This document shows, in pieces, positions 1 through 64,000 of a DNA stretch of 64,000 nt. The stretch's first letter is position 1. Every line of letters starts with the position of its first letter. The translations under genes and the position numbers were made by a program. The DNA comes from Enemella evansiae (GTDB lineage: Bacteria; Pseudomonadota; Alphaproteobacteria; Rhodobacterales; Rhodobacteraceae). The stretch lies in NCBI GenBank assembly GCA_017255395.1, contig JAFKDC010000020.1:1-64000 (forward strand), given 5' to 3'. A model generated the notes under the pieces. It was not told where the DNA came from, ran no database searches, and saw only the letters and a program-made list of their open reading frames with translations.

Positions 1-453
1 GTGCCAGTCCATGATCGCCACGAGGTAGAGGAACCCGCGCCGCATGGGCAGGTAGGTGATGTCCGAGCACCCGCTGCCCGGCAGGGTCATGCAGAGCATG
101 ATCCCGAGAGGGGGACCTGGTTCGGACGTTCCACCCGCAACCCTCTCAGCAGATATGGATAGGTCTTGTGGCCCTTTGCTGGCCTGCTCGTGTTGGGCTT
201 CTGGTAAATCGGCATCAACCCCATCAGGCGCATCAGCCGCCGTATTCGCAAGGTGTCCGTCGTTGCGCGGGTGCCCGGTCATTTGCCGGACACCGAAGAG
301 CGGGGTCTTCAGGAACTGCTCGTCGATCCGCCGCATCAGGCCGAGGTGCTGCTCAGACTCGCCCTTGGGGGTGTAGTGGAAAGACGAGCGCGCGATCGAC
401 AGCAGCTTGCACTGCTGGCCGATCGACAGGTCCGGGTGGTCAGGCTCGATCAT
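1..453 (-). pseudogene. IS3 OrfB transposase, broken
   Basis: The frame opens at ATG 453 with MIEPDHPDLSIG and shows LMRRIDEQFLKTP and GVRQMTGH, typical of the OrfB N-terminal part. A frameshift follows near 240, after which RIRRLMRLMGLMPIYQKPN and KGHKTYPYLLRGLRVERP appear in another frame. A 44-base palindromic insertion (70-113) then separates RPNQV from CSDITYLPMRRGFLYLV. The latter is the start of the DDE catalytic core and contains its first Asp. The rest of the core is beyond the window edge. Confidence 0.8.
70..113 (+). repeat. Palindromic insertion, copy 2 (in IS3 orfB)
   Basis: Read on the plus strand, CCGGCAGG (78-85) and CCGAGAGG (104-111) flank an 18-base centre with inverted repeat TCATGC-AGA-GCATGA. 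It replaces the single Trp codon expected between RPNQV and CSDIT of OrfB. It is in the opposite orientation to copy 1. Confidence 0.65.
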
Positions 454-595
454 GTCGCGCCTGACCACCCGCCCCAGGGCTTCAGCTTTCTTTCCCAAAA
501 AGAGTTGGCCACCGCGTTCGGCCGCTCTCTCGGACGCATGGCGTTCGCGGCCTCACCCCACGATCCTGGCGTGGAGCTCCTTCACCTGCTCCTCG

Positions 596-830
596 TCAAT
601 CTCCGGCTTCTTGCGGCCCCCGCGCTCGAACACGCCGGAGGCGCCTTCGAGCAGGGCTCGCTTCCATTGATGGATCATTGTCGCCTCTCGGTGTTTGCAT
701 GCAAACACCTGCCGGTCCCAGATGCACCCCGAACCGGCTTGCCAGCTCGGCCGCCGTCTCCTCGCCTTTCAGAGCTTCCAGCGCGACCTTCGCCTTGAAC
801 TCAGGCGCGCGCTGTTTTCCGTTTCGACAT
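596..830 (-). pseudogene. IS3 OrfA transposase, frameshifted
   Basis: The natural start is ATG at 828-830 (MSKRK). A run of four A residues on the coding strand (about 814-817) throws the frame, so MSKRK and the following [17 protein letters not shown] are in different frames. The conserved helix-turn-helix segment runs to ASRFGVH. A 37-base insertion at 684-720 then interrupts it, and the family sequence resumes as [16 protein letters not shown] in a third frame. The order of pieces matches OrfA of IS3-type elements, which binds the terminal repeats. Not functional. Confidence 0.8.
684..720 (-). repeat. Palindromic insertion, copy 1 (in IS3 orfA)
   Basis: Read on the minus strand, the insert has flank CCGGCAGG, a perfect 16-bp palindrome TGTTTGCATGCAAACA, and flank CCGAGAGG. 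Comparison with intact OrfA proteins shows that about 37 bases were added between the codons for GVH and IHQW. Copy 2 at 70-113 has the same two 8-base flanks around a different stem. Confidence 0.7.
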
Positions 831-932
831 CTCTGATCTCCTTCTCGTCGAAGATCAGCAGACTGCAAATCGTAGCTTATGTCAGTGTCCGAATTTCGGG
901 GGGTAGCTCAAACTTCGAAACACGAGGCTGCG

Positions 933-1928
933 CTACGGCGCAACGGTCATCTTGACCTCTTTGGAGAGGAAGCGATTGGTGTACGCCGTTTCCGCATCGA
1001 AGGGCGTTTCGACGCCGAAATACGCGTCGACCAGCTGGTAGGTGTCGGTGATTCTCGCGGGATCAAACCAGCCAAGCCCTTCGGTCACGGTCGTCTCGGT
1101 TGTCATCAACTCCATCACGCGCGCCCAGGTGTCTTCCGCCTCTTCGCGCTGCAGGCCGCTTGCTTTGGTCAAAAGTGCATCGATACACGGGCCGGAATTC
1201 TCTACGCAGGCGCGATAGGCGCGTTGGGTGATTTCCGTGAATGCGCGCACAAGATCCTCGTGCTCGGCCATGAAGCCGTTGTTGACGATAAAGGAGTTTC
1301 CATAGGGGTTCAGCCCGATTTCGCTCCAGCGCAGAAAACCCAGGTCGTCACCGAACTCGTTCAGTTTCAGATCATGACCGTTGTAGAAGTCGCTAATGAT
1401 ATCCACGCGCCCCGCAGCCAGCGTGGGAACCTTGGCAGCGGGCGCGATATTCACGAATTCGAGCCCATCCTCGGGAATTCCCGCCGCCTTTGCAAAGGCG
1501 GGCCACATTACCCGTGCGGCATCGCCAGAGGGGTTGCCCAGCTTCCTGCCGGCAAAGTCCTCCGGGCCCGCGATCCCGCTGGATTTCTTCCAATAAAACG
1601 CAAAGGGCGAATTGGCATAAAGCGCCATGACGGCGGTGATGTCGGCTCCCTTGGATTTGGCCAGAAAAGCTGTGCCCAGTTCCGCGATGCCCATGTCATT
1701 GGCGCCCACACCGACATTCTGCGAGGACATGCCGGACCCCTTGCCCGGCTGGACATCCAGTTCGATGCCCGCATCGCTGTACCAGCCCTGATCGAGCGCG
1801 TAATAGATCGGCGCGTGATCGGCCCCCGCGCTCCAGTTCAGGAGCAGGCTGACTGGCTCTGCCGTCGCCATGATCGGCGCGAGCGTAAAAGCGATGGCCG
1901 TGGCCGACTTCAGCGTGAGTCTGTTCAT
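933..1928 (-). CDS. ABC transporter substrate-binding protein (NMT1/THI5-like)
   Basis: This is a periplasmic solute-binding protein of 331 residues. The start is ATG 1928 (MNRLTLKSATAIAFTL), preceded by GGGAGG; an upstream in-frame ATG at 1955 would spoil the signal peptide. A Sec signal ends near ATA-EPVSLLL. The mature start LLLNWSAGADHAPIYYALDQGW is the usual opening of the NMT1/THI5-like (SsuA/TauA-type) fold, which binds pyrimidines, sulfonates, aromatic acids and similar small molecules. It is divergent from the permease at 2179 and 250 bases away. The matching ATPase is the last gene of that operon (7378). The substrate cannot be read from sequence. Confidence 0.9.
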   Translation of the reverse strand: MNRLTLKSATAIAFTLAPIMATAEPVSLLLNWSAGADHAPIYYALDQGWYSDAGIELDVQPGKGSGMSSQNVGVGANDMGIAELGTAFLAKSKGADITAVMALYANSPFAFYWKKSSGIAGPEDFAGRKLGNPSGDAARVMWPAFAKAAGIPEDGLEFVNIAPAAKVPTLAAGRVDIISDFYNGHDLKLNEFGDDLGFLRWSEIGLNPYGNSFIVNNGFMAEHEDLVRAFTEITQRAYRACVENSGPCIDALLTKASGLQREEAEDTWARVMELMTTETTVTEGLGWFDPARITDTYQLVDAYFGVETPFDAETAYTNRFLSKEVKMTVAP

Positions 1929-2052
1929 CTTGTTAACCTCCCGTTGCGGCTGCACAGAATGCGCAGTCTACCTTTTTGTTTTCGACACAAAGTATCGATT
2001 TCGACCGTAGGGGCGTGGGCGCAAAGCTGTCAACGAATTTCAACCATATAGT

Positions 2053-2119
2053 TGATATTGAGCGTTCTAGTTCGGCGAAAAAGCGTCAATAAGCGGCGAA
2101 ATCACTGATATTAGGCGTT
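2053..2119 (+). repeat. Direct repeat pair in the divergent promoter region
   Basis: TGATATTGAGCGTT at 2053-2066 recurs as TGATATTAGGCGTT at 2106-2119. That is 12 of 14 bases, 53 bp apart, or about five helical turns. The pair lies between the divergent binding-protein and permease genes and is a candidate binding site for a regulator contacting one face of the DNA. Confidence 0.45.
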
Positions 2120-2166
2120 GACAGTCGGATTATCTCCGCACACTCTTCAACCAAACGTTTGGATGA
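2118..2166 (+). promoter_or_regulatory. Permease-operon promoter with palindromic operator
   Basis: TTGACA at 2118-2123 is a perfect -35 hexamer, with a weak -10 (CACTCT, 2141-2146) 17 bases later. Immediately downstream at 2147-2166 is a 20-bp palindrome with one mismatched pair and a perfect core CCAAACGTTTGG (2151-2162). It would overlap the transcription start, a good position for a repressor. The TetR-family protein at 8543-9211 is the obvious candidate; this link is inference. Confidence 0.5.
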
Positions 2167-2178
2167 GGGGCTAAGCTG

Positions 2179-2994
2179 ATGACGGACACAACCAAGACCA
2201 CGCTGGATAGGCGCCGGCCCCTTCTTCCCGAAGGTTGGTCGAGCTGGATGCTGGCGGCCACCTCGCATGTCGCCGTGTTTGCCCTGTGGTGGGGGGTGAC
2301 CGCGCTGGAGGTGATGCCCTCCTTCATTCTGCCATCGCCCGGTGACACCATAGCGACCCTCGCCGACCCGCTTTACCAATGGGGAAGCAATACGCTCGTC
2401 ACGGCAACCGAGATCTTCGTGGGCTACGGGCTGGCGATCGTGACGGGTGTGCTTACGGCGATGCTGTTTTCCTGGTTCCGGTTGCTCCGGGCAACGCTGT
2501 TTCCCTTGTTCATAACGATCTCGATGGTGCCCAAGGTTGCGTTGGGACCCCTGCTTGTTGTCTGGTTCGGCTACGGTATCACGACCAATATCTTCTTCGC
2601 CTTTCTGATTTCGATTTTCCCGATATTGATCACCACGGCCCGCGGATTGCGCGAAGTGGAGCCGGACTTGCTCGATCTCGTGCGGGCCCTCAATGGCACC
2701 CGTTGGCAGATCTTCCGCAAGATCCAGTTTCCAAGTGCTCTGCCCTATATCTTCTCGTCGATGAAGGTTGGTGCGATCCTCGCCGTAGCCGGTGCCATCG
2801 TGGGCGAGTTCGTCGCCTCAAGCCAGGGCCTTGGATACCTCATGATCCAGGTGCAATCGACGCTGGATACCGCGGCGATGTTCATGGCAGTCCTCCTGCT
2901 CAGCCTGCTTGGGGTTGCCCTGTTCGTCTTCGTGCTGCTCCTGGAACGTATTTTCGTGGTCAAGGACGCACGGCTGGACGGAGCGCCGTCCTGA
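2179..2994 (+). CDS. ABC transporter permease (TauC/SsuC-type)
   Basis: A 271-residue inner-membrane protein of the BPD_transp_1 family. It has a first membrane segment near HVAVFALWWGV, four to five further hydrophobic segments, and the ATPase-coupling (EAA-type) loop around GTRWQIFRKIQFPSALP. GAGG lies ahead of ATG 2179. It is the first gene of a tightly packed operon ending at 8157, and its stop shares a base with the amidase start (TGATG at 2992-2996). Partners are the binding protein at 933 and the ATPase at 7378. Substrates of related permeases include sulfonates, nitrate-like anions, pyrimidines and phthalate; nothing here narrows this. Confidence 0.9.
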   Translation: MTDTTKTTLDRRRPLLPEGWSSWMLAATSHVAVFALWWGVTALEVMPSFILPSPGDTIATLADPLYQWGSNTLVTATEIFVGYGLAIVTGVLTAMLFSWFRLLRATLFPLFITISMVPKVALGPLLVVWFGYGITTNIFFAFLISIFPILITTARGLREVEPDLLDLVRALNGTRWQIFRKIQFPSALPYIFSSMKVGAILAVAGAIVGEFVASSQGLGYLMIQVQSTLDTAAMFMAVLLLSLLGVALFVFVLLLERIFVVKDARLDGAPS

Positions 2995-4397
2995 TGGCGA
3001 CAGCGACTGACCTTGCTCTGATGTCAGCAAAAGAGCTGACCGAGGCCTATGCCGCGCGCCAGCTGTCGCCCGTTGAGGTGACGCAGGCCTCGCTGGACCG
3101 GATTGCCCGGACTGAACCACGGCTCAATGCCTTCTGCGTGATCGATCCCGATGCTGCCGTTGCGGATGCCAAAGCCTCTGAGGAGCGGTGGGCAAAGAGG
3201 GCGCCGCTGGGTCCGGTCGACGGGGTTCCGACAACCATCAAGGACCTCGTGCTGACACGGGGCTGGCCCACGCTGCGCGGCTCGCGCACCATATCGCCGG
3301 ATCAGCCTTGGGCAGAGGACGGCCCGGCCGTGGCGCGCTTGCGCGAGGGCGGGGCGGTTCTGCTCGGGAAAACCACAACACCGGAATTCGCGTTCAAGCC
3401 GGTCACGTCCAGCCCGCTGACCGGTATCACGCGGAACCCATGGAATCCCTCCCTGACGCCGGGCGGTTCCAGTGGCGGCGCCGGTGCATCGGTGGCCGTT
3501 GGCGCCGGCACCCTGGCCCTGGGGACCGATGCAGGCGGGTCCATTCGTATTCCATCCAGCTTTTGTGGCGTTTTCGGACTTAAGCCTTCGGTTGGCCGCG
3601 TGCCGATGTATCCCGCCACGCCGCTTGCCTCTCTTGTGGGTTTCGGCCCGATGACACGGACCGTGGAGGACGCAGCGCGTATGCTCGGCGTGCTGGCGCG
3701 CCCCGATCCCCGCGACCACACCGCCTTGTCGGCTGAGACTATCGCCTATCACAAGGCTCTGGACGCCGATCCCGCGCGCTGGCGCATCGCCTATAGTCCC
3801 ACGCTTGGCTTTGCCCGCGTCGATCCCGAAATCGCTCTGATTGCCGCAGACGCGGTACGGGCGTTTTCCGAGATGGGTGCGCAGGTCGAAGAACTGCCCT
3901 TTGTCATGGACGATCAGGCCTCGCTGATGACCCGCCTGCGCCGCGGCTTTGCGGCCCATGCGTTTAGACACATATCCGACGATCAGTTTGCGATCATGGA
4001 CCCGGCAGTGGTCGAGGAGATCCGCCAAAGCCGTTCGGCAGATCTCAACACCCACCTGGACGCCGAGATGGAGCGTGCCGGGCTGCTCCGCCGGATGATC
4101 GCCTTTCACGGGACATACGACTTTCTGTTGACCCCAACGCTGACCGTCCCGCCCTTTTCCGCCGATCTCGACCGGCCCGAGGGCGAAACGCGCTATTCCT
4201 GGACGGGACTGTGCATTCCCTTCAACCTCACGGGCCAACCGGCCGCATCTGTTCCTTGCGGAACAACCAGCGCCGGCCTGCCTGTTGGCTTGCAGATTGT
4301 TGGTCCGCCCCGGGCCGACCTTGCGGTGCTGCAAGCCGCCCGCGCCTTTGAGGCCGCCCGTCCCTGGGCACAATGCCCCCCCGATTCCGCAGCTTGA
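2994..4397 (+). CDS. Amidase-signature family amidase
   Basis: A 467-residue cytoplasmic amidase. The Ser-cisSer-Lys triad is visible: Lys in TTIKDL (about residue 80), cis-Ser in TPGGSSGGAG (about 155) and nucleophile Ser in TDAGGSIRIP (about 180). Length is normal for the family, which hydrolyses amides to acid plus ammonia. ATG 2994 overlaps the permease stop, so translation is probably coupled. A long in-frame extension upstream of 2994 is only the permease gene read in another frame. Sitting between permease and ATPase genes suggests it acts on the imported compound or its first product. Confidence 0.92.
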   Translation: MATATDLALMSAKELTEAYAARQLSPVEVTQASLDRIARTEPRLNAFCVIDPDAAVADAKASEERWAKRAPLGPVDGVPTTIKDLVLTRGWPTLRGSRTISPDQPWAEDGPAVARLREGGAVLLGKTTTPEFAFKPVTSSPLTGITRNPWNPSLTPGGSSGGAGASVAVGAGTLALGTDAGGSIRIPSSFCGVFGLKPSVGRVPMYPATPLASLVGFGPMTRTVEDAARMLGVLARPDPRDHTALSAETIAYHKALDADPARWRIAYSPTLGFARVDPEIALIAADAVRAFSEMGAQVEELPFVMDDQASLMTRLRRGFAAHAFRHISDDQFAIMDPAVVEEIRQSRSADLNTHLDAEMERAGLLRRMIAFHGTYDFLLTPTLTVPPFSADLDRPEGETRYSWTGLCIPFNLTGQPAASVPCGTTSAGLPVGLQIVGPPRADLAVLQAARAFEAARPWAQCPPDSAA

Positions 4398-4416
4398 CCG
4401 AACAAGGAAAATACCA

Positions 4417-5457
4417 ATGGAAGCCAGCCCACTACACGCCCTGCCTGCAACTGTGCCCGATGTTGAAACCCTGGAAGAGCTGCTGTCCCGCCCGGATGCG
4501 GCAACAGTCCGGGACCTGGAATCGCTAGACGGGGACATCATGGTCCTGGGCGTGGGTGGCAAGATTGGCCCCAGTCTTGCTCGGATGGCCGCCCGCGCCC
4601 TGCCGAACCGCAGAGTGATGGGTGTGGCCCGGTTCTCGGACCCGGAAACGCGTCGGCAACTGGACAATTGGGGAATCGAAACCATCCAGTGCGATCTGAT
4701 GGATCGGGCTTCGCTGGCCGCACTGCCGCGGGCGAAAAACATCGTGTTCATGGCCGGGCACAAGTTCGGGTCCGCCAACAACCAGGCCCTGACCTGGGCA
4801 ATGAACAGCTATCTGCCCGGCCTCGTGGCGGAAACATTCACCGATGCACGGATTGCGGCCTATTCCACCGGTTGCGTCTATCCCTTTGTGCCGCTGGAAG
4901 AAATCGGTGCGGACGAAAGCCTTGCCCCGAACCCACCCGGCGAATACGCGCAATCCTGCATTGCCCGCGAACGTATCTTCGAACATTTCTCGAACGTGCA
5001 CGGGGCGCCGGGCCGGTTGATCCGGCTGAATTACGCAATCGACCTGCGCTATGGCGTTCTGTGCGATATCGCGGATGCGATCCATGCGGGCCAGCCCGTG
5101 GATCTGGACACCGGCCATGTCAATGTGATCTGGCAGGGCGACGCCAACCGCTACGCTTTGCGGGCTCTGGCTCATGCAACCGCGCCGACCACACCGCTGA
5201 ATGTCAGCGGACCGGAAACGCTGCCTGTTGCCTGGCTTGCGAAGGAATTGGGGCGCCGAATGGGGCGCGAGGTTGTGCTGACAGGCAGCCCTGCTCCGAC
5301 CGCGTGGCTGAACAACTCGGCGACTGCGTTCGACCTGTTCGGATACCCCCAGGTGCCGCTGGCCCGAATGCTGGACTGGGTCGCTGACTGGACCATGCGC
5401 GAGATGCCGAGCCACGGCAAACCAACCAAGTTCGAGGCTCGTGATGGACGATACTGA
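4417..5457 (+). CDS. Atypical NAD-dependent epimerase/dehydratase-family protein
   Basis: A 346-residue extended-SDR protein. ATG 4417 follows AAGGAA. The Rossmann glycine motif is VLGVGGKIG (about residues 45-53), and STGCVYPF marks the usual active-site strand. The motif that is normally Tyr-x3-Lys reads YAQSC, so the catalytic Lys is replaced by Cys. Either the chemistry is altered or the protein is a non-classical member. Its end overlaps the start of the next gene. Likely substrates are a sugar acid or polyol derivative handled by this operon, but that is inference. Confidence 0.8.
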   Translation: MEASPLHALPATVPDVETLEELLSRPDAATVRDLESLDGDIMVLGVGGKIGPSLARMAARALPNRRVMGVARFSDPETRRQLDNWGIETIQCDLMDRASLAALPRAKNIVFMAGHKFGSANNQALTWAMNSYLPGLVAETFTDARIAAYSTGCVYPFVPLEEIGADESLAPNPPGEYAQSCIARERIFEHFSNVHGAPGRLIRLNYAIDLRYGVLCDIADAIHAGQPVDLDTGHVNVIWQGDANRYALRALAHATAPTTPLNVSGPETLPVAWLAKELGRRMGREVVLTGSPAPTAWLNNSATAFDLFGYPQVPLARMLDWVADWTMREMPSHGKPTKFEARDGRY

Positions 5458-6271
5458 AACTGTCGCCTTTTGTCCTGACGATGCGGCCGCCTGCGTCGAC
5501 CTGTCCGACGAGGCGGGATGGAACCAGACGCGGGCCGACTGGGAGATGATGCTGCGATCCGGGTGGTCCACAGGCGCGCGTGGGCCTGACGGCACGCCGG
5601 AGGCCTCGGCGCTGGCTCTGCCGATGGAGGGCGGAATCGGCTGGATCAGCATGGTGCTCGTCACCGCTTCCAAGCGTCGGCGCGGCATCGCGCAGCGGCT
5701 TGTCAGTCAGTGCGTCCGCTGGTTGGAGGCGCAGGGGCTCACGCCGGTTCTGGATGCGACGCCAGCCGGTCAGCCGCTTTACAGCAGCAAGGGATTTTCG
5801 CCGCTCTGCGGGGTAACGCGCATGACCGGACGCGGTGGCGGGCAAGACCCCAAGGGCTTGGAAAGGGTCGGGACGGGGGATCTCGGTTGGATAGAAGCCC
5901 TTGACCGCGCGGTGTTCGGCGCGGGCCGCGCGCCCATCCTGCGCGATCTGATCGAACGCCAGGAAAGGGGCGCGCTGGCCTTCGGGCGGGACGGTTTTGT
6001 GCTGGGCCGCAGCGGCCGCAACGCAACTCAGATTGGTCCGATCGTTGCGCCAGACGGTCCGACGGCGCTGCGCTTGCTGCAAGGCGCGTTGGCGCAGGTC
6101 GAAGGTCCCGTTCTGATCGATACGATGGACGCCCAGCCGGCGATTGCGGCCTATCTGGCAGAGCGCGGCTTTGATGCTCAGCGGAGATTTCAACGTATGG
6201 CCAAGGGCATATCCCGCAATTTCAGCGACCCTTCTCGCCTGTTCGCAGCAGCGGGGCCGGAGCTTGGATAA
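5441..6271 (+). CDS. GNAT-family N-acetyltransferase, two-domain
   Basis: A 276-residue protein with two GNAT-like halves. The first has the acetyl-CoA loop SKRRRGIAQRLV (about 70-80) and ends with LYSSKGF. The second (about 145-260) resembles the Acetyltransf_18 domain, with APILRDLI and the closing AAYLAERGFDAQRRF. The start is either GTG 5441 or ATG 5444, inside the 3' end of the SDR gene, showing translational coupling. Such enzymes move acetyl from acetyl-CoA to an amine. Its role in this catabolic operon is unknown; detoxifying an amine intermediate is one possibility. Confidence 0.82.
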   Translation: MMDDTETVAFCPDDAAACVDLSDEAGWNQTRADWEMMLRSGWSTGARGPDGTPEASALALPMEGGIGWISMVLVTASKRRRGIAQRLVSQCVRWLEAQGLTPVLDATPAGQPLYSSKGFSPLCGVTRMTGRGGGQDPKGLERVGTGDLGWIEALDRAVFGAGRAPILRDLIERQERGALAFGRDGFVLGRSGRNATQIGPIVAPDGPTALRLLQGALAQVEGPVLIDTMDAQPAIAAYLAERGFDAQRRFQRMAKGISRNFSDPSRLFAAAGPELG

Positions 6272-6322
6272 AGTGGCGCCTTTCACGGCGCATGACCCGG
6301 AAACTCAACAAGGCAAAGCTAA

Positions 6323-7381
6323 ATGACAGATTGGACAGACATACCCGCGCCCGTGCTGGATTTGATACAAAAGGGCACCGTTATACCCGCGCATCCGCTT
6401 GCGCTGGACGACGGGAACAATCTTGATCGGATCCGCCAGCGCGCCCTGACCCGATACTATCTGGACGCGGGCGCTGGCGGGCTGGCTGTGGGCGTCCATA
6501 CAACCCAGTTCGAAATCCGCGAACACGGGCTGTTTGAACCCGTTCTGAAGGCCTGCAGCGAGGCTGCGGAGGACTGGAGCGACAGGCCGCTGGTCCGCAT
6601 TGCCGGCCTGGTCGGGCCCACCGAACAGGCCAGGCGCGAGGCGCATATCGCCCGTGATCTAGGCTATCATGCCGGATTGATCAGCCTTGCCGCCCTCAAA
6701 ACCGCCAGCATGGACGAACTGGTCGCCCATTGCCGCGAGGTTGCCAAAGAAATCCCGCTGTTCGGGTTCTATCTTCAACCCGCCGTGGGCGGCATGACGC
6801 TACCCTTCGAGTTCTGGCGGCACTTTGCCGAGATTGAAAATGTGATCGGCATCAAAATGGCGCCGTTTGACAGATACGGCACGCTGGACGTGGTACGGGG
6901 CGTCGCCGCGGCGCGGGCCGAGGACCGGATTACGCTCTACACCGGGAACGATGATCATATCGTCGGTGACTTGCTGACTCCCTTCAAGATCGCGCGCGAC
7001 GATGCGCTCTTGACGCTGCGCATCCGCGGCGGCCTGCTTGGACATTGGTCGGTTTGGACCAAGGCGGCGGTCGAGCTATACCAGCGCTGTCGGGCGGCTG
7101 CGGACAGTGGTCAGATCCCCGCCGACCTGCTTGCGCTCGACACCGAGGTGACCGATTGCAACGCCGCACTGTTCGACGTCGCGAACGGGTTTCGCGGTGC
7201 CATCGCCGGATGCCACGAAGTGCTGCGCAAGCAGGGTTTCCTGACGCATGTGCGCTGCCTGAGTCCCGAAGAGCGGCTCAGTCCCGGCCAGGCGGAGGAA
7301 ATCGCCCGGGTCGCCCGGGATCACCCCCATCTCACCGACGACGCCTTTGTCGCGGACAATCTCGAAAGGTGGCTCGCATGA
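6323..7381 (+). CDS. DHDPS/NAL-family aldolase-like protein
   Basis: A 352-residue (beta/alpha)8-barrel protein of the dihydrodipicolinate synthase superfamily. The Schiff-base Lys is in IGIKMAPFDR (about residue 175) and the conserved Tyr in LFGFYLQP (about 150). It is longer than DapA (about 290) and lacks the usual GTTGE phosphate-loop sequence, having AGGLAVGVHTTQF instead. A housekeeping lysine-pathway role is therefore unlikely, and a catabolic retro-aldol or hydratase role fits better. ATG 6323 follows AAGGCAAAGCTAA. Its stop overlaps the ATPase start (ATGA at 7378-7381). Confidence 0.8.
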   Translation: MTDWTDIPAPVLDLIQKGTVIPAHPLALDDGNNLDRIRQRALTRYYLDAGAGGLAVGVHTTQFEIREHGLFEPVLKACSEAAEDWSDRPLVRIAGLVGPTEQARREAHIARDLGYHAGLISLAALKTASMDELVAHCREVAKEIPLFGFYLQPAVGGMTLPFEFWRHFAEIENVIGIKMAPFDRYGTLDVVRGVAAARAEDRITLYTGNDDHIVGDLLTPFKIARDDALLTLRIRGGLLGHWSVWTKAAVELYQRCRAAADSGQIPADLLALDTEVTDCNAALFDVANGFRGAIAGCHEVLRKQGFLTHVRCLSPEERLSPGQAEEIARVARDHPHLTDDAFVADNLERWLA

Positions 7382-8157
7382 CCGGAAGCCCAATCATCCA
7401 GATGGAAAACGTCCGCAAGGTCTATCACACCCGAGACCGTGATATTCTGGCGGTATCCGACGTCACGATGAGCGTGAATGAAGGCGAATTCGTCTCGCTT
7501 GTCGGCCCGTCCGGCTGCGGCAAATCGACGGTTCTCAAGATCCTGGCCGACCTGATCCAGCCAGATGGCGGCACTGTGCAGATCGGCACAGCCGGTGCAT
7601 CCTTCGATCCCAGTCGCGATATAGGCATGGTGTTCCAGCAGGCGCTGTTGCTGAAGTGGCGGCGTATCATCGACAATGTGATGTTGCCCGCTGAAATCAT
7701 CGGCCTGCCAATCAAGGAGACCCGTGAACGTGCCCGGGATCTGCTGGCGATGGTTGGCCTCGCCGGCTATGAAGATCGCTTTCCCTACGAGCTTTCGGGC
7801 GGCATGCAGCAGCGCGCAGCAATCGCGCGCGCGCTGGTTCACGACCCGAAGATGGTGTTGATGGATGAACCGTTCGGAGCGCTGGATGCGCTGACGCGCG
7901 AGAAAATGAATCTCGAGATTCTGCGCATATGGGAGGCCTCAAACAAGACGATCCTGTTTGTGACTCACTCCATTCAGGAAGCCGTCTTGCTGGGGTCCCG
8001 CTGCGCGGTCCTGACCGCCGGTCCGGCCCGCATGGCGGACAATTTCCCGATCAGCCTCCCCTATCCACGCAAGCTTGCGATGAAAACGCAGGATTCATTC
8101 GGCCAATATACGCAACGGATCTACAAGCTTCTTGATCTGGAGAGTGTCGCCGACTGA
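7378..8157 (+). CDS. ABC transporter ATP-binding protein (TauB/SsuB-type)
   Basis: A 259-residue ATPase with Walker A GPSGCGKST (about 42-50), Q-loop VFQQ, signature ELSGGMQQR (about 140), Walker B VLMDEPFGALD and the switch His in FVTHSIQEA. The FGALD and SIQEA forms are typical of nitrate/taurine/sulfonate-type importers, matching the permease at 2179 and the binding protein at 933. ATG 7378 overlaps the stop of the aldolase-like gene. It is the last gene of the operon. Confidence 0.93.
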   Translation: MTGSPIIQMENVRKVYHTRDRDILAVSDVTMSVNEGEFVSLVGPSGCGKSTVLKILADLIQPDGGTVQIGTAGASFDPSRDIGMVFQQALLLKWRRIIDNVMLPAEIIGLPIKETRERARDLLAMVGLAGYEDRFPYELSGGMQQRAAIARALVHDPKMVLMDEPFGALDALTREKMNLEILRIWEASNKTILFVTHSIQEAVLLGSRCAVLTAGPARMADNFPISLPYPRKLAMKTQDSFGQYTQRIYKLLDLESVAD

Positions 8158-8179
8158 GGGTTTGGCCGTTTGACTTTTG

Positions 8180-8506
8180 TGTTGGCATGAGAAAGCCCCA
8201 AGGGGTCGGGTCCGTCGTGGTCGCGCCACGATTACGCGGGCAGTGGGGCCCGAAAATCAGTAACCGCAAGCGTCGGTGACGGGTTCAAGCCGGGAACTGG
8301 GCATCACGCCCAAGGCCGGCGGCTCCCAAACCGGGCTCAGCGAAGATAAGGAAGCAGTGGCGATGGCGTTCCGGCGGTACACCCCGCTGCCGCTGGAGGA
8401 CCGCCCGCATGCGCTCGATCCCTCGATCCCGTACCTGACCCGGTCGGCGCCGCAGCGGGGTGACATCGCGCGCAGGGCGGATGCACCCGACAGCTGCCGG
8501 GACTGA
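8180..8506 (+). pseudogene. IS481-family transposase fragment
   Basis: The reading 8276-8506 contains LGITPKA, EDKEAVAMAFRRYTPLPLEDR, YLTRSAPQR and intervening residues. These align with the N-terminal region of IS481-type transposases (consensus VAFRRHTLLPLDDCLYALQP followed by IPHLTRSSLHR). A piece between ITPK and the QTGLSE segment is deleted. The whole DDE core is missing after 8506. TGTTGG near 8180 could be the outer end of the element. This accounts for the gap between the ATPase gene and tetR. Confidence 0.7.
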
Positions 8507-8542
8507 ACGCCCGGGCCCCACTGCAACCCGCCTGCTCAAAAA

Positions 8543-9211
8543 TCAGCCGGAAGCCCCTGGATCGGTGCGTAATCTGATCGCGTTCAGCGTGAAATCGACG
8601 ATATGGGCGCGCCGTTCCTCATGGGCGGCATCGCTATCCTGAACCCGGTCAAATATCCGGCTAAGAGTATGAATATTGGCAAAGTTGAAAAACGACATGG
8701 CCGCGATCGACAGATAGACATGTAGCGGGTCTAGCCCGCGCCGGAAAACCCCGTCGCGCACCCCGCGTTCAAGGGTTTCCCCAATCAATTCGATAATCGT
8801 GGTATTTGTGTTCCGCACGGTGTCCGACCCGCTCAGGTGGCGGCCGCCATGGGTATTCTCATCCGCCAGCAACCGCACGAAATCGCGATTGTCGCGCAAA
8901 TGGGCGAACGAGAAATCAATCAGCTGCCGCATTGCCTCTTCCGGCGGAAAGGCGCTCAGATCCAGCGCCGCCTCCCGTTCACGGATCTCGGAATATACCT
9001 GTTCAAGAACAGCGGTATAAAGGCCATCCTTGCTTCCAAAATAATGGTACACAAGTTGCTTATTCAGCCCTGCTCGTCGTCCGATGTCATCGACACGCGC
9101 GCCTTCCAGGCCCGCATCGGCAAAGGCTGTTCGTGCAGCCATCAGCAAATTCTGCCGCGTGGTTTCGGAAGCATCGGACCGATTTCTTTGAGGGCGCTCT
9201 GAACTGTTCAT
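8543..9211 (-). CDS. TetR-family transcriptional regulator
   Basis: A 222-residue repressor-type protein. The N-terminal helix-turn-helix is clear: TRQNLLMAARTAF, then VDDIGRRAGLNKQLVYHYFGSK (about 40-62). The C-terminal ligand domain is all-helical and resembles the broad group that includes RutR-type regulators. Start ATG 9211. It is convergent with the operon ending at 8157 and separated from it only by an IS481 fossil. The natural target would be the palindrome at 2147-2166. No comparable palindrome was seen in front of its own gene. Confidence 0.88.
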   Translation of the reverse strand: MNSSERPQRNRSDASETTRQNLLMAARTAFADAGLEGARVDDIGRRAGLNKQLVYHYFGSKDGLYTAVLEQVYSEIREREAALDLSAFPPEEAMRQLIDFSFAHLRDNRDFVRLLADENTHGGRHLSGSDTVRNTNTTIIELIGETLERGVRDGVFRRGLDPLHVYLSIAAMSFFNFANIHTLSRIFDRVQDSDAAHEERRAHIVDFTLNAIRLRTDPGASG

Positions 9212-9347
9212 GGGGTCGGATGTACTTCCTGGAAAATGCTCTCTGTTATTAGCCGATTACCCCATTGTTTGCCATGCAGAATTTGGACAATGCTCCCGCG
9301 TGCGGGGGCTGCCCCGGGGTGAACTTGCGCCCGTGAGCCAGCCCCTT

Positions 9348-9776
9348 TGAAGTGGTCCACCCACGAAGCGTGAAGTCCGGTAGGATTTCGGCGAACAGGA
9401 GGGCTACGGAATGGCTGGAAAGCGAGAGAAGCCGGAAGACATTGTCACCAAGCTGCGTCAGGTCGAGGTGCTGCACGGTCAGGGCCTGTCGATGGCGCCA
9501 GATCGGGATATCGCAGCATACGTTCTACCGGTGGCGGAAGCAGTATGGCGGGGTGAACCGGGCGCAACTGTCGCGGCTCAGGGAGCTCGAGAAGGAGACC
9601 CTGACGCTCGAGAAGCTGATCCTGACCGAGGCTGCTCAGGGAAACTTCTGAGCCCTTCGCGCCGCCGCGAGTGCCTGGAGCATGTGTGCCAGACACTCGG
9701 CGTCTCCGAACGCCGGGCCTGCCCGGTGCTCGGCCAGCGCCGCTCCACGCGGAGAGTGTCCCCCGGCGTGGTGTAG
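9348..9776 (+). pseudogene. IS3-family (IS407-like) orfA/orfB remnant
   Basis: TGAAGTGGTCCACCC at 9348 looks like the element end. OrfA starts at ATG 9411 (MAGKREKPEDIVTKLRQVEV), shifts frame near 9500, and continues as IGISQHTFYRWRKQYGG and LTLEKLILTEAAQGNF, ending at 9651. About ten residues before LTLEKL are missing. OrfB opens with SPSRRRECLEHVCQTLGVSE and is cut off at about 9752 by the neighbouring IS256-derived segment. Dead. Confidence 0.78.
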
Positions 9777-10735
9777 GAGCGCCGACCCTCGGAGAGGTCA
9801 GGGCTTGTTCAGGCGGTCACGGCGGACAGCCTGATGGTTGGATTGTCGGTGACGCGGGCGAGCGTTTCAAGCGACATGTATCGTCGGGCGACCGCCCACT
9901 CGTCGTTGGTCTCGAGCATCAGCGCGCCAACCAAGCGGATGATAGCCTCGTCGTTCGGGAAGATGCCGATGACGTCGGCGCGCCGCTTCACTTCGCGGTT
10001 CACCCGCTCCAGTGGGGTGGTCGAGGCGATCTGGGTCCAGTGCTCTCGGGGGAACGGCATGTAGGCCAAGACGTCGTCGCGGGAACTGTCCATCAGGGCG
10101 CCAAGCTTGGGCTGCTTCTCGCGCGGGGCGTTGGCCACGATCTCCCACTGCGCTTCGGGCTCGGCCTTGGTCTCCTGCGCGAAGATCGTCTTCACCATCG
10201 CCGCCACCGCGGCCCGCTGCTTGGTCGGGGCGTGGGCCAGAGCGTTCCTCATCCAGTGAATGCGGCATCTCTGGTGAGTGGCGTTGAAGACCCTGCGCGC
10301 GGCTGCCCGCAGGCCCTTGTGGTCGTCGGCGATCACCAGCTTCACACCGCGCAGGCCACGGTCAGCGCGGCTGCGCAGAAACTCGGTCCAGAAGGTCTCA
10401 GCTTCGGAGGGGCCGGTGGCGACGCCCAGCACCTCGCGCTTGCCGTCTTCGTTGACTGCCACGGCGATTATCACGGCCCGGCTGATGATGCCGTAGTATC
10501 CGTTCAGCTCTGGCAACTCTTCATCTTCAAAACCATTGCGTTTGATCTCGCGGTAGATCGACGAGCGATGCCTGCCGATCTCAGCTGCGATCTTGCTCAC
10601 AGGCACTTCTGCATTCAGCATGTCTTCGATTGCGCGTCTCTCACGCAAATTCAGCTCTGTATGGGCCATCTCCGTTCTCCTTACTTTTCAGCAAGATAGG
10701 AGATTTGTCGCAACCCACGTTAGAATGTGCCCCCT
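9752..10735 (-). mobile_element. Mosaic IS: IS256-type core joined to IS30-type 5' end
   Basis: The right border (about 9752, AGAGTGTCCCCC) abuts interrupted IS3 orfB, which suggests the IS256 element inserted there. The left part (about 10490-10735), including the leader GGGGGCACATTCTAACGTGG on the minus strand, belongs to an IS30-type element. The two are joined inside one open reading frame at about 10489. Terminal repeats were not matched to each other, as expected if each end comes from a different element. Confidence 0.65.
9809..10669 (-). pseudogene. Chimeric transposase: IS30 N-terminus fused to IS256 core
   Basis: The frame is open for 286 residues. Residues 1-60 (MAHTELNLRERRAIEDML to ELPELNGYYG) are the helix-turn-helix N-terminus of IS30-family transposases. 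From residue 61 (IISRAVIIAVAV) the sequence is the IS256/mutator family: GVATGPSEAETFW, KLVIADDHKGL (second catalytic Asp), CRIHWMRNALAH and LERVNREVKRR (catalytic Glu). The first catalytic Asp of IS256 enzymes lies just before the IISRAV segment and is missing, so the protein should not transpose. It may still be made and bind IS30 ends. Junction at about 10489. Confidence 0.75.
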
Positions 10736-10857
10736 ACACGCCGGCCAAGCCTATAATCTTGATTATGCATTAAATGCATTGTGCGCCGATCGCTGAAAAT
10801 GACCAGATCCGTCATTGAATCTGTTGATCTGTCATCGTTCAACTGCACCGCGACAGG
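10736..10857. other. Short spacer between IS mosaic and nnrS
   Basis: AT-richer than its surroundings (around TTGATTATGCATTAAATGCATTG). I see no gene, no complete FNR-type box and no strong terminator. It lies at the 3' side of nnrS and marks the junction of the IS cluster with the denitrification region. Confidence 0.4.
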
Positions 10858-12054
10858 TCATTGCGGAGCGCGGGAAACGGCTTTTTGCCCGCGTTTCGGT
10901 TGCAGAAGCCATGGCCCCAGCCGCCAGATCACGATGGCAAAGGCCGCGGTCCAGGCACCGGCTGCAAGATCGATACCATCCAGGGCGCCGATCACGACCC
11001 GCCCCGCCATGACTCTCAGCACCATGGCGATCAGCACAAGCGCAAATGCGACGACCAGAGCGCGTCCGGCGATCAGGGCCCGGCCCGTGTGCCCCATGGT
11101 CGCCCGCATCATCACGGCCACGGTCATCGCCGTCACGGCCCCGATGCCCAGCACATGCGCCCCTATATTCGGCGCGATCAGCCCCAGCGCCGATGCCGAC
11201 ACCGCCGCCAATCCCAAGGGCACCATCAGGTAGGCAAGATGCAGCATCAACAGCAGCGGCGACCGCCAGGTTGCATGGCCGCGCCAGCGCAATAGCCGGA
11301 CCATATGCAGGATGGCGGCCAGGCCTGCCCAGACCGCCACGACCATGCCCTTAGGCGCTGTAACCCAGCTGACCAAGGCGACGGCGCCGACAACAAGGCT
11401 AAGCGCATCGAACCGGTTGAACGCGGTTGGCAGGGATTTGGCACCGCGCTGAACCAGCCAGTTTCTGCTGAAGCTCGGCACGATACGCCCGCCGATCAGC
11501 ATGATCAGGAAGATCAGGAGCGCCATGCCGAAACGCCGCCCATGGGCGGCGTCACCCGACACCATCGCTTCGACGTGGAAAACGACATTGGCAAGCCAAA
11601 GCAGAGAGACAGGCACCAGCACCTTGAGATTGCGCCAGTTCCTGCCCGCCACGATCTCGCGCGCGATCATCGCGGCCACGGCCAGCAGAAAGACCTGATC
11701 CATAATCAGGACCGGCACAGGCCCCAGGCCCATCGCCCCGGCCACCGACAACCGGCCCACCAGCCAGAGCGCCAGAAGGACAGCCAGCGGCCATCCTTGT
11801 GTGGGCAGGCGGCCTGTCCAGTTCGGGACCGCCGTGAAGAGAAAACCCGCGACCACGGCTGCGCCATAGCCGAAAATCATTTCGTGGACATGCCAGTCGG
11901 TCGGCGCGAATGGCCCGCCGAGCACGACGCCGCCGCGCCAGACCGACCACCACAGCGGCAGTACCAGCAAGGCAAAGAGGGTTGCGGCCAGGAAGAAGGG
12001 TCTGAAGCCGTAGGACAGCAGGGCCGGTCCGTCAAAGGCTGCGCGCGAAGACAT
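10858..12054 (-). CDS. nnrS: NnrS family protein
   Basis: A 398-residue polytopic membrane protein with about twelve hydrophobic segments. It opens with SYGFRPFFLAATLFAL, followed by DWHVHEMIFGYGAAVVAGFLFTAVPNW split over the first loops; the WHxHEM and NW features are conserved in NnrS. NnrS is a haem- and copper-containing membrane protein that protects against NO-linked stress during denitrification. It lies downstream of the pseudoazurin gene and is separated by a hairpin at 12075-12104. It is likely transcribed by read-through from the NNR box at 12629. Confidence 0.9.
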   Translation of the reverse strand: MSSRAAFDGPALLSYGFRPFFLAATLFALLVLPLWWSVWRGGVVLGGPFAPTDWHVHEMIFGYGAAVVAGFLFTAVPNWTGRLPTQGWPLAVLLALWLVGRLSVAGAMGLGPVPVLIMDQVFLLAVAAMIAREIVAGRNWRNLKVLVPVSLLWLANVVFHVEAMVSGDAAHGRRFGMALLIFLIMLIGGRIVPSFSRNWLVQRGAKSLPTAFNRFDALSLVVGAVALVSWVTAPKGMVVAVWAGLAAILHMVRLLRWRGHATWRSPLLLMLHLAYLMVPLGLAAVSASALGLIAPNIGAHVLGIGAVTAMTVAVMMRATMGHTGRALIAGRALVVAFALVLIAMVLRVMAGRVVIGALDGIDLAAGAWTAAFAIVIWRLGPWLLQPKRGQKAVSRAPQ

Positions 12055-12074
12055 GGGTCAACTCCTTCAGGAAA

Positions 12075-12104
12075 GTTCGGGCGACCCTCGCGTGTCGCCC
12101 GAAC
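12075..12104 (-). terminator. Hairpin between pseudoazurin gene and nnrS
   Basis: An 11-bp perfect stem (GTTCGGGCGAC / GTCGCCCGAAC) with an 8-base loop. On the minus strand it is followed by TTTCC and then the nnrS ribosome-binding site AAGGAG. It probably acts as a partial terminator or 3' stabiliser, giving more pseudoazurin than NnrS mRNA. Confidence 0.6.
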
Positions 12105-12129
12105 AGGTCTTTTGACGCGGGACGATGCG

Positions 12130-12558
12130 TCATTCGACCTGTGTCAGAAGCTCCGCCATGCGGGCTTTGGCCTTTCCCTTCTGCTTGACCTCTGCCGCGC
12201 GATCGAGGTTCACCGCGTCGCCGACCTGGATCACCGCGACCATGCCCATGGCGTAATGCGGTGTGCACTTGATGCCATAGATCCCCTGCGCATCCACGGT
12301 CAGCTCGAAGGCTTCATTGAACTTGGTCTTGAAGCTCTCGACGCCGTCGGGAAGCATGCCGTCGATGCTTTCGACATTGTGGCCCTTGTCGGTGGGCAGG
12401 AAATGGATCACATCGCCCGGCGCGGCCTTCACGAAAGCGGGCTCGAAGACCATCACGCCCGCCTCGCCCCTGTTTAGCATCCTGACCTCGAAGGTCTCGG
12501 CACTGGCCGCGGTGGCGATCACGGCAAAGGCGGCAGTCATCATCAGGGATTTGAACAT
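12130..12558 (-). CDS. Pseudoazurin (blue copper electron carrier)
   Basis: A 142-residue periplasmic cupredoxin. ATG 12558 follows AAGGA; the in-frame extension upstream to 12642 crosses the regulatory box and is not used. A signal peptide ends at ASA (residue 20). Type I copper ligands are His60, Cys98, His101 and Met106, which become 40, 78, 81 and 86 after cleavage, the exact classical pseudoazurin numbering. It shuttles electrons from cytochrome bc1 to nitrite reductase, and sometimes to NosZ. No nitrite reductase lies in this window. Controlled by the box at 12629-12642, which lies 70 bases upstream. Confidence 0.92.
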
Positions 12559-12628
12559 CGGAACATCCTTTCTGCGTTTCCGTCTGTTTCGCTTGCCCGT
12601 GATTTGCCCTAGAAGGTCGATCCGAACG

Positions 12629-12642
12629 TTGCCCTTGCACAA
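12629..12642 (-). promoter_or_regulatory. FNR/NNR box, pseudoazurin promoter
   Basis: TTG-CCCTTGCA-CAA. Centred at 12635.5, it predicts a class II start near 12594, leaving a 36-base leader before the pseudoazurin ATG. It is too close to the regulator start (GTG 12659) to drive that gene in the same way and may instead repress it. Confidence 0.7.
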
Positions 12643-12658
12643 ACTCCGGAAAAAAACC

Positions 12659-13348
12659 GTGCCGAAGCTCGACGAAAGCCTGTTGACCGGCCTGCCGCCC
12701 TTTTGCCTGCTGCAGCGGGCGCAGATCCGCGAGATCCTCGATCAGGCGGTGTCACGCCGCTTCGATGAAGGCACGGCGATCTTCCGCGAAGGGCATGACG
12801 CCGAACGCTTCTACCTGCTGCTCGACGGCTACCTGCGGGTGGTCCGCTCGACGCCGGGGGGCGATCAGATCATCGTGCTGCATATATCCCCGGGGCAGTT
12901 GTTCGGCATCGCCCCTGCCCTGCAGCGCGACACCTATCCCGCGACGGCCATCGCCGCTGCCGAGGCGATTGCACTGTCATGGCCCGTGCGGCTTTGGGAC
13001 GACTTCACCACGCGCTATCCCGGGTTCGCCACCGAAAGCTACAAGACGCTTGGTCGGCGCCTTGGCCAGATTCACGACACGCTGACGGAAATGGCGACGC
13101 AGGCGGTGGAGAAACGCGTCGCCTCTGCGCTGCTGCGGATGGTTCACCAAAGCGGGCGCACGTCCGACAAGGGGGTCGAAATCGCCTTTCCGGTCACGCG
13201 GCAGAATATCTCGGACATGACGGGGACGACATTGCACACCGTCAGCCGGCTGCTGTCGGCCTGGCAAAAGGCGGGCATCGTCGAATCGACCCGCAAGCAT
13301 ATCGTGGTCACCGACCCCCATGCCCTGGTGCTGCTGAGCGAGGCCTGA
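12659..13348 (+). CDS. nnrR: CRP/FNR-family regulator, Dnr/NnrR type
   Basis: A 229-residue regulator. The N-terminal cyclic-nucleotide-type barrel contains [27 protein letters not shown]. The C-terminal winged helix contains [21 protein letters not shown]-like recognition residues at about 180-200. There is only one Cys in the N-terminus, so no FNR-type 4Fe-4S cluster; this fits the NO-sensing Dnr/NnrR branch. GTG 12659 is the best start; no strong ribosome site is seen (GGA 10 bases upstream). It is divergent from the pseudoazurin gene and next to nor, and likely binds the four TTG-N8-CAA boxes listed here. Confidence 0.85.
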
Positions 13349-13351
13349 CCC

Positions 13352-13561
13352 CTAGGGCTTCAGCCGGGCCTGCACTTCCGCGCGAAACGCGTCTTCGTCC
13401 AGATCGTATTCCAGGCAAGCATCCGCAATGGCGTGAAACGGCGCGATCAGGCAGCCGGGGCACAGCATGCGCCTGTCCATGAAGGCGCCCGCCATCTCCG
13501 GCCAGGCGGCGAACAGTTCGGCCAGCGGCAAGTTCGGGTCGTCGAAGTCAGGCTGTGACAT
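13352..13561 (-). CDS. DUF1858-type redox-disulfide small protein
   Basis: A 69-residue protein. ATG 13561 follows AAGGAC. It has the family pattern NLPLAELFAAWPE, then MLCPGCLIAPFHAIADA with a CPGC redox pair and a closing helix. Such proteins are often found beside hybrid-cluster or denitrification genes and are presumed to be redox-active, but no activity is established. It is divergent from norC and shares the box at 13611-13624. Its 3' end lies four bases from the end of the convergent nnrR gene. Confidence 0.8.
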   Translation of the reverse strand: MSQPDFDDPNLPLAELFAAWPEMAGAFMDRRMLCPGCLIAPFHAIADACLEYDLDEDAFRAEVQARLKP

Positions 13562-13610
13562 GCGCGGTCCTTTCAAAGGCACATGGTGCCCGCCCCTTTC
13601 GTCGGCTTCT

Positions 13611-13624
13611 TTGCGTTTGCACAA
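13611..13624 (+). promoter_or_regulatory. FNR/NNR box, norC promoter (and DUF1858 gene)
   Basis: TTG-CGTTTGCA-CAA. A class II start at about 13659 would give a 28-base norC leader. In the other direction a start near 13576 would give a 15-base leader for the DUF1858 gene. One symmetrical box could thus serve both. A nearby TTG-N7-CAA (about 13663) has the wrong spacing. Confidence 0.7.
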
Positions 13625-13686
13625 CAAGCGGCCCGGCGGGCCCGGCTAGACAGCGGTTGTCCAAAACAATTCGACAGGACCGCGAC

Positions 13687-14139
13687 ATGTCTGAATTCCT
13701 AACAAAATCGCGGGCGAGGAACGTGTTTTACGGGGGATCCATATTCTTCGTCGTCGTGTTCGTCGCCCTGACGGCGCAAAGCCACCGGCACATCGTCGAC
13801 ACCGCGACCGCCGGGATGCCCCTGACCGAAGAGGTCGTGCTCGGCAAACATGTGTGGGAGCGCAACTCCTGCATCAATTGCCACACGCTGCACGGCGAAG
13901 GCGCCTATTTCGCCCCCGAGGTCGGCAACGTGATGACCCGCTGGGGCGTCGCCGACGACCCCGAAGGCGCCTACGAGATGCTGGACGGCTGGATGGCCGC
14001 GCAGCCCTCCGGGATCGAGGGTCGCCGCCAGATGCCCCATTTCGAGATCACCGAAGAGGAGATGCGCGGACTCGCTGAATTCCTCCGCTGGGCCGATCAG
14101 ACCGACACCCAGAACTGGCCGCCGAACGACGCGGGCTGA
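13687..14139 (+). CDS. norC: Nitric oxide reductase subunit C (cytochrome c)
   Basis: 150 residues. One N-terminal membrane anchor (FYGGSIFFVVVFVALTAQ) is followed by a periplasmic cytochrome c domain with haem site CINCH (about residue 61) and axial Met in RRQMPHFEITEEEM. It passes electrons from cytochrome c or pseudoazurin to NorB. First gene of norCBQD, 13 bases before norB. Driven by the box at 13611-13624. Confidence 0.96.
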   Translation: MSEFLTKSRARNVFYGGSIFFVVVFVALTAQSHRHIVDTATAGMPLTEEVVLGKHVWERNSCINCHTLHGEGAYFAPEVGNVMTRWGVADDPEGAYEMLDGWMAAQPSGIEGRRQMPHFEITEEEMRGLAEFLRWADQTDTQNWPPNDAG

Positions 14140-14152
14140 GGGAGACAGAACC

Positions 14153-15496
14153 ATGAAATACCAATCTCAGAAAGTGGCTTACGCCTATTTCCTCGCGGCG
14201 ATGGCGCTGTTCGGCATTCAGGTGCTGGGCGGGTTGCTGCTGGGCTGGATCTATGTCTCGCCCAACACGCTGTCCGAGGTGCTGCCCTTCAACATCGTGC
14301 GCATGATCCACACCAACGCGCTGATCGTCTGGCTGCTGCTGGGCTTCTTCGGGGCGGCCTACTACCTTGTCCCCGAGGAAAGCGAGCGCGAGATCTTCTC
14401 GGTCAGGCTTGCCTATATCCAGCTCGCCATCCTCGTGGTCGGCACGCTGGGCGCGGTGGGCTCTTACCTTGTCGGCATCCATGGCGGGCGCGAGTTCCTC
14501 GAACAGCCGTTGTGGGTCAAGGTCGGCATCCTCGTCGCGGCGGTCATCTTCCTTGTGAACGTCTCGCTGACCTTCCTTGCCGGGCGCAAGACGGCGATCA
14601 CCAACATTCTGCTCATGGGCCTGTGGCTCTTGTGCCTGCTGTGGGTCTTTGCCTTCATCAACCCGGACAACCTGAGCCTCGACAAGATGTACTGGTGGAT
14701 GGTCGTGCACCTCTGGGTCGAAGCGACCTGGGAACTGGTCATGGCCGCAATTCTCGGCTTCCTGATGCTGAAGCTGACCGGCGTGGACCGCGAGGTCATC
14801 GAGAAGTGGCTCTACGTCATCGTCGCCACCGCGCTGTTTTCCGGCATCCTCGGCACCGGGCACCATTTCTACTGGATCGGCGCGCCGGGCTACTGGCAGT
14901 GGATCGGCTCGATCTTCTCGACCTTCGAGGTGATCCCCTTCTTTGCCATGATGTCCTTTGCCTTCGTCATGGTCTGGAAGGGCCGCAAGAACCATCCCAA
15001 CAAGGCCGCGCTGCTGTGGTCTCTGGGGTCCTCCACCGTCGCCTTCTTCGGGGCCGGCGTCTGGGGCTTCCTGCATACGCTGCACGGGGTGAACTTCTAC
15101 ACCCACGGCACGCAGATCACCGCCGCGCACGGTCACCTTGCCTTCTACGGCGCCTATGTGGCCCTGAACCTTGCGATGTTCACCTATGCGATGCCGATGC
15201 TGCGGGGCCGCGATCCCTATAACCAGGTGCTGAACATGGCGAGCTTCTGGCTGATGACCGGCGGCATGGCCTTCATGACCTTCACCCTGACCTTCGCCGG
15301 CACGATCCAGACGCACATGCAGCGCATCGTGGGCGATTACTACATGGACGTGCAGGACCAGCTGGGCCTGTTCTACCTGATGCGCTTCGGGTCCGGCGTC
15401 GCCGTGGTGCTGGGTGCCCTGCTGTTCATCTACTCGATGCTCGTGGTGCGTCGCGAGGTGGTGAAACCCGGCCCCGTGGCCGTCCCGGGAGAGTGA
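14153..15496 (+). CDS. norB: Nitric oxide reductase subunit B
   Basis: 447 residues, 12 membrane helices, the normal length for a cNor catalytic subunit. The haem-b and binuclear-centre His residues lie in IRMIHTNALIVWLL-like helix II, MVVHLWVEATWELVMAAI (His plus the Glu characteristic of NOR), GTGHHFYWIG and HGHLAFYGAYVALNLAM. The non-haem iron Glu replaces the His-Tyr crosslink of oxidases. Reaction: 2 NO + 2e- + 2H+ to N2O + H2O, in the cytoplasmic membrane with NorC. Confidence 0.97.
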   Translation: MKYQSQKVAYAYFLAAMALFGIQVLGGLLLGWIYVSPNTLSEVLPFNIVRMIHTNALIVWLLLGFFGAAYYLVPEESEREIFSVRLAYIQLAILVVGTLGAVGSYLVGIHGGREFLEQPLWVKVGILVAAVIFLVNVSLTFLAGRKTAITNILLMGLWLLCLLWVFAFINPDNLSLDKMYWWMVVHLWVEATWELVMAAILGFLMLKLTGVDREVIEKWLYVIVATALFSGILGTGHHFYWIGAPGYWQWIGSIFSTFEVIPFFAMMSFAFVMVWKGRKNHPNKAALLWSLGSSTVAFFGAGVWGFLHTLHGVNFYTHGTQITAAHGHLAFYGAYVALNLAMFTYAMPMLRGRDPYNQVLNMASFWLMTGGMAFMTFTLTFAGTIQTHMQRIVGDYYMDVQDQLGLFYLMRFGSGVAVVLGALLFIYSMLVVRREVVKPGPVAVPGE

Positions 15497-15499
15497 ACC

Positions 15500-16294
15500 A
15501 TGAAAGACCTGACCAACCCCGACCTGCCGTTCTACCATGAGCAATCCGATGAATGCGCGGTGTTCCAGACGGCCCACGAAAACTGCCTGCCCCTTCTGCT
15601 GAAGGGGCCGACAGGCTGCGGCAAGACCCGTTTCGTCGAACACATGGCCGCGCGGCTGGACCTGCCGCTTCACACCGTCGCCTGTCACGACGACCTGTCG
15701 GCGGCGGACCTGATCGGCCGCTACCTGCTGAAAGGGGGGGAAACCGTCTGGGTCGACGGCCCGCTGACCCGGGCGGTGCGCGAGGGCGGCATCTGCTATC
15801 TCGACGAGGTGGTCGAGGCCCGCAAGGATGTCACCGTCGTCCTGCACCCGCTGACCGACGACCGGCGCAGGCTGGTCATCGACCGCACCGGCGAGGAATT
15901 GCAGGCGCCCAGGCCCTTCATGCTGGTTGCCAGCTACAACCCCGGCTACCAGAATGTTCTGAAGAAACTCAAACCCTCGACACGGCAGCGGTTTGTCTCC
16001 ATCGGCTTCGATTTCCCGACCCCGGAGGCCGAGACCCCGGTGGTCATGCGGGAAAGTGGGCTGGATGAGGGGCGCGCCACTGCGCTGGTGCGGCTGGCGG
16101 GCAAGATCCGGGCGCTGTCGGGCATGGATCTCGAGGAAGGCGTCTCGACCCGCCTGCTGATCTATGCCGCCACGATGATCGCGGGCGGCATGACCGTGGA
16201 GCGCGCCATCGGGGCCGCCATCATCGAACCGCTCTCGGACGAGCCGGACGTGCAGCAGGCGCTGCGCGATCTGGCCGCCGTGGTCTACGGGTGA
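15500..16294 (+). CDS. norQ: NorQ, MoxR-type AAA+ ATPase for NOR assembly
   Basis: 264 residues. Walker A GPTGCGKTR (about 35-43), Walker B ICYLDEVVEA (about 100), sensor residues near VASYNPGYQN. NorQ works with NorD to insert the non-haem iron (FeB) into NorB. The start is three bases after the norB stop, and norD begins four bases after its own stop. Confidence 0.95.
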   Translation: MKDLTNPDLPFYHEQSDECAVFQTAHENCLPLLLKGPTGCGKTRFVEHMAARLDLPLHTVACHDDLSAADLIGRYLLKGGETVWVDGPLTRAVREGGICYLDEVVEARKDVTVVLHPLTDDRRRLVIDRTGEELQAPRPFMLVASYNPGYQNVLKKLKPSTRQRFVSIGFDFPTPEAETPVVMRESGLDEGRATALVRLAGKIRALSGMDLEEGVSTRLLIYAATMIAGGMTVERAIGAAIIEPLSDEPDVQQALRDLAAVVYG

Positions 16295-16298
16295 GGCC

Positions 16299-18176
16299 AT
16301 GATCCACCTTCTCGACCTGATGGAGCCCGAAGAGACGGTCGGCAATCTTTGGCATGACATGGCATCGCGCTGGGGCGCCACGGAAACGGACGCAGAGCGC
16401 GCGGTGCGCTTCGATACCATGCGCCCTTCCCTGCTGGCGCTGTTCCGGGCGCTTGGCGGCGCGGCGGGGGTGGAAATCACCCCGGCCCCACTGGCCACCT
16501 CGGACCACCGCCCCGACCGGCTGCGCCGCATCGGCACCCCGCGCGACCGGCTGCACGTGGCGGATTTCGACGGCGACCGCCTGCGCCTGCCGCCGGTGAT
16601 CGACGCCTTTCCGACGCGCGCGCTGAATCGTGCCTGCTACCTGTGGCTGACCGCCCTTGCCGCGTTTGTCGCGCTGCCCGGGGCGCAGGCCGACCCGCTG
16701 ATCGCCGACCGGGCCGAGATCGCCGCGCTGGCGCAGGCCTCGGACCGCGCCTATGCCGCCTGCCCCGGTCTGCGTGACGCGCTGGCACAGTTCTGCACCC
16801 ACATCCTGCTGCACCGACACCGCAGGGGTCTGCCCCGTTGCGAGGCCGGGATCGAGCGGATGTTGCTGGATCAACTCTGCGGGCGGGCCTCGCAGCGCGA
16901 GTGCCTGAGCTGCCCTGCCCCGCGCGGCTACCGGACCTTTGCCCCCCTGCCGATCTGGCCGCGCCTGCGGAAGCGGATTCGCAGCGATCAGGCGGCAAGC
17001 GCAAGCGACGAGGCCTCGGCCCCGGCCATGGCCCTGCCGACCCGCAAGGAAGCCCGCCGCGAGGATCGCGATCAGGCCAACCGCAACGACAGCTTCATCG
17101 TGCACCGGTTCGAGTCGATCATGTCCTGGGCCGAAAGCCTGAACATCAACCGCATGGTCGATGACGACGATCAGGATAATGCCGCCAAGGCCGCCGAGGA
17201 TCAGGACCACCTGACCCTGTCGCAAAACGTCAAACGCGCCGCCACGCGCCTGCGCCTGTCGCTGGACCTGTCGCCGCAGGATGCCGATCACGAACGGCTG
17301 GCGGGCCGGTTCACCTATCCCGAATGGAACCGCCGCACCGGCACTTACATGCCGGATCACACCCGCGTGCTGGAGGCCGAGGCCACCCCGCGTGCCGACT
17401 ATGCCCCCGATCCGCGCCTTGTCGCCCGCGTGCGGCGCCAGTTCGCGCCCCTGCATCCCCGCCGCGTCATCCTGCCCCGGCAGCTGGACGGCGATGACCT
17501 GGACCTTGACGCGCTGGTGACCTCGCAGGCCGATATGGCTTGCGGGCAGAAGGGCAGCGACCGGGTCTGGCAATCCGGCCGCCCGATGGCGCGCGACCTC
17601 TCCGTCGCGATCCTGATGGATTGTTCGCGCTCTACGGAGGCGGCCCTTGGCGAGGCCTCGGTGATCGATACCGCGCGCGAGGCGCTGGCCGCGCTGTCCT
17701 GTGGCATCGATACGGCGGGTGACCGGCTGGGCATCTGGGGGTTCTCGTCGCTGAAACGCGACCGCGTCTTCCTGCACCGGGCCAAGACCTTTGCCGAGCC
17801 GATGTCGCAGGCGGTCACCACCCGCATCGGCGGCTTCCGCCCCGGCCACTACACGCGGCTGGGGGCCGCAATCCGCCATGTCTCGGCGCAGTTGGCCGAC
17901 GAGGGCGCGACCCGGCGCCTGCTGCTGGTGCTGACCGATGGCAAGCCCAACGACCTCGACCACTACGAGGGCCCGCACGGGATCGAGGACAGCCGCATGG
18001 CCGTGCGCGAGGCCCGTGCCCTTGGGCAAGCCGTGCATGGCGTGATCGTCGATCAGGACGGTCAGGACTGGTTCGCGCGCATTTTCGGCCGTGCCGGGTT
18101 CACCCTGCTGCCCGATCCCGGGCGCCTGCCCCGCGCCCTGCCAGACATCTACCAGACATTGACCATGGAGAGCTGA
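16299..18176 (+). CDS. norD: NorD, VWA-domain NOR maturation protein
   Basis: 625 residues. An acidic and charged central part is followed by a C-terminal von Willebrand A domain starting at about residue 430 with the MIDAS motif DCSRST. TDGKPND and a late Asp-containing loop complete the metal site. Partner of the NorQ ATPase in activating nitric oxide reductase. Normal length for the family. Confidence 0.95.
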   Translation: MIHLLDLMEPEETVGNLWHDMASRWGATETDAERAVRFDTMRPSLLALFRALGGAAGVEITPAPLATSDHRPDRLRRIGTPRDRLHVADFDGDRLRLPPVIDAFPTRALNRACYLWLTALAAFVALPGAQADPLIADRAEIAALAQASDRAYAACPGLRDALAQFCTHILLHRHRRGLPRCEAGIERMLLDQLCGRASQRECLSCPAPRGYRTFAPLPIWPRLRKRIRSDQAASASDEASAPAMALPTRKEARREDRDQANRNDSFIVHRFESIMSWAESLNINRMVDDDDQDNAAKAAEDQDHLTLSQNVKRAATRLRLSLDLSPQDADHERLAGRFTYPEWNRRTGTYMPDHTRVLEAEATPRADYAPDPRLVARVRRQFAPLHPRRVILPRQLDGDDLDLDALVTSQADMACGQKGSDRVWQSGRPMARDLSVAILMDCSRSTEAALGEASVIDTAREALAALSCGIDTAGDRLGIWGFSSLKRDRVFLHRAKTFAEPMSQAVTTRIGGFRPGHYTRLGAAIRHVSAQLADEGATRRLLLVLTDGKPNDLDHYEGPHGIEDSRMAVREARALGQAVHGVIVDQDGQDWFARIFGRAGFTLLPDPGRLPRALPDIYQTLTMES

Positions 18177-18177
18177 C

Positions 18178-18348
18178 ATGAAACGCCTGTGCGCCCTTGC
18201 CGCCCTGATCCCTGCCCCGGCCCTTGCCGCCTTCGAGCGACCCATCCCGCAACCGCAAACCCACGTCGCCGAATTCTGGTTCTTCGTCGGCTCCGTCGCC
18301 TTGATAGCGGCGCTGGTCGCCGTGCAGGTTCTGGTGAGCCGCCGATGA
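18178..18348 (+). CDS. Small exported or membrane protein in nor operon
   Basis: 56 residues, starting at ATG one base after the norD stop and ending with a stop that overlaps the next start (CGATGA at 18343-18348). It has a signal-like N-terminus (MKRLCALAALIPAPALAAF) and a single strong membrane helix (FWFFVGSVALIAALVAVQVL). It sits where small NorE/NorF/NnrT-type genes are found in other denitrifiers, but I cannot assign it to one. Probably a small subunit or assembly factor of the NOR system. Confidence 0.7.
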   Translation: MKRLCALAALIPAPALAAFERPIPQPQTHVAEFWFFVGSVALIAALVAVQVLVSRR

Positions 18349-18563
18349 GACCCTCGCGGAAACTGCTGGCGGGGCTCTATCCCTTCGGCGCGGGCGCGAT
18401 GGGGGTGAACCTTTACTTTGCCTCGCTGATCGGGTCCTGGCTGGGCTGGCCTGTGCTGACGCCCTGGCAGTCTGCCGCCGGCGGGCTGGTGATCGGCGTC
18501 CCGGCGACCTATGCCTTCGCCTGCCACATCGCGCGATTGATGAAGGAGGCCGACGAGGCATGA
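18345..18563 (+). CDS. Small two-helix membrane protein (NnrT/NorF-like position)
   Basis: 72 residues with two hydrophobic segments (GLYPFGAGAMGVNLYFASLI and a second around SAAGGLVIGVPATYAF). It overlaps its upstream neighbour by four bases and nnrU downstream by four bases, so it is certainly part of the operon. Position between norD and nnrU matches a gene called nnrT in Rhodobacter; the identity is inferred from position only. Confidence 0.7.
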   Translation: MRPSRKLLAGLYPFGAGAMGVNLYFASLIGSWLGWPVLTPWQSAAGGLVIGVPATYAFACHIARLMKEADEA

Positions 18564-19240
18564 CCGGATGGACCGAATACACGGCTGCGCTGGCGCTCTT
18601 CGCAGCCAGCCACTTCATCCCCCGCCTCGGCGGCCTGCGCGACAGGCTGATCGGGGCGGTCGGGCGGCCCGTGTATTTCTCCGTCTATGGTATCCTGTCC
18701 CTTGGGCTGCTGGTCTGGCTGATCTCTGCCGCCGGGCGCGCACCCCATGTCGAGCTTTGGCCGCAGCTGCCATGGACGCGATGGGTGCCGAACCTCGCGA
18801 TGCCTATCGCGGTTCTGCTGATCACCTGCGGGGCCGGGATGGCGCAGCCATTCACGCTGGGTGGGCGCAAGGGCGCATTCGATCCGGCAAACCCCGGTTT
18901 CGCCGCCGTTTCGCGCCATCCCCTGTTCCTTGCCCTGGCGGTGTGGGCCGGGGCGCATCTGCTGCCGAATGGCGATCTTGCGCATGTTATCCTGTTCGGC
19001 AGCTTCACCGCCATGGCGCTGCTGGCCATCCCGGCCTTCGATGCAGAGGCACGGCGGATCGTAGGCCCCGGCGTCCTCGCGCAGACCCCGCTGTTCTCGC
19101 TCAGGCCGCTGGCCGACCGGGATTGGCGGGCCGCCAACCTGCGCCCACTGCTTGTCCGCGGCGCCATCGGCCTGATGCTCTGGCAGGGCAGCCTGCATCT
19201 GCATCGCCTTGTGATCGGCGTCTCACCCTTTCCGGCCTGA
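18560..19240 (+). CDS. nnrU: NnrU family membrane protein
   Basis: 226 residues with six or seven membrane helices. Typical NnrU features are SHFIPRLGGLRDRLIGAVG near the N-terminus and SRHPLFLALAVWAGAHLLPNG, an NnrU/isoprenylcysteine-methyltransferase-like helix pair. NnrU is needed for normal nitrite/NO reductase expression or activity in Rhodobacter; its biochemistry is unresolved. Last gene of the nor operon before the hemN promoter. Confidence 0.9.
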   Translation: MTGWTEYTAALALFAASHFIPRLGGLRDRLIGAVGRPVYFSVYGILSLGLLVWLISAAGRAPHVELWPQLPWTRWVPNLAMPIAVLLITCGAGMAQPFTLGGRKGAFDPANPGFAAVSRHPLFLALAVWAGAHLLPNGDLAHVILFGSFTAMALLAIPAFDAEARRIVGPGVLAQTPLFSLRPLADRDWRAANLRPLLVRGAIGLMLWQGSLHLHRLVIGVSPFPA

Positions 19241-19243
19241 AGG

Positions 19244-19257
19244 TTGATCCTGCGCAA
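19244..19257 (+). promoter_or_regulatory. FNR/NNR box, hemN promoter
   Basis: TTG-ATCCTGCG-CAA, close to the FNR consensus TTGAT-N4-ATCAA. Its centre (19250.5) is exactly 41.5 bases before the hemN ATG at 19292, so a class II promoter would start transcription at the start codon itself. The TTG of this box could be misread as an upstream start codon. Confidence 0.65.
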
Positions 19258-19291
19258 AGTCGCCATCGGCGAAAAGGCGCATATCGCAGGC

Positions 19292-20647
19292 ATGAAACAC
19301 ATCGACCGCCTCAGACTCCTTGGCCTGTTCGACCAACGGGTGCCCCGCTACACGTCTTATCCTACCGCGCCGGTCTTTTCGCCGAATGTGGGCGCGGCCG
19401 AGCAAACCCGCGCGCTGGCCGCACTGGACCCTGACCAGCCGGTCTCGGTCTATGTGCATATCCCCTTCTGCGAACGCCTGTGCTGGTTCTGCGCCTGCCG
19501 GACCCAGGGCACACAAACCCTGTCGCCGGTTGAAAGCTACCTTGGCACGCTGGAGCAGGAGCTGGCGCTGCTGAAGCAGATCCTTCCCAAGGGGTTGGGC
19601 ATGGGGCGGATGCACTGGGGCGGCGGCACGCCGACGATCCTGCCGCCCGAGATGATCCACCGCCTGGCGCAGGCGGTGCGCGCGGTGATCCCGCCGACCG
19701 AGACCTGCGAATTCTCGGTCGAGATCGACCCGACCATGGTCGACCGGGCCAAGATCGCAGCGCTGGCCGCCGAGGGCATGAACCGCGCCAGCATCGGCAT
19801 TCAGGACTTCGACCCCTTGGTCCAGGCCGCCATCGGGCGCCTGCAACCCTTCGATATCACGCGGGCCTGCGTCGACGACCTGCGCGCGGCGGGCATCCGG
19901 TCGCTGAACGCCGACCTCGTCTATGGCCTGCCGCACCAGACCGCCCTGCGGCTTGAGGATACCCTGTCCAAGGTGCTGGAACTTGACCCCGACCGTGTCG
20001 CGCTGTTCGGCTATGCTCATGTGCCCTGGGTATCCAAGCGGCAAAAACTGATCCCCGAAGACGCCCTGCCCGCCGAAGAGGCCCGCCACGCGCTGGCGAA
20101 CCTTGCCGCGACACGGTTCACAGAGGCGGGACTGACGGCCATCGGGATCGACCATTTCGCCCGGCCCGGCGACGGGCTGGCCCGTGCCGCCGCCACCGGA
20201 CACCTGCGGCGCAACTTTCAGGGCTATGTCGACGATACCTGCCCCACCCTGATCGGGCTGGGCGCCTCGTCGATCTCGCGCCTGCCGGACGGGTACGTGC
20301 AGAATGCGCCCGCCACCGCCGCCTATATCCAGCGCATCGAGGCCGGGCAGCTGGCCGGGGTCCGGGGGCACATGATGACCCGCGACGACCTGCTGCGCGC
20401 CCGCGCGATTGAAATGCTGATGTGCGCGTTCCGGCTTGATCGCGCCGCGCTGCGCGATGCCTTTGGGGCGCAGGCGGCGACGCTCGATGCGCAGATCGCA
20501 CTGGTGGCGGAGCGCTTTGGCGATCTTGTCACGGTGACCGACGAGGCCCTGACCATCGCGCCCGAGGGGCGCGCGCTGACGCGGATCATCGCCAGCGCCT
20601 TCGACGCGCATGTGCCCGAGGGCATCCGGTACAGCCAGGCATCCTAG
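19292..20647 (+). CDS. hemN: Oxygen-independent coproporphyrinogen III dehydrogenase
   Basis: 451 residues, radical SAM. ATG 19292 (MKHIDRLRLLGLFDQRVPRYTSYPTA-type opening) is the canonical start. The cluster motif is PFCERLCWFCACR (CxxxCxxC, about residues 59-69), with GGGTPTIL following. It replaces the O2-dependent HemF in haem synthesis under low oxygen, supplying haem to NorCB. Its stop codon overlaps that of the convergent nirV-like pseudogene (CTAG at 20644-20647). Confidence 0.93.
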   Translation: MKHIDRLRLLGLFDQRVPRYTSYPTAPVFSPNVGAAEQTRALAALDPDQPVSVYVHIPFCERLCWFCACRTQGTQTLSPVESYLGTLEQELALLKQILPKGLGMGRMHWGGGTPTILPPEMIHRLAQAVRAVIPPTETCEFSVEIDPTMVDRAKIAALAAEGMNRASIGIQDFDPLVQAAIGRLQPFDITRACVDDLRAAGIRSLNADLVYGLPHQTALRLEDTLSKVLELDPDRVALFGYAHVPWVSKRQKLIPEDALPAEEARHALANLAATRFTEAGLTAIGIDHFARPGDGLARAAATGHLRRNFQGYVDDTCPTLIGLGASSISRLPDGYVQNAPATAAYIQRIEAGQLAGVRGHMMTRDDLLRARAIEMLMCAFRLDRAALRDAFGAQAATLDAQIALVAERFGDLVTVTDEALTIAPEGRALTRIIASAFDAHVPEGIRYSQAS

Positions 20648-21250
20648 GCGGTTGGTGCGGGCGGTCGCTCTGCCCGCACCAAGCGAAATCCAAGGTGATC
20701 CGGCGGCAGTCCCACGGCACAGCCGCCGACACTGGCATCGCGGACAAAGTCGATCACCGCCGCCCGATGCACGCCCACCGTGATCCGCACACTGCAATAG
20801 GGATCGGTTTCGGCCACGGTGCCGTCCGGCGCAAGCTGGCCATTCTGCATGCAGCCGTCTGTCCACTCCCAGAGATTGCCCGCCACGTCCGCCAGCCCCT
20901 TGGAGTTCAGCCCGAACGCGCCCGCAGGGTAAAGGCGTGGGTCGGCTTTGGTTCGCAGGGAGATCCCCTTGGCATAGCTGGCCAGCATCTGCGCGCCGGG
21001 GTCCGCCACCTTATACTCGGCACCACTGTCGCCATAGCGCTCGGCGGCGGCCAATTGCCACTCGGCCTCGGTTGGAAGCCGTCAGGGCTCTCAGGTCCGG
21101 TCGGCGTATCAGGCGGCAAAGGCTCTGGCGTCGTTCCAGTTCACGCCGGTTTGCGGGGCCTCCGGCTGGACCGCGCGCGCCGGTTCGCAGGCCCCGTCGG
21201 CCACGCAAACCGCGTGCTTCAGGTTTGTCAGGCGCGCAGGAAATCGACCC
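20644..21250 (-). pseudogene. NirV-like (formylglycine-generating-enzyme family) pseudogene
   Basis: One continuous minus-strand frame reads VCVADGACEPA, GVNWNDARAFAA, YADRT, EP, RLPTEAEWQLAAAERYGD and GLADVAGNLWEWTDGC, then ends GFRLVRAERPPAPTA. This is the NirV/SUMF1-type family. Three in-frame TGA codons (21109-21111, 21091-21093, 21082-21084) interrupt it where the family has Trp, Gly and Trp. The N-terminal third is absent and the remnant butts onto the 3' end of nosX. NirV normally follows nirK, so this is probably a relic of a lost nirK-nirV pair. Confidence 0.8.
20652..20682 (+). terminator. Hairpin after hemN
   Basis: A perfect 11-bp stem (TTGGTGCGGGC / GCCCGCACCAA, 9-base loop) five bases past the hemN stop, lying inside the 3' end of the convergent pseudogene. 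There is no T-run, so it may act as a 3' stabiliser or a weak terminator. Confidence 0.45.
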
Positions 21251-22124
21251 CGAGCCGGTCGAGCAGGTGAAGCCGGTCATCGGGCAGGACAACAGCAGCC
21301 GTCGACGCCGCATCCGCCACGGCAGCGCTGTCGTGCAGGGCACTGATCGGACCCGAGCGAAGCACGGTCCCGCCATCCGGCGCAAATATGTGACCAACCC
21401 CGAGAGGCCCCGAGATCAACGTTCCAGAGGCGTCCGACGTCGCGACAGCGCGGTCCGTCAAGGTAAGGCTGCGCCCCGAAGGCAACCGGACCGGCCAGCC
21501 CTGCCCGTTCAACCGCCCCGTTGCGCGGATCTCGCCCGCGTTCACCATCACATCGCGCAAGCCTTCGCGACGCAAGAGCCGCGCCAGACTGTCCGTCGCG
21601 TATCCTTGCGCAATTCCGTTCAGCGTCAGGGCCATCCCGGGCCGCCTCAGGCGCACGGAACGTTCATCCATCTCCACAAGGTCGAACCCGACCAGGGCCT
21701 GTGCCGCCGCGATTTCGTGAGGCCATGCCGCTCGGCCTGATGCGGCCGCCCTGGCATGCACGGCAAACAGCGGCTGCACGCTCGGATCGAATGCGCCTTC
21801 GGTCGCGTGGTACATCTCGCGGGCCAGCGACAACAGGGCGAGAAACTCGGGATCAGGCGCGGGCAACACGCCTTCGCGGTTCAGCCGAGACAGCGCACTG
21901 TCAGCGCGAAAAAGCGAGAAAAGCCCTTCGATACGCGACAGTTCCGCTTCGATGGCGCGAAAGAGGGGAAGGGCTTGGTTCCCGGTAATACCGGAAAGAA
22001 CGACCTGCGCCGCGGCCCCAAGCGCGGTTCCGCGCCAGAAGGCCATTGGCGCGCCTGCGGACAAACGGCTGGCGGCACAGGTGGCGCCAGCCAGTGTCAG
22101 AAAGCCTCTGCGTGTCAGCGTCAT
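21228..22124 (-). CDS. nosX: NosX, ApbE-type flavin transferase
   Basis: 298 residues. ATG 22124 overlaps the nosL stop. Tat signal TRRGFLTLAG, then the ApbE fold: RIEGLFSLFRADSALSRLN, GAFDPSV, NGIAQGYATD and the Mg-site region SDASGTLISG. NosX attaches FMN through a phosphoester bond to the Thr of NosR, keeping electron flow to NosZ. Last intact gene of nosRZDFYLX. Confidence 0.93.
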   Translation of the reverse strand: MTLTRRGFLTLAGATCAASRLSAGAPMAFWRGTALGAAAQVVLSGITGNQALPLFRAIEAELSRIEGLFSLFRADSALSRLNREGVLPAPDPEFLALLSLAREMYHATEGAFDPSVQPLFAVHARAAASGRAAWPHEIAAAQALVGFDLVEMDERSVRLRRPGMALTLNGIAQGYATDSLARLLRREGLRDVMVNAGEIRATGRLNGQGWPVRLPSGRSLTLTDRAVATSDASGTLISGPLGVGHIFAPDGGTVLRSGPISALHDSAAVADAASTAAVVLPDDRLHLLDRLGVDFLRA

Positions 22125-22648
22125 TGGTCTGCTCCTGCATGCCCCTGATGGCCGGACATCGGCGTCATGTCCGGCCTGACATAGGCTTCGGGCACCGCGT
22201 CCCATGCAACGATCCGTCCGCCATGGTCCGCGACAAACGCCGCCGCGGCATCGGCAGAGCCAAAGGGAATGGACTCGGGCACGCCCATCCCGCCAAGCCG
22301 GTCGCTTTCGATCACGAAGGAGGCCCTGTCAGACGCCAGCCAGTTGGCAAGACCGGGCAAGGCCCAGCTCTCGGCGCGAGACATGTCGGAGACGAAGACG
22401 CCGGTAATCTCTGCATCGCGTTCCGGGTCGTGCATATAGGCCACCGCGTCAGAGACCTGGCTGAACCAAAGCGGTGCGGAATGGCCCTTCAGGTGGACCT
22501 GCGCCTTGGGACCGGGATGGTCAGCGACGAACATCTGGCAATAATGGCCAAGCGCCTCATCTGTCATCTCCACCGGAACAATGGTGGCGGTGTCCTCTTT
22601 GCAGGCCGCAAGTCCAAGGACGAGGATGGCAAGGGCAACATGTTTCAT
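22121..22648 (-). CDS. nosL: NosL, copper-binding lipoprotein
   Basis: 175 residues. Lipoprotein signal with lipobox LAAC (Cys16). Cu(I)-binding region is around EALGHYCQMFVADHPGPKAQ, with HCxM-like Cys and Met residues. NosL delivers copper to NosD and the CuZ site assembly. ATGA overlaps with both neighbours (22645-22648 and 22121-22124). Confidence 0.94.
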   Translation of the reverse strand: MKHVALAILVLGLAACKEDTATIVPVEMTDEALGHYCQMFVADHPGPKAQVHLKGHSAPLWFSQVSDAVAYMHDPERDAEITGVFVSDMSRAESWALPGLANWLASDRASFVIESDRLGGMGVPESIPFGSADAAAAFVADHGGRIVAWDAVPEAYVRPDMTPMSGHQGHAGADQ

Positions 22649-23472
22649 GGGACGATCCTTCCGGTGCGGCGAATGCCAAGGGTCAGCACCGCCGAAAGCC
22701 ATAGCCCCAGCGCGGCAAGAGCCGCTGACGGCGGGAACGGCAGGGTTGCGGCAAGGCCGTCGATTCCGGCCACCGGCGCGGTTTCGATCAGAGCCAGATT
22801 GTAGAGGCGAAACGCGTCTGCCGGGTTGGCAACCACCAGCCAGGGGAAGACCTTGGACGCGAAGACGCCCTCGCTTGCGGCCATCACGCTGCCGAGCAGC
22901 GCGAGATCGTAGATCACCACCATGACCAGCCACAGTCCCACAGCCGACGCCGCCGCGCTTGCGGTGCGTCCGGCCATCGCGGACAGCGCCAGGCCACAGC
23001 CGACAAAGACCGAACCCAGGACAAAGGCCGTGGCCATCAGGCGCAGCCATGCAGAGAGTCCCTCGGACCCGGTGCCAAAAGACAGCGCCAGAAAGGCGCC
23101 CGCAGCCCCGAAGGCCAGCACGATCGCCACACCGACAGCCAGGGATTGGGCAACGAACTTGCCGACAAAGATCTCCCATCGACGGACAGGGCTGGCCAGT
23201 GTCAGCGCCAAGGCTCCGCGCTCGATTTCTCCGGCGAAGGAATCGTAGGACATCAGCAGAGCAATGAGCGGGATCAGGTAGACGGACAGCGTTGCAAGGC
23301 TGGCAGCCGTCAAGGTCAGCGCATCGGCGTCCAGCGCTGCCCCCTGTCCTGCGCCGAAGATACCCAGCACCACGGCAAACAGGCCCAATAGTCCGGTCGC
23401 CAGCCCGACCCAGAGGTTGCGTCGGGCCAGCCGGAATTCCTGCGCGAAGATCGTGCCTATGCGCGTGGTCAT
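22645..23472 (-). CDS. nosY: NosY, ABC permease for CuZ assembly
   Basis: 275 residues with six membrane helices (for example LATGLLGLFAVVLGIFGAG and SVYLIPLIALLMSYDSFAGE). Partner of the NosF ATPase; NosDFY transduces energy to mature the [4Cu:2S] CuZ centre. Overlaps nosF upstream and nosL downstream by four bases each. Confidence 0.94.
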   Translation of the reverse strand: MTTRIGTIFAQEFRLARRNLWVGLATGLLGLFAVVLGIFGAGQGAALDADALTLTAASLATLSVYLIPLIALLMSYDSFAGEIERGALALTLASPVRRWEIFVGKFVAQSLAVGVAIVLAFGAAGAFLALSFGTGSEGLSAWLRLMATAFVLGSVFVGCGLALSAMAGRTASAAASAVGLWLVMVVIYDLALLGSVMAASEGVFASKVFPWLVVANPADAFRLYNLALIETAPVAGIDGLAATLPFPPSAALAALGLWLSAVLTLGIRRTGRIVP

Positions 23473-24374
23473 GCCTGATCCTCCTGCTGACCCGAAAAAT
23501 GGCGGTAGATATCGTTCAGGCCGGGGGCAAAGACGTCGATCTCGTTCAGTGCATCCCGGTGGTGACCGAGTTGCAGCAACACGCCAAGTTTGGCGTCGCC
23601 GGTGCAGTCGAATTCAATCCTGCATCCGTTCACCCGGCGCCCGCCCAGATCGGCATGCAGCCGATCTGCGTGTCCCTGTTTTGCGGTCACGCAAATGGTC
23701 GTGCGCAGCGCGGCGGCAGCGGCAAGCTCGGCCAATGTCCCGCAGGCACGAAGGCGACCGCGTGACAGGATTGCGACGCGATCGGTCTGGCCCTGCACCT
23801 CTTCCAGACCGTGCGAAGACAGCAGAACCGATGATCCGCGCGCTGCAATTTCGGTGAGAACCGCGTAGAAATCCTGACGGGCGACAGGGTCCAGCCCGCT
23901 TGTCGGCTCGTCCAGCAACATCAGGCGCGGCGTGCCGATCAGCGCCTGCGCCAGGCCAAGCCGCTGCCGCATGCCCTTGGAATAGGTGCGGACCCGGCGC
24001 TCCGCGGCCTCTGCCAGCCCGACCCGTTCCAGCAGGCCGCCGATGGCGGCACGCGACGCCCCCCGCAGCCCCGAGAAATACGTCAACACCTCGCGTCCGG
24101 TCAGACTTTGCGGAAAGGACACGACTTCGGGCAGATAGGACATGGCAATCCGCGCCGCGTCCGAGCCGGGCCGGTGTCCTGCCACGGAAATCGTCCCTTC
24201 ACCCGGCGCGATAAACCCGAGGACCGCCTTGAACAGCGTCGATTTGCCCGCACCGTTATGGCCCAGCAGGGCCAGACGTTCACCGGGCGCAACGGCCAGC
24301 GTCACGCCGTCCAGCGCCCTGAGCGCGCCGAAACACAGGCTGACGTTGCTGATGTCGAGAATGGGTCGTGTCAT
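23469..24374 (-). CDS. nosF: NosF, ABC ATPase for CuZ assembly
   Basis: 301 residues. Walker A GHNGAGKST (about 38-46), signature YSKGMRQRLGLAQAL, Walker B LMLLDEPTSGLD, switch His in SSHGLEEV. Acts with NosY and NosD. Start ATG 24374 overlaps the nosD stop. Confidence 0.95.
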   Translation of the reverse strand: MTRPILDISNVSLCFGALRALDGVTLAVAPGERLALLGHNGAGKSTLFKAVLGFIAPGEGTISVAGHRPGSDAARIAMSYLPEVVSFPQSLTGREVLTYFSGLRGASRAAIGGLLERVGLAEAAERRVRTYSKGMRQRLGLAQALIGTPRLMLLDEPTSGLDPVARQDFYAVLTEIAARGSSVLLSSHGLEEVQGQTDRVAILSRGRLRACGTLAELAAAAALRTTICVTAKQGHADRLHADLGGRRVNGCRIEFDCTGDAKLGVLLQLGHHRDALNEIDVFAPGLNDIYRHFSGQQEDQA

Positions 24375-25624
24375 GAGGGGTCTCCCTGCGGCAGGCCTGC
24401 ACCCTCGGGCGAGACCAGAGGATAACTGTCGATCACGCCACCGGGCAGCAGGCCCGGGAACCGGGATTGCGACCAGCGAATGAGCTGCACCGCCGGGGTG
24501 CCCATCAAGAGCCGCGCTGCCGGTTGTGACCAGACCAATCGATCGATGCTGTCATTGGGACGGTAAGGGCTGTCGGCCAATCCGTCGCCGTTCACGTCGA
24601 AGCCCGCATGATCGGACCAATGGTTGCCACGCCCGCCCTCGGACCAGTCCAGCCAACGTGTGCCGACATATTTCACCTGTGTCCGGTTGCCGATAAAGGC
24701 ATTGCCCGTCAGCGTGTTGCCTTGACTGCCTGCGGTGAAATGCACGCCGATCACACAACCCGCAAAGCGGTTCGCCTCGAAGAGGTTGTGATTGGAGTTG
24801 TAGACAAAAAGACACTTCTCGCCGCCATCGCGCACTTCGTTCTGCCGCAGCCCGGCCTTGTTGGCGAAGTTCATGAAAAAGCCGTGGTTGGCATCGCCAT
24901 CGGACAGGTTGCGTTCCACGGTCAGCCGCGCTGAATACATGAAGGCAAAGCCCATGTCGTTGCCCTGGCTGACATTGTCCGTCACCTCGATCCGGTTGGC
25001 ATACATCGAGTGAAAGGCAAACCGCAGGTCGCTGAAGTGGTTGCCCCGGTAGACCGCCTCGTTCGAAGTGGTGATGAACACACCGTCGCGGCCCTTGGTG
25101 ATCGTGTTGTTCTCGACCAGCAGGCCCGGCGCATTCCAGACGTAGATGCCGGGGCCGCGTTCGGGCACCCGCAGATCGTTGCGGCCCTCGATCCGGCTGT
25201 CGCGGATCGTGACATCCGTTGCGCCGTGCACGTCGATACCGATCAGGTTGCCGGTCAGGGTCACGCCCTCGACCCGGGCGCGTTTTGCCTCCTTCAGCAG
25301 GCGGATGCCGCTGTCGAATGCGCTCAGCCGCGCGCCCGCGCCGGTGATCGTCACATCGGAAACGGTGACGTCCGGGGCCGTCACCGTGACGACCGATCCC
25401 TCACCCGGACCGTCGATCCGGGCGAGAGGCCCCGTGATTGTCAGTGGCTTGTCGATTTGCACCGGCCCGGCATAGGTGCCTTCTCCAAGCACCAGTTCAT
25501 CGCCGGGCCGGGCGGTCGCGATGGCCCGCGCCAGCGCCCGCTGCCCCGGTCGCACCTCGACCCTCTCTGCCAGACTGGCGACCGGGGCGAGGATCAACAA
25601 AAGGATCGGGATCAGGAAACGCAT
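24371..25624 (-). CDS. nosD: NosD, periplasmic beta-helix copper-chaperone partner
   Basis: 417 residues. ATG 25624 with a Sec signal (LIPILLLILAPVASLAE). The rest is right-handed beta-helix repeats (runs such as VEGVTLTGNLIGIDVHG, NNTITKGRDGVFI, NLFEANRFAGCVIGVHF). NosD docks on NosFY and receives Cu from NosL. It lies 14 bases after nosZ. Confidence 0.94.
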   Translation of the reverse strand: MRFLIPILLLILAPVASLAERVEVRPGQRALARAIATARPGDELVLGEGTYAGPVQIDKPLTITGPLARIDGPGEGSVVTVTAPDVTVSDVTITGAGARLSAFDSGIRLLKEAKRARVEGVTLTGNLIGIDVHGATDVTIRDSRIEGRNDLRVPERGPGIYVWNAPGLLVENNTITKGRDGVFITTSNEAVYRGNHFSDLRFAFHSMYANRIEVTDNVSQGNDMGFAFMYSARLTVERNLSDGDANHGFFMNFANKAGLRQNEVRDGGEKCLFVYNSNHNLFEANRFAGCVIGVHFTAGSQGNTLTGNAFIGNRTQVKYVGTRWLDWSEGGRGNHWSDHAGFDVNGDGLADSPYRPNDSIDRLVWSQPAARLLMGTPAVQLIRWSQSRFPGLLPGGVIDSYPLVSPEGAGLPQGDPS

Positions 25625-25638
25625 GCGCGGCCCTCCTC

Positions 25639-27537
25639 CTACGCGACCGGCTTGACCAGCATCCGGCCGCGCATCTCCATGTGAAGCGCGTGGCAGAACC
25701 ACTGGCAGTAGTACCAATGCACGCCCGGACGGTTGGCGGTGAAGGTGACGGACGCGGTTGCCTGTGGCCCGACCTCGAAGGCCACACCATGATTGCCAAG
25801 GGTGAAACCGTGGGTCAGGTCGTCGACCTCATCCATGTTCGAGACATAGATTGTCACCTCGTCGCCCTGATTGACCTCGAACTTGTCGAGGCTGAAGGCC
25901 GGGGCGACCGAGTGCATGTAGACCCGCACCTTGTTGCCGTCGCGGATCACGTCAGCGCCCCAGTCCAGGTCAACGCCGTCCTGTTCCGCCTGCACCCGCG
26001 CCTCTTCCCACAACGGATCGGCCCGGTCATAAACCGCGGCCGGGCTGACCTTGTCGGCACGCACCAGAATGCAGTCATGCGGTTCGGCAAAGGTCGGCCC
26101 GTCGTGCACCAGTTCCATCCCGCCGCCGGAGATGTCGATCAGCTGATCGTTCTCGGGCTTCAGCGGGCCGACATTCAGGAAGCGGTCCTTGGAGAACTTG
26201 TTCAGCGAAATCAGGAATTGCCCATCCGCCTCCAGCGTCTCGCCCATGGTGGTATGGTTGTGGCCGGGCTGGTAATGCACGTCGATCTTTTTCAGGATCG
26301 GGTCGACATCGGCGCCATCATAGGCGCGCACGGCGTCCTCGATGTTCCACATCACCATCTGGCTGTCGAGGAACAGCGTCGTATAGGCATTGCCCTTGCC
26401 ATCGAAGGCGGTGTGAAGCGGACCAAGACCCAGCTGCGGTTCCGCCACTACGGCAGAGCGCGGCTCCGCCCCGTCAAACACCGCCTGCAGTTTGGTCACG
26501 TCGATCACGGTGACGGTGGGGGACAGCTTGCCGTTGATGCACAGGTGCACCTTGTCGGGGGCCATGTTGCAGCCATGCGGGCTGTTCGAGACCGGGATAT
26601 AGGCGGTGTATTTCGATCCGTGCCGGCCATCCAGCACCTTGACGCCGTTGTATTCCTTGTAGTCTCCGGCTTTGACGCCCGCTTCGATTGCGGCGATGTT
26701 GAAGGCCACGACCCAGTCCTGTTCGTTCTCGGTCATCTCGGCCAGCGTCACGCCTTCTTCAGAGTTGTACGAGGTCGAGAAGGCCCATTTGCCCTCGTAA
26801 TCCGCATCGCAATTGTCGAGGTTGCCGTCGACGATCACCTGCCATGCGATGTCCATTGTGTCGCCGTCGATGGCGGTGAAGATCGAATGGTACTGCGTCG
26901 GATCGTCAAGGATCGCCCCGTCATTCGGCAGCGGGATGCGGTGTTCGCCATTGGCAAAGACATAGCCGGTGCGCGGGTATTTCTGCGGACGCAGGCCGTG
27001 GATGTCCGAGGTGTTCGGAATCTCGATGATCTTGTCGGTCTTCATGATGTCGCAGCGGATGCGCGCCACACGGGTGTTGGCCTTGTCGTTGGCGAACAGG
27101 TAGCGCCCGTCATAGGTGCCCTCGGTAAAGGACATGTGCGGGTGGTGCAGGTCGCCATTGTCGTAGGTGACGCGGCCAGCTTTGGCGAGAAACGCCTTGG
27201 TTTCCGGCAGCAAGCCATCGGTAAGGATCTTGAGGCTTTCGTTGGTCGAACCCCAGCCGGTTGCCGAACACCGGTTGAAGACCGGAATGCGCATCAGCTC
27301 GCGCATGGAGGGCACGCCGATGATGCGCACCTCGCCGCACTGGCCCGAGGACCAGAAGCCGTAGTAGCTGTCCAGTTGACCGGGGGCGATTTCGGGCGCG
27401 CCGGTCGCGGCATGTGCGCTGCGCGTCGAGGCCAGCAGGCCAAGCCCGCCTGCCCCGGCGACAGAGGCCAGCGCCGCCGCCCCTGCCGTGCCCTTGAACA
27501 AGCCCCTGCGGGATACGCCCTTGGTTTCTTCCGTCAT
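25639..27537 (-). CDS. nosZ: Nitrous-oxide reductase, clade I
   Basis: 632 residues. Tat signal SRRGLFKG makes it a clade I (Tat-exported) enzyme. CuZ His ligands begin with the DLHHPH motif (about residue 125), with further His in GHNHTTMGE and SNSPHGC. The C-terminal CuA site is [12 protein letters not shown]. Reaction: N2O + 2H+ + 2e- to N2 + H2O in the periplasm. ATG 27537 follows GGAGAAGACC; the open frame further upstream lies inside nosR. Confidence 0.98.
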
Positions 27538-27550
27538 GGTCTTCTCTCCA

Positions 27551-29740
27551 TTATTTCGTGTGGGAAAGCTGGTTGGGATGGTTGAGGTTCGGCCGCTCGG
27601 CTCCTGCCTCGCGCGCCGCCAGGGCCGCCGCCGATATCGCGTCCTTTGCCCGCCGCTTGTCCGTCTTGATGACGACCGGGCACCGTGCATGGTCCTGGTA
27701 GAGCACCTGGCAATTCAGGCACGAGATGCACTCGTTCGGATTGATCTCGCCGGTGGGATGGATGGCATCGACCGGGCAGTCGGCTGCGCAGAGCTGGCAG
27801 GGATTGCCGCATTCCTTGTAGCGCTTGAGCCAGCGGAACATGTGCAGCCGCGCCGGGATCGCCAGCCCGCCGCCCAGCGGGCAGACATAGCGGCAGTAGA
27901 ACCGCTCGATGAACAGGCCCGGCAGCAGAAAGGCCAGCGCGATCAGCACATAGGGCAGCGGTCGAGCGAATTTCAGGATGATCGCGGTCTTGAAGGGCTC
28001 CACCTCGGCAAAGCGCTCAGCCAGTTCCAGCGAGTAAAGCGACAGGCCGAAGAGGCCGAGGAAGATCACGTATTTCACCGCCCACAGCCGTTCGTGCAGC
28101 CCCCAGGGCATGGTCACCTGCGGCACCCGGAACCGCCGGGCGATCTTGTTCGTCAGCTCCTGCAAGGCGCCGAAGGGGCAGAGCCAGCCGCAATAGGCCC
28201 CGCGCGCCCAGAACAGCAGCGCCGCCGCCACGGAAAACCACAAGATGAAGATCAGCGGATCCATCAGGAAGGTGTTCCAGTCGAAATCGCTGAAGAGCGC
28301 ATTCACCAGCGCCAGGATATTGACGACCGACAGCTGCGCGTTGGCGATCCAGCCCACGAAGACCAGCGTGAACACGAGATAGGCATTGCGCAGCATGGCA
28401 AAGTGGCGTGCATGCCGCGTGGCAAAGCTCTGGAAGAAGAACACGCCGGACAGCAGCGTAAGCGCTGCGGCCAGCGCGATGACCTGAAGGCGCTTGGTCT
28501 GCCAGATGCGCTGCCACAGGGCATCGCGGGCATCGGCGTCGGTCACCGCGCGCTGTGCCCCGACAACAGGCTCCGGAGCGATTGTCCGCGTATAGGGGTC
28601 CGGCAGTTCATAGCCCAGGTCGTAGGTCAGAAAGACCTTCTCGATCGGGCCAACCGCGCGACTGACCAGAAACTGCAGACGGAACGGCGCGGCCGGATCG
28701 AACCCAGTCTCGGCTGGAATGACAAAGATGTCCATCTCGGTGAAGGCCGGCGCGCCCTCTGCGGCCACCCGCACGACCCGGCTGTGGTTGCGGTCGTGGA
28801 AACGCACGGACATGTCGCCCTGAATCAGCTGGAACCGGTCGAAAATCCCGCCGCGTACATAGCCGGACCCCTTGAAAGACCAGCGTCCGGCGCCGAGCAC
28901 CGCGATGGCCTCGTCGCCCGGCTCCATCCGCTCGGAAAGGTTTTGCCACGCGGCATCGCCCAGCAACGACCGCCCGATGGCCGGCTGGCTGACCACCGCG
29001 GTCCAGACGTCGACATAAGGGTCTGTTTCCGGTCCCGGCTCGGCGTTCTTCGCAGTGCGCGGATCGCCAAGCGCCACGAAATCGGCGTTGGCCGCCGCGA
29101 CGTCCAGGGTCAGACGCCGCAAGGCGCCGTTGCCCGCCAAGGTCTGCCATCCGGCAACCTGACCGGCATCGCGGTCGATTTCGCGCATGGGTCCGGTTGT
29201 CTCGGGCGCGGCAAAACCATCCAGACCAAGGGCCCGCGCCGCCTTGACCCCGGCGCGCAGGATCGAGTCGTCGATCACCATGATGGTGACCGTGGCCCCG
29301 GAGACGATCTCCAGTTCATCAGCGTCCCGCGGGCCGGAAACACTGCGCAGGTCGAAGCCCGTATAGTGTTCGATCACGGCGCGGATTTCGGCCTCGGGAA
29401 TGCCGACCAGAACGATCGGCTCCGAGTGTTTCAGCAACTGCGCCCCGGTCAGTTTGGCATCCGCCGATATCCCGGCGGCGACATGAATCGGTTTGCCGGA
29501 GTACCCCGTGGTCGGCACGAAATCCGAGGTCAGGAAGATCCAGCCAATCGTTTCGCCGTCCTTCAGCACAGGCACCAGACCGTCGTCGCGCACCGCTCCA
29601 TGGCTTGTGGCGCCGGGCACAAGGGCTCCGACCTCCAGGTCGCCCAGAAACCGGTGGATCAGCGGGTCGGCACTTGCTGAAAACGCGATGCTCCAAAGCA
29701 GGACCAGCGCAAAGAGCATCCGTGTCATCACGTTTTGCAT
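27551..29740 (-). CDS. nosR: NosR, membrane flavo-iron-sulfur protein
   Basis: 729 residues from the preferred start ATG 29740 ([16 protein letters not shown], signal ending ASA-DPL). A start at 29776 would leave almost no leader after the predicted transcription start at 29778. A periplasmic FMN-binding domain has the flavinylated Thr in VSGATVT. Membrane helices carry [13 protein letters not shown] and [10 protein letters not shown]. The cytoplasmic tail holds two 4Fe-4S sites ([13 protein letters not shown] and [11 protein letters not shown]). NosR feeds electrons to NosZ. Driven by the box at 29813. Confidence 0.95.
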
Positions 29741-29812
29741 CGGTTCCCGCGCCGCCTCGCACCATGGTTGTTCCATCGGTGAAAGGCTTAGCGGGGACCG
29801 GCAGGGCAAAGT

Positions 29813-29826
29813 TTGCGTTTTCGCAA
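29813..29826 (-). promoter_or_regulatory. FNR/NNR box, nosR promoter
   Basis: TTG-CGTTTTCG-CAA, with perfectly symmetrical TTGCG/CGCAA arms. Centre 29819.5 predicts a start near 29778 and a 38-base leader to ATG 29740, matching the geometry at the pseudoazurin gene. Confidence 0.75.
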
Positions 29827-29862
29827 TGTCTTGAACGATTGGCGCAGGCTGAAAACGCAAAA

Positions 29863-29882
29863 CGGGGCCCTGATCGGCCCCG
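29863..29882. terminator. Bidirectional terminator upstream of the nos promoter
   Basis: Stem CGGGGCC / GGCCCCG with a 6-base loop. It is followed by CCCTTTTGTTT on the plus strand and by TTTTGCGTTTT on the minus strand. It would stop minus-strand read-through from the oxygenase operon ending at 30217 and insulate the nos operon. Confidence 0.6.
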
Positions 29883-30216
29883 CCCTTTTGTTTGTCTGCC
29901 TTCTGTCCGTTGGTCCGACGTTGCGGGTCTCACCCCCATGCTGGCCGATGCGGATGCCTCGCCGATAGGCGGACAGACCTTGCCCATGATCGATGAAGGG
30001 CGCCCCTTGTTTCGTCAGCGCGATCGGACGGATCGGGTGTCGACGCAGGAGCGTGCACGAGATCACTCCAACAACGATCGATCCAAATGCCTCCTAAAAG
30101 GGCGGAGCCAGACCGAGTGCGGCCCGATCCTCTCGTTACCTCGTGGTCCCGACCCCGTATAACAGGCCAGGTTTCTGCGTCCGTGGAGGAAACTCGCTGA
30201 TCGGGCCGCTTCGTCG
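29883..30216. other. Gene-free spacer between nos and pyridine-degradation genes
   Basis: About 330 bases without a supportable gene. Short open frames on both strands lack ribosome-binding sites and family features, and I see no IS fragment. Only the terminator at its left edge is recognisable. Confidence 0.4.
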
Positions 30217-30750
30217 TTAGACCGGCAAAACCAAGGCATTGGGCACCAGCAGCGTATCGTAGACGGCTATCCGTGATGCCAAAAGCAGGCTGCCGTCGTC
30301 CTGCGGGCGGAACCGGTCGATCATGCGTCCGGCTTGGTGCAATCGGCCTTCCGGAAGCTCGGACAGGGTTTCGATCAGCAGGTAGTTACATCCGGCCAAC
30401 ACCGTCCCGTCCTCTTCGATCCCGGTGACGCGCTCGTTGGTGATGTAATGGCGCAGGTAACGCGGCCCGAACATCGAGGTCTCGCTGATTGCCAGCGCGC
30501 GATCCGAGATCATGCCGCGCCCTTCGCAATAGACCAGGCCCACCGGTCGGTCGTCATCGAAGTTCTCGCGGCTGGTGATGTTGTAGAACGCGTCCTGGGT
30601 GAAGAAGCGCGGCCAGTCCTTCAGGTCGCCGTCGTCCAGCACCGCGCAATAGGCGGCGTTGAATTCGGACACGGCCTGGCGCGCCGCGCGGCGCGCGGCG
30701 AGCGTGTCGCGCTCTGACACGGGCTCGAATACGGTTGCCATCACAGTCAC
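30217..30750 (-). CDS. Ring-hydroxylating oxygenase small (beta) subunit
   Basis: 177 residues, SnoaL/NTF2-like fold of Rieske oxygenase beta subunits: SEFNAAYCAVLDDGDLKDWPRFF, YNITSRENFDDD, RYLRHYITNERV and AGRMIDRFR. GTG 30750 overlaps the alpha stop (GTGA), with ATG 30741 as an alternative. It forms the alpha3beta3 oxygenase with the C-terminal part of the protein encoded at 30747-33566. Last gene of the unit that starts with the decarboxylase at 34549. Proposed role: 6-hydroxypicolinate 3-hydroxylation (PicB-type). Confidence 0.88.
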   Translation of the reverse strand: MTVMATVFEPVSERDTLAARRAARQAVSEFNAAYCAVLDDGDLKDWPRFFTQDAFYNITSRENFDDDRPVGLVYCEGRGMISDRALAISETSMFGPRYLRHYITNERVTGIEEDGTVLAGCNYLLIETLSELPEGRLHQAGRMIDRFRPQDDGSLLLASRIAVYDTLLVPNALVLPV

Positions 30751-33566
30751 AGACCCATCTCCTTGCGCCAGTATTGATACATCGAGCGGATCGCGGATTC
30801 CGAGATCAGCGTATCCGAGGTGCCGGTCGGCACCGCCGGGTTCAGCGCCACCAGGTGTGCGCCCTCTTCCGTGTCCAGCATCCCGTCCTGCACGAATTTG
30901 ATCGCCTCGTTGTCTTCCAGCCCGAGAAAGCCCGCGGGGCCCATCAGGTTGCCCTGGCGCAGGCGGTGCCGGGTCATTTCCTCGTCATCGTCGGCATAGC
31001 CGAACATCGTCCAGATCATGGTGAACTCGTTCGGGCCGGTCGGCACGATCTGCCGCACGCCCAGCGTGTTCATCTCGCGCTGCACGATCAGGCCGGGCCA
31101 GATCACCTGCATGGTCACCGACCAGGGGCTGTCGAACTCGGGGTGGAAGTCCATCAGCCGGGTGTCTTCCAGCGTCATGCCGTCGCGATAGGCGCGCATC
31201 TGCGATTTGTTGTCCTCGGATACCGCTCCGTCGCTCTTGGCCGAGGCCATGGTCGAGTGGCAGCCCTTGGGGTCGACGATCATCGCAGACTTGTTGCCCG
31301 CCACCAGCAGGCCGAAGGTGACAAGGAACGTGTGCAGCAGCGTGGCGTGATAGGGATCTTTCAGGTTTTCGGGATAGAGCTTCCAGTTGCCGTTCAGCGT
31401 GTGCCGGTAGTGGCCCAGCACCTTCAGTTCGCGCCCGGAAAAGACCGCGTCGAAATCGGTCAGCATCTCCTCGCCGAGGTAGTCCTCGAAGGGTTCCACA
31501 TCCTGGCGGAACGATGCGAAGATCGCACCGTTGCGGGTGGTCACGTTCAGCTTGCGCAGACCGTGGTTCTCGGGGCGGAAGTCCGGGCCCATCCCCCCCT
31601 TGCCGTCGGCACCGCGGCGGAAGGGCACGCCGGCCAGGTTGCCTTTCAGATCGTAGCTCCATTCGTGGTAGGGGCAGACGAATTCCTCGGCATTGCCGCG
31701 CAGCTTGCGGCAGAACTCGGCGGCGCGATGGGCGCAGCGGTTCTCGAAAACGTTGACGCCGCCCTCGGCATCGCGCGCCACCACCACCGAGGTTGGTCCG
31801 ACATAGGAGCGGATGAAATCGCCGGTTTCGGGGATCTCGGCTTCGAGCCCCACATAGTTCCACGTCTTGCCGCGGAAAATCCGTTCGACTTCGCGGTCAT
31901 AGATTTCCTGGCTGGTGTAGACCCAGTCGGGAATACGGTCCAGGCCGGAAGCGGGCCAGACGAACCGCTTCTCGATCGGCAACATTTTCATTTCATCCTC
32001 CTCGAGCGTGGCAAGGTCAATATTGGTATCGGAAAGCTGCGCGGGATCGACCGGCATCGCGCCGGCGATCAGCCCGCGCGCAGCGCGCAGCAGGGCCGCG
32101 TCACCGAAGTCGATACAGGCGACGACGCGGTTTTCGTCGTCGAGACAGAAGAAGGCCGGGGCCTCGCCGTCGCGGCGCACCGTACGAAGATCGGGCGCGG
32201 GCGCACCGACGATCTGCAGGGTGCCGCCGAACAGATCCGACCAGAACCAGGGCAGGTCGTCAGCGCCCGGCACCTGGCCAGAGATGGCGCGCGCCGCGCG
32301 GTCGGCGGAGAGCTGTGCATTCTGCCAGCTTTCGACCCGGGATTCGCGGCCCGAGATCTCGTGGCGCGCCACCGCCACGTCTCCGACCGCATAGATCGAG
32401 AAGTCCGAGGTCTGGTTGCGCGCGTTGACGACAATGCCCCCGGCCTCTGCCGTGGCGAGGCCGGCCTCGGCGGCCAGGCCGTCATTGGGCACGGCGCCGA
32501 CGCCGACGATGATGCAATCGGCCTCGACCAGCGTGCCGTCGCTCAGCGTCACACCCCGGTCCGAGACCGAGCCGACCCCGGTGCCGAGATGCAGCGCCAC
32601 GTCGTTCTGTTCGGCCACCCAGGACAGGAAGTGTCCGGCCTCTTCCGGCAGAAGCCGTTTGAGCAGCCGGTCCTGCGCCTCGATCACCGTGGCCTGCTTG
32701 CCCAGAGACCGCGCCGCCGAGGCCAGTTCAAGCCCGATGAAGCCGCCGCCGATCACGGCCACCCTTTCAGCCCTCTGCAACGCCGCGCCCAGCCGTTCGC
32801 TGTCTCCGGCATCGCGCAGGTAGTGCAAGGCGACCCTGTCGGCCCCCTCGAAGGGAATGCGCCGGGCCGACGCGCCGGTGGCCAGTACCAGCATGTCGTA
32901 GGCCAGCGTCTCGCCATCCCCGAGCACCACCTGTTTGGCCTCGCGGTCGATGCCGCCGACCCGCGTGCTCAGCCGCAGATCTATATCGAGGCGCTCGGTC
33001 TCATCCGCTTCAAAGACATGGGCGTCGCTCAGCCGGGTCCGCCCCAGCAGCAGATCCTTGGACAGGGGCGGGCGTTCATAAGGCGGGTGCGCCTCTTCGC
33101 CCAGCATCACGATGGGGCCGCCAAACCCATGTCGCCGCGCGGCGCGGGCCGTTTCGGCCCCGGCCTGCCCGGCGCCGACGATCACCATGCGGCGGAAATC
33201 CTTCGGTGCGGCGGACACCCCGGCCCTTTGCGGGGTGGCATCGGTGACCGGCGCGCGGGCCTCGGTGTCGATCCAGACGATGCCGTCCTCGACCTTGACC
33301 GCATAGGTGGGAATGTCGCGGGCCACCGGCGGCCCCATGGCCTTGCCGGAGCGGATGTCGAACAGCCCCTGGTGCAGCGGGCATTCGATGCAGCCGTCGA
33401 CCACATGCCCGTCGGTCAGGATCGCAAAGGCATGCGTGCAGATATTGCCGTTGCAGAAGATCTCTCCGTCGAGCGCATAGAGCCCGAGCCGGAGACCGTC
33501 CACCTCGACGCCGACAGCGCCCTTGGCGTGCACCTCTTCGGCCGGAATGGAGGCGTGCCAGCTCAT
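30747..33566 (-). CDS. picB: Fused Rieske ferredoxin - FAD reductase - Rieske oxygenase alpha
   Basis: One uninterrupted frame of 939 residues. (a) 1-110: Rieske ferredoxin with C43-x-H45 and C62-x2-H65. (b) 123-510: FAD/NAD ferredoxin reductase with IVGAGQAGAETA and a second GGGFIG motif. (c) From 526: Rieske oxygenase alpha with C611-x-H613, C631-x2-H634 and iron-site H740/H745 (DPYHATLLH). No stop separates (b) and (c), yet an ideal ribosome site GAGGAGG lies five bases before in-frame ATG 31991 (residue 526), so a free alpha chain may also be made. ATG 33566 overlaps the decarboxylase stop. With a decarboxylase and 2,5-dihydroxypyridine genes beside it, it most resembles the four-component 6-hydroxypicolinate 3-monooxygenase PicB. 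Confidence 0.85.
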   Translation of the reverse strand: MSWHASIPAEEVHAKGAVGVEVDGLRLGLYALDGEIFCNGNICTHAFAILTDGHVVDGCIECPLHQGLFDIRSGKAMGPPVARDIPTYAVKVEDGIVWIDTEARAPVTDATPQRAGVSAAPKDFRRMVIVGAGQAGAETARAARRHGFGGPIVMLGEEAHPPYERPPLSKDLLLGRTRLSDAHVFEADETERLDIDLRLSTRVGGIDREAKQVVLGDGETLAYDMLVLATGASARRIPFEGADRVALHYLRDAGDSERLGAALQRAERVAVIGGGFIGLELASAARSLGKQATVIEAQDRLLKRLLPEEAGHFLSWVAEQNDVALHLGTGVGSVSDRGVTLSDGTLVEADCIIVGVGAVPNDGLAAEAGLATAEAGGIVVNARNQTSDFSIYAVGDVAVARHEISGRESRVESWQNAQLSADRAARAISGQVPGADDLPWFWSDLFGGTLQIVGAPAPDLRTVRRDGEAPAFFCLDDENRVVACIDFGDAALLRAARGLIAGAMPVDPAQLSDTNIDLATLEEDEMKMLPIEKRFVWPASGLDRIPDWVYTSQEIYDREVERIFRGKTWNYVGLEAEIPETGDFIRSYVGPTSVVVARDAEGGVNVFENRCAHRAAEFCRKLRGNAEEFVCPYHEWSYDLKGNLAGVPFRRGADGKGGMGPDFRPENHGLRKLNVTTRNGAIFASFRQDVEPFEDYLGEEMLTDFDAVFSGRELKVLGHYRHTLNGNWKLYPENLKDPYHATLLHTFLVTFGLLVAGNKSAMIVDPKGCHSTMASAKSDGAVSEDNKSQMRAYRDGMTLEDTRLMDFHPEFDSPWSVTMQVIWPGLIVQREMNTLGVRQIVPTGPNEFTMIWTMFGYADDDEEMTRHRLRQGNLMGPAGFLGLEDNEAIKFVQDGMLDTEEGAHLVALNPAVPTGTSDTLISESAIRSMYQYWRKEMGL
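31977..32004 (-). promoter_or_regulatory. Internal ribosome-binding site and start inside the Rieske fusion
   Basis: On the minus strand GAGGAGG is followed by ATGAA and then in-frame ATG 31991 (MKMLPIEKRF) and ATG 31985. This is the signal expected of a separate alpha-subunit gene, although the reductase frame runs straight through it. Confidence 0.6.
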
Positions 33567-34549
33567 GCCGTTGCCTCCGCGCTCTCGGCCAGTTGCGGCA
33601 GGCCAAGCAGCGCCGCGGCGTTGTCGTGGCACAGCTTGCGGCGCGTGGCCGCGTCGACCGGCGCGGTCTCGATGAACGCGACCGCCGTGTCGGAATCCTC
33701 GTAGGGGTAGTCGACCGAGAACATCACCCCGTCCTCGCCCATCTCGCCCAGGGCCCCGGCAAGCGCGGCATGCGAGCAGACCCCCGAGGTGGTCATCACG
33801 ATGTTGCGGGTGAAATAGGCCGACGGGGCCAGCTCCAGCTGCGTTCCCATCGGATAGGCGCCGAAGCGCGAATCGTAGCGCCAGCGCAGGAAGGGCAGCG
33901 CCTCGCCCATGTGCCCCAGCACGATCTTCACCTTGGGGAACCGGTCGAACACGCCCGAGAACAGCAGGCGCAGCGCGTGGCTGCCGGTCTCGACGCCCCA
34001 GCCCCAGACCGCGCCGTGCAGGACCGGCTGGCCCTCCAGCACATAGGGCGTGGCATAGGCGTTGGTCGGATGCAGGTAGAACGGCACGTCCAGGCGCTGA
34101 AGCTCGGCCCAGAAGGCATCGTATTTCGGGTCGTCGTAATAGACGCCCTGGGTATGGCCGTTCACCAGGCAGCCCAGAAAGCCCAGATCGGCAACCGCGC
34201 GGTGCAGCTCTTCTGCCGCAACCTCCGGGTCGTGCATCGGCAGCGCCGCAAGGCCCGACAGGCGGTCGGGGCGCTGCGCGACCTTTTCGGCCAGAAAGTC
34301 GTTGGCCCGCTGTGCGGCCTCGGTCGCGGTGGCGGGTTCTTCGCCCTGCGCGCCCGGCCCGGTCAGCGACAGCACGCTGCGCACGATATTGCCGCGATCC
34401 ATGGTCTCGATCCGTTCGCCGTCGAAGTCGCCCAACCTGCGGGTCAGGATCTCGGCCTGGTCGCGCGGGATCAGCTTCAGGAAGGCTTCCGAATGCCGCT
34501 CGAACCCGGGCGCCATGAAATGCTCTTCGAAAGTGATCTTGGGGGTCAT
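33563..34549 (-). CDS. picC: Amidohydrolase-2 family decarboxylase (3,6-dihydroxypicolinate type)
   Basis: 328 residues of the ACMSD / gamma-resorcylate decarboxylase family. Metal ligands are seen as E8-x-H10 in FEEHF, His in FYLHPTN, His in VLGHMGEALPF and Asp in FSVDYPYED. These enzymes are non-oxidative decarboxylases of hydroxy-aromatic acids. PicC of the picolinate pathway belongs here and makes 2,5-dihydroxypyridine from 3,6-dihydroxypicolinate; the neighbouring NicX-type enzyme uses exactly that product. First gene of its unit, with an operator-like motif 41-56 bases upstream. A nicotinate pathway (NicC) would not need it. Confidence 0.82.
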   Translation of the reverse strand: MTPKITFEEHFMAPGFERHSEAFLKLIPRDQAEILTRRLGDFDGERIETMDRGNIVRSVLSLTGPGAQGEEPATATEAAQRANDFLAEKVAQRPDRLSGLAALPMHDPEVAAEELHRAVADLGFLGCLVNGHTQGVYYDDPKYDAFWAELQRLDVPFYLHPTNAYATPYVLEGQPVLHGAVWGWGVETGSHALRLLFSGVFDRFPKVKIVLGHMGEALPFLRWRYDSRFGAYPMGTQLELAPSAYFTRNIVMTTSGVCSHAALAGALGEMGEDGVMFSVDYPYEDSDTAVAFIETAPVDAATRRKLCHDNAAALLGLPQLAESAEATA

Positions 34550-34589
34550 GTTTCTCCTCCTGTCGCGGGTGCGATCCGTTATTTATACA

Positions 34590-34605
34590 GTATGCTGTAC
34601 ATTTG
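34590..34605. promoter_or_regulatory. Shared operator motif A (decarboxylase unit)
   Basis: GTATGCTGTACATTTG, part of the inverted repeat TACAG-TATG-CTGTA (34586-34599). It lies 41-56 bases before ATG 34549. The same motif recurs at 40878-40893 and 44434-44449. Probable binding site of the MarR-family regulator at 44661. Confidence 0.6.
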
Positions 34606-34634
34606 TTTAAGGCAAGCCCGATCTGCACTTTTTC

Positions 34635-35918
34635 CTAAAGCAGAAGGTCGGGAATGAGCGTCGAGAGCCCCGGCACATAGGTGATCAGCAGAAGCACCAC
34701 GAGGTTGACGGCCAGGAAGGGCCAGACCCCCGCGATGATCTCGGTCACCGGTTTCTGCAAGGTCGACGAGGCCACGAAAAGATCCAGCCCGAAGGGTGGC
34801 GTGACCATGCCAAGCGCGATGTTGACCGCCACGATCATCCCGAAATGCACCGGGTCGAGACCCAGATGCATGGCTACCGGATAAAGTGCCGGGACCAGCA
34901 TCAGCTGGATCGAGTTCGGGTCGATGAACATCCCGGCGATGATGAAGGCGACGTTCACGATCATCAGGAAGACCACCGGCCCGACCTGCATCTCGTCGAG
35001 AAAGCCGATGAGGGTGGCGGGGATCTGGGCCAGCGTGATGAAGTAGGACAAGGCCGTGCCGATGGCCAGCAACAGGAAGATTACCGCATTCTGGACAATC
35101 GCCTGTTCGGCCACCCTCGCCAGCGTCTTCAGGTCAAGGCTGCGATAGATGAGCATCTCGACGAAGATCGCGTAGACCACGCTCATGACCGCGGCCTCGG
35201 TGGGCGTGAACAGGCCACTGTAGATTCCGCCGAGGATCAGCACCGGCATCCCCAGCGCCCAGCCCGCACGCCGAATGGTCGAGGCGATCTCGGCCAGCCT
35301 GGCGCGGGGATCGCCGCGAACGCCCGAGCGCCGCGCCTCGATCATGGTCAGCACGGCGCAGGCCAGCCCAAGGATGACGCCTACGCCCACCCCCGCGGCA
35401 AACAGCGCGGCAATCGAGGTGCCGGTGATCCAGCCATAGACGATCAGGGTAATCGACGGCGGTATCAGCAAGGCGGTTTCCGCCGAGGACACGATCAGCC
35501 CCAGCGCGAAGCGGTCGCGGAATCCGACCCGCCTGAGCTCGGGGTAGAGGATCTTGCCCATGGCGGCGACGGTGGCCGGGGCCGAGCCCGAGACAGAGCC
35601 GAACCCCATGGCCCCGCCGATGGCGGTATAGCCGATCCCGCCCCGCAGATGCCCGACAAGCGCACGGACCACATCGGTCAGGCGGGTCGCGATCTGCCCC
35701 TGCCCCATCAGCTGGGCCGCGAACAGGAAGAAGGGGATCGCCAGCAGCAGTGTCTGGTTGATGCCCGCGGTCATGCGCTGCGGCAGGATCAGGTCGGGCA
35801 GGTTGGCGAAGAAGCCCGCCTTGACGGCCAGCGCGGGAATGCCCAGCACCATGAACATCTCGAACCCTGCGATCAGCAGGACGGCGGCCAGAACGCCGAT
35901 GGCGGCGACAAGGATCAT
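34635..35918 (-). CDS. dctM: TRAP transporter large permease (DctM), system 2
   Basis: 427 residues, about 12 helices, the normal DctM length. It shows the family features GSVSGSAPATVAAMG and LIPPSITLIVYGWITGTSIAALFAAG-type loops, and FGLDLFVA near the end. ATG 35918 overlaps the dctQ stop. It imports an organic acid using the sodium or proton gradient, with DctQ and the binding protein at 36457. Its place between the maleamate amidase and the decarboxylase suggests a pyridine carboxylate or a pathway acid as substrate (inference). Confidence 0.92.
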   Translation of the reverse strand: MILVAAIGVLAAVLLIAGFEMFMVLGIPALAVKAGFFANLPDLILPQRMTAGINQTLLLAIPFFLFAAQLMGQGQIATRLTDVVRALVGHLRGGIGYTAIGGAMGFGSVSGSAPATVAAMGKILYPELRRVGFRDRFALGLIVSSAETALLIPPSITLIVYGWITGTSIAALFAAGVGVGVILGLACAVLTMIEARRSGVRGDPRARLAEIASTIRRAGWALGMPVLILGGIYSGLFTPTEAAVMSVVYAIFVEMLIYRSLDLKTLARVAEQAIVQNAVIFLLLAIGTALSYFITLAQIPATLIGFLDEMQVGPVVFLMIVNVAFIIAGMFIDPNSIQLMLVPALYPVAMHLGLDPVHFGMIVAVNIALGMVTPPFGLDLFVASSTLQKPVTEIIAGVWPFLAVNLVVLLLITYVPGLSTLIPDLLL

Positions 35919-36418
35919 TCGCCCGCCTCCCCGGTTCCGTCGAAGCGCTGGATCGCCCCCACGAGGCTCGCGCCATAGCGCAGCGCCAGCAGCCCGAAGC
36001 CCGCAGAGGGCGCGACATAAAGCCAGCCCGTCGAGATCCCCAGCGTTGCGCTGACCTGTCCCGAGCCGAAGACAAAGGCTGCCATCCCTCCGCTGATCCA
36101 GGCCATGTAGAGACAGAAGACAATGCCAACCGCGTCCAGGATGCGCCGCAGGGGAAGCCCGCTGCGGCGCGCGATCCGGTCGCGCCATGTGTCGACGGCG
36201 ACCTGCTTGCCACGCTCCAGCGCCAGCCCGGCCGCAAGGAACACCAGGAAGATGTTCAGGCTGCGCACCACCTCGTCGATCCAGCCGAACGAGGCCGCCA
36301 GCGGGCCGCCGACCTGGCGGATCAGGACGCTGAAGGCAAACAGCAGCGTCATTGTCAGAAGGAGCGTCACGACGCTGATCCTTTCGATCAGCCGGACCCC
36401 TGAAAGCAATCGTTGCAT
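35915..36418 (-). CDS. dctQ: TRAP transporter small permease (DctQ), system 2
   Basis: 167 residues with four membrane helices (ISVVTLLLTMTLLFAFSVLIR first). The conserved DctQ segment is LNIFLVFLAAGLALERGKQVAVD. Overlaps dctM by four bases and follows the binding-protein gene by 38 bases. Confidence 0.9.
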   Translation of the reverse strand: MQRLLSGVRLIERISVVTLLLTMTLLFAFSVLIRQVGGPLAASFGWIDEVVRSLNIFLVFLAAGLALERGKQVAVDTWRDRIARRSGLPLRRILDAVGIVFCLYMAWISGGMAAFVFGSGQVSATLGISTGWLYVAPSAGFGLLALRYGASLVGAIQRFDGTGEAGE

Positions 36419-36456
36419 CGCAACTTTCCCCTTTGGATACGGGTCCCGGCCCGGCG

Positions 36457-37467
36457 TCAGTTCATGACCGCGTCATAGGCCGCCCGGTAGACTTCGAAGA
36501 TCGCCCGGCCCTTGTCGCCGGCGCGCGCGAGGTAGGCATCGCGACCGGCCGGGAACATCACCGCCCGGAACTGCGCCAGCTCGTCCTCGGACAGCTCGTG
36601 CACCGTCAGCCCGGCCTCGCGGATCTTCCGCAGCGAGGCCTCTCCCGCGGCGGCCTTGTGGGCGATCATTTCGGGGATGGTCTCGTCCAGGGCGGCGGTG
36701 ATGGCGGCCCGGTGGCTGTCCTCGAGCCCCGACCAGACCGCGGGGTTGAACAGGATCACGTTCTCGATGGCCCCGTGCCAGGACAGGGTCAGATGCTCCT
36801 GCACCTCGAAGAACTTCATGTTGTAGATCGTGTCGAGGGGGTTTTCCTCGCCGTCGACGATGCCGGTCTGAAGCGCGGTGTAGAGCTCGCCGAAGGGGAT
36901 CGGCACGGCGGTGACGCCGAGCGACCTGAAGGCCTCGACCAGCACCATGGATTCCATCACCCGGAAAGTCTGGCCCGAAAATTCTTCCGGGCGGGCGATC
37001 GGCGCGTTCGAGGTGAACTGCTTGGTGCCGTTGGGATACAGGCCGATGCAGGTCACGCCCAGCTCGTTGAAGCTCTCGCAGAAGGCATCGGCGAAACCGG
37101 CGTCGCGGATCGCCTGCGCCTTCTCCGCATCCGCCGGATAGAGGAAGGGGATATCCATGATCGAGGCCACCGGGTTGAACCCGCCCATGAAGGCGACCGG
37201 CCCGGCGGTGGCATCCAGCGCACCGAACTGCACCGCTTCGGTCATCTCGCGCTGGCCGCCAAGCTGGCTCTGCGGAAAGATCTGCAGCGCCAGCGCGCCA
37301 TCGGTCCTGGCCGCCACCGCCTCTGCCATGGCCTCCAGCATGACATGGGTGGTGGACTGCGGGGTCTCTACATGGCCGATGCGCAGGGTCACCTCCTGCG
37401 CCTGGGCGATGCCGGTGCCGAGCAGGCACAGCGCCGCTCCGGTCACGATCCTGTCAAGAAATGCCAT
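36457..37467 (-). CDS. dctP: TRAP transporter binding protein (DctP), system 2
   Basis: 336 residues. ATG 37467 gives a clear Sec signal (AALCLLGTGIAQAQ); the frame upstream is not coding. The DctP fold shows PQSQLGGQREMTEAVQFGALD and the carboxylate-binding Arg region TFRVMES, then GELYTALQTGIVDGEENPLDTI. Periplasmic capture of a small carboxylate for the DctQM pair. Confidence 0.92.
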   Translation of the reverse strand: MAFLDRIVTGAALCLLGTGIAQAQEVTLRIGHVETPQSTTHVMLEAMAEAVAARTDGALALQIFPQSQLGGQREMTEAVQFGALDATAGPVAFMGGFNPVASIMDIPFLYPADAEKAQAIRDAGFADAFCESFNELGVTCIGLYPNGTKQFTSNAPIARPEEFSGQTFRVMESMVLVEAFRSLGVTAVPIPFGELYTALQTGIVDGEENPLDTIYNMKFFEVQEHLTLSWHGAIENVILFNPAVWSGLEDSHRAAITAALDETIPEMIAHKAAAGEASLRKIREAGLTVHELSEDELAQFRAVMFPAGRDAYLARAGDKGRAIFEVYRAAYDAVMN

Positions 37468-37494
37468 CGGTCTCCTCCGTTCCATCTGGCGGGC

Positions 37495-37514
37495 GGCCCC
37501 CGCTCCCGGGGGCC
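37495..37514 (-). terminator. Hairpin between maleamate amidase and dctP
   Basis: Stem GGCCCCC / GGGGGCC with a 6-base loop in the 53-base gap between the amidohydrolase and dctP genes. No T-run. It probably tunes expression within the operon rather than ending it. Confidence 0.35.
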
Positions 37515-37520
37515 AGGGGG

Positions 37521-38144
37521 TCACGCCAGGCTGTCGAGCCAGGCGAGGATGTCGTTTGCGTCCGTGACGTCGCCGTATTTCTGGTCGATGTCATAGAGGG
37601 CGGCGTCGTGTGGGGGGCGGGCGCGGTCGGCGCAGCAATCCGCCGGGACCAGCACGGTGAAGCCCGATTGCACCGCATCCACCGCGGTGGCGCGCACGCA
37701 GCCCGAGGTGGTGGCGCCGGTGACCACCACCGTGTCCACCCCCGCGCCGGTCAACAGGCCCGCAAGGTTGGTGCCGTGAAAGGCCGAGGCGCCGTGCTTG
37801 ACGATCACCGGGTCTTCCGGGCGGATGCCCGTGGCGGCGTCGATCTCGACCAGCCGCGACCCGACCGTCAGGGCGGCCATGCCCGTGGCCTTCTTCAGCC
37901 AGGGCAGCGTCGCAAGCTCCCAGGGCTGGAAGGCGATGACCGTATAGATCACTGGGAAACCGGCGGCGCGGGCGGCCTCGGTCAACCGGCGGGTCGCCGC
38001 GATCTGGGCCGACATGTCGGCGGCGGTCGGGTATTGCGTGTCGGTGAAGCCGTAGGAGAAATCCACCACCACGATGGCCGGGCGGCTGCCGCGCGGCACC
38101 TGCCGGCCGAACCCGGCCTCGGCATAGACCTGTTGCTGGGACAT
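37521..38144 (-). CDS. nicF: Maleamate amidohydrolase (isochorismatase-like)
   Basis: 207 residues, cysteine-hydrolase fold. The triad is Asp in VVVDFSYGFTD, Lys in VIVKHGASAF and Cys in GATTSGCVRATAVDA. The sequence is of the NicF/maleamate amidase type rather than a generic isochorismatase. Reaction: maleamate + H2O to maleate + NH3, releasing the ring nitrogen of the pyridine. It follows the dioxygenase gene in the same operon. Confidence 0.85.
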   Translation of the reverse strand: MSQQQVYAEAGFGRQVPRGSRPAIVVVDFSYGFTDTQYPTAADMSAQIAATRRLTEAARAAGFPVIYTVIAFQPWELATLPWLKKATGMAALTVGSRLVEIDAATGIRPEDPVIVKHGASAFHGTNLAGLLTGAGVDTVVVTGATTSGCVRATAVDAVQSGFTVLVPADCCADRARPPHDAALYDIDQKYGDVTDANDILAWLDSLA

Positions 38145-38228
38145 GTCCTGTCCTCCGAAAATGGGGCGCCCGCCCCGCCGGACCCCGGGCCCGGACAGAG
38201 GCGGCGCTGGCTTTGGGGGGCGCCGCGC

Positions 38229-39260
38229 TCAGAGGCGCGCGATCTGCATCTCCTTGACGACAAGATCGCCGTCGATGACGATCGGCTCGTCATCGAGAAA
38301 CAGCGAGCAGCCGCGCATCGGGATATCGAGGTGGCAGGCGGTGTTGTTGGGCCCGCCCAGCTCGTTGTTGGGGCCGGTCGAGAACATCACGTTGCCGTAG
38401 AAACTGCGCGGCTCCATGCCCATGCCGCCGGGGAATTCGCCCGGGGTCATGCCATGCCAGTGCGCGTCGCGGTTCATGCCCCAGCCGACATGGCTCATGC
38501 CCATGCCGCGCGGATCGTTGAAGCCGTCCATGTAGGATTTGACCAGTTCCGCATCCAGCCCGCCGCGGATGTCGGTGATCCAGCCCTTCTCGATCGTGTA
38601 GGTGATCGGGTCGCGCACATACATGTTCTGCGGCAGCAGCACGTCGCCCGGCGCCACCACGATCTGCCCGTCCACCCCGTCGTCGTCGCCGCCGGTGAAG
38701 ACGAAGCCCGAGGGCCAGTGATCCCAGCGCCCGGGTTCGTCGGTGCAGGCGTATTCGGCCACGGTGGGATAGGTGTTCAGCTTGTAGGTCACATCGGTGC
38801 CATGCGGCGAGGTGATGCGCATGACCTTGGCCCTTGCCAGGTAGTCGGCCCCGATCTCGACCTTCTCGCGCAGCTCCTGGCTGGGCAGCATCCGCGCCAG
38901 CAGCTCCGGCGGCTCGACCGCGGTCAGGATGCGCGTCCCGGCGGCCTGGATGGCGAACTGTTCGGGGCTGAACAGCAGGAACACGCAGTCGATCAGCATG
39001 TCGCAGTTCTTCAGCGCCTCGACCGCCTCGGGCATCGCCGCGAGGCCGGTCTGACCCACCGCCCAGGACCCGACGACGGGCGGCGCGGGCAGCCGCATGT
39101 GGTACATGTTGGCGCCCAGAATGCGGCCCGCGGCCATGAAGGCATCGGCATAGTCCAGCCGTTCATTGCCCTGGGTCAGAACGATCAGGCGTTCGTCCTT
39201 CCGCACCCCGGACATCTTCAACTGGTGCAGGCAGATGTCGGTAAAGCTTGCATGATCCAT
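38229..39260 (-). CDS. nicX: 2,5-dihydroxypyridine 5,6-dioxygenase
   Basis: 343 residues, the normal length for the NicX family, which is related to M29 peptidases but is an Fe(II) dioxygenase. Likely iron ligands are His in MSHVGWGMN and the His-x-Asp pair in ACHLDIPMRG, matching the two-His-one-Asp site of NicX. It opens the ring of 2,5-dihydroxypyridine to N-formylmaleamate, the substrate of the enzyme encoded just upstream at 39284. Confidence 0.87.
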   Translation of the reverse strand: MDHASFTDICLHQLKMSGVRKDERLIVLTQGNERLDYADAFMAAGRILGANMYHMRLPAPPVVGSWAVGQTGLAAMPEAVEALKNCDMLIDCVFLLFSPEQFAIQAAGTRILTAVEPPELLARMLPSQELREKVEIGADYLARAKVMRITSPHGTDVTYKLNTYPTVAEYACTDEPGRWDHWPSGFVFTGGDDDGVDGQIVVAPGDVLLPQNMYVRDPITYTIEKGWITDIRGGLDAELVKSYMDGFNDPRGMGMSHVGWGMNRDAHWHGMTPGEFPGGMGMEPRSFYGNVMFSTGPNNELGGPNNTACHLDIPMRGCSLFLDDEPIVIDGDLVVKEMQIARL

Positions 39261-39283
39261 GACGGATTCTCCCTATTCTCGGT

Positions 39284-40069
39284 TTATTGAATGTCGAAAT
39301 CCATGACCGCCCCAAGGAAGCCTTCGAGGTCGTCCCAGGGGATCATGTGCCCGGCTTCGGGGACGATGCGCTGTTCGATGGCGGGATTCAGCTGCGCGAC
39401 CTCGGCCTGGTCGGCCTCGTCAACCACGGTGGCCCCCCCCGCGATGACCAGCCGCGCGGGCCTGGTGATCCCGGGGATGTCCTGATGGATATCGTCGGTG
39501 TGGAACCCGTCGAAGGCAATGCGGATCGCGCCCCAGTGGCAGGTGTGCAGCCATTCCGCGCGCAGGGCGACCTGTTCGTCGCTCCAGGTCGGGCAGAAGG
39601 CGCGCATCTCCTCGGTCGAACAGCCACGCGCCGCCATCTGGATGCTGTCGCTGTACCAGGGCCACTTCGACGGATAGGCGCGGCGGCCCGGGCCGGACAT
39701 CGGCGGGTCGACCAGCAGGAAACCGGCAAAGGGTTCGGGGTCGCGGGCATTGGCGCGAATGGCGATCCGGGCGCCCATGGAATGGCCCATCACCACGGGA
39801 CGGTCCATGGTCCTGGCGATGGCGATAGCGTCATCGGCCAGCGCATCCAGCGTATAATCCAGGTCGCCCGTCTCCGACAGCCCGCGCCCGCGCACGTCCA
39901 GCACATGCACCTCGAAGCGCTCGGCCAGCCGTTCGGCGACGAAGCCCCAGGTGATCGCGGGCGAGGTGATGCCGGGGATCAACAGCAGTTGTGGCGCGCC
40001 CTCCGGCCCGTCCCAGCGGATCAGGTGCTGGCGGATGCCATTGGCGTGGATGTTGTATCCAAAGCTCAT
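39284..40069 (-). CDS. nicD: N-formylmaleamate deformylase (alpha/beta hydrolase)
   Basis: 261 residues. ATG 40069 follows AGGAGGGTGGC. NicD-type hydrolase: opening YNIHANGIRQHLIRWDGPEG, LLIPGITSPAITWGFVAERL, nucleophile elbow VMGHSMGARIA, Asp near TVVDEADQ and His in EAGHMIPWDD. It removes formate from N-formylmaleamate to give maleamate. Sits between the maleate isomerase and NicX genes. Confidence 0.88.
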   Translation of the reverse strand: MSFGYNIHANGIRQHLIRWDGPEGAPQLLLIPGITSPAITWGFVAERLAERFEVHVLDVRGRGLSETGDLDYTLDALADDAIAIARTMDRPVVMGHSMGARIAIRANARDPEPFAGFLLVDPPMSGPGRRAYPSKWPWYSDSIQMAARGCSTEEMRAFCPTWSDEQVALRAEWLHTCHWGAIRIAFDGFHTDDIHQDIPGITRPARLVIAGGATVVDEADQAEVAQLNPAIEQRIVPEAGHMIPWDDLEGFLGAVMDFDIQ

Positions 40070-40079
40070 GCCACCCTCC

Positions 40080-40829
40080 TCAGTAGGCGCCCGAGAGCAG
40101 CGTGCCGCCGCCCGGAACCCGCGTGTCGAGATCAAGCGCCTTGAGCATCTGCCAGGTCGTGGCGATGGCGGCGGTCAGCACCGGCTTGCCCACCTGCGCC
40201 TCCACCGTCGAGACGGCAGGCAGCGAAGGCATCTGCACGCAGGCCGAGAGCACCACCGCATCGACCTCCGAGGTGTCCATCTCCGCGACGATGCCGGGCA
40301 GGTTCATCGGGTCATGCGCCGCCACAGCGAGGTTGTCCTGGATCTCCAGCGCGCGCCAGGTCACCACCTCGATGCCCTCGTTGCGGATGTAATCCACCAC
40401 CATCTCGGTCAGCGGCTTCATGTAGGGCGCGACCACCGCGACCTTCTGCGCGCCAATCGCCTTGATGCCCTCGACCAAAGCCCCGGCGGAGGTCACAACC
40501 GGCGCCTCCGCGTCATTGTCGCGGGTCACGCCCTGAAGCCGCTTCTGCGAGGTGCAGTGATAGCCATGCCCCATCGACATGATCGCCACCAGACAGGCAT
40601 AGCCCATCACGTCCACCCTGGCGTCCGACAGCTCCAGCGCGCAGCGGTCGCTGTCCGCATCCATCTTCGCCAGCTCTTCCCGGGTCACATGCTTCATCCG
40701 CATCCGCGAGGAATGAAACGTGAAGCGCTCGGGTGCGACGGCTTCCCGCGCACGCAAAAGCGCCGGGATCTCCGTTTCCATCGTGATGTTGGAAGACGGT
40801 ACAATCTGGCCAATCCGATACTTGGTCAT
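40080..40829 (-). CDS. nicE: Maleate cis-trans isomerase
   Basis: 249 residues, Asp/Glu-racemase-like fold with the two catalytic Cys in VMGYACLVAIM and VLSACVQMPSL. The opening IGQIVPSSNITMETEIPALL is typical of maleate isomerases. Converts maleate to fumarate, which enters the TCA cycle. First gene of a unit (isomerase, deformylase, dioxygenase, amidase, TRAP system 2), with an operator-like motif 49-64 bases upstream. Confidence 0.9.
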   Translation of the reverse strand: MTKYRIGQIVPSSNITMETEIPALLRAREAVAPERFTFHSSRMRMKHVTREELAKMDADSDRCALELSDARVDVMGYACLVAIMSMGHGYHCTSQKRLQGVTRDNDAEAPVVTSAGALVEGIKAIGAQKVAVVAPYMKPLTEMVVDYIRNEGIEVVTWRALEIQDNLAVAAHDPMNLPGIVAEMDTSEVDAVVLSACVQMPSLPAVSTVEAQVGKPVLTAAIATTWQMLKALDLDTRVPGGGTLLSGAY

Positions 40830-40877
40830 GTCTTTCTCCTTTGTGTCGCGGTGACGGGCGCTGCCCGATCAGACGCG

Positions 40878-40893
40878 TATTTGTTCAGCATGC
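40878..40893. promoter_or_regulatory. Shared operator motif C (lower-pathway unit)
   Basis: On the minus strand it reads GCATGCTGAACAAATA, 14 of 16 bases identical to motif B (44434-44449). It contains the palindrome AGCATGCT and lies 49-64 bases before ATG 40829. Confidence 0.55.
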
Positions 40894-40936
40894 TTCTTAT
40901 TAATCTGGGCAGAGTCCGGCCCCTCCCGGCCTGTCC

Positions 40937-40954
40937 CGCCCGGCATCCCGGGCG
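40937..40954 (-). terminator. Hairpin after TRAP system 1
   Basis: Stem CGCCCGG / CCGGGCG with a 4-base loop, 12 bases beyond the dctM stop at 40966. No T-run follows. It separates TRAP system 1 from the isomerase unit, consistent with that unit having its own operator. Confidence 0.4.
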
Positions 40955-40965
40955 CGCCGCGAGGC

Positions 40966-42612
40966 TCAGTCGAACGGGCTGGCCGATCCGTAATCCGCGC
41001 CGCCCACGCTGATCTCGACACTGGCCGGATCGACATCGTCGACATGCGCGGCTTTGTAGTGCGTCACCATCTGCGGAAACATCAGCACCAGGATTACCAT
41101 GGCCAGCTGGATGCAGATGAAGGGAATCGAGCCGCGATAGATTTGCCCGGTGGTCACCCTGGCGACACTCTGGCCGGTCACCTTGTCGGCATAATCCCGG
41201 GACGGCGCCACCGAGCGCAGGTAGAACAGCGCAAGGCCGAAGGGCGGATGCATGAAAGAGGTCTGCATGTTCACCGCGATCAGGACGCCGAACCAGACCA
41301 TGTCGATCCCGAAGGTCTCGGCAACCGGGCCGATCAGCGGAATGACGATGAAGGCCAGTTCGAAGAAATCGAGGAAGAAGGCCGCGATGAAAACGAAGAC
41401 CGACACGAAGATCAGAAATCCCAGCTCTCCCCCCGGCAGGTTCAGCAGCAGGTGTTCGACCCAGAGGTCGCCATTCACCGCCCGGAAGGTGAGCGCGAAG
41501 ACAGTGGAACCCACCAGGATGAAGATCGCGAAGCTGGTCAGGCGCATCGTCGCCTCCATCGCCTGGTAGAACCGCGCGAGGCTGAGCCGCTTCTTGGCCA
41601 GCGCAAGCACCAGCGCGCCCAAGGCACCCATTGCGCCGCCTTCGGTCGGGGTGGCGACGCCGATGAAGATCGTGCCGAGCACGAGGAAGATCAGGGTCAG
41701 CGGCGGAACCATGGCAAAGATCGTGCGCTGCGCGATCTGCGACAGCAGGTTCAACGACAGAAGCCGGTCGATACAGGCAATGGCAAAGACCACGAGGCTC
41801 CAGCCGGACAGGGCCAGCACGGTCCGCGCGCCGCGCGTTGCTTCCGGGTCGACCAGCAGGGACATGCCGATCCAGGTTGCCACGCCACCGACGGCGAAGG
41901 CGACCAACAGCGACAGTGCGCCCGAGCGCCCCTTCTCCGTGCGCCCGGCCATCACCTCGGCGGGCAGCGAGGGTGTCTTGCGCGGCCGGAACAGCGCAAT
42001 GTAGGCCACATAAAGCATGTAGGCGCCGGTCAGCACGAGGCCCGGGATGATCGCGCCCTGATACATGTCCCCGACCGGACGGCCCAGCTGGTCGGCCAGG
42101 ATGATCAGGGTGAGCGAGGGCGGAATGATCTGCGAAAGCGTGCCCGAGGCCGCGATCACGCCGGTGGCGACGCTGCGGTCATAGCCGTAGCGCAACATGA
42201 TCGGCAGCGAGATCAGCCCCATCGAGATCACCGAGGCCGACACCACGCCGGTGGTGGCTGCCAGAAGCGCGCCGACCGCGATCACCGCGAAAGCCAGCCC
42301 GCCACGGATCGGCCCGAAAAGCTGGCCGACAGTCTCCAGCAAATCCTCGGCCATGCCGGAGCGTTCCAGCAGAAGCCCCATGAAGGTGAAGAATGGCAGC
42401 GCCAGCAGCACGTCGTTCATCATGATGCCGAATACGCGCTGCGGCAGGACCTGAAGCAGAGAGGACGACAGTAGCCCCAGCTCGATGCCGACGAAGGCGA
42501 AGATGATGCCGCAGGCGGCCAGCGAGAAGGCCACCGGGAAGCCCAGCAGCATCAGCACGATCAGGCTGAAGAACATGATCGGCGCGATGTTTTCGATCAG
42601 AAAAGCGGTCAT
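40966..42612 (-). CDS. dctM: TRAP transporter large permease, extended type, system 1
   Basis: 548 residues, longer than standard DctM (about 430) because of an added helical segment around GALSLLVAFAVGGVATWIG. This is the type found with TakP-like binding proteins for 2-oxo acids, chloroaromatic acids and similar. Core motifs include LLAATTGVVSASVISMG, LSQIIPPSLTLIILADQ, GVATPTEGGAMGALGAL and SFMHPPFGLALFYLR. ATG 42612 overlaps the dctQ stop. Confidence 0.92.
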   Translation of the reverse strand: MTAFLIENIAPIMFFSLIVLMLLGFPVAFSLAACGIIFAFVGIELGLLSSSLLQVLPQRVFGIMMNDVLLALPFFTFMGLLLERSGMAEDLLETVGQLFGPIRGGLAFAVIAVGALLAATTGVVSASVISMGLISLPIMLRYGYDRSVATGVIAASGTLSQIIPPSLTLIILADQLGRPVGDMYQGAIIPGLVLTGAYMLYVAYIALFRPRKTPSLPAEVMAGRTEKGRSGALSLLVAFAVGGVATWIGMSLLVDPEATRGARTVLALSGWSLVVFAIACIDRLLSLNLLSQIAQRTIFAMVPPLTLIFLVLGTIFIGVATPTEGGAMGALGALVLALAKKRLSLARFYQAMEATMRLTSFAIFILVGSTVFALTFRAVNGDLWVEHLLLNLPGGELGFLIFVSVFVFIAAFFLDFFELAFIVIPLIGPVAETFGIDMVWFGVLIAVNMQTSFMHPPFGLALFYLRSVAPSRDYADKVTGQSVARVTTGQIYRGSIPFICIQLAMVILVLMFPQMVTHYKAAHVDDVDPASVEISVGGADYGSASPFD

Positions 42613-43217
42613 TTGTCGCCCCGTCCCTCGTCGTCGGCCTTGTCCAGCTCGGCCTTCAGTTCCTGCATCAATTCTTCTTCCTCGCTCGGACCGGCAGGCT
42701 GCATCGGATCCGGGCACCGGCCCATCAGGAATCCGAGGCATTTGATCAGGTGCGACAGCCCCGCCAGCAGCAGAAATCCGAAGCCGAGCGGCACCAGAAG
42801 CTTGGCCGGCCAGCGGATCAGTCCCCCGGCATTGGGCGATGTTTCACCGCTTTCGAAAGACGCCAGAAAATTGGGAATGCCGTACCAGACGATCAGCAGA
42901 ACCGCCGGAAACATCAGGAACATGACCCCAAGGATCTCGATCCAAAGCTGAACGCGCCGGGGAAGTTTCGAGGCCAGGATATCGACCCTGACATGGCCGT
43001 TTTTCAAAAGCGTGTATCCGGCCGGCAGCAGAAAGATCACGCCGAAGAGATAAAGCTGGGCTTCCAGCCAGGCGTTCGAGCTGACCTGAAAGAATTTGCG
43101 GCTCAGCGCGTTGCCCGCACTGACCAGGACGGCGACGATGACGGCCCAGGGCAGGATACGCCCCAGAACCAGGCTCATGCCGTCAATGGCGCGCGAGAAA
43201 TGGAGTAATGCGGTCAT
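42609..43217 (-). CDS. dctQ: TRAP transporter small permease, system 1
   Basis: 202 residues, four helices, then an unusual acidic C-terminal tail rich in Glu and Lys (EEEELMQELKAELDKADDE). ATG 43217 follows AAAGGAAG; an upstream in-frame ATG at 43235 is less well placed. The motif WLEAQLYLFGVIFLLPAGYTL is typical of the family. Partner of the genes at 40966 and 43296. Confidence 0.9.
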   Translation of the reverse strand: MTALLHFSRAIDGMSLVLGRILPWAVIVAVLVSAGNALSRKFFQVSSNAWLEAQLYLFGVIFLLPAGYTLLKNGHVRVDILASKLPRRVQLWIEILGVMFLMFPAVLLIVWYGIPNFLASFESGETSPNAGGLIRWPAKLLVPLGFGFLLLAGLSHLIKCLGFLMGRCPDPMQPAGPSEEEELMQELKAELDKADDEGRGDK

Positions 43218-43295
43218 TGGCTTCCTTTCGGACACGGGGCAGCGCCCGGCGCCGCGGGCGGCGGCGCCGGAACATCGTGTCGAAACTGGCTGGAG

Positions 43296-44387
43296 TTACT
43301 GGTTGCGCGTCACGGCGCCGGTGGTGAAGCCGTCCAGGGCGTTCTCGGCGATACGGAACCAGGCCGCCTCGTCCTGCTGGAATTTCTTCCACTGCGGATA
43401 GATCTCGGCGAAGCGCGGGCTTTCGTCGGACAGTTCTTGCCAGACCTCCTGCGCCGCCGCATAGGCCGCTTCCATGACCTCACGCGGGAAATAGGCCACT
43501 TTCGCGCCTTCCGCGATCAGCTTGCGGATGGCGATCGGGTTCAGCGCATCATACCGTGCCAGCATGTCGCGCGACTGTTCGGCGCAGGCGGTTGCGAAGA
43601 CTGCCTGAAGATCGGCGGGCAGGTTGGCCCAGGCCTCTTGCCCGACAAGACAGGTAATCGCGGCACTGCCTTCCCACCAGCCCGGCGAATAGTAGTAGGG
43701 CGCGACCCGGTGCAGACCGAGGCGGTAATCGTCATGCGGGCCGATCCATTCGGCCGCGTCGATCGCGCCTTTCTCCAGCGACGGATAGATGTCGCCGGGG
43801 GCGATCTGCTGCGGTACGGCGCCCAGTTTCGACAGCACCTTGCCGCCAATACCGCCGATCCGCATGGTCAGGCCCTTGACGTCTTCGAGCGAGTTAATCT
43901 CCTTGCGGAACCAACCGCCCATCTGCACGCCGGTGTTGCCGACGTTGAAGTTCACCACATTGAAGTCACTGTAGAGGTCACGCAGCAGTTCCTGACCGCC
44001 GCCCTGCACCAGCCAGGCCAGTTGCTGGCGGGCATTGAGACCGAAGGCCATACCGGCATCGAAGGCAAAGGCGGGCTCGCGGCCGACGTGGAACGAGGCC
44101 AGCGTGTGGCAGCACTCGACAGAGCCCTGCCCCACGGCCTCGAGGTTCTGCGAAGCGGGTACGATCTCGCCGCCCGGGAAAACCCGGATCTCGAACCGAC
44201 CGCCGGACAATTCCTTGACCCGTTCGCTCAGAAGTTCGGCAGAGCCGTACATCACGTCCAGGGTGTTCGGCCAGCTGGTCGACATACGCCAGCGGACGAC
44301 ATCCTGGGCTCGGGAAACAGAGGGGGCCGCCATCAGGCCCGCGCTGGCTGCCGCCGCTGTGGCTGTCAGAAAATTGCGTCTTTTCAT
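43296..44387 (-). CDS. TRAP transporter binding protein, TakP-like, system 1
   Basis: 363 residues. ATG 44387 after GGGAGG. A Tat-type signal (KRRNFLTATAAAASAG) suggests export in folded form, as for TakP relatives. Typical features are TSWPNTLDVMYGSAELL, VFPGGEIVPA, MRIGGIGGKVLSKLGAVPQQ and KGAIDAAEWIGPHDDYRLGLH. The TakP subgroup binds 2-oxo and aromatic carboxylates, often with a cation. Located next to the MarR-type regulator with operator motif B in its promoter, it is the best candidate for picolinate uptake (inference). Confidence 0.88.
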   Translation of the reverse strand: MKRRNFLTATAAAASAGLMAAPSVSRAQDVVRWRMSTSWPNTLDVMYGSAELLSERVKELSGGRFEIRVFPGGEIVPASQNLEAVGQGSVECCHTLASFHVGREPAFAFDAGMAFGLNARQQLAWLVQGGGQELLRDLYSDFNVVNFNVGNTGVQMGGWFRKEINSLEDVKGLTMRIGGIGGKVLSKLGAVPQQIAPGDIYPSLEKGAIDAAEWIGPHDDYRLGLHRVAPYYYSPGWWEGSAAITCLVGQEAWANLPADLQAVFATACAEQSRDMLARYDALNPIAIRKLIAEGAKVAYFPREVMEAAYAAAQEVWQELSDESPRFAEIYPQWKKFQQDEAAWFRIAENALDGFTTGAVTRNQ

Positions 44388-44433
44388 TCCGTATCCTCCC
44401 GTTGGTTGCAGGCTCCTCAACCTGCGATGCAAT

Positions 44434-44449
44434 GTATGCTGTACAAATA
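44434..44449. promoter_or_regulatory. Shared operator motif B (TRAP system 1)
   Basis: GTATGCTGTACAAATA, 47-62 bases before ATG 44387. It is followed by a second half-site like it (ATGCAGTACA at 44452-44461). It is identical to motif A in its first 12 bases. Confidence 0.6.
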
Positions 44450-44660
44450 ACATGCAGTACACTGAACGATGTGTCAAGAATGCATGTTTAGGATTATTTT
44501 ATTTACTTTCAGTGTCTTGCACGCTGAACGGGAAAGGGTCTGGCCAGAATGCCGCACCAGATCTGCGGCAAACTGCGTCGTCATTATGCTGAAACGGATG
44601 GGCTGGAATCGGTGGACTCGATCCATGCGGCAGCCGATCCCGGCGGGCTTTCCGCGCGGC

Positions 44661-45173
44661 CTAGATCCGCTGGCTCATCGGCGCGCGGGAGGCATCGTTA
44701 TTCGCATCGATCATCTTGCGCAAAGCGCGCATGAAGACCTTGTATTCCTCTGGTGTCAGCGGCGACACCATCCGGTCCTGAGCATCTTCCATCAGTGGCT
44801 GTACCTCGCGCACCAGGCGACGGCCAGCCTCGGTGATATGCACGATCAGCGCCCTCCGATCCTGCTTGGACCGTTCCCGCGAGGCAAGGCCGCGATTGAC
44901 CAGCCGTTTGATGACATCAGCGCCGCTGGTTCGGTCGATGCCAACGATCTTGGAGATCGACAGCTGATCCATCTCGGCATCCGAGCACAGCACCGATAGT
45001 ACGGCAAACTGCACGGCGGTGAGGTCCAGCCCCTCGCAAGCCTGAGTAAACAGGCCGATGTGGATCTGATGCAGGCGCCGCACGAGATAACCCGGCCGGT
45101 CCCAAAGGTCGGCGTATTTCTGGGGATTTGCGCTCTCGATGGAGGCTTGCTCGCTCACCACGTTGTTCTTCAT
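44661..45173 (-). CDS. MarR-family transcriptional regulator (PicR-like position)
   Basis: About 170 residues from ATG 45173, with a GTG one codon earlier. Winged helix region: LTAVQFAVLSVLCSDAEMD, ISKIVGIDRTSGADVIKRLVNRGL, RRALIVHITEAG. It is divergent from the molybdenum-hydroxylase genes and beside TRAP system 1. In the known picolinate pathway a MarR-type repressor (PicR) controls the cluster and responds to a pathway intermediate. The three shared motifs at 34590, 40878 and 44434 are its likely sites. Confidence 0.85.
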   Translation of the reverse strand: MKNNVVSEQASIESANPQKYADLWDRPGYLVRRLHQIHIGLFTQACEGLDLTAVQFAVLSVLCSDAEMDQLSISKIVGIDRTSGADVIKRLVNRGLASRERSKQDRRALIVHITEAGRRLVREVQPLMEDAQDRMVSPLTPEEYKVFMRALRKMIDANNDASRAPMSQRI

Positions 45174-45247
45174 CACGGTTTAACCTTCTCTACTGCGCCA
45201 GCTGCGTCTCACCGGGTGGCTGGCGTCCTGTCGTTGGAACAATTTCG

Positions 45248-45322
45248 TTGCCTGCCACAAATTAAGGGGTATACTGATAATTGTTGTCAAGGTATTAGAC
45301 CCACACCTTCCACAACTAATAC
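45248..45322. promoter_or_regulatory. Divergent promoter region with inverted repeat
   Basis: On the plus strand TTGCCT (45248-45253) and TATACT (45270-45275) form a plausible promoter with 16-base spacing for the hydroxylase genes. On the minus strand TTGACA (45284-45289) could be the -35 of the marR gene. The inverted repeat GTATTAG (45292-45298) / CTAATAC (45316-45322) lies where the plus-strand transcript begins. It differs from operator motifs A-C. Confidence 0.45.
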
Positions 45323-45345
45323 ACATCGGTCTAGCGCAGCAGGGA

Positions 45346-47703
45346 ATGGAGGCGAGATTGGGCACAGGAATCGGAGCGCGCGTGCCGCGCAAAGAGGACA
45401 GTCGGCACCTGAAGGGCAAGGCAGAGTTCGTCGGCGACATCAAGCTGCCGGGCCTGTGGGAGGCGGCTTTCGTCCGCAGTCCGCTGGCCCATGCTACGCT
45501 GGGCACGATCACCAAGCCCGCCGGTGCGGAAAACCGTGTTTTCACTGCCGGGGACATGACCGATCTGATGCCGATTCGCACTGTGTCCACCCTCCCCGGC
45601 TACAAGCTTTCGGATTATCCGGCGCTGGCCCGGGACAAGGTACGCTACGTGGGCGAATGCATTGCCATCTGCATTGCCCCCACCCGCGCCGAGGCCGAGG
45701 ACCTGGCCGAAGCCGTCGAGGTCGACCTCACCCCCCTGCCTCCGGTTACCGACGTGGTGACCGCGCTGAAGGACGACGCGCCGCTGCTACACGAGGACTG
45801 GGGCGACAATCTTTTCCTGACCACCGAGTATGACAGTGACCTGAGTGAAGCCAAGGCCAAGGCGACCGTCGTGCTGTAACGCGAGTTCAAAACCGCCCGC
45901 CAGGCGATGAACCCGATGGAGGGCAAGGGCGTGCTGGCGCATTGGGACCACAAGGCCGACCAGCTTCAGGTCCATACCTCGACCCAGGTGCCGCATGTGA
46001 TCCGCACCGGTATCGCCGAATGCCTCGGGCTGGATCAGGCCAATGTTCGGGTGATCGCGCCCGACGTGGGCGGCGGTTTCGGCTACAAATGCGTCCTTCA
46101 ACCCGAAGAGCTCTCGGTCTCCTGGGTTGCCCGCAAGACCGACCGCCCGATTCGCTGGACCGAGGACCGGCGCGAACACCTGACTGCCGGGGCCAACACC
46201 CGCGAACACAGCTACAAGGTCACCGCCTATGCCGACGACAGCGGACGGCTTCTGGGGCTGGATGCGGATATCTGGGTAGACGTCGGCGCCTATTCGGTCT
46301 GGCCCTTCACCGCCTGCCTCGAAGCGGCACAGGCCGGTGGCAACCTGCCCGGCCCCTACGACCTTCCGGCCTATGCCTGCCGGACCTACTCGGTGGCCAC
46401 CAACAAGCCCGCCTTCACGCCCTACCGCGGGGTGGCGCGCCCCGGGGTCTGCTTCGTGATCGAGCTGATCATGGATGCCATCGCCCGCGCGGTCGACCGC
46501 GACCCGCTCGACGTGCGCTGTCTCAACCTCGTGCAGGGCAGCGCGATGCCCTATACTAATATCACCGGAAAGTTCTACGACTCCGGCGATTATCCCGCCG
46601 CCGCCCGCGAGGCCGCGCGAATGATCGACGCGGACCAGTTCCGCGAGCGCCAACGCGCCGCCGCGGCCGAGGGCCGGTTCATCGGCCTTGGCTTTGCCAG
46701 CTTCACCGAGCAATCCGCCCATGGGGCCAAGGTCTTCGGGTCATGGGGGCTGTCGGTGGTGCCGGGATACGAGCAGGCCACCGTCAAGCTGAACCCCTCG
46801 GGCGCGGTCGAGGTGCTGTCGGGCAACCACTCCTTCGGCCAGGGGCTGGAGACCACGATCGCGCAGGTTGCCTGCGAATGGCTGAACGTCGACATCTCGC
46901 GCGTGCGCGTGCTGATGGGCGACACCGGGCGGACGCCGAACTCTTTCGGGGCCTTCGCCTCGCGCGGGATGGTGATGGCCGGCGGCGCCGTGTCCAAGGC
47001 CGCCGAGGAACTGGCACGCCGCATTCGGCTGCATGCCGCACACCTGCTGCAATGCCAGCCCGAGGGCGTGGTCCTGCGCGACGGCGCGGCCTGGAACGAT
47101 CAGGCCTCGGTCAGCTTTGCCGAGATCGCCCGCACCTGGTATCTGCGCCCCGACCTGCTGCCCGAGACCGTCGAAACCACCGGACTGGAAGTCACCGAAG
47201 GCTACAAGCCCGATATCGACACCGGCGTGTTTACCTATGCCACCCATGCGGCCATCGTCGAGGTCGACCCGGACACCGGCCGCACCGAGATCCTCGATTA
47301 CGTCATTTTCGAGGATTGCGGGCGCCGGGTGAACCCGCTGATTCTGGACGGGCAATCCTATGGCGGCGCGGCGCAGGGGATCGGCACCGCGCTGTTCGAG
47401 GAAACCCTTTACGACGGCGCGGGCCAGCCGGTGACCTCGACCCTGGCCGACTACATCATGCCGGGGCCTGCCGAGCTGCCGCATTTCCGGCTGGGGCACA
47501 GCGAAACCCTGTCCCCCTATTCGAGACACGGGATCAAGGGCGTCGGGGAAGGCGCGGCCATTGCGCCCGCGGGCGCCATCGTCAACGCGATCAACAATGC
47601 CCTGGCCCCGATCGGGGTCGAGCTGAACCAGGTGCCCGCAACCCCGCACCGCGTCCTTTCGGCGATCTTCGCCGCGCAATCCAGGAAAGAGGCCGCACAA
47701 TGA
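45346..47703 (+). pseudogene. Molybdenum hydroxylase large subunit, interrupted by TAA
   Basis: The frame encodes a xanthine-dehydrogenase-type large subunit of about 785 codons. An in-frame TAA at 45877-45879 splits it into 177 residues (a/b hammerhead domain: PRKEDSRHLKGKAEFVGDI to EAKAKATVVL) and a part restarting at ATG 45907 (598 residues: molybdopterin-binding GGGFGYK, PYRGVARPGVC, GSGxxS-like GNHSFGQGLETT and catalytic Glu in KGVGEGAAIAPAG). Family members have Glu or a similar residue at the stop position. The split falls between two domains, so a two-chain enzyme is possible. Proposed role: picolinate (or nicotinate) hydroxylation at C6. Confidence 0.8.
45907..47703 (+). CDS. Molybdopterin-binding part of the split hydroxylase
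   Basis: 598 residues, beginning 27 bases after the TAA at 45879. No strong ribosome site is seen (CAGGCG before ATG 45907; a second ATG at 45916), so expression would rely on re-initiation. It contains all visible molybdenum-cofactor residues and the catalytic Glu. Its stop overlaps the FAD-subunit start (ATGA at 47700). Whether it makes a working enzyme with the 177-residue fragment (45346-45879) is open; natural two-chain large subunits are known in some nicotinate hydroxylases. Confidence 0.6.
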   Translation: MNPMEGKGVLAHWDHKADQLQVHTSTQVPHVIRTGIAECLGLDQANVRVIAPDVGGGFGYKCVLQPEELSVSWVARKTDRPIRWTEDRREHLTAGANTREHSYKVTAYADDSGRLLGLDADIWVDVGAYSVWPFTACLEAAQAGGNLPGPYDLPAYACRTYSVATNKPAFTPYRGVARPGVCFVIELIMDAIARAVDRDPLDVRCLNLVQGSAMPYTNITGKFYDSGDYPAAAREAARMIDADQFRERQRAAAAEGRFIGLGFASFTEQSAHGAKVFGSWGLSVVPGYEQATVKLNPSGAVEVLSGNHSFGQGLETTIAQVACEWLNVDISRVRVLMGDTGRTPNSFGAFASRGMVMAGGAVSKAAEELARRIRLHAAHLLQCQPEGVVLRDGAAWNDQASVSFAEIARTWYLRPDLLPETVETTGLEVTEGYKPDIDTGVFTYATHAAIVEVDPDTGRTEILDYVIFEDCGRRVNPLILDGQSYGGAAQGIGTALFEETLYDGAGQPVTSTLADYIMPGPAELPHFRLGHSETLSPYSRHGIKGVGEGAAIAPAGAIVNAINNALAPIGVELNQVPATPHRVLSAIFAAQSRKEAAQ

Positions 47704-48521
47704 AACCCGTCGCATTCTCGCATCTGCGCGCCGACACCGCCGAGGCCGCAGCCAAGGCACTGGGCCAGGGCGCCAAGATCCTCGCCGGAGGCCAGTCGCT
47801 TGGCCCCATGCTGAACCTCAGGCTGGCTCGCCCCGAGGCGCTTGTCGGCGTCTCGCGCCTGCCCGGACTGTCCGAGATCCGCGAGGCCAGGGACCGCATC
47901 GTCATCGGGGCGGGTGTCACCCATGCCCGGATCGAGGATGGCGCCGACGCCATCGCGCTGCCGCCGATGATGCGCCACGTGGCACGCGGCATCGCCTATC
48001 GCGCGGTGCGCAACAAGGGCACCATCGGCGGGTCTCTGGCCCATGCCGACCCGGCCGCCGACTGGCTGAGCTGCCTGACCGCGCTGGATGCCGGGCTGGT
48101 CCTTCAGGACGCGACCGGCAAGGACCGGCGGGTGCCGGTCGCGGGCTTCATGCTGGGGGCCTATCGCACCGTGCTGACCCCCGGGGACATCCTGACCGGC
48201 GTCGAAATCCACCCCCGGATGCGCGACGCGCTCTGGGGCTACGACAAGGTCTGCCGCAAGGTGGGTGAATTTGCCGATGCCATAGGCGCCCTCGTGGTCC
48301 ATCCCGACAGCGGCTTCATCCGGCTTGTCGCCGGGGCCACCGGCGGCCCGCCGCTGATCCTGACCGAGCTTGGCACGGAGATCGCCGCCAGCGCCAGGCA
48401 TCCCGGTCGCGACGCGGTGCGCGCCGCGCTTTCCGCCCGACTGACCGATGCCGATGACGTGAAGCTGCATCTGCTGACCACGGCCCTGTGCCGCGCGATC
48501 GAAAAGGTACTGCCCGCATGA
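47700..48521 (+). CDS. Molybdenum hydroxylase FAD-binding (medium) subunit
   Basis: 273 residues, CoxM/XdhB-type FAD protein. Flavin motifs are ILAGGQSLGPMLNLRLARPE (about 27-46) and NKGTIGGSLAHADPAADW (about 100-117). Receives electrons from the [2Fe-2S] subunit. Both ends overlap neighbours by four bases, so the three genes form one translation unit with the large subunit at 45346. Confidence 0.92.
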   Translation: MKPVAFSHLRADTAEAAAKALGQGAKILAGGQSLGPMLNLRLARPEALVGVSRLPGLSEIREARDRIVIGAGVTHARIEDGADAIALPPMMRHVARGIAYRAVRNKGTIGGSLAHADPAADWLSCLTALDAGLVLQDATGKDRRVPVAGFMLGAYRTVLTPGDILTGVEIHPRMRDALWGYDKVCRKVGEFADAIGALVVHPDSGFIRLVAGATGGPPLILTELGTEIAASARHPGRDAVRAALSARLTDADDVKLHLLTTALCRAIEKVLPA

Positions 48522-49699
48522 CCATGCACACCACCGACCTCGCCACGCAACATACCGCCCCCGAACCGCTGGACATCCGCCTGACCGTGAACGGCAGCGA
48601 CAGCGCCGTGCGGGTCGCCCCGCGCACCCAACTGGCCGAGATCCTGCGCGACGAACTGAACCTGACCGCCACGCATCTGGCCTGTGAACAGGGGGTCTGC
48701 GGCGCCTGCACGGTGATGGTGGACGGTCGCCCGGTCCGCGCCTGCCTGACCTTCGCCCGCGATTGCGACGGCAGCCGGGTCGATACCCTGGAAGGCTGGC
48801 AGGGCGACCAGCTGATGGACCGGCTGCGCGATGCCTTCCAGCGCAACCACGCGCTGCAATGCGGCTTCTGCACGCCGGGCATGATGACCACCGCCCGCGA
48901 CCTCGTGGAGCGGCTGGACAGCGCCGATGAGACCCGCATCCGCAACGAGCTGTCCGGCAACCTGTGCCGCTGCACCGGCTATGTCGGCATTGTGGGCGCG
49001 ATCCGCGAGGTGATCGAGGAACGCGACGCCGCGGGCATTCCCGCCCGCCCGACGGCGCCGATGGCACCACGCCAGGCACCCGGTTTCGCCCCCTTCACCG
49101 CCCGCCCGGACACCACCGCCGAGGTCACCCCGGCGATGTCCGGCGAAAGCCGGGTCGAGGATGGCTGGACCGTCGTGCGCCGCAAGGTGGTGCTGGACCA
49201 TCCCCCCGAAGCCGTCTGGGCGCATTTCCGCGATCTGCCCGCAGTGGCGCGATGCCTGCCCGGCGCAGACCTGTCTGAAACCGACGGCGACCGGTTCTCT
49301 GGTCATGTCGGCGTGCGTTTCGGCCCGATCTCGGCCCGCTTCGAGGGCGAGGGCCGCTTTGCCGCCGACGATGCCACCCGCGAGGGCAAGGTCAGCGGCC
49401 GCGGCAAGGATCGCGGCGGCCAGTCGGGTGTCGAGGGCGAACTGAGCTTCACGGTCAACCAAGACGAGGTGGACACGAAATCGACAGTCGACGTGGCCTT
49501 TCGCTTTCGCATCGAGGGCGTTCTCGGCCAGTTCAACCGCCCCGAACTGGTCAATGGCCTCGTGGATTATATCCTTGGGGAATTCGTGGCCAACTGCAAC
49601 GCGGTCCTGTCCGGAGGCGCGGTGCGCGAGAGCCGGGGCGTCAGCTTCATGGCCGTGGCCCTGTCGGTCCTCAAGGGGCTGTTCCGGCGCCGCGGTTAA
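48518..49699 (+). CDS. [2Fe-2S] hydroxylase subunit fused to a CoxG (SRPBCC) domain
   Basis: 393 residues, twice the usual 160-170. Residues 1-170 are the small subunit: plant-type cluster Cys in LACEQGVCGACTV and RACLTF, and the second cluster in QCGFCTPGMM and NLCRCTGYVG. A proline-rich linker follows, then a CoxG/SRPBCC domain (about 210-393: VVLDHPPEAVWAHFRDLPAVARCLPGA split over its first strands). CoxG normally is a separate membrane-recruiting or maturation protein of CO dehydrogenase. The last 20 residues (FMAVALSVLKGLFRRR) look membrane-associating. The fusion may anchor the enzyme. Confidence 0.9.
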   Translation: MTMHTTDLATQHTAPEPLDIRLTVNGSDSAVRVAPRTQLAEILRDELNLTATHLACEQGVCGACTVMVDGRPVRACLTFARDCDGSRVDTLEGWQGDQLMDRLRDAFQRNHALQCGFCTPGMMTTARDLVERLDSADETRIRNELSGNLCRCTGYVGIVGAIREVIEERDAAGIPARPTAPMAPRQAPGFAPFTARPDTTAEVTPAMSGESRVEDGWTVVRRKVVLDHPPEAVWAHFRDLPAVARCLPGADLSETDGDRFSGHVGVRFGPISARFEGEGRFAADDATREGKVSGRGKDRGGQSGVEGELSFTVNQDEVDTKSTVDVAFRFRIEGVLGQFNRPELVNGLVDYILGEFVANCNAVLSGGAVRESRGVSFMAVALSVLKGLFRRRG

Positions 49700-50072
49700 T
49701 GTGTCCGCTGACCTTTGGGCTATTCAAGCTGAAGCGCAGGGGCAGGAAAGGCCCTCGTGTTCTGTATCGGACGCTGACCTGATGGGGTGTCTGCCTTCCC
49801 GCCAATCCGCTTGAATCGTCGCGGGAAACCGCATTCGCCACGGTAGCTGCGGCTGGGTTCGCTTCGGAACGGAACTCCATCGCAGCGGGCGCAAGTGATC
49901 GCGCAAGATGACCTTTACGTATGGTGAACTGCCGAAGCATCGGCGCCCTATCTGAATGATCCTCTTTGTGGTGAGCGGGGGCAGTCGAGGAAGGAGTATC
50001 AACAACTGACATGTCAGTTGTGTATTCAGAGTCGACCTGCTATGCCTTCTCCGCAGACGAGGAGAATCTCAG
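49700..50072. other. Gene-free region holding a perfect palindrome
   Basis: 373 bases without a supportable gene or recognisable IS. A short imperfect repeat CGCTGACCT occurs twice (about 49708 and 49773). The only strong signal is the palindrome at 50002-50021. Confidence 0.4.
50002..50021. promoter_or_regulatory. Perfect 20-bp palindrome, likely GntR operator
   Basis: ACAACTGACATGTCAGTTGT, fully symmetrical, 52 bases before the TTG start of the lyase gene. Regulators of the GntR-FCD class bind palindromes of this kind, and one is encoded two genes downstream (50935). Confidence 0.6.
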
Positions 50073-50933
50073 TTGGAACACTTCGGCATCTCGGTTGCCC
50101 TGCTGACGCCCTTCACCGCGCGCGGCGAACTCGACACCGCGCGGCTGGGGACGCACGCGCGAAGCCTCATGGATCGCGGTGCCCAGGGCGTCACGCTCTT
50201 TGGCACCACCGGAGAAGGGGCCTCGGTGGGGCTGTCGGAACGCGCTGCGGGGATCGACGCCCTGCTGCAGCACGGCTGCCCGGCGGGGACGATCACGCTT
50301 GGCGTCTGTGCGACCTCGCTTGCCGACGCCCTGGAACAGGTGGCGCAGGGCACCCGCCGCGGCATCCAGTCGTTCCTGCTGCTGCCGCCGTTCTATTTCA
50401 AGGGATGCGGCGACGACGGTCTGTTTGCCTGGCATGCGGAACTCTTCGCGCGGGCCGATCCCGGCGCCCGGTTCATCCTCTATCACATTCCGCAGGTGTC
50501 GGGGGTGGGTCTTTCGGTCGACCTGGTGCGCCGGCTGGCCGAACATGCGCCCGACCGGGTGCGGGCGATCAAGGACAGCTCCGGCGACTGGGAAACCGCC
50601 GCGGCGCTGATCGACCTGGGTAAGACAACGGTGCTTGTCGGAGACGAACGGCTTCTGCACCGCGCCGTGGCGCGCGGCGCCGGGGGCGCGATCTGCGGGA
50701 TGGCGAACCTGTACCCCGAGCGGATGGTCCGCATCGTGGAGACCGCCACCGAAGACCCGGAGCTGAGCGCCGAGGTTTCGCGGGTCGTGGCGAAACCGGT
50801 CATTCCCGCGCTGAAGGCGATGCTGGCCGCGCGCAGCGCAGAGCCCGCCTGGGAACGAATGCGCGCACCGCTTACACCGCTCGGCGAGGCCGAGCGCGCG
50901 ACGCTTCCGATGCAAGAGAAGATCGAGGCCTGA
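50073..50933 (+). CDS. DHDPS/NAL-family lyase
   Basis: 286 residues, starting with TTG 50073 preceded by GAGGAGAA. Classical family features are GTTGEGASVGL (about 44-54), conserved Tyr in FILYHIPQVSG and Schiff-base Lys in VRAIKDSSGDW. The normal length and motifs fit a pyruvate-type aldolase or dehydratase. The GntR gene and TRAP transporter that follow suggest a catabolic role on a sugar acid, hydroxyproline-derived acid or sialic-acid-like compound; none is proven. Confidence 0.88.
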   Translation: MEHFGISVALLTPFTARGELDTARLGTHARSLMDRGAQGVTLFGTTGEGASVGLSERAAGIDALLQHGCPAGTITLGVCATSLADALEQVAQGTRRGIQSFLLLPPFYFKGCGDDGLFAWHAELFARADPGARFILYHIPQVSGVGLSVDLVRRLAEHAPDRVRAIKDSSGDWETAAALIDLGKTTVLVGDERLLHRAVARGAGGAICGMANLYPERMVRIVETATEDPELSAEVSRVVAKPVIPALKAMLAARSAEPAWERMRAPLTPLGEAERATLPMQEKIEA

Positions 50934-50934
50934 G

Positions 50935-51591
50935 ATGGGCGAACCGGTGGCCCGGCAGCGCGATCACGCCTATTCAAGCTTCACGGACAAGCTTTTGTCG
51001 CGGGATATCCAGCCGGGTCAGTTCGTGTCGCAGCGTGAGCTGGTCGAGCTGACGGGCATGCCGCTGGGCGCCATCCGCGAGATGATCCCGCGGCTCGAGG
51101 CCGACGGGCTGATCCGCACCTCGCCGAAACGCGGATTGCAGATCCTGTCGATCGACCTCGACCTGATCCGCAACGCGTTTCAGCTGCGCCGCATCATCGA
51201 GGCGGAAGCCTTCGCCGGCTTCTGCCGGACCGCGCAGCCGGACGATCTGGCGCGCATCGCCCGCGAGCACGCGGAGATCCGGGAGGAAGCCGCAGGCGGG
51301 GTGACGCCGGATCTGCTGGACCGGGCGCAGCGCATGGACTGGGCCTTTCACGATCATGTGGTCGATCACATGCAGAACCGCATCGTGTCGGACATCTACC
51401 GGGTAAACTCGATCAAGATCCGCCTGATCCGCAACGAGAACACCCGGATGCTGCCCGAACTGGTGGTTTCGGTCATGGACGAACACATGCCTATCGTCGA
51501 TGCTCTGATTGTCCGGGACGAGGCGGCGACCATCGCGGCCGTCCAGGCCCATATCAACAGCGCGAGGAGTAGGGCGCTGGAGTTCGAATAA
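50935..51591 (+). CDS. GntR-family regulator, FCD type
   Basis: 218 residues. N-terminal winged helix with VSQRELVELTGMPLGAIREMIPRLEADGLI (first and second halves separable as the HTH and wing). The C-terminal FCD domain has metal-type residues in DWAFHDHVVDHM and MDEHMPIVDAL. Starts one base after the lyase stop. Likely controls its own operon through the palindrome at 50002-50021, responding to the TRAP substrate or lyase product. Confidence 0.9.
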   Translation: MGEPVARQRDHAYSSFTDKLLSRDIQPGQFVSQRELVELTGMPLGAIREMIPRLEADGLIRTSPKRGLQILSIDLDLIRNAFQLRRIIEAEAFAGFCRTAQPDDLARIAREHAEIREEAAGGVTPDLLDRAQRMDWAFHDHVVDHMQNRIVSDIYRVNSIKIRLIRNENTRMLPELVVSVMDEHMPIVDALIVRDEAATIAAVQAHINSARSRALEFE

Positions 51592-51631
51592 CACCAGGGG
51601 CGCAGGCCCTGCCAATACCGGAGGAGGAAAC

Positions 51632-52627
51632 ATGACACAGATTTTCAGAACAGGCGCGATGGCGCTGGCGACGGCGGCACTGTTCGCGGCGCCGGTCGTG
51701 GCGCAGGACACGGTGACGGTGCGGATGTCGACCCCGGCATCGGAAACCGACCAGCGTTCGGTTGCGCTGGCCGAGGTCTTCGCCCCGGCGGTCTCGGAGT
51801 TCATCACCTACCAGCCGCATTACAACGGCTCGCTCATCGCGCAGGGTTCGGAACTCGAGGCCATCGCCTCGGGCGACCTGGAAATGTCGATCGCATCGGC
51901 GCAGGAACTGGCGCAGTTCTTTCCCGAGTTCTCGATCTTCGCCACCGGCTACGTGCATCAGGATGCGGCGCATCAGGTTGCCGTCTTCAACGATCCGCTG
52001 ATGGACCCGTTCAAGCAGAAGGTCGAGGACGAGCTTGGCGTGAAGCTTCTGACGGTGATGTATCTGGGCCGTCGGCACGTCAATCTGCGGCAATGCCGCG
52101 ACGAGGTGGACGTGCAGACCCCGGAGGACCTGAGCGGGATCAACCTGCGGATGCCGGGCACCGATGCATGGCAGTTCCTGGGCAAGGCACTTGGCGCGAA
52201 CCCGACGCCGATGTCCTTCACCGAAGTCTATACCGGGCTACAGACCGGCTCGGTTGACGGGCAGGACAATCCGCTGCCCACCGTGGTGGACTCCAAGTTC
52301 TACGAGGTGACCTGCCAGATCGCGCTGACCTCGCATCTGGTCGACCTGAACTACGTGGCCTTCTCGAAAGAGGTCTGGGACGGGCTGAGTGCCGATCAGC
52401 AGGCGGCGGTGCAGGAGGCGGCGGATGCGGCCGCCGAATCCGGGCGCCAGAACCAGCTTGCGAAAGAGGAAGAGCTGGTATCGTTCCTGCGCGAGAACGG
52501 GCTGGAGATCTATGAGCCCGACCTCGCGGCCTTCCGCACGCATGTTCAGGCGCAGTATCAGGGCACCGAATTCGCGGCCTCCTGGCCGGAAGGCGTGCTG
52601 GACCAGATCAACGCGCTCGGCAACTGA
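51632..52627 (+). CDS. dctP: TRAP transporter binding protein (DctP), system 3
   Basis: 331 residues after GGAGGAGG. Sec signal (GAMALATAALFAAPVVAQ). DctP fold with LRMPGTDAWQFLGKALGANPTPM holding the carboxylate-binding Arg, and EVYTGLQTGSVDGQDNPLPT. Two extra Cys (CRDEV and VTCQI) may form a disulfide. Works with the permeases at 52678 and 53235. Confidence 0.92.
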   Translation: MTQIFRTGAMALATAALFAAPVVAQDTVTVRMSTPASETDQRSVALAEVFAPAVSEFITYQPHYNGSLIAQGSELEAIASGDLEMSIASAQELAQFFPEFSIFATGYVHQDAAHQVAVFNDPLMDPFKQKVEDELGVKLLTVMYLGRRHVNLRQCRDEVDVQTPEDLSGINLRMPGTDAWQFLGKALGANPTPMSFTEVYTGLQTGSVDGQDNPLPTVVDSKFYEVTCQIALTSHLVDLNYVAFSKEVWDGLSADQQAAVQEAADAAAESGRQNQLAKEEELVSFLRENGLEIYEPDLAAFRTHVQAQYQGTEFAASWPEGVLDQINALGN

Positions 52628-52677
52628 TCGACCGCCGGGCGGCCCACGGGCCGCCCGGCCACCCGGGATACCCAGCG

Positions 52678-53238
52678 ATGATGCACACCGTTCACCTCAT
52701 CAGGCGCGGCGCCGAAGTTTTCGTCGGCGTCCTCATGGCCTGCATGTTCCTGACCTTCATCCTGCAGATCACCATCCGCTACACGGCGCGTCTGTCGTGG
52801 ATTGCCGAGGCGGTGCCGCTTCTCGATCCCAGCCGCTACGGCTGGACGCTGGAATTCTGCCTTCTGCTCTGGATCTGGATCATCTTCGTCGGCTGCGCCT
52901 TCGTGGTGCGTGACGAGGATCACGTGACCTTTGACATGATCTCGGGCCACGTCCGACCGGGGCTCCGCCGCTGGTTCATCATCCTCGGCGGGCTGGCCAT
53001 CGCCATCGGCCTTGCGGCCACGATACTGCCGACCTGGGATAAGTTCTACATCCTGCGCCTGAAGAAGACCGCCACCCTTTCGGGGCTGTTCGGCGACTGG
53101 ATTCGGATGCGCGATATCTACTCTGTCTACATGCTGTTTCTCGTGGTGGTCACGCTGCGCTCTGCATGGGAGGTCTGGCGTGCGATCCGCGGCCATGTTC
53201 CCGTGCCCGGTGACGGCATAGCGGGGCCGGAAGCATGA
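52678..53238 (+). CDS. dctQ: TRAP transporter small permease (DctQ), system 3
   Basis: 186 residues, four helices (VLMACMFLTFILQITIRY first). DctQ motif in LEFCLLLWIWIIFVGCAFVVRDEDHVTFD. Its end overlaps dctM by four bases. Confidence 0.9.
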   Translation: MMHTVHLIRRGAEVFVGVLMACMFLTFILQITIRYTARLSWIAEAVPLLDPSRYGWTLEFCLLLWIWIIFVGCAFVVRDEDHVTFDMISGHVRPGLRRWFIILGGLAIAIGLAATILPTWDKFYILRLKKTATLSGLFGDWIRMRDIYSVYMLFLVVVTLRSAWEVWRAIRGHVPVPGDGIAGPEA

Positions 53239-54530
53239 GCGGCGCCTTCCTTCTTTGCCTCGGCACGATCTTCGTGATCGCCGGGATCGGGCGGCCCATT
53301 GCCCTGGCTATCCTGCTTGGCGCGATCGTCTACATGGCGGCCATCGGACAGGACATCGGGCTTGCGGGCAAGGTGCTGATGGACGGGCTTTACAACAGCT
53401 TCATCCTGCTCGCGGTGCCGCTTTTCATCGTGGCCGCGAACATCATGAACGCGGGCACGATCAGCGACCGGCTGCTGGGCTTCTGCGTCGCCATGGTGGG
53501 CCGGTTTCGCGGCGGCCTGGGGCATGTGAACGTGGTTGCCTCCCTCATCTTCTCGGGAATGTCGGGGTCGGCGGTGGCCGATGCGGCGGGGATCGGCAAG
53601 ATCATCATCGAGATGATGACCAAGTCGGGCCACTACACCCGGGGCTATGCTGCGGCCATCACCGCGGCCTCTGCCACCATCGGCCCGATCATACCGCCCT
53701 CGATCCCGATGGTGCTCTACGCCCTCGTCTCGAACACCTCGATCGGCTACCTGTTCCTCGGCGGCATTGTGCCCGGGGTCTTCATGGGGGTGGTGCTGAT
53801 GGCGATGAACACCGTGATCTCGCACCGGCGCGGCTTCACCCTGGAAGAGCCGGTTCCGCTGGCCGAACTTCCCACGCGGGCCGTGACGGCCTTTCCCGCG
53901 CTCCTGATGCCGGCGATCCTGCTTTATGGCATCTACGGCGGTGTCACCACGCCGACCGAGGCCGCCGCCATTGCCGCCTTCTACGCGCTTGTGCTGGCCG
54001 CCGCCTTCTACCGCGCCCTGAGCCTGCGGGCGCTGAGCGCCATCCTCGTCGAGAGCGCGCGATCCTCGGCAGCCGTGGGTCTGGTGATCGGCGGGGCGCT
54101 GATCCTGAATTACGTGGTGGCCTCCGAGAACATCCCGACCCTGCTGGCCCAGAAACTCGTCGGCCTGGACGTGCATCCGCTGGTCTTCCTGATCGGGGTC
54201 AACATCCTGCTGCTGCTGCTTGGCTGCGTGCTCGATGCGACGACGATCATCCTGGTGATCATCCCGCTTTTCCTGCCGACCTGCCGCGAGCTTGGCATCG
54301 ACCTTGTGCATTTCGGCGTCGTTGCCGTGGTGAACTGCATGGTGGGGCTGATCACACCGCCCTACGGGGTGTTGCTTTTCGTCATCAACGCGGTGACGCG
54401 GATTCCGCTGGCGGAGATCATCCGGGAGATCTGGCTCTTCCTTTTCGCGCTCATCGTGGCGCTTGTGCTCATGATCCTGTTTCCGGGGATCGTCTTGTGG
54501 CTGCCCAGGGTCTTTGGCTACGCCGGGTAG
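53235..54530 (+). CDS. dctM: TRAP transporter large permease (DctM), system 3
   Basis: 431 residues, standard DctM. Motifs include MSGSAVADAAGIGKIIIEMM, IPPSIPMVLYALVSNTSIGYLFLGG in the central helices, YGGVTTPTEAAAIAAFYAL and ITPPYGVLLFVINAVTRIPL. Completes the third TRAP system. Followed by a long hairpin at 54546-54588. Confidence 0.94.
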   Translation: MSGAFLLCLGTIFVIAGIGRPIALAILLGAIVYMAAIGQDIGLAGKVLMDGLYNSFILLAVPLFIVAANIMNAGTISDRLLGFCVAMVGRFRGGLGHVNVVASLIFSGMSGSAVADAAGIGKIIIEMMTKSGHYTRGYAAAITAASATIGPIIPPSIPMVLYALVSNTSIGYLFLGGIVPGVFMGVVLMAMNTVISHRRGFTLEEPVPLAELPTRAVTAFPALLMPAILLYGIYGGVTTPTEAAAIAAFYALVLAAAFYRALSLRALSAILVESARSSAAVGLVIGGALILNYVVASENIPTLLAQKLVGLDVHPLVFLIGVNILLLLLGCVLDATTIILVIIPLFLPTCRELGIDLVHFGVVAVVNCMVGLITPPYGVLLFVINAVTRIPLAEIIREIWLFLFALIVALVLMILFPGIVLWLPRVFGYAG

Positions 54531-54545
54531 GGGCGGCCTCGCCTG

Positions 54546-54588
54546 CCGTTCTTGCGGGCAGCTCCGGCGGGCCGACCTGCAAGAACGG
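54546..54588 (+). terminator. Long hairpin after TRAP system 3
   Basis: A 13-bp stem (CCGTTCTTGCGGG / CCTGCAAGAACGG, one G-U pair) with a 17-base loop, 16 bases past the dctM stop. A T-run is lacking. The only gene ending here is dctM, so it is its probable terminator or 3' stabiliser. Confidence 0.5.
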
Positions 54589-54710
54589 ACCTCCCGCCAG
54601 AATTTAAGAAGGTCTTGCCTCTGAGTCAGCGGATCGGTAGTCGATCACGCCCGATGCGACTTTCCTCAAAGCCCGACGGGCGGGGTCGAACATGCGGCCG
54701 AATATCGAGG
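54589..54710. other. Spacer without recognisable gene
   Basis: A minus-strand frame reads FDPARRALRKVASGVIDYRS and stops at about 54605. It looks like a C-terminal fragment but I do not recognise it. Possibly debris of the adjacent IS insertion. Confidence 0.3.
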
Positions 54711-54842
54711 TGGTCCCCGAAAAACGGACATTCAGCGAAGCGTGTCGCCAACGATGACAAGGACACACAGCGTGGCTGGCAAACGAAAGAACTACAGCGC
54801 CGCGCCGCGTCCCTGCGCAAATCGGTGCAGTCCGGGATAGCT
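54711..54842 (+). mobile_element. IS3-family left-end fragment
   Basis: TGGTCCCCGAAAAACGGACA at 54711 resembles the terminal repeat of IS3-group elements. It is followed by an orfA start (GTG about 54772: AGKRKNYSA) that loses homology after nine residues and reaches a stop at 54840. The remaining orfA and all of orfB are gone. It marks the boundary between the TRAP operon and the minus-strand peptide-type ABC operon. Confidence 0.6.
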
Positions 54843-54904
54843 TAGTGCTGTCCGGCCCCATCGCAGCGCAACCGCGCAACGGCAAAACCGGGGTTGCACT
54901 TGGG

Positions 54905-55657
54905 TCAGGGCAACCCAGCCTCGACCGGCAGACAGGTGCCGGTGATGCCCGCCGCCAAAGGCGAGGCGAGGAAGCAGGCCGCATGGGCCACGTCCGCCTC
55001 TGTCGCAAGCCGACCCAGCGCGGTTTCCGCCTGCAAGGCCGCGATGGCCTCGGAGACCGGCGTCCCGCCCTGCGCGGCGCGCATTTCGATCCGGCCCCGC
55101 AGGGCGTCGGTCAGGATCGGCCCCGGCGCGATGGCGTTCACCCGTACCCCGTCGCGGCCCATGTCCAGCGCCGCCGCCCGCATCAGACCCAACACCGCGT
55201 GTTTCGTCGCGGTATAAAGCGCCTGATCCGGATGCGCCCTGTAGGCATTGATCGAGGCGGTCAGAACCGCCGCGCCCTGCACCTCGGCCAGCCGGGGGGC
55301 CGCGCATTTCAGCGACAAGGCCACGCCGCGCACGTTCAGCGCAAAGGCCCGGTCCCATTCGGCCAAGTCCAGCGCCGCGATCCGGCGCCACGGCGGCACC
55401 ATGCCCGCATTGGCCACCAGCACGTCGAGCCGGTCCAGCCCTTCGACGGCGGCGCTGAACCGCGCCTCTGCGTCCTCAGCCAGCAGGTCCAGCGGCACCG
55501 CCTGCCAGTTCCCCGGCAGCGTCGCCCCTTCCAGCGTGGCGGGTAGGTCCAGCACCACGACAGAGGCCCCCGCCCCGGCCAATGTCCCGGCGATGGCCCG
55601 GCCAAGGCCCCGCGCGCCGCCGGTCACGAGGGCGGTCTTTCCGGTAAAGTCGATCAT
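54905..55657 (-). CDS. Short-chain dehydrogenase/reductase
   Basis: 250 residues, classical SDR. Cofactor motif TGGARGLGRAI (about 13-20), NAG in VANAGMV, catalytic Ser in LTASINAYRAHPDQ, and Tyr-x3-Lys in LYTATKHA. An acidic residue after strand 2 (VVVLDLP) suggests NAD rather than NADP. ATG 55657 is the first sensible start. Last gene of the minus-strand operon that begins with the aldehyde dehydrogenase at 63909. Confidence 0.9.
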   Translation of the reverse strand: MIDFTGKTALVTGGARGLGRAIAGTLAGAGASVVVLDLPATLEGATLPGNWQAVPLDLLAEDAEARFSAAVEGLDRLDVLVANAGMVPPWRRIAALDLAEWDRAFALNVRGVALSLKCAAPRLAEVQGAAVLTASINAYRAHPDQALYTATKHAVLGLMRAAALDMGRDGVRVNAIAPGPILTDALRGRIEMRAAQGGTPVSEAIAALQAETALGRLATEADVAHAACFLASPLAAGITGTCLPVEAGLP

Positions 55658-55731
55658 GGTCTCTGCCCCTTGCCGCACCTTCGGCGCGGTCCTGCTCGTG
55701 GCGCCCCCCCGCAACAGGGGGGCGCGGTCGT

Positions 55732-56880
55732 TCACTCGATGACGATGAGGTCCTGAAAGCCCGAGGTCAAAGCCTCGCCGCCGCCCGGTCGCGCGACGAT
55801 GCAATCCTCGACCCGCGCGCTGAAATCGCGGTCGCGGAAGATCGACGGCTCGATGGTGAAGATCATGCCCTCGCGCACCTCGGTGGTGTCGCCTTTGGTC
55901 AGGAAGGGCGGCTCGTGCACGTCCCAGCCGATGCCGTGGCCCAGACGGTGGCGGAAGTCCTTGCCATAGCCCGCATCCTCGATCACGGCGCGGGCGGCGC
56001 GGTCGACCTGCTCGCAGGTGACTTCACCCGCCTTCAGCGCCGCGATCCCCGCCGCCTGGCTCTCCATGACCAGTTTGTGCACCAGCCGCTGCTCTTCGGT
56101 CGGCGCGCCAAAGGCCACGGTGCGGCCAAAGTCGTAGCACATGCCGTCCAGCACCGCGCCGAAGTCGAAGTTGACAGAGACCGGCTTGTCCAGCTTGCGC
56201 GGCCATGTCGCCAGCTTGTCGCCGAAGATCAGCGGATGATCGGGACCGGAGTTGTAAAGCGAGGTCGTGAACGACGGCCCCAGGGACCCGTGCGCCTTCA
56301 TCTGGTAGTCGATCTCGGCGCTGATCTCCAACTCGGTCATGCCGAACTTGAGGTTCGCGACCGTCGCGGCAAAGGCCTTTTCGGTGATCTCTCCGGCGCG
56401 GCGCAGAAGGTCGATCTCATCCTGATCCTTGATCACACGAATGGGCCGCAAGAGCTTGGTCCCGTTCGAGAACGTGACGCCGGGCAGCAGCGACTGAAGC
56501 ATCATCAGCGCCTCGGCCTCGCCGTTTTCCGAGACCGCGACCGTCGCGCCCTCGCCCACGCCGAGGTCTTTCAGAATGCCCTTGGCCATCTCGACCGGAT
56601 CGTCCCAGTCGCCCAGCACGCGCAGGTCGACGCCGGTGATCTTGCCCGCCGATCCGAACTCGGCGGTCATGCGCGGCAGGGTCAGGATCGGCTCGCGGCC
56701 TGGGGCGATCCACATGCCCTCGATCCAGTGGCCCGGGTGCAGATTGCGCCCGTAGTTGGGAATGTCGCGGTGGATGCCGGTGAGATAATCGAGGTCCGTT
56801 CCGATGGGAAAGAAGATCAGGTCGGCCTTCCCCTCGATAGAGTTGCGGAATCGCGTCATCCGGTCTGCGTAGCTGGCCAC
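55732..56880 (-). CDS. M24-family metallopeptidase (Xaa-Pro dipeptidase/hydrolase-like)
   Basis: 382 residues from GTG 56880, which has the ribosome site GGAAGGAG; ATG 56859 is an alternative. A creatinase-type N-domain is followed by the pita-bread fold with metal ligands Asp in FDFGAVLDGMCYDFGRT (two Asp), His in GHGIGWDVHEPP, Glu in FTIEPSIF and Glu in ARVEDCIV. M24 members cleave X-Pro dipeptides, creatine or ectoine-type amides. Being encoded right after a peptide-type ABC importer, it probably hydrolyses the imported compound. Confidence 0.9.
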   Translation of the reverse strand: MASYADRMTRFRNSIEGKADLIFFPIGTDLDYLTGIHRDIPNYGRNLHPGHWIEGMWIAPGREPILTLPRMTAEFGSAGKITGVDLRVLGDWDDPVEMAKGILKDLGVGEGATVAVSENGEAEALMMLQSLLPGVTFSNGTKLLRPIRVIKDQDEIDLLRRAGEITEKAFAATVANLKFGMTELEISAEIDYQMKAHGSLGPSFTTSLYNSGPDHPLIFGDKLATWPRKLDKPVSVNFDFGAVLDGMCYDFGRTVAFGAPTEEQRLVHKLVMESQAAGIAALKAGEVTCEQVDRAARAVIEDAGYGKDFRHRLGHGIGWDVHEPPFLTKGDTTEVREGMIFTIEPSIFRDRDFSARVEDCIVARPGGGEALTSGFQDLIVIE

Positions 56881-57866
56881 TTGGGCTCTCCTTCCTTGGT
56901 CTGTGTCTCGGGGTGGTGGCAGGCGGCCTTCTGGCCGTCCGCAAGCGCGCGCAGCGCGGGGCGTTCCGCGCGGCATATGTCGGTCGCCCTGGGGCAGCGC
57001 GGGTGAAAGGCGCAGCCCGGGGGCGGGTTCAGCGGCGAGGGGATGTCGCCCTTGATCGGCGCAAAGACGGTGCGGCGGCGGTCGAGCCGGGGCACGCCCT
57101 CGATCAGCGCGCGGGTGTAGGGATGGGCGGGCGCATCGAAGATCGCGGCGGTCGTGCCTTCCTCGACCACGCGGCCAAGGTACATGACCAGCACCCGGTC
57201 AGAGATATGTTCGACCACGCCCAGATCGTGCGAGATGAACAGGTAGGTCAGGTCGAATGCGTCGCGCAGGTCCATGAATAGGTTGACGATCTGCGCCTGG
57301 ATCGAGACGTCGAGCGCAGAGACCGCCTCGTCGCAGACAAGGATCTCGGGCTGCACCGCAAGCGCGCGGGCGATGCCGACGCGCTGTCTTTGGCCGCCCG
57401 AGAAGGCATGGGGGAAACGGTCGGCATAGCTGGGATCGATGCCGCAGCGCTCCATCAGGTCGGCGACATAGGCGTCGGCCTCGGCGGGCGAGGTCAGGCG
57501 GTGGACGCGCGGCGCCTCTCCGATCAGCATCTTCACGCGCTTGCGCGGGTTCAGGGACGAGAACGGGTCCTGAAAGATCATCTGCATGGGCAGGGCTTTG
57601 CCATGGGCGTCGGGGCGGGTGATGGTGCCGGAGGTCGGCTCCAGCAGGCCCGCCACCATGCGCCCCAGCGTGGACTTGCCGCAGCCGGATTCGCCCACGA
57701 CGCCAAGGACTTCGCCCCTGTGCAGGTCGAAGCTCACATCCTCGACGGCACGCACCACGGCGGGCGGCGGCGCCAGCCCGAGGCGGCGCAACCCGCGCGT
57801 GACGAGATCCCCGTCAGAGCCGAAGCGGCGCCCGAGGTCGCGGACGGAAAGAACGGGGTCGGTCAT
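56856..57866 (-). CDS. Peptide/nickel-type ABC ATPase (DppF/OppF)
   Basis: 336 residues. Walker [10 protein letters not shown], signature [15 protein letters not shown], Walker [14 protein letters not shown], and the C-terminal oligopeptide-transporter extension [17 protein letters not shown] with its Cys cluster. Overlaps the DppD-type gene by four bases at its start and the M24 gene at its end. Confidence 0.93.
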
Positions 57867-58834
57867 GTGGCCTCCAGCGGGTGGATGCAGCGCACGGCGC
57901 GGGCCTCGTTGACAGGTGTCAACGCGGGCATCGTGGAGCAGGCCGGGGTGGCGCGCGGGCAGCGGGGCGCGAAGGCGCAGCCCTCTGGCAGGTCGGTCAG
58001 CGCGGGCATGCGTCCGGGGATCTGCTGCAACCGCCCGCCGCGCTGCCCCGGCACGGGCACCGAGGCGATCAGCCCGGCGGTATAGGGATGCGCGGGGGCG
58101 TCGAGCACAGCGTCCACCGGCCCCTCTTCGACGATGCGGCCCGCGTACATGACCGCGATCCGGTCGGCGAGGCCCGCGACCACGGCCAAATCGTGGCTGA
58201 TCCAGATCAGCGCCGTGCCCCGCTCGCGGCAAAGCCGTTGCACCAGCGCGAGGATCTGCCCCTGAATGGTCACGTCCAGCGCCGTCGTCGGCTCGTCCGC
58301 GATGATCAGGTCGGGCTGGTGCAAGAGCGCGATGGCGATGGCCACGCGCTGGCGCATCCCGCCCGAAAGCTGGTGGGGATAGGTCGTCAGCCGGTCCTCG
58401 GGCGCGGGGATGCCGACCTCGTCCAGCGCAGCGATGGAGCGGCGGCGCACCTCGGCCCGGTCCAGCCTCTCGTGCGCCAAGAGGGCGTCGCGCATCTGCG
58501 TGCCGATGCGCAGCACCGGGTTCAGGGTCATCATCGGGTCCTGAAAGATCATCGCGATCTTACGGCCCCTCAGCCGCCGCATGTCGCCTTCGGACAGGTC
58601 GAGGATGTTCTGACCGTGCAGGCGCACCTCTCCGGCCGTCACCCGCCCCGGAGGGCTGATCAGCCGGTTGATGGAAAAGCCGGTCAGCGACTTGCCCGAC
58701 CCGCTTTCGCCCACAAGGCCGAGGATCTCGCCGCGCGCCACGCTCAGCGACAGGTCGTGCAGGGCGTGGACCGTCACGGCGGGCGTGACGAAACTGGTCC
58801 GAAGACCGCGAAGTTCGAGAACGCTCATGGTCAC
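57863..58834 (-). CDS. Peptide/nickel-type ABC ATPase (DppD/OppD)
   Basis: 323 residues from GTG 58834 (overlapping the permease stop) or 321 from ATG 58828. Walker [25 protein letters not shown], Walker [14 protein letters not shown], and the C-terminal extension [18 protein letters not shown]. Pairs with the DppF-type ATPase at 56856. Confidence 0.93.
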
Positions 58835-59709
58835 AGCCTCGGGTTCAAAACGTCGCGCAGCCGGTCACCGAGCACGTTGACGCTAATGATGATGGCCAGC
58901 AGGACCAGCCCCGGCAGGACGGAGATCCAGTAGCGGCCCGATTGCAGGTAGTCGAAGCCGTTGGCGATGAGCAGCCCCAGCGAGGGCCGCGTGGGCGGCA
59001 GGCCAAGGCCGAGGAAGCTGAGCGTCGCCTCGAGCGAGATTGCCATGGCCATCTGCATGGTCGCCACGACCAGCATGGTCGGCAGGCAGTTGAGCAGGAT
59101 GTGGCCCAGAAGGATGCGCAGGCCTCCAAGGCGCAGGCCCCGCGCCGCTTCGACATAATCGCGCGCGCCTTCGACCAGCGCGACGCCCCGCACGGTGCGG
59201 GCGAAATAGGCCCATTGCACGACCACGAGCGCAAAGATGATCTTGTCGACGCCCCGGCCAAGGATCACCAGCAGGATCAGCGCCACGAGGATCGTCGGAA
59301 AGCTCAGTTGCAGGTCGACGATGCGCATCAGGGCCGTATCGACCCACCCGCGCCGGTAGGCGGCGACCAGCCCGACCAGCGTGCCGAATACCAGCGCGAT
59401 CAGCCCCGAGGCCAGTCCCACCACCAGCGAGATGCGGATACCGTAGAGCATGGCCGAGAGCATGTCCCGCCCCTGCCCGTCCGTGCCCAGCCAGTAGGTC
59501 AGGCCGGTGAAGCTTTCCGATCCCGGCGGCATGAGGCTGTCGAGAATGTCGACCTGCCGCAGGTCATAGGGGTTCTGCGGCGCGATCCACGGCGCGCCGA
59601 AGCCCGCGATGCAGAAGCCCGCGAAGACCACCAGCGCGACGACCGCCCCGGGGTCGCGCAGGAAGCGGCGGGTGAGGTCCCGGGCCGATCCGGCTGCGAC
59701 CGCGCTCAT
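58831..59709 (-). CDS. Peptide/nickel-type ABC permease (DppC)
   Basis: 292 residues, N-terminal OppC-N segment (LVVFAGFCIAGFGAPWIAP), then five to six helices. Coupling loop around GARDYVEAARGLRLGGLRIL and LSFLGLGLPPTRPSLG, typical of DppC. Starts at ATG 59709 within the dppB stop. Confidence 0.93.
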   Translation of the reverse strand: MSAVAAGSARDLTRRFLRDPGAVVALVVFAGFCIAGFGAPWIAPQNPYDLRQVDILDSLMPPGSESFTGLTYWLGTDGQGRDMLSAMLYGIRISLVVGLASGLIALVFGTLVGLVAAYRRGWVDTALMRIVDLQLSFPTILVALILLVILGRGVDKIIFALVVVQWAYFARTVRGVALVEGARDYVEAARGLRLGGLRILLGHILLNCLPTMLVVATMQMAMAISLEATLSFLGLGLPPTRPSLGLLIANGFDYLQSGRYWISVLPGLVLLAIIISVNVLGDRLRDVLNPRL

Positions 59710-60683
59710 GCCCGGCCCCCGCCCAGCCGTATGCGCGGGTCGAGCAGCGAATAGAGAATGTCGACAGCCAGGTTCAGCGTGACGAACATGAAGACGACGC
59801 AGATCAGGTAGGCCACGATCAGCGGGCGGTCGAGGACGGCGATGGCGTCGATCAGCATCTTGCCAACCCCCGGCCAGGAAAAGATCGACTCGACCACGAC
59901 GGCGAAGGCGATGACGCCGCCGAACTCCATCCCCAGCACGGTGACGATGGGGATCAGGATGTTCTTCAGCGCATGGACGCCCAGCACCCGCCGCTCGGGC
60001 ACGCCGTTGGCGCGGGCGAACTTGATGTAATCGGTGAACATGACCTCTCGCATCCCGGCGCGCGCGAGGCGGATCACCATGGCCATCATGATGAGCGACA
60101 GCGTGAAGGCGGGCATGGCGAGGTGGTGCAGCCCGTCGAGGGTGAACAGCGAGGTCTCGACGAACCCAAGGTCCACCGTCTCGCCCCGCCCCACCGAAGG
60201 CATCCAGCCCAGCTGCACCGAGAAGGTCAGGATCATGATGATCCCGATCCAGAAGACCGGCAGCGAGAAGGCCACCATCGACAGGCTCATGATAAGCTTC
60301 GCGCCCCAGCCGTCGGGCCGCAGCCCTGCGTAGATGCCCATGGGCAGGCCCACCGCCAGCGCCAGAACCAGTGCGGCGAAGGCCAGTTCCAAGGTCGCGG
60401 GCAGGCGTTCGAAGATCAGGTGCAGGGCGGGCACGCCGTGGGTGAAGCTGCGCCCCATGTCGCCCTGCGCGAGGTTGCCCACGAAGGTCAGGTACTGCCG
60501 CCAGATCGGCTGATCCAGACCGAGGTCCTTGATGATCGCGGTCAGGCAGGCCTGATCGCATTCGGACGAGGCGAAGATATAGACCGGGTTGCCGATCACG
60601 TTGACGCCGAAAAACACCAGCAGCGTCATTACGATCAGCACCAGCAGCGCCTGAAGCACGCGCCTTGTGATGTATTCGGCCAT
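59706..60683 (-). CDS. Peptide/nickel-type ABC permease (DppB)
   Basis: 325 residues. Opening YITRRVLQALLVLIVMTLLVFF and GDMGRSFTHGVP are characteristic of DppB. Coupling loop DYIKFARANGVPERRVLGVH, then ESIFSWPGVGKMLIDAI. An unusual pair of Cys (SECDQACLTAI) lies in the first periplasmic loop. Follows the binding protein by 38 bases. Confidence 0.93.
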   Translation of the reverse strand: MAEYITRRVLQALLVLIVMTLLVFFGVNVIGNPVYIFASSECDQACLTAIIKDLGLDQPIWRQYLTFVGNLAQGDMGRSFTHGVPALHLIFERLPATLELAFAALVLALAVGLPMGIYAGLRPDGWGAKLIMSLSMVAFSLPVFWIGIIMILTFSVQLGWMPSVGRGETVDLGFVETSLFTLDGLHHLAMPAFTLSLIMMAMVIRLARAGMREVMFTDYIKFARANGVPERRVLGVHALKNILIPIVTVLGMEFGGVIAFAVVVESIFSWPGVGKMLIDAIAVLDRPLIVAYLICVVFMFVTLNLAVDILYSLLDPRIRLGGGRA

Positions 60684-60721
60684 TCTCTTCGCCTCGTCCC
60701 TTGTTCGATCCGTGCCGCGGC

Positions 60722-62329
60722 TCAGTCGGCGCGGTGGATTTCGGTCGCCAGCGTGCGCTCGTTGGTGCGCGGCTCGTGGGTCAGACCGGCCCGCATCGCC
60801 CAGTTGTTCACCTGGAAGTGCAGCGGGATGTAGGCGTAGTCGTCCATGCCGATGCGGATCGCCTCTTCGAGGAGGCCGCGCCGCGTTTCGGTGTCGATGG
60901 TGCGCTTGGCCAGCACCGACCGCGCGTCGATCTCGGGGTTGGAGTAGCGCCCGAAGTTGCCGTTCCCGCCGCCGGTGGCCGCGTTGTAGGTCTCCAGCGT
61001 GCCCGAGACGGTATAGGTTGCCTCGCCCGCCACGGTGCCCCAGCCGGTCAGCGACATCGAGAACTCGGGCACGTCGAAGCCCGGCATCGACAATTCATCG
61101 CCACGGATCAGCCGCGAGAAGAAGATGTTGCGCGGCATGGCATCCACCTCGGTGGTGATGCCCACGCGGGACCACATCTGCGCCACCGCTTCGAGGATGC
61201 GGGCGTCGTTGATGTAGCGGTCGTTCGGCCCGTGCAGGGTGATGCGGAAGCCCTCGCCGTAGCCTGCTTCTTCCAGCAGCGCCTGCGCGGCTTCGGGATC
61301 GTAAGGATCGGCCTCCAGCCCCTCGACGTAGCCGAAGAAGCCCGGCGGCACGATGTTCTTCGCCGGAAGCGAGGCGCCGCCCATGATGCGGTCGCGGATG
61401 GCCTCGCGGTTCACGGCCAGCGACAGCGCCTTGCGGACGCGCCAGTCGCGCAGCGGGTTGGGCTGCATGACTTTGCCGTCGTTATCGGTGATGAAGCGTT
61501 CGACGTGCTTGTAGCCCGGCATCAGGTAGATCAGCCGGTCCGAGGGGATGGTCGAGACGGTGAAGTTCGGGTCTTCCTGCAGTTGCGGCAGGTCCACGGT
61601 CGGCGGGTAGTCGATGATGTCCACGTCGCCGTTCAGCAGCGCCGCAAGGCGCGAGGCGTCCTGCGTGACCGGCCGGAAGACCACCTGATCCCACGCGACC
61701 TCACCACCCCACCAGTCGTCGTTCTTCACGATGGTGACGCTGTCGCCGGGGTTGAAGCTTTCGTACTTGAAGGGGCCTGTGCCCACGGTGGCCTTGCCCG
61801 AGTTGAAATCGACGGATTCCACCGCGCCCTCGGCGGCATGGGCGGCCACGATGGGCAGCATGGCAAGGTCTTCGGCCACGGTCGGATAAGGCCCGTCGGT
61901 GGTGATGTGGACGGTCAGGTCGTCCACGGCGGTCCATGTCTTGCCGCCCTTGTCGAGCTGAAACGCCGGAGAGGCGGGCGCGCCGGAAATGCCGCCCTTG
62001 AGCCGGTCGAAGGTGAAGATCACATCCTCGGCGGTGAAGGGTTCACCGTCATGCCATGTGACGCCCTCGCGCAGCTTGAACTCCCACGTCGTCTCGTCCA
62101 GCGGCGCCCACGACACCGCAAGGCCGGGAATCGGCTGCGAGGCGCTGTCGAGCGCCACGAGCTTCTCGAAGATGTGCTCATGCACCTGCACATCCGCCGA
62201 AAGCTGGGTCCAGTGCGGGTCGAGCGAACTGGCCTCCGAGCGCACGCCGATGGTCAGGACCTCCTGCGCCAGCACGGGCGCAGCCGTCATCATTGCGGCG
62301 CAGAGCGCGCCGATCGTCCACTGTCTCAT
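60722..62329 (-). CDS. ABC transporter substrate-binding protein (SBP_bac_5, peptide type)
   Basis: 535 residues. Sec signal (IGALCAAMMTAAPVLAQ). Typical family 5 segments: SSLDPHWTQLSADVQVHEHIFEKL in the first lobe, TWEFKLREGVTWHDGEPFTAEDV split over the hallmark region, VGTGPFKYESFNPGD, and LSLAVNREAIRDRIMGG. Such proteins bind di/oligopeptides, opines, glutathione or similar. Its gene is preceded by a stem-loop (62353-62373) that may raise its level relative to upstream genes. Confidence 0.93.
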   Translation of the reverse strand: MRQWTIGALCAAMMTAAPVLAQEVLTIGVRSEASSLDPHWTQLSADVQVHEHIFEKLVALDSASQPIPGLAVSWAPLDETTWEFKLREGVTWHDGEPFTAEDVIFTFDRLKGGISGAPASPAFQLDKGGKTWTAVDDLTVHITTDGPYPTVAEDLAMLPIVAAHAAEGAVESVDFNSGKATVGTGPFKYESFNPGDSVTIVKNDDWWGGEVAWDQVVFRPVTQDASRLAALLNGDVDIIDYPPTVDLPQLQEDPNFTVSTIPSDRLIYLMPGYKHVERFITDNDGKVMQPNPLRDWRVRKALSLAVNREAIRDRIMGGASLPAKNIVPPGFFGYVEGLEADPYDPEAAQALLEEAGYGEGFRITLHGPNDRYINDARILEAVAQMWSRVGITTEVDAMPRNIFFSRLIRGDELSMPGFDVPEFSMSLTGWGTVAGEATYTVSGTLETYNAATGGGNGNFGRYSNPEIDARSVLAKRTIDTETRRGLLEEAIRIGMDDYAYIPLHFQVNNWAMRAGLTHEPRTNERTLATEIHRAD

Positions 62330-62352
62330 GGATCGTCTCCTTGTCGGGTAAA

Positions 62353-62373
62353 GGCGCCGCCGGTCGCGGCGCC
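62353..62373 (-). terminator. Intercistronic hairpin before the binding-protein gene
   Basis: A perfect 8-bp stem GGCGCCGC / GCGGCGCC with a 5-base loop. On the minus strand it is followed by TTT and then the ribosome site of the binding-protein gene. It could partly terminate the aldehyde-dehydrogenase transcript or protect the 5' end of the downstream mRNA. Confidence 0.45.
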
Positions 62374-62469
62374 CTGAAGCGCGGAACAGTTAAACCCGTT
62401 CACTCATGTAAAATTTTTTTAACGCGCTTTCCCGATTCGGTCCAGAAGTTTCGCAGGGCGAACTTTCGT

Positions 62470-63909
62470 TCACAAACCGCCGATGCAGGTGTAACGGGTC
62501 TCGAGATAGTCATCGAGGCCCTGCCAACCGCCCTCCTTGCCCATGCCGGATTCCTTCAGGCCGCCGAAGGGGATTTCCGGCGTGACGATCAGCACCTCGT
62601 TGATGCCGATGAGGCCGTATTCCAGCCCGTCCTGAAGCCGGAAGGCGCGCCCGAGGTCGCCGGTATAGGCATAGGCGGCAAGGCCGTAGACCGTGTCATT
62701 GGCCATGGCGATGACCTCTTCCTCGGTCTCGAAGCGGTAGACCGGGGCGACGGGGCCAAAGATTTCCTCCTGCGTGACGCGCATCTCTTTCGTCGCACCG
62801 GCGATGACGGTGGGCGCGTAGAACAGCCCGCCGCGTTCGTGCGCCGCGCCACCGGCCAGCACGCGCCCGCCCTTGTCGACGGCGTCCTGCACCAGTTCGC
62901 TGATCTTCTCCAGCGCGGGCGCATCCACGAGCGGCCCCTGCTCGGCGCCCTCTTCCAGTCCCGGCGCGACCTTCAGCGCGCGGGCGCGCTCGGCCAGCCG
63001 TTCGACGAAGGCGTCGTAGATGCCCGCCTGCACGTAGACGCGGTTGGAACAGATGCAGGTCTGGCCCGCATTGCGGAACTTGGCGATCATCGCGCCGTCG
63101 ACCGCACGGTCGACGTCGGCGTCGTCGAAGACGATGAAGGGCGCGTTGCCGCCCAGTTCCATGCTGACCTTCTTGACGGTGCCCGCCGCACCGCGCAGCA
63201 GCTCTTTCCCGATCTCGGTCGAGCCGGTGAAGGTCACCTTGCGCACCTTGTCGTTGGCCATGATCTCGCCGCCGATGGCGCGGGCCGAGCCGGTGAGGAT
63301 GTTGACGACGCCCTTGGGGAAGCCCGCCCGTTCCGCCAGCACACCCCAGACGAGGCCGCTGTAGGGCGTCGCTGTCGCCGGTTTCACCACCACCGGGCAG
63401 CCCGCAGCGAGCGCCGGACCCAGCTTGCGCGCCAGCATCGAGGACGGGAAGTTCCACGGGGTGATCGCGGCCACGACGCCGACCGGGTGCTTGGTGGTCA
63501 TCAAACGGCGGCCCGGCCAGGGCGAGGGGATGACCTCGCCGCGCGCGCGGCGGATTTCCTCGGCGAACCATTGGACGTAGGCGGCGGAGGATAGGACCTC
63601 TCCCTTGGATTCCGCCAGCGGCTTGCCCTGCTCCATCGTCAGGATGCGTGCCAGTTCATCCGCATGGGCGATGATCTCGGCCGAAAGCGCGCGCAACAGC
63701 GCCGCGCGTTCCGTCACCGTCTTGGCGGCGAAGGCGGGAAAGGCGGCGTGGGCGGCCTCGATGGCGCGGCGAGTCTCCTCGGCGCCCGCGTTGGGGATGG
63801 TGCCGATCACCTCGCCGCTCGAGGGGTCGGTGACATCCAGAGTGGCGCCGCTGTCGGCCCCCACCCATTCCCCGCCAATCAGGTTGGCCTGCCGCAGCAA
63901 TTCCGACAT
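62470..63909 (-). CDS. NAD(P)-dependent succinate-semialdehyde-type dehydrogenase
   Basis: 479 residues, ALDH family, GabD/succinate-semialdehyde group by length and sequence. PWNFP (Asn), FTGSTEIGKELL (cofactor loop), MELGGNAPFIVFDDADVD (general-base Glu) and NAGQTCICSNR (nucleophile Cys, about residue 285) are all present. TICSN-type spacing around the Cys (CIC) allows a redox disulfide as in GabD. First gene of the operon. Likely oxidises an aldehyde formed from the imported compound. Confidence 0.92.
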   Translation of the reverse strand: MSELLRQANLIGGEWVGADSGATLDVTDPSSGEVIGTIPNAGAEETRRAIEAAHAAFPAFAAKTVTERAALLRALSAEIIAHADELARILTMEQGKPLAESKGEVLSSAAYVQWFAEEIRRARGEVIPSPWPGRRLMTTKHPVGVVAAITPWNFPSSMLARKLGPALAAGCPVVVKPATATPYSGLVWGVLAERAGFPKGVVNILTGSARAIGGEIMANDKVRKVTFTGSTEIGKELLRGAAGTVKKVSMELGGNAPFIVFDDADVDRAVDGAMIAKFRNAGQTCICSNRVYVQAGIYDAFVERLAERARALKVAPGLEEGAEQGPLVDAPALEKISELVQDAVDKGGRVLAGGAAHERGGLFYAPTVIAGATKEMRVTQEEIFGPVAPVYRFETEEEVIAMANDTVYGLAAYAYTGDLGRAFRLQDGLEYGLIGINEVLIVTPEIPFGGLKESGMGKEGGWQGLDDYLETRYTCIGGL

Positions 63910-63930
63910 CGAAGTCTCCCTTTCGCGTAT

Positions 63931-63959
63931 TACGGACTTTTGTTCGTATAGCGCACGAA
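63931..63959. promoter_or_regulatory. Inverted repeats upstream of the ALDH operon
   Basis: TACGGAC-TTTT-GTTCGTA (63931-63948, 6 of 7 pairs), overlapping TTCGT-N7-ACGAA (63943-63959), 22-50 bases before ATG 63909. This is a candidate operator for an unlinked regulator lying beyond the window edge. Confidence 0.4.
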
Positions 63960-64000
63960 TCGGCGGTCTGGCAACGCCGTTCCTTTGGCGGGGAGGCGGT

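Follow-up and report, generated by a model that had tools for sequence, protein, structure and literature searches.

The main finding of this work is a gene in which a Rieske ferredoxin, a ferredoxin reductase and a Rieske oxygenase alpha subunit are encoded in ONE frame of 939 codons, with no stop between them and with the beta subunit encoded separately. It lies in the window, i.e., the whole 64,000-nucleotide stretch of DNA analyzed here, inside an island (30217-49699) whose best explanation, to which we give a probability of about 0.78, is a pic-type picolinate catabolic cluster in which the fused PicB would be a candidate self-sufficient oxygenase. The pathway itself is already known and the island is a further example of it; what is new is the fusion. 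A Rieske oxygenase usually depends on one or two further proteins for electron transfer, which restricts its uses and makes electron transfer harder to study. We lean towards the view that the fused proteins form the first natural class of self-sufficient Rieske oxygenases, a ferredoxin–reductase–alpha chain with a free beta subunit, which would have formed once in the PicB family by stop loss in a ferredoxin–reductase–alpha–beta operon and been kept across Alphaproteobacteria and in at least one genome of another class.

Through Pfam and PDB matches, the island was found to hold all the enzyme classes of the known pic (picolinate) cluster (Table 1). On the minus strand, read from right to left from 45176, a MarR-family gene, TRAP transporter 2 and the genes of NicE, NicD, NicX and NicF types are followed by TRAP transporter 1, the PicC-type amidohydrolase and then the Rieske genes down to 30217; the plus strand (45346-49699) carries a three-subunit molybdenum hydroxylase (L/M/S). 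At the coordinates of the preliminary description, Pfam matches confirmed the beta subunit, the Amidohydro_2 protein, the NicF-, NicD- and NicE-type enzymes, the MarR regulator, the molybdenum hydroxylase and two TRAP sets. The NicX-type call of that description also held, since the product, which had no match in the Pfam scan, matches a solved 2,5-dihydroxypyridine 5,6-dioxygenase. Its account of a Rieske oxygenase with ferredoxin and reductase did not hold in one respect, and missed what is most unusual here: ferredoxin, reductase and alpha are a single open reading frame. The called start of the beta gene and the end of the fused gene share 4 bases, and the picC-type gene shares another 4 with the start of the fused gene. 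DctM of TRAP transporter 1 probably has its true start further in, as the Pfam match begins at residue 100.

Table 1. Features of the island, with positions in the window, strand and the evidence for each assignment.
Feature	Positions	Strand	Evidence
Rieske oxygenase beta subunit (PicB-type), separate gene	30217-30750	-	PF00866 4.7e-11
Fused Rieske ferredoxin-ferredoxin reductase-oxygenase alpha, 939 aa	30747-33566	-	Pfam, one open frame
Oxygenase alpha domain, residues 526-939	30750-31991	-	best PDB match NagG 7c8z, E 2.3e-129
Ferredoxin reductase domain, residues 122-521 (FAD, NAD type)	32004-33203	-	BphA4 match over 127-521
Ferredoxin domain, residues 1-106	33249-33566	-	Rieske motif CTH..CPLH
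PicC-type 3,6-dihydroxypicolinate decarboxylase (predicted)	33563-34549	-	Amidohydro_2, relatives' identity
TRAP transporter 1 DctM	34635-36188	-	PF06808 7.8e-107
TRAP transporter 1 DctQ	35915-36418	-	PF04290 8.1e-23
TRAP transporter 1 DctP	36457-37524	-	PF03480 6.9e-74
NicF/PicF-type maleamate amidohydrolase (isochorismatase)	37521-38144	-	PF00857 1e-38; function by position and family
NicX/PicD-type 2,5-dihydroxypyridine 5,6-dioxygenase	38229-39260	-	solved 7cn3, E 5.5e-90, residues 3-342
NicD/PicE-type N-formylmaleamate deformylase (alpha/beta hydrolase)	39284-40135	-	PF12697 7.5e-19; synteny
NicE/PicG-type maleate isomerase (Amdase family)	40080-40829	-	PF17645 3.1e-21
TRAP transporter 2: DctM 40966-42741, DctQ 42609-43235, DctP 43296-44477	40966-44477	-	Pfam
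MarR-family regulator, PicR-like by family and position	44661-45176	-	PF01047 1.1e-07, PF12802 1.4e-07
PicA-type molybdenum hydroxylase large subunit, in-frame TAA 45877-45879	45346-47703	+	Pfam
PicA-type FAD subunit	47700-48521	+	PF00941 9.1e-40 in longer ORF 46743-48521
PicA-type [2Fe-2S] small subunit with C-terminal CoxG domain	48488-49699	+	PF01799 1.1e-24, PF06240 1.4e-12

According to excerpts of the Bordetella PicC paper (PMC10142695), picolinate is converted to 6-hydroxypicolinate, 3,6-dihydroxypicolinate, 2,5-dihydroxypyridine and finally fumarate by PicA, PicB, PicC and PicD-G, and Alphaproteobacteria were already predicted there to have pic clusters. Related loci were found by the amidohydrolase alone (80 of the 274 encoding a relative, some of them ending at contig ends). 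Within the fetched DNA, at least four of the seven other pic-type gene classes were present in 66 of these 80 loci, so the grouping is more than chance; all seven were present in 46, and none in two. Of the same 80 loci, 55 have a match to the NicE/PicG-type protein above 100 bits, and in 54 of these the identity reaches at least 70%.

By analogy with that pathway, a TRAP transporter would take up picolinate, the PicA-type molybdenum enzyme would convert it to 6-hydroxypicolinate, PicB would form 3,6-dihydroxypicolinate and PicC would decarboxylate this to 2,5-dihydroxypyridine, from which ring cleavage, deformylation, deamidation and isomerisation would lead to fumarate. We infer from the genes that 6-hydroxypicolinate is the actual substrate of PicB. 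All three PicA-type subunit genes are present, the large one with an in-frame TAA; a PicB-type multicomponent Rieske oxygenase, its parts fused, lies beside the other pic genes; and the genes from 2,5-dihydroxypyridine to fumarate (PicD, E, F and G types) are present, the PicE, F and G types being assigned by family and synteny only. The MarR-family gene has a PicR-like place in the cluster, which makes it a candidate PicR repressor, and its product would control the island.

The lower pathway is common to nicotinate catabolism and the role in substrate use is predicted from genes, so the cluster might serve nicotinate or another pyridine acid instead. We regard this as very unlikely: the PicC-like decarboxylase and the PicB-like oxygenase adjoin the lower-pathway genes, as in pic-type loci, and no NicC-type FAD monooxygenase was found among the Pfam matches of the proteins scanned in 30217-49699, in line with the preliminary description, which had reported no NicC. 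Its choice of picolinate over nicotinate is thus supported by gene content, synteny and the PicC-like and PicB-like relatives, and its word "complete" is weakened by the TAA. The idea that the island has its own transport fared unevenly. DctP of TRAP transporter 1 is indeed restricted, with matches above 100 bits in only eight fetched loci besides the window, all Rhodobacterales-type and 60-74% identical. Relatives of TRAP transporter 2, on the other hand, are present in three pic-type loci (L041, L078 and L098), and its DctP and DctM are 63-64% identical to those of the Bordetella locus among them (L078).

The decarboxylase assignment was approached through identities and trees. The product of 33563-34549 is 55-82% identical to 83 relatives, mostly encoded beside other pic-type genes, and 38-43% identical to five solved decarboxylases of other substrates. 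In an LG+G4 tree, the 84 pic rows lie on one side of a branch against the solved decarboxylases (support 92, branch not starred). In a mixture-model tree, the pic rows are not on one side of a branch (two changes, forced by starred branches), and three of the five solved decarboxylases fall together with the window in a starred set of 15 rows whose branches are very long. We take this grouping for a probable long-branch artefact. As to clustering with resorcylate-type enzymes, which the preliminary description had named as the outcome that would speak against its assignment, the identities and the LG+G4 tree favor PicC and the mixture-model tree does not. A resorcylate, carboxyvanillate or dihydroxybenzoate decarboxylase was rejected for this gene on identity and on one of the two trees, the other being contrary.

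The fused protein has a full set of domains in Pfam: Rieske_2 (residues 3-99), Pyr_redox_2 (126-419), Reductase_C (440-521), Rieske (568-650) and Ring_hydroxyl_A (714-937). Its ferredoxin CxH..CxxH motif, FAD motif, alpha CxH..CxYH motif and the alpha iron-site D-x-Y-H-x4-H with a late Asp are kept in all 21 full-length fused rows, and the NAD motif GGGFIG in 20 of them. AlphaFold2 predicted the ferredoxin and reductase domains with confidence (pLDDT of at least 90 in 30 of the 40 ten-residue blocks of the reductase domain), and gave values below 50 to the linkers at residues 107-119 and 524-549. The alpha domain, modelled without beta, was of mixed confidence, with several stretches below 50, and the overall pTM was only 0.50; both weaken the model. 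The picture suggested by the model is one of tethered domains on flexible linkers. Each of the best 50 Foldseek rows matches one part at a time; they are mostly ferredoxin-reductase-like flavoproteins, together with NagG and terephthalate dioxygenase alphas. Parts of the anthranilate 1,2-dioxygenase AndA, which provided the best NCBIfam models for alpha, beta and ferredoxin, were rejected since they scored below the cut-offs; for beta, the nearest model was AndAd.

PicB would accordingly be pictured as one polypeptide of about 100 kDa comprising ferredoxin, reductase and alpha joined by two short flexible linkers, presumably made at full length and assembling with the separate beta subunit. 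Electrons delivered by NADH would enter at FAD, move on to the tethered Rieske ferredoxin and then to the Rieske cluster of alpha, and end at the mononuclear iron, with no diffusing carriers; operation in this strain would be subject to the picA-L stop. We regard the fused PicB as a good candidate for a naturally self-sufficient Rieske oxygenase; what the sequences show is the open frame, its broad conservation, the single branch of its copies and the cofactor ligand motifs.

An artefact of sequencing or assembly, or a local accident in one strain, would be the most trivial explanation of such a frame, and two circumstances could suggest it: in the first search, which covered 147 genomes counting the window's own, only the window and one other genome (G009) showed the fusion, and there is a suspicious stop elsewhere in the same cluster. 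We consider it extremely improbable, as 26 distinct loci share the fusion, the window's included (25 seen complete), with pairs among the first 15 fused rows down to 52% identical, and all fall on one branch. The first set comprised 15 rows, window included, with all three parts in one frame, from Rhodobacterales-type genomes, Pacificispira and Bradyrhizobium; the later set comprised 27 fused rows, one of which (L164) duplicates another (L037), 21 being complete and four more completed afterwards. The fused loci belong to several alphaproteobacterial families and to one genome of another class.

Sampling of genomes, each sample counting the own genome within its own order, class or phylum, indicates that presence of the fusion is patchy but wide. 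In the order sample, an alpha match at E <=1e-100 occurred in 3 of 390 genomes, two of them in open frames above 900 aa. The class sample gave such a match in 34 of 385 genomes, with six in frames above 900 aa; these six are the matches with at least 73% identity, and the frames of the matches listed at 66% identity or less do not exceed about 520 aa, the one exception being a rejected frame of 816 aa. At E 1e-150, three of 398 genomes of the phylum sample had a match, all in frames above 950 aa, and one of these (G997) belongs to another class. Within single families, the match was in frames above 950 aa in four of four genomes (family of G585) and in frames above 940 aa in all five of 14 genomes that had one (family of G826). 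This census covers the PicB-type Rieske family only.

Loci of Cupriavidus, Caballeronia, Achromobacter, Pseudomonas and others with all three parts nearby have them in separate frames. In 52 rows, i.e., 51 places (L125 being the same as L152), alpha is immediately preceded on its own strand by a separate reductase gene, whose stop falls 28-85 bases before the point aligned with the alpha start of the window. The fused gene can thus derive from such an operon by stop loss.

Trees of both parts keep the fused rows together. In an alpha tree of 98 rows, a branch with SH-aLRT 99 sets the 21 fused ones apart from the rest, and none of 500 shuffles was as low; "split" in this tree includes 26 rows without a reductase match nearby on the same strand. 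A reductase tree of 72 rows, 51 of them split, likewise has the fused rows on one side of a branch (SH-aLRT 97). Before both trees, 13 loci that duplicated a place or covered less of it had been removed. In a more careful alpha tree of 54 rows (26 fused; 28 of the 77 split rows used; seven rows, most of them long-branched, excluded), the branch had UFBoot 99 and SH-aLRT 96, and a single change sufficed in 100% of 200 bootstrap trees. The fused group contains no unfused row in any of the three trees, whose long-branch warnings concern mostly distant unfused rows.

The simplest reading of these trees would be one fusion event, followed by spread that was partly by gene transfer, examples of the latter being Pacificispira next to Rhodobacterales-type rows and G997 in another class. 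Two independent fusions were considered, as the Bradyrhizobium reductase domain is only 38-40% identical to that of the window, and rejected since the reductase tree keeps all 21 together. Two candidate fusions outside the clade were also discarded: the 816-aa frame of G606 (L167) owes its length to an extension out of frame, and in G129 (L168) the reductase and the oxygenase are encoded in two different frames. L167 also holds, at 1270-3779, two unfused Rieske alpha genes in tandem, which share about 40% identity with the alpha of the window.

The alpha domain of the window begins at an internal ATG preceded by an SD-like GAGGAGG, with an energy of -11.8 kcal/mol that only 0.2% of in-frame positions equal; two other copies (L008 and L039) are alike. 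This raises the possibility of a dual product, in which the internal start would also, or mainly, make free alpha, and a few ferredoxin–reductase–alpha chains would serve an alpha3beta3 assembly of mostly free alpha. Bradyrhizobium copies fit such a scheme, with a GTG near the junction in five of six (-8.7 to -9.1, as good in 1.4-3.0% of positions) and an ATG at -10.3 in the sixth (L095), energies being taken at the aligned column. Other fused copies also have start candidates near the junction, as judged from the best candidates in range, a choice that flatters the signal. Against it, the signal is ordinary in six of nine Rhodobacterales-type rows, the Pacificispira row (L037) being counted among them (10-17% of positions as good), and in two copies (L147 and L165) even the two best start candidates, chosen in the same flattering way, lie at least 36 codons before the WP motif of alpha. 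We find a dual product possible and are inclined to doubt it; the internal start could be left over from the start of an ancestral alpha gene, or could still give rise to free alpha.

The large subunit gene of the molybdenum hydroxylase (picA-L) is interrupted by its TAA, and the frame resumes at ATG 45907, 27 bases on. In all 66 relatives that match above 300 bits, the matched part is free of stops; four of these are only about 36% identical and probably paralogues. The own genome holds no close paralogue of the large subunit, the next best match being 35% identical. The TAA is either a nonsense mutation or a sequence error. The preliminary description had called the island complete, which is doubtful for a large subunit carrying a stop that all 66 relatives lack in the matched part. 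The TAA and the lack of a close paralogue argue that this strain may be unable to start the pathway. The cluster could on these grounds be decaying, with picA-L a pseudogene in a remnant island, or be fed by 6-hydroxypicolinate or 3-hydroxypicolinate below the PicA step, a reading that we rate at not far short of an even chance; the open frames of the other cluster genes, however, are long and rich in G+C at third codon positions, and a single base error is possible in a draft of 93 contigs. The PicA-type small subunit, which carries the CoxG domain, has matches in many other pic-type loci that cover most of the protein. In the fused relative G009 (L156, 4496-6846 and 12271-13244), the picA-L and picC matches are each in two pieces in different frames; these apparent frameshifts could be decay or sequencing error.

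Among solved proteins, the closest alpha by sequence is that of the salicylate 5-hydroxylase NagGH (7c8z), a Rieske enzyme titled monooxygenase, which fits the hydroxylation expected of PicB; we understand NagGH to add a hydroxyl to a carboxylated ring. NagG, with 442 aa, forms a chain of its own and shows 45% identity to the alpha of the window in the fold match. Self-sufficient P450s are heme enzymes, unlike the Rieske protein of the window, and have another reductase family and another domain order than ferredoxin–reductase–alpha. They share with the window's frame the placing of redox partners and oxygenase in one chain, as excerpts on CYP116B46 describe (PMC7260179). The parts of a Rieske system are likewise rearranged in the methylxanthine N7-demethylase NdmCDE, where, according to excerpts of PMC4408171, a Rieske domain is fused to the reductase; unlike in the window, the oxygenase has there been parted from this Rieske domain and stays a separate chain, and the reductase is of FMN type.

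The pic clusters of Alcaligenes faecalis JQ135 and Bordetella bronchiseptica RB50 (picA1A2A3, picB1B2B3B4, picC, picGEDF, picR and picT in excerpts of PMC10142695) have the same enzyme classes for every step and a MarR regulator. In comparison, the window has ferredoxin, reductase and alpha of PicB as one protein, which would correspond to three of picB1-B4 if these are ferredoxin, reductase, alpha and beta, and it has another gene order, two TRAP systems and the picA-L stop. JQ135 and RB50 were set against the window by description; the sequences compared came from pic-type loci in Achromobacter, in other members of Bordetella and elsewhere. Excerpts of a 2025 perspective (PMC12445004) state that no self-sufficient Rieske oxygenase has been identified so far, and we found no report of a natural fused one among the papers listed from the open-licence literature of PubMed Central. 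If the reading of the fused PicB as self-sufficient is true, this conserved natural three-in-one enzyme would provide linkers and a domain order shaped by evolution as templates, would show directly whether tethering improves coupling, and would allow split and fused forms to be compared cleanly inside one enzyme family with one presumed substrate. The fusion may also mark alphaproteobacterial picolinate degraders.

Finally, the surroundings of the island hold genes of other kinds. To its left (10858-29860) are denitrification-type genes, namely NnrS, a Crp-type regulator, a COX1-family protein that we take to be NorB-like, a VWA protein, ApbE, NosD with ABC genes, nitrous oxide reductase and a Fer4_5/FMN_bind protein, presumably NosR-like; a Mutator-family transposase lies at 9809-10669. 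To its right, a DHDPS-family gene, a GntR regulator and a third TRAP transporter (50073-54530) are followed at 57863-63909 by oligopeptide-type ABC transporter genes and an aldehyde dehydrogenase.
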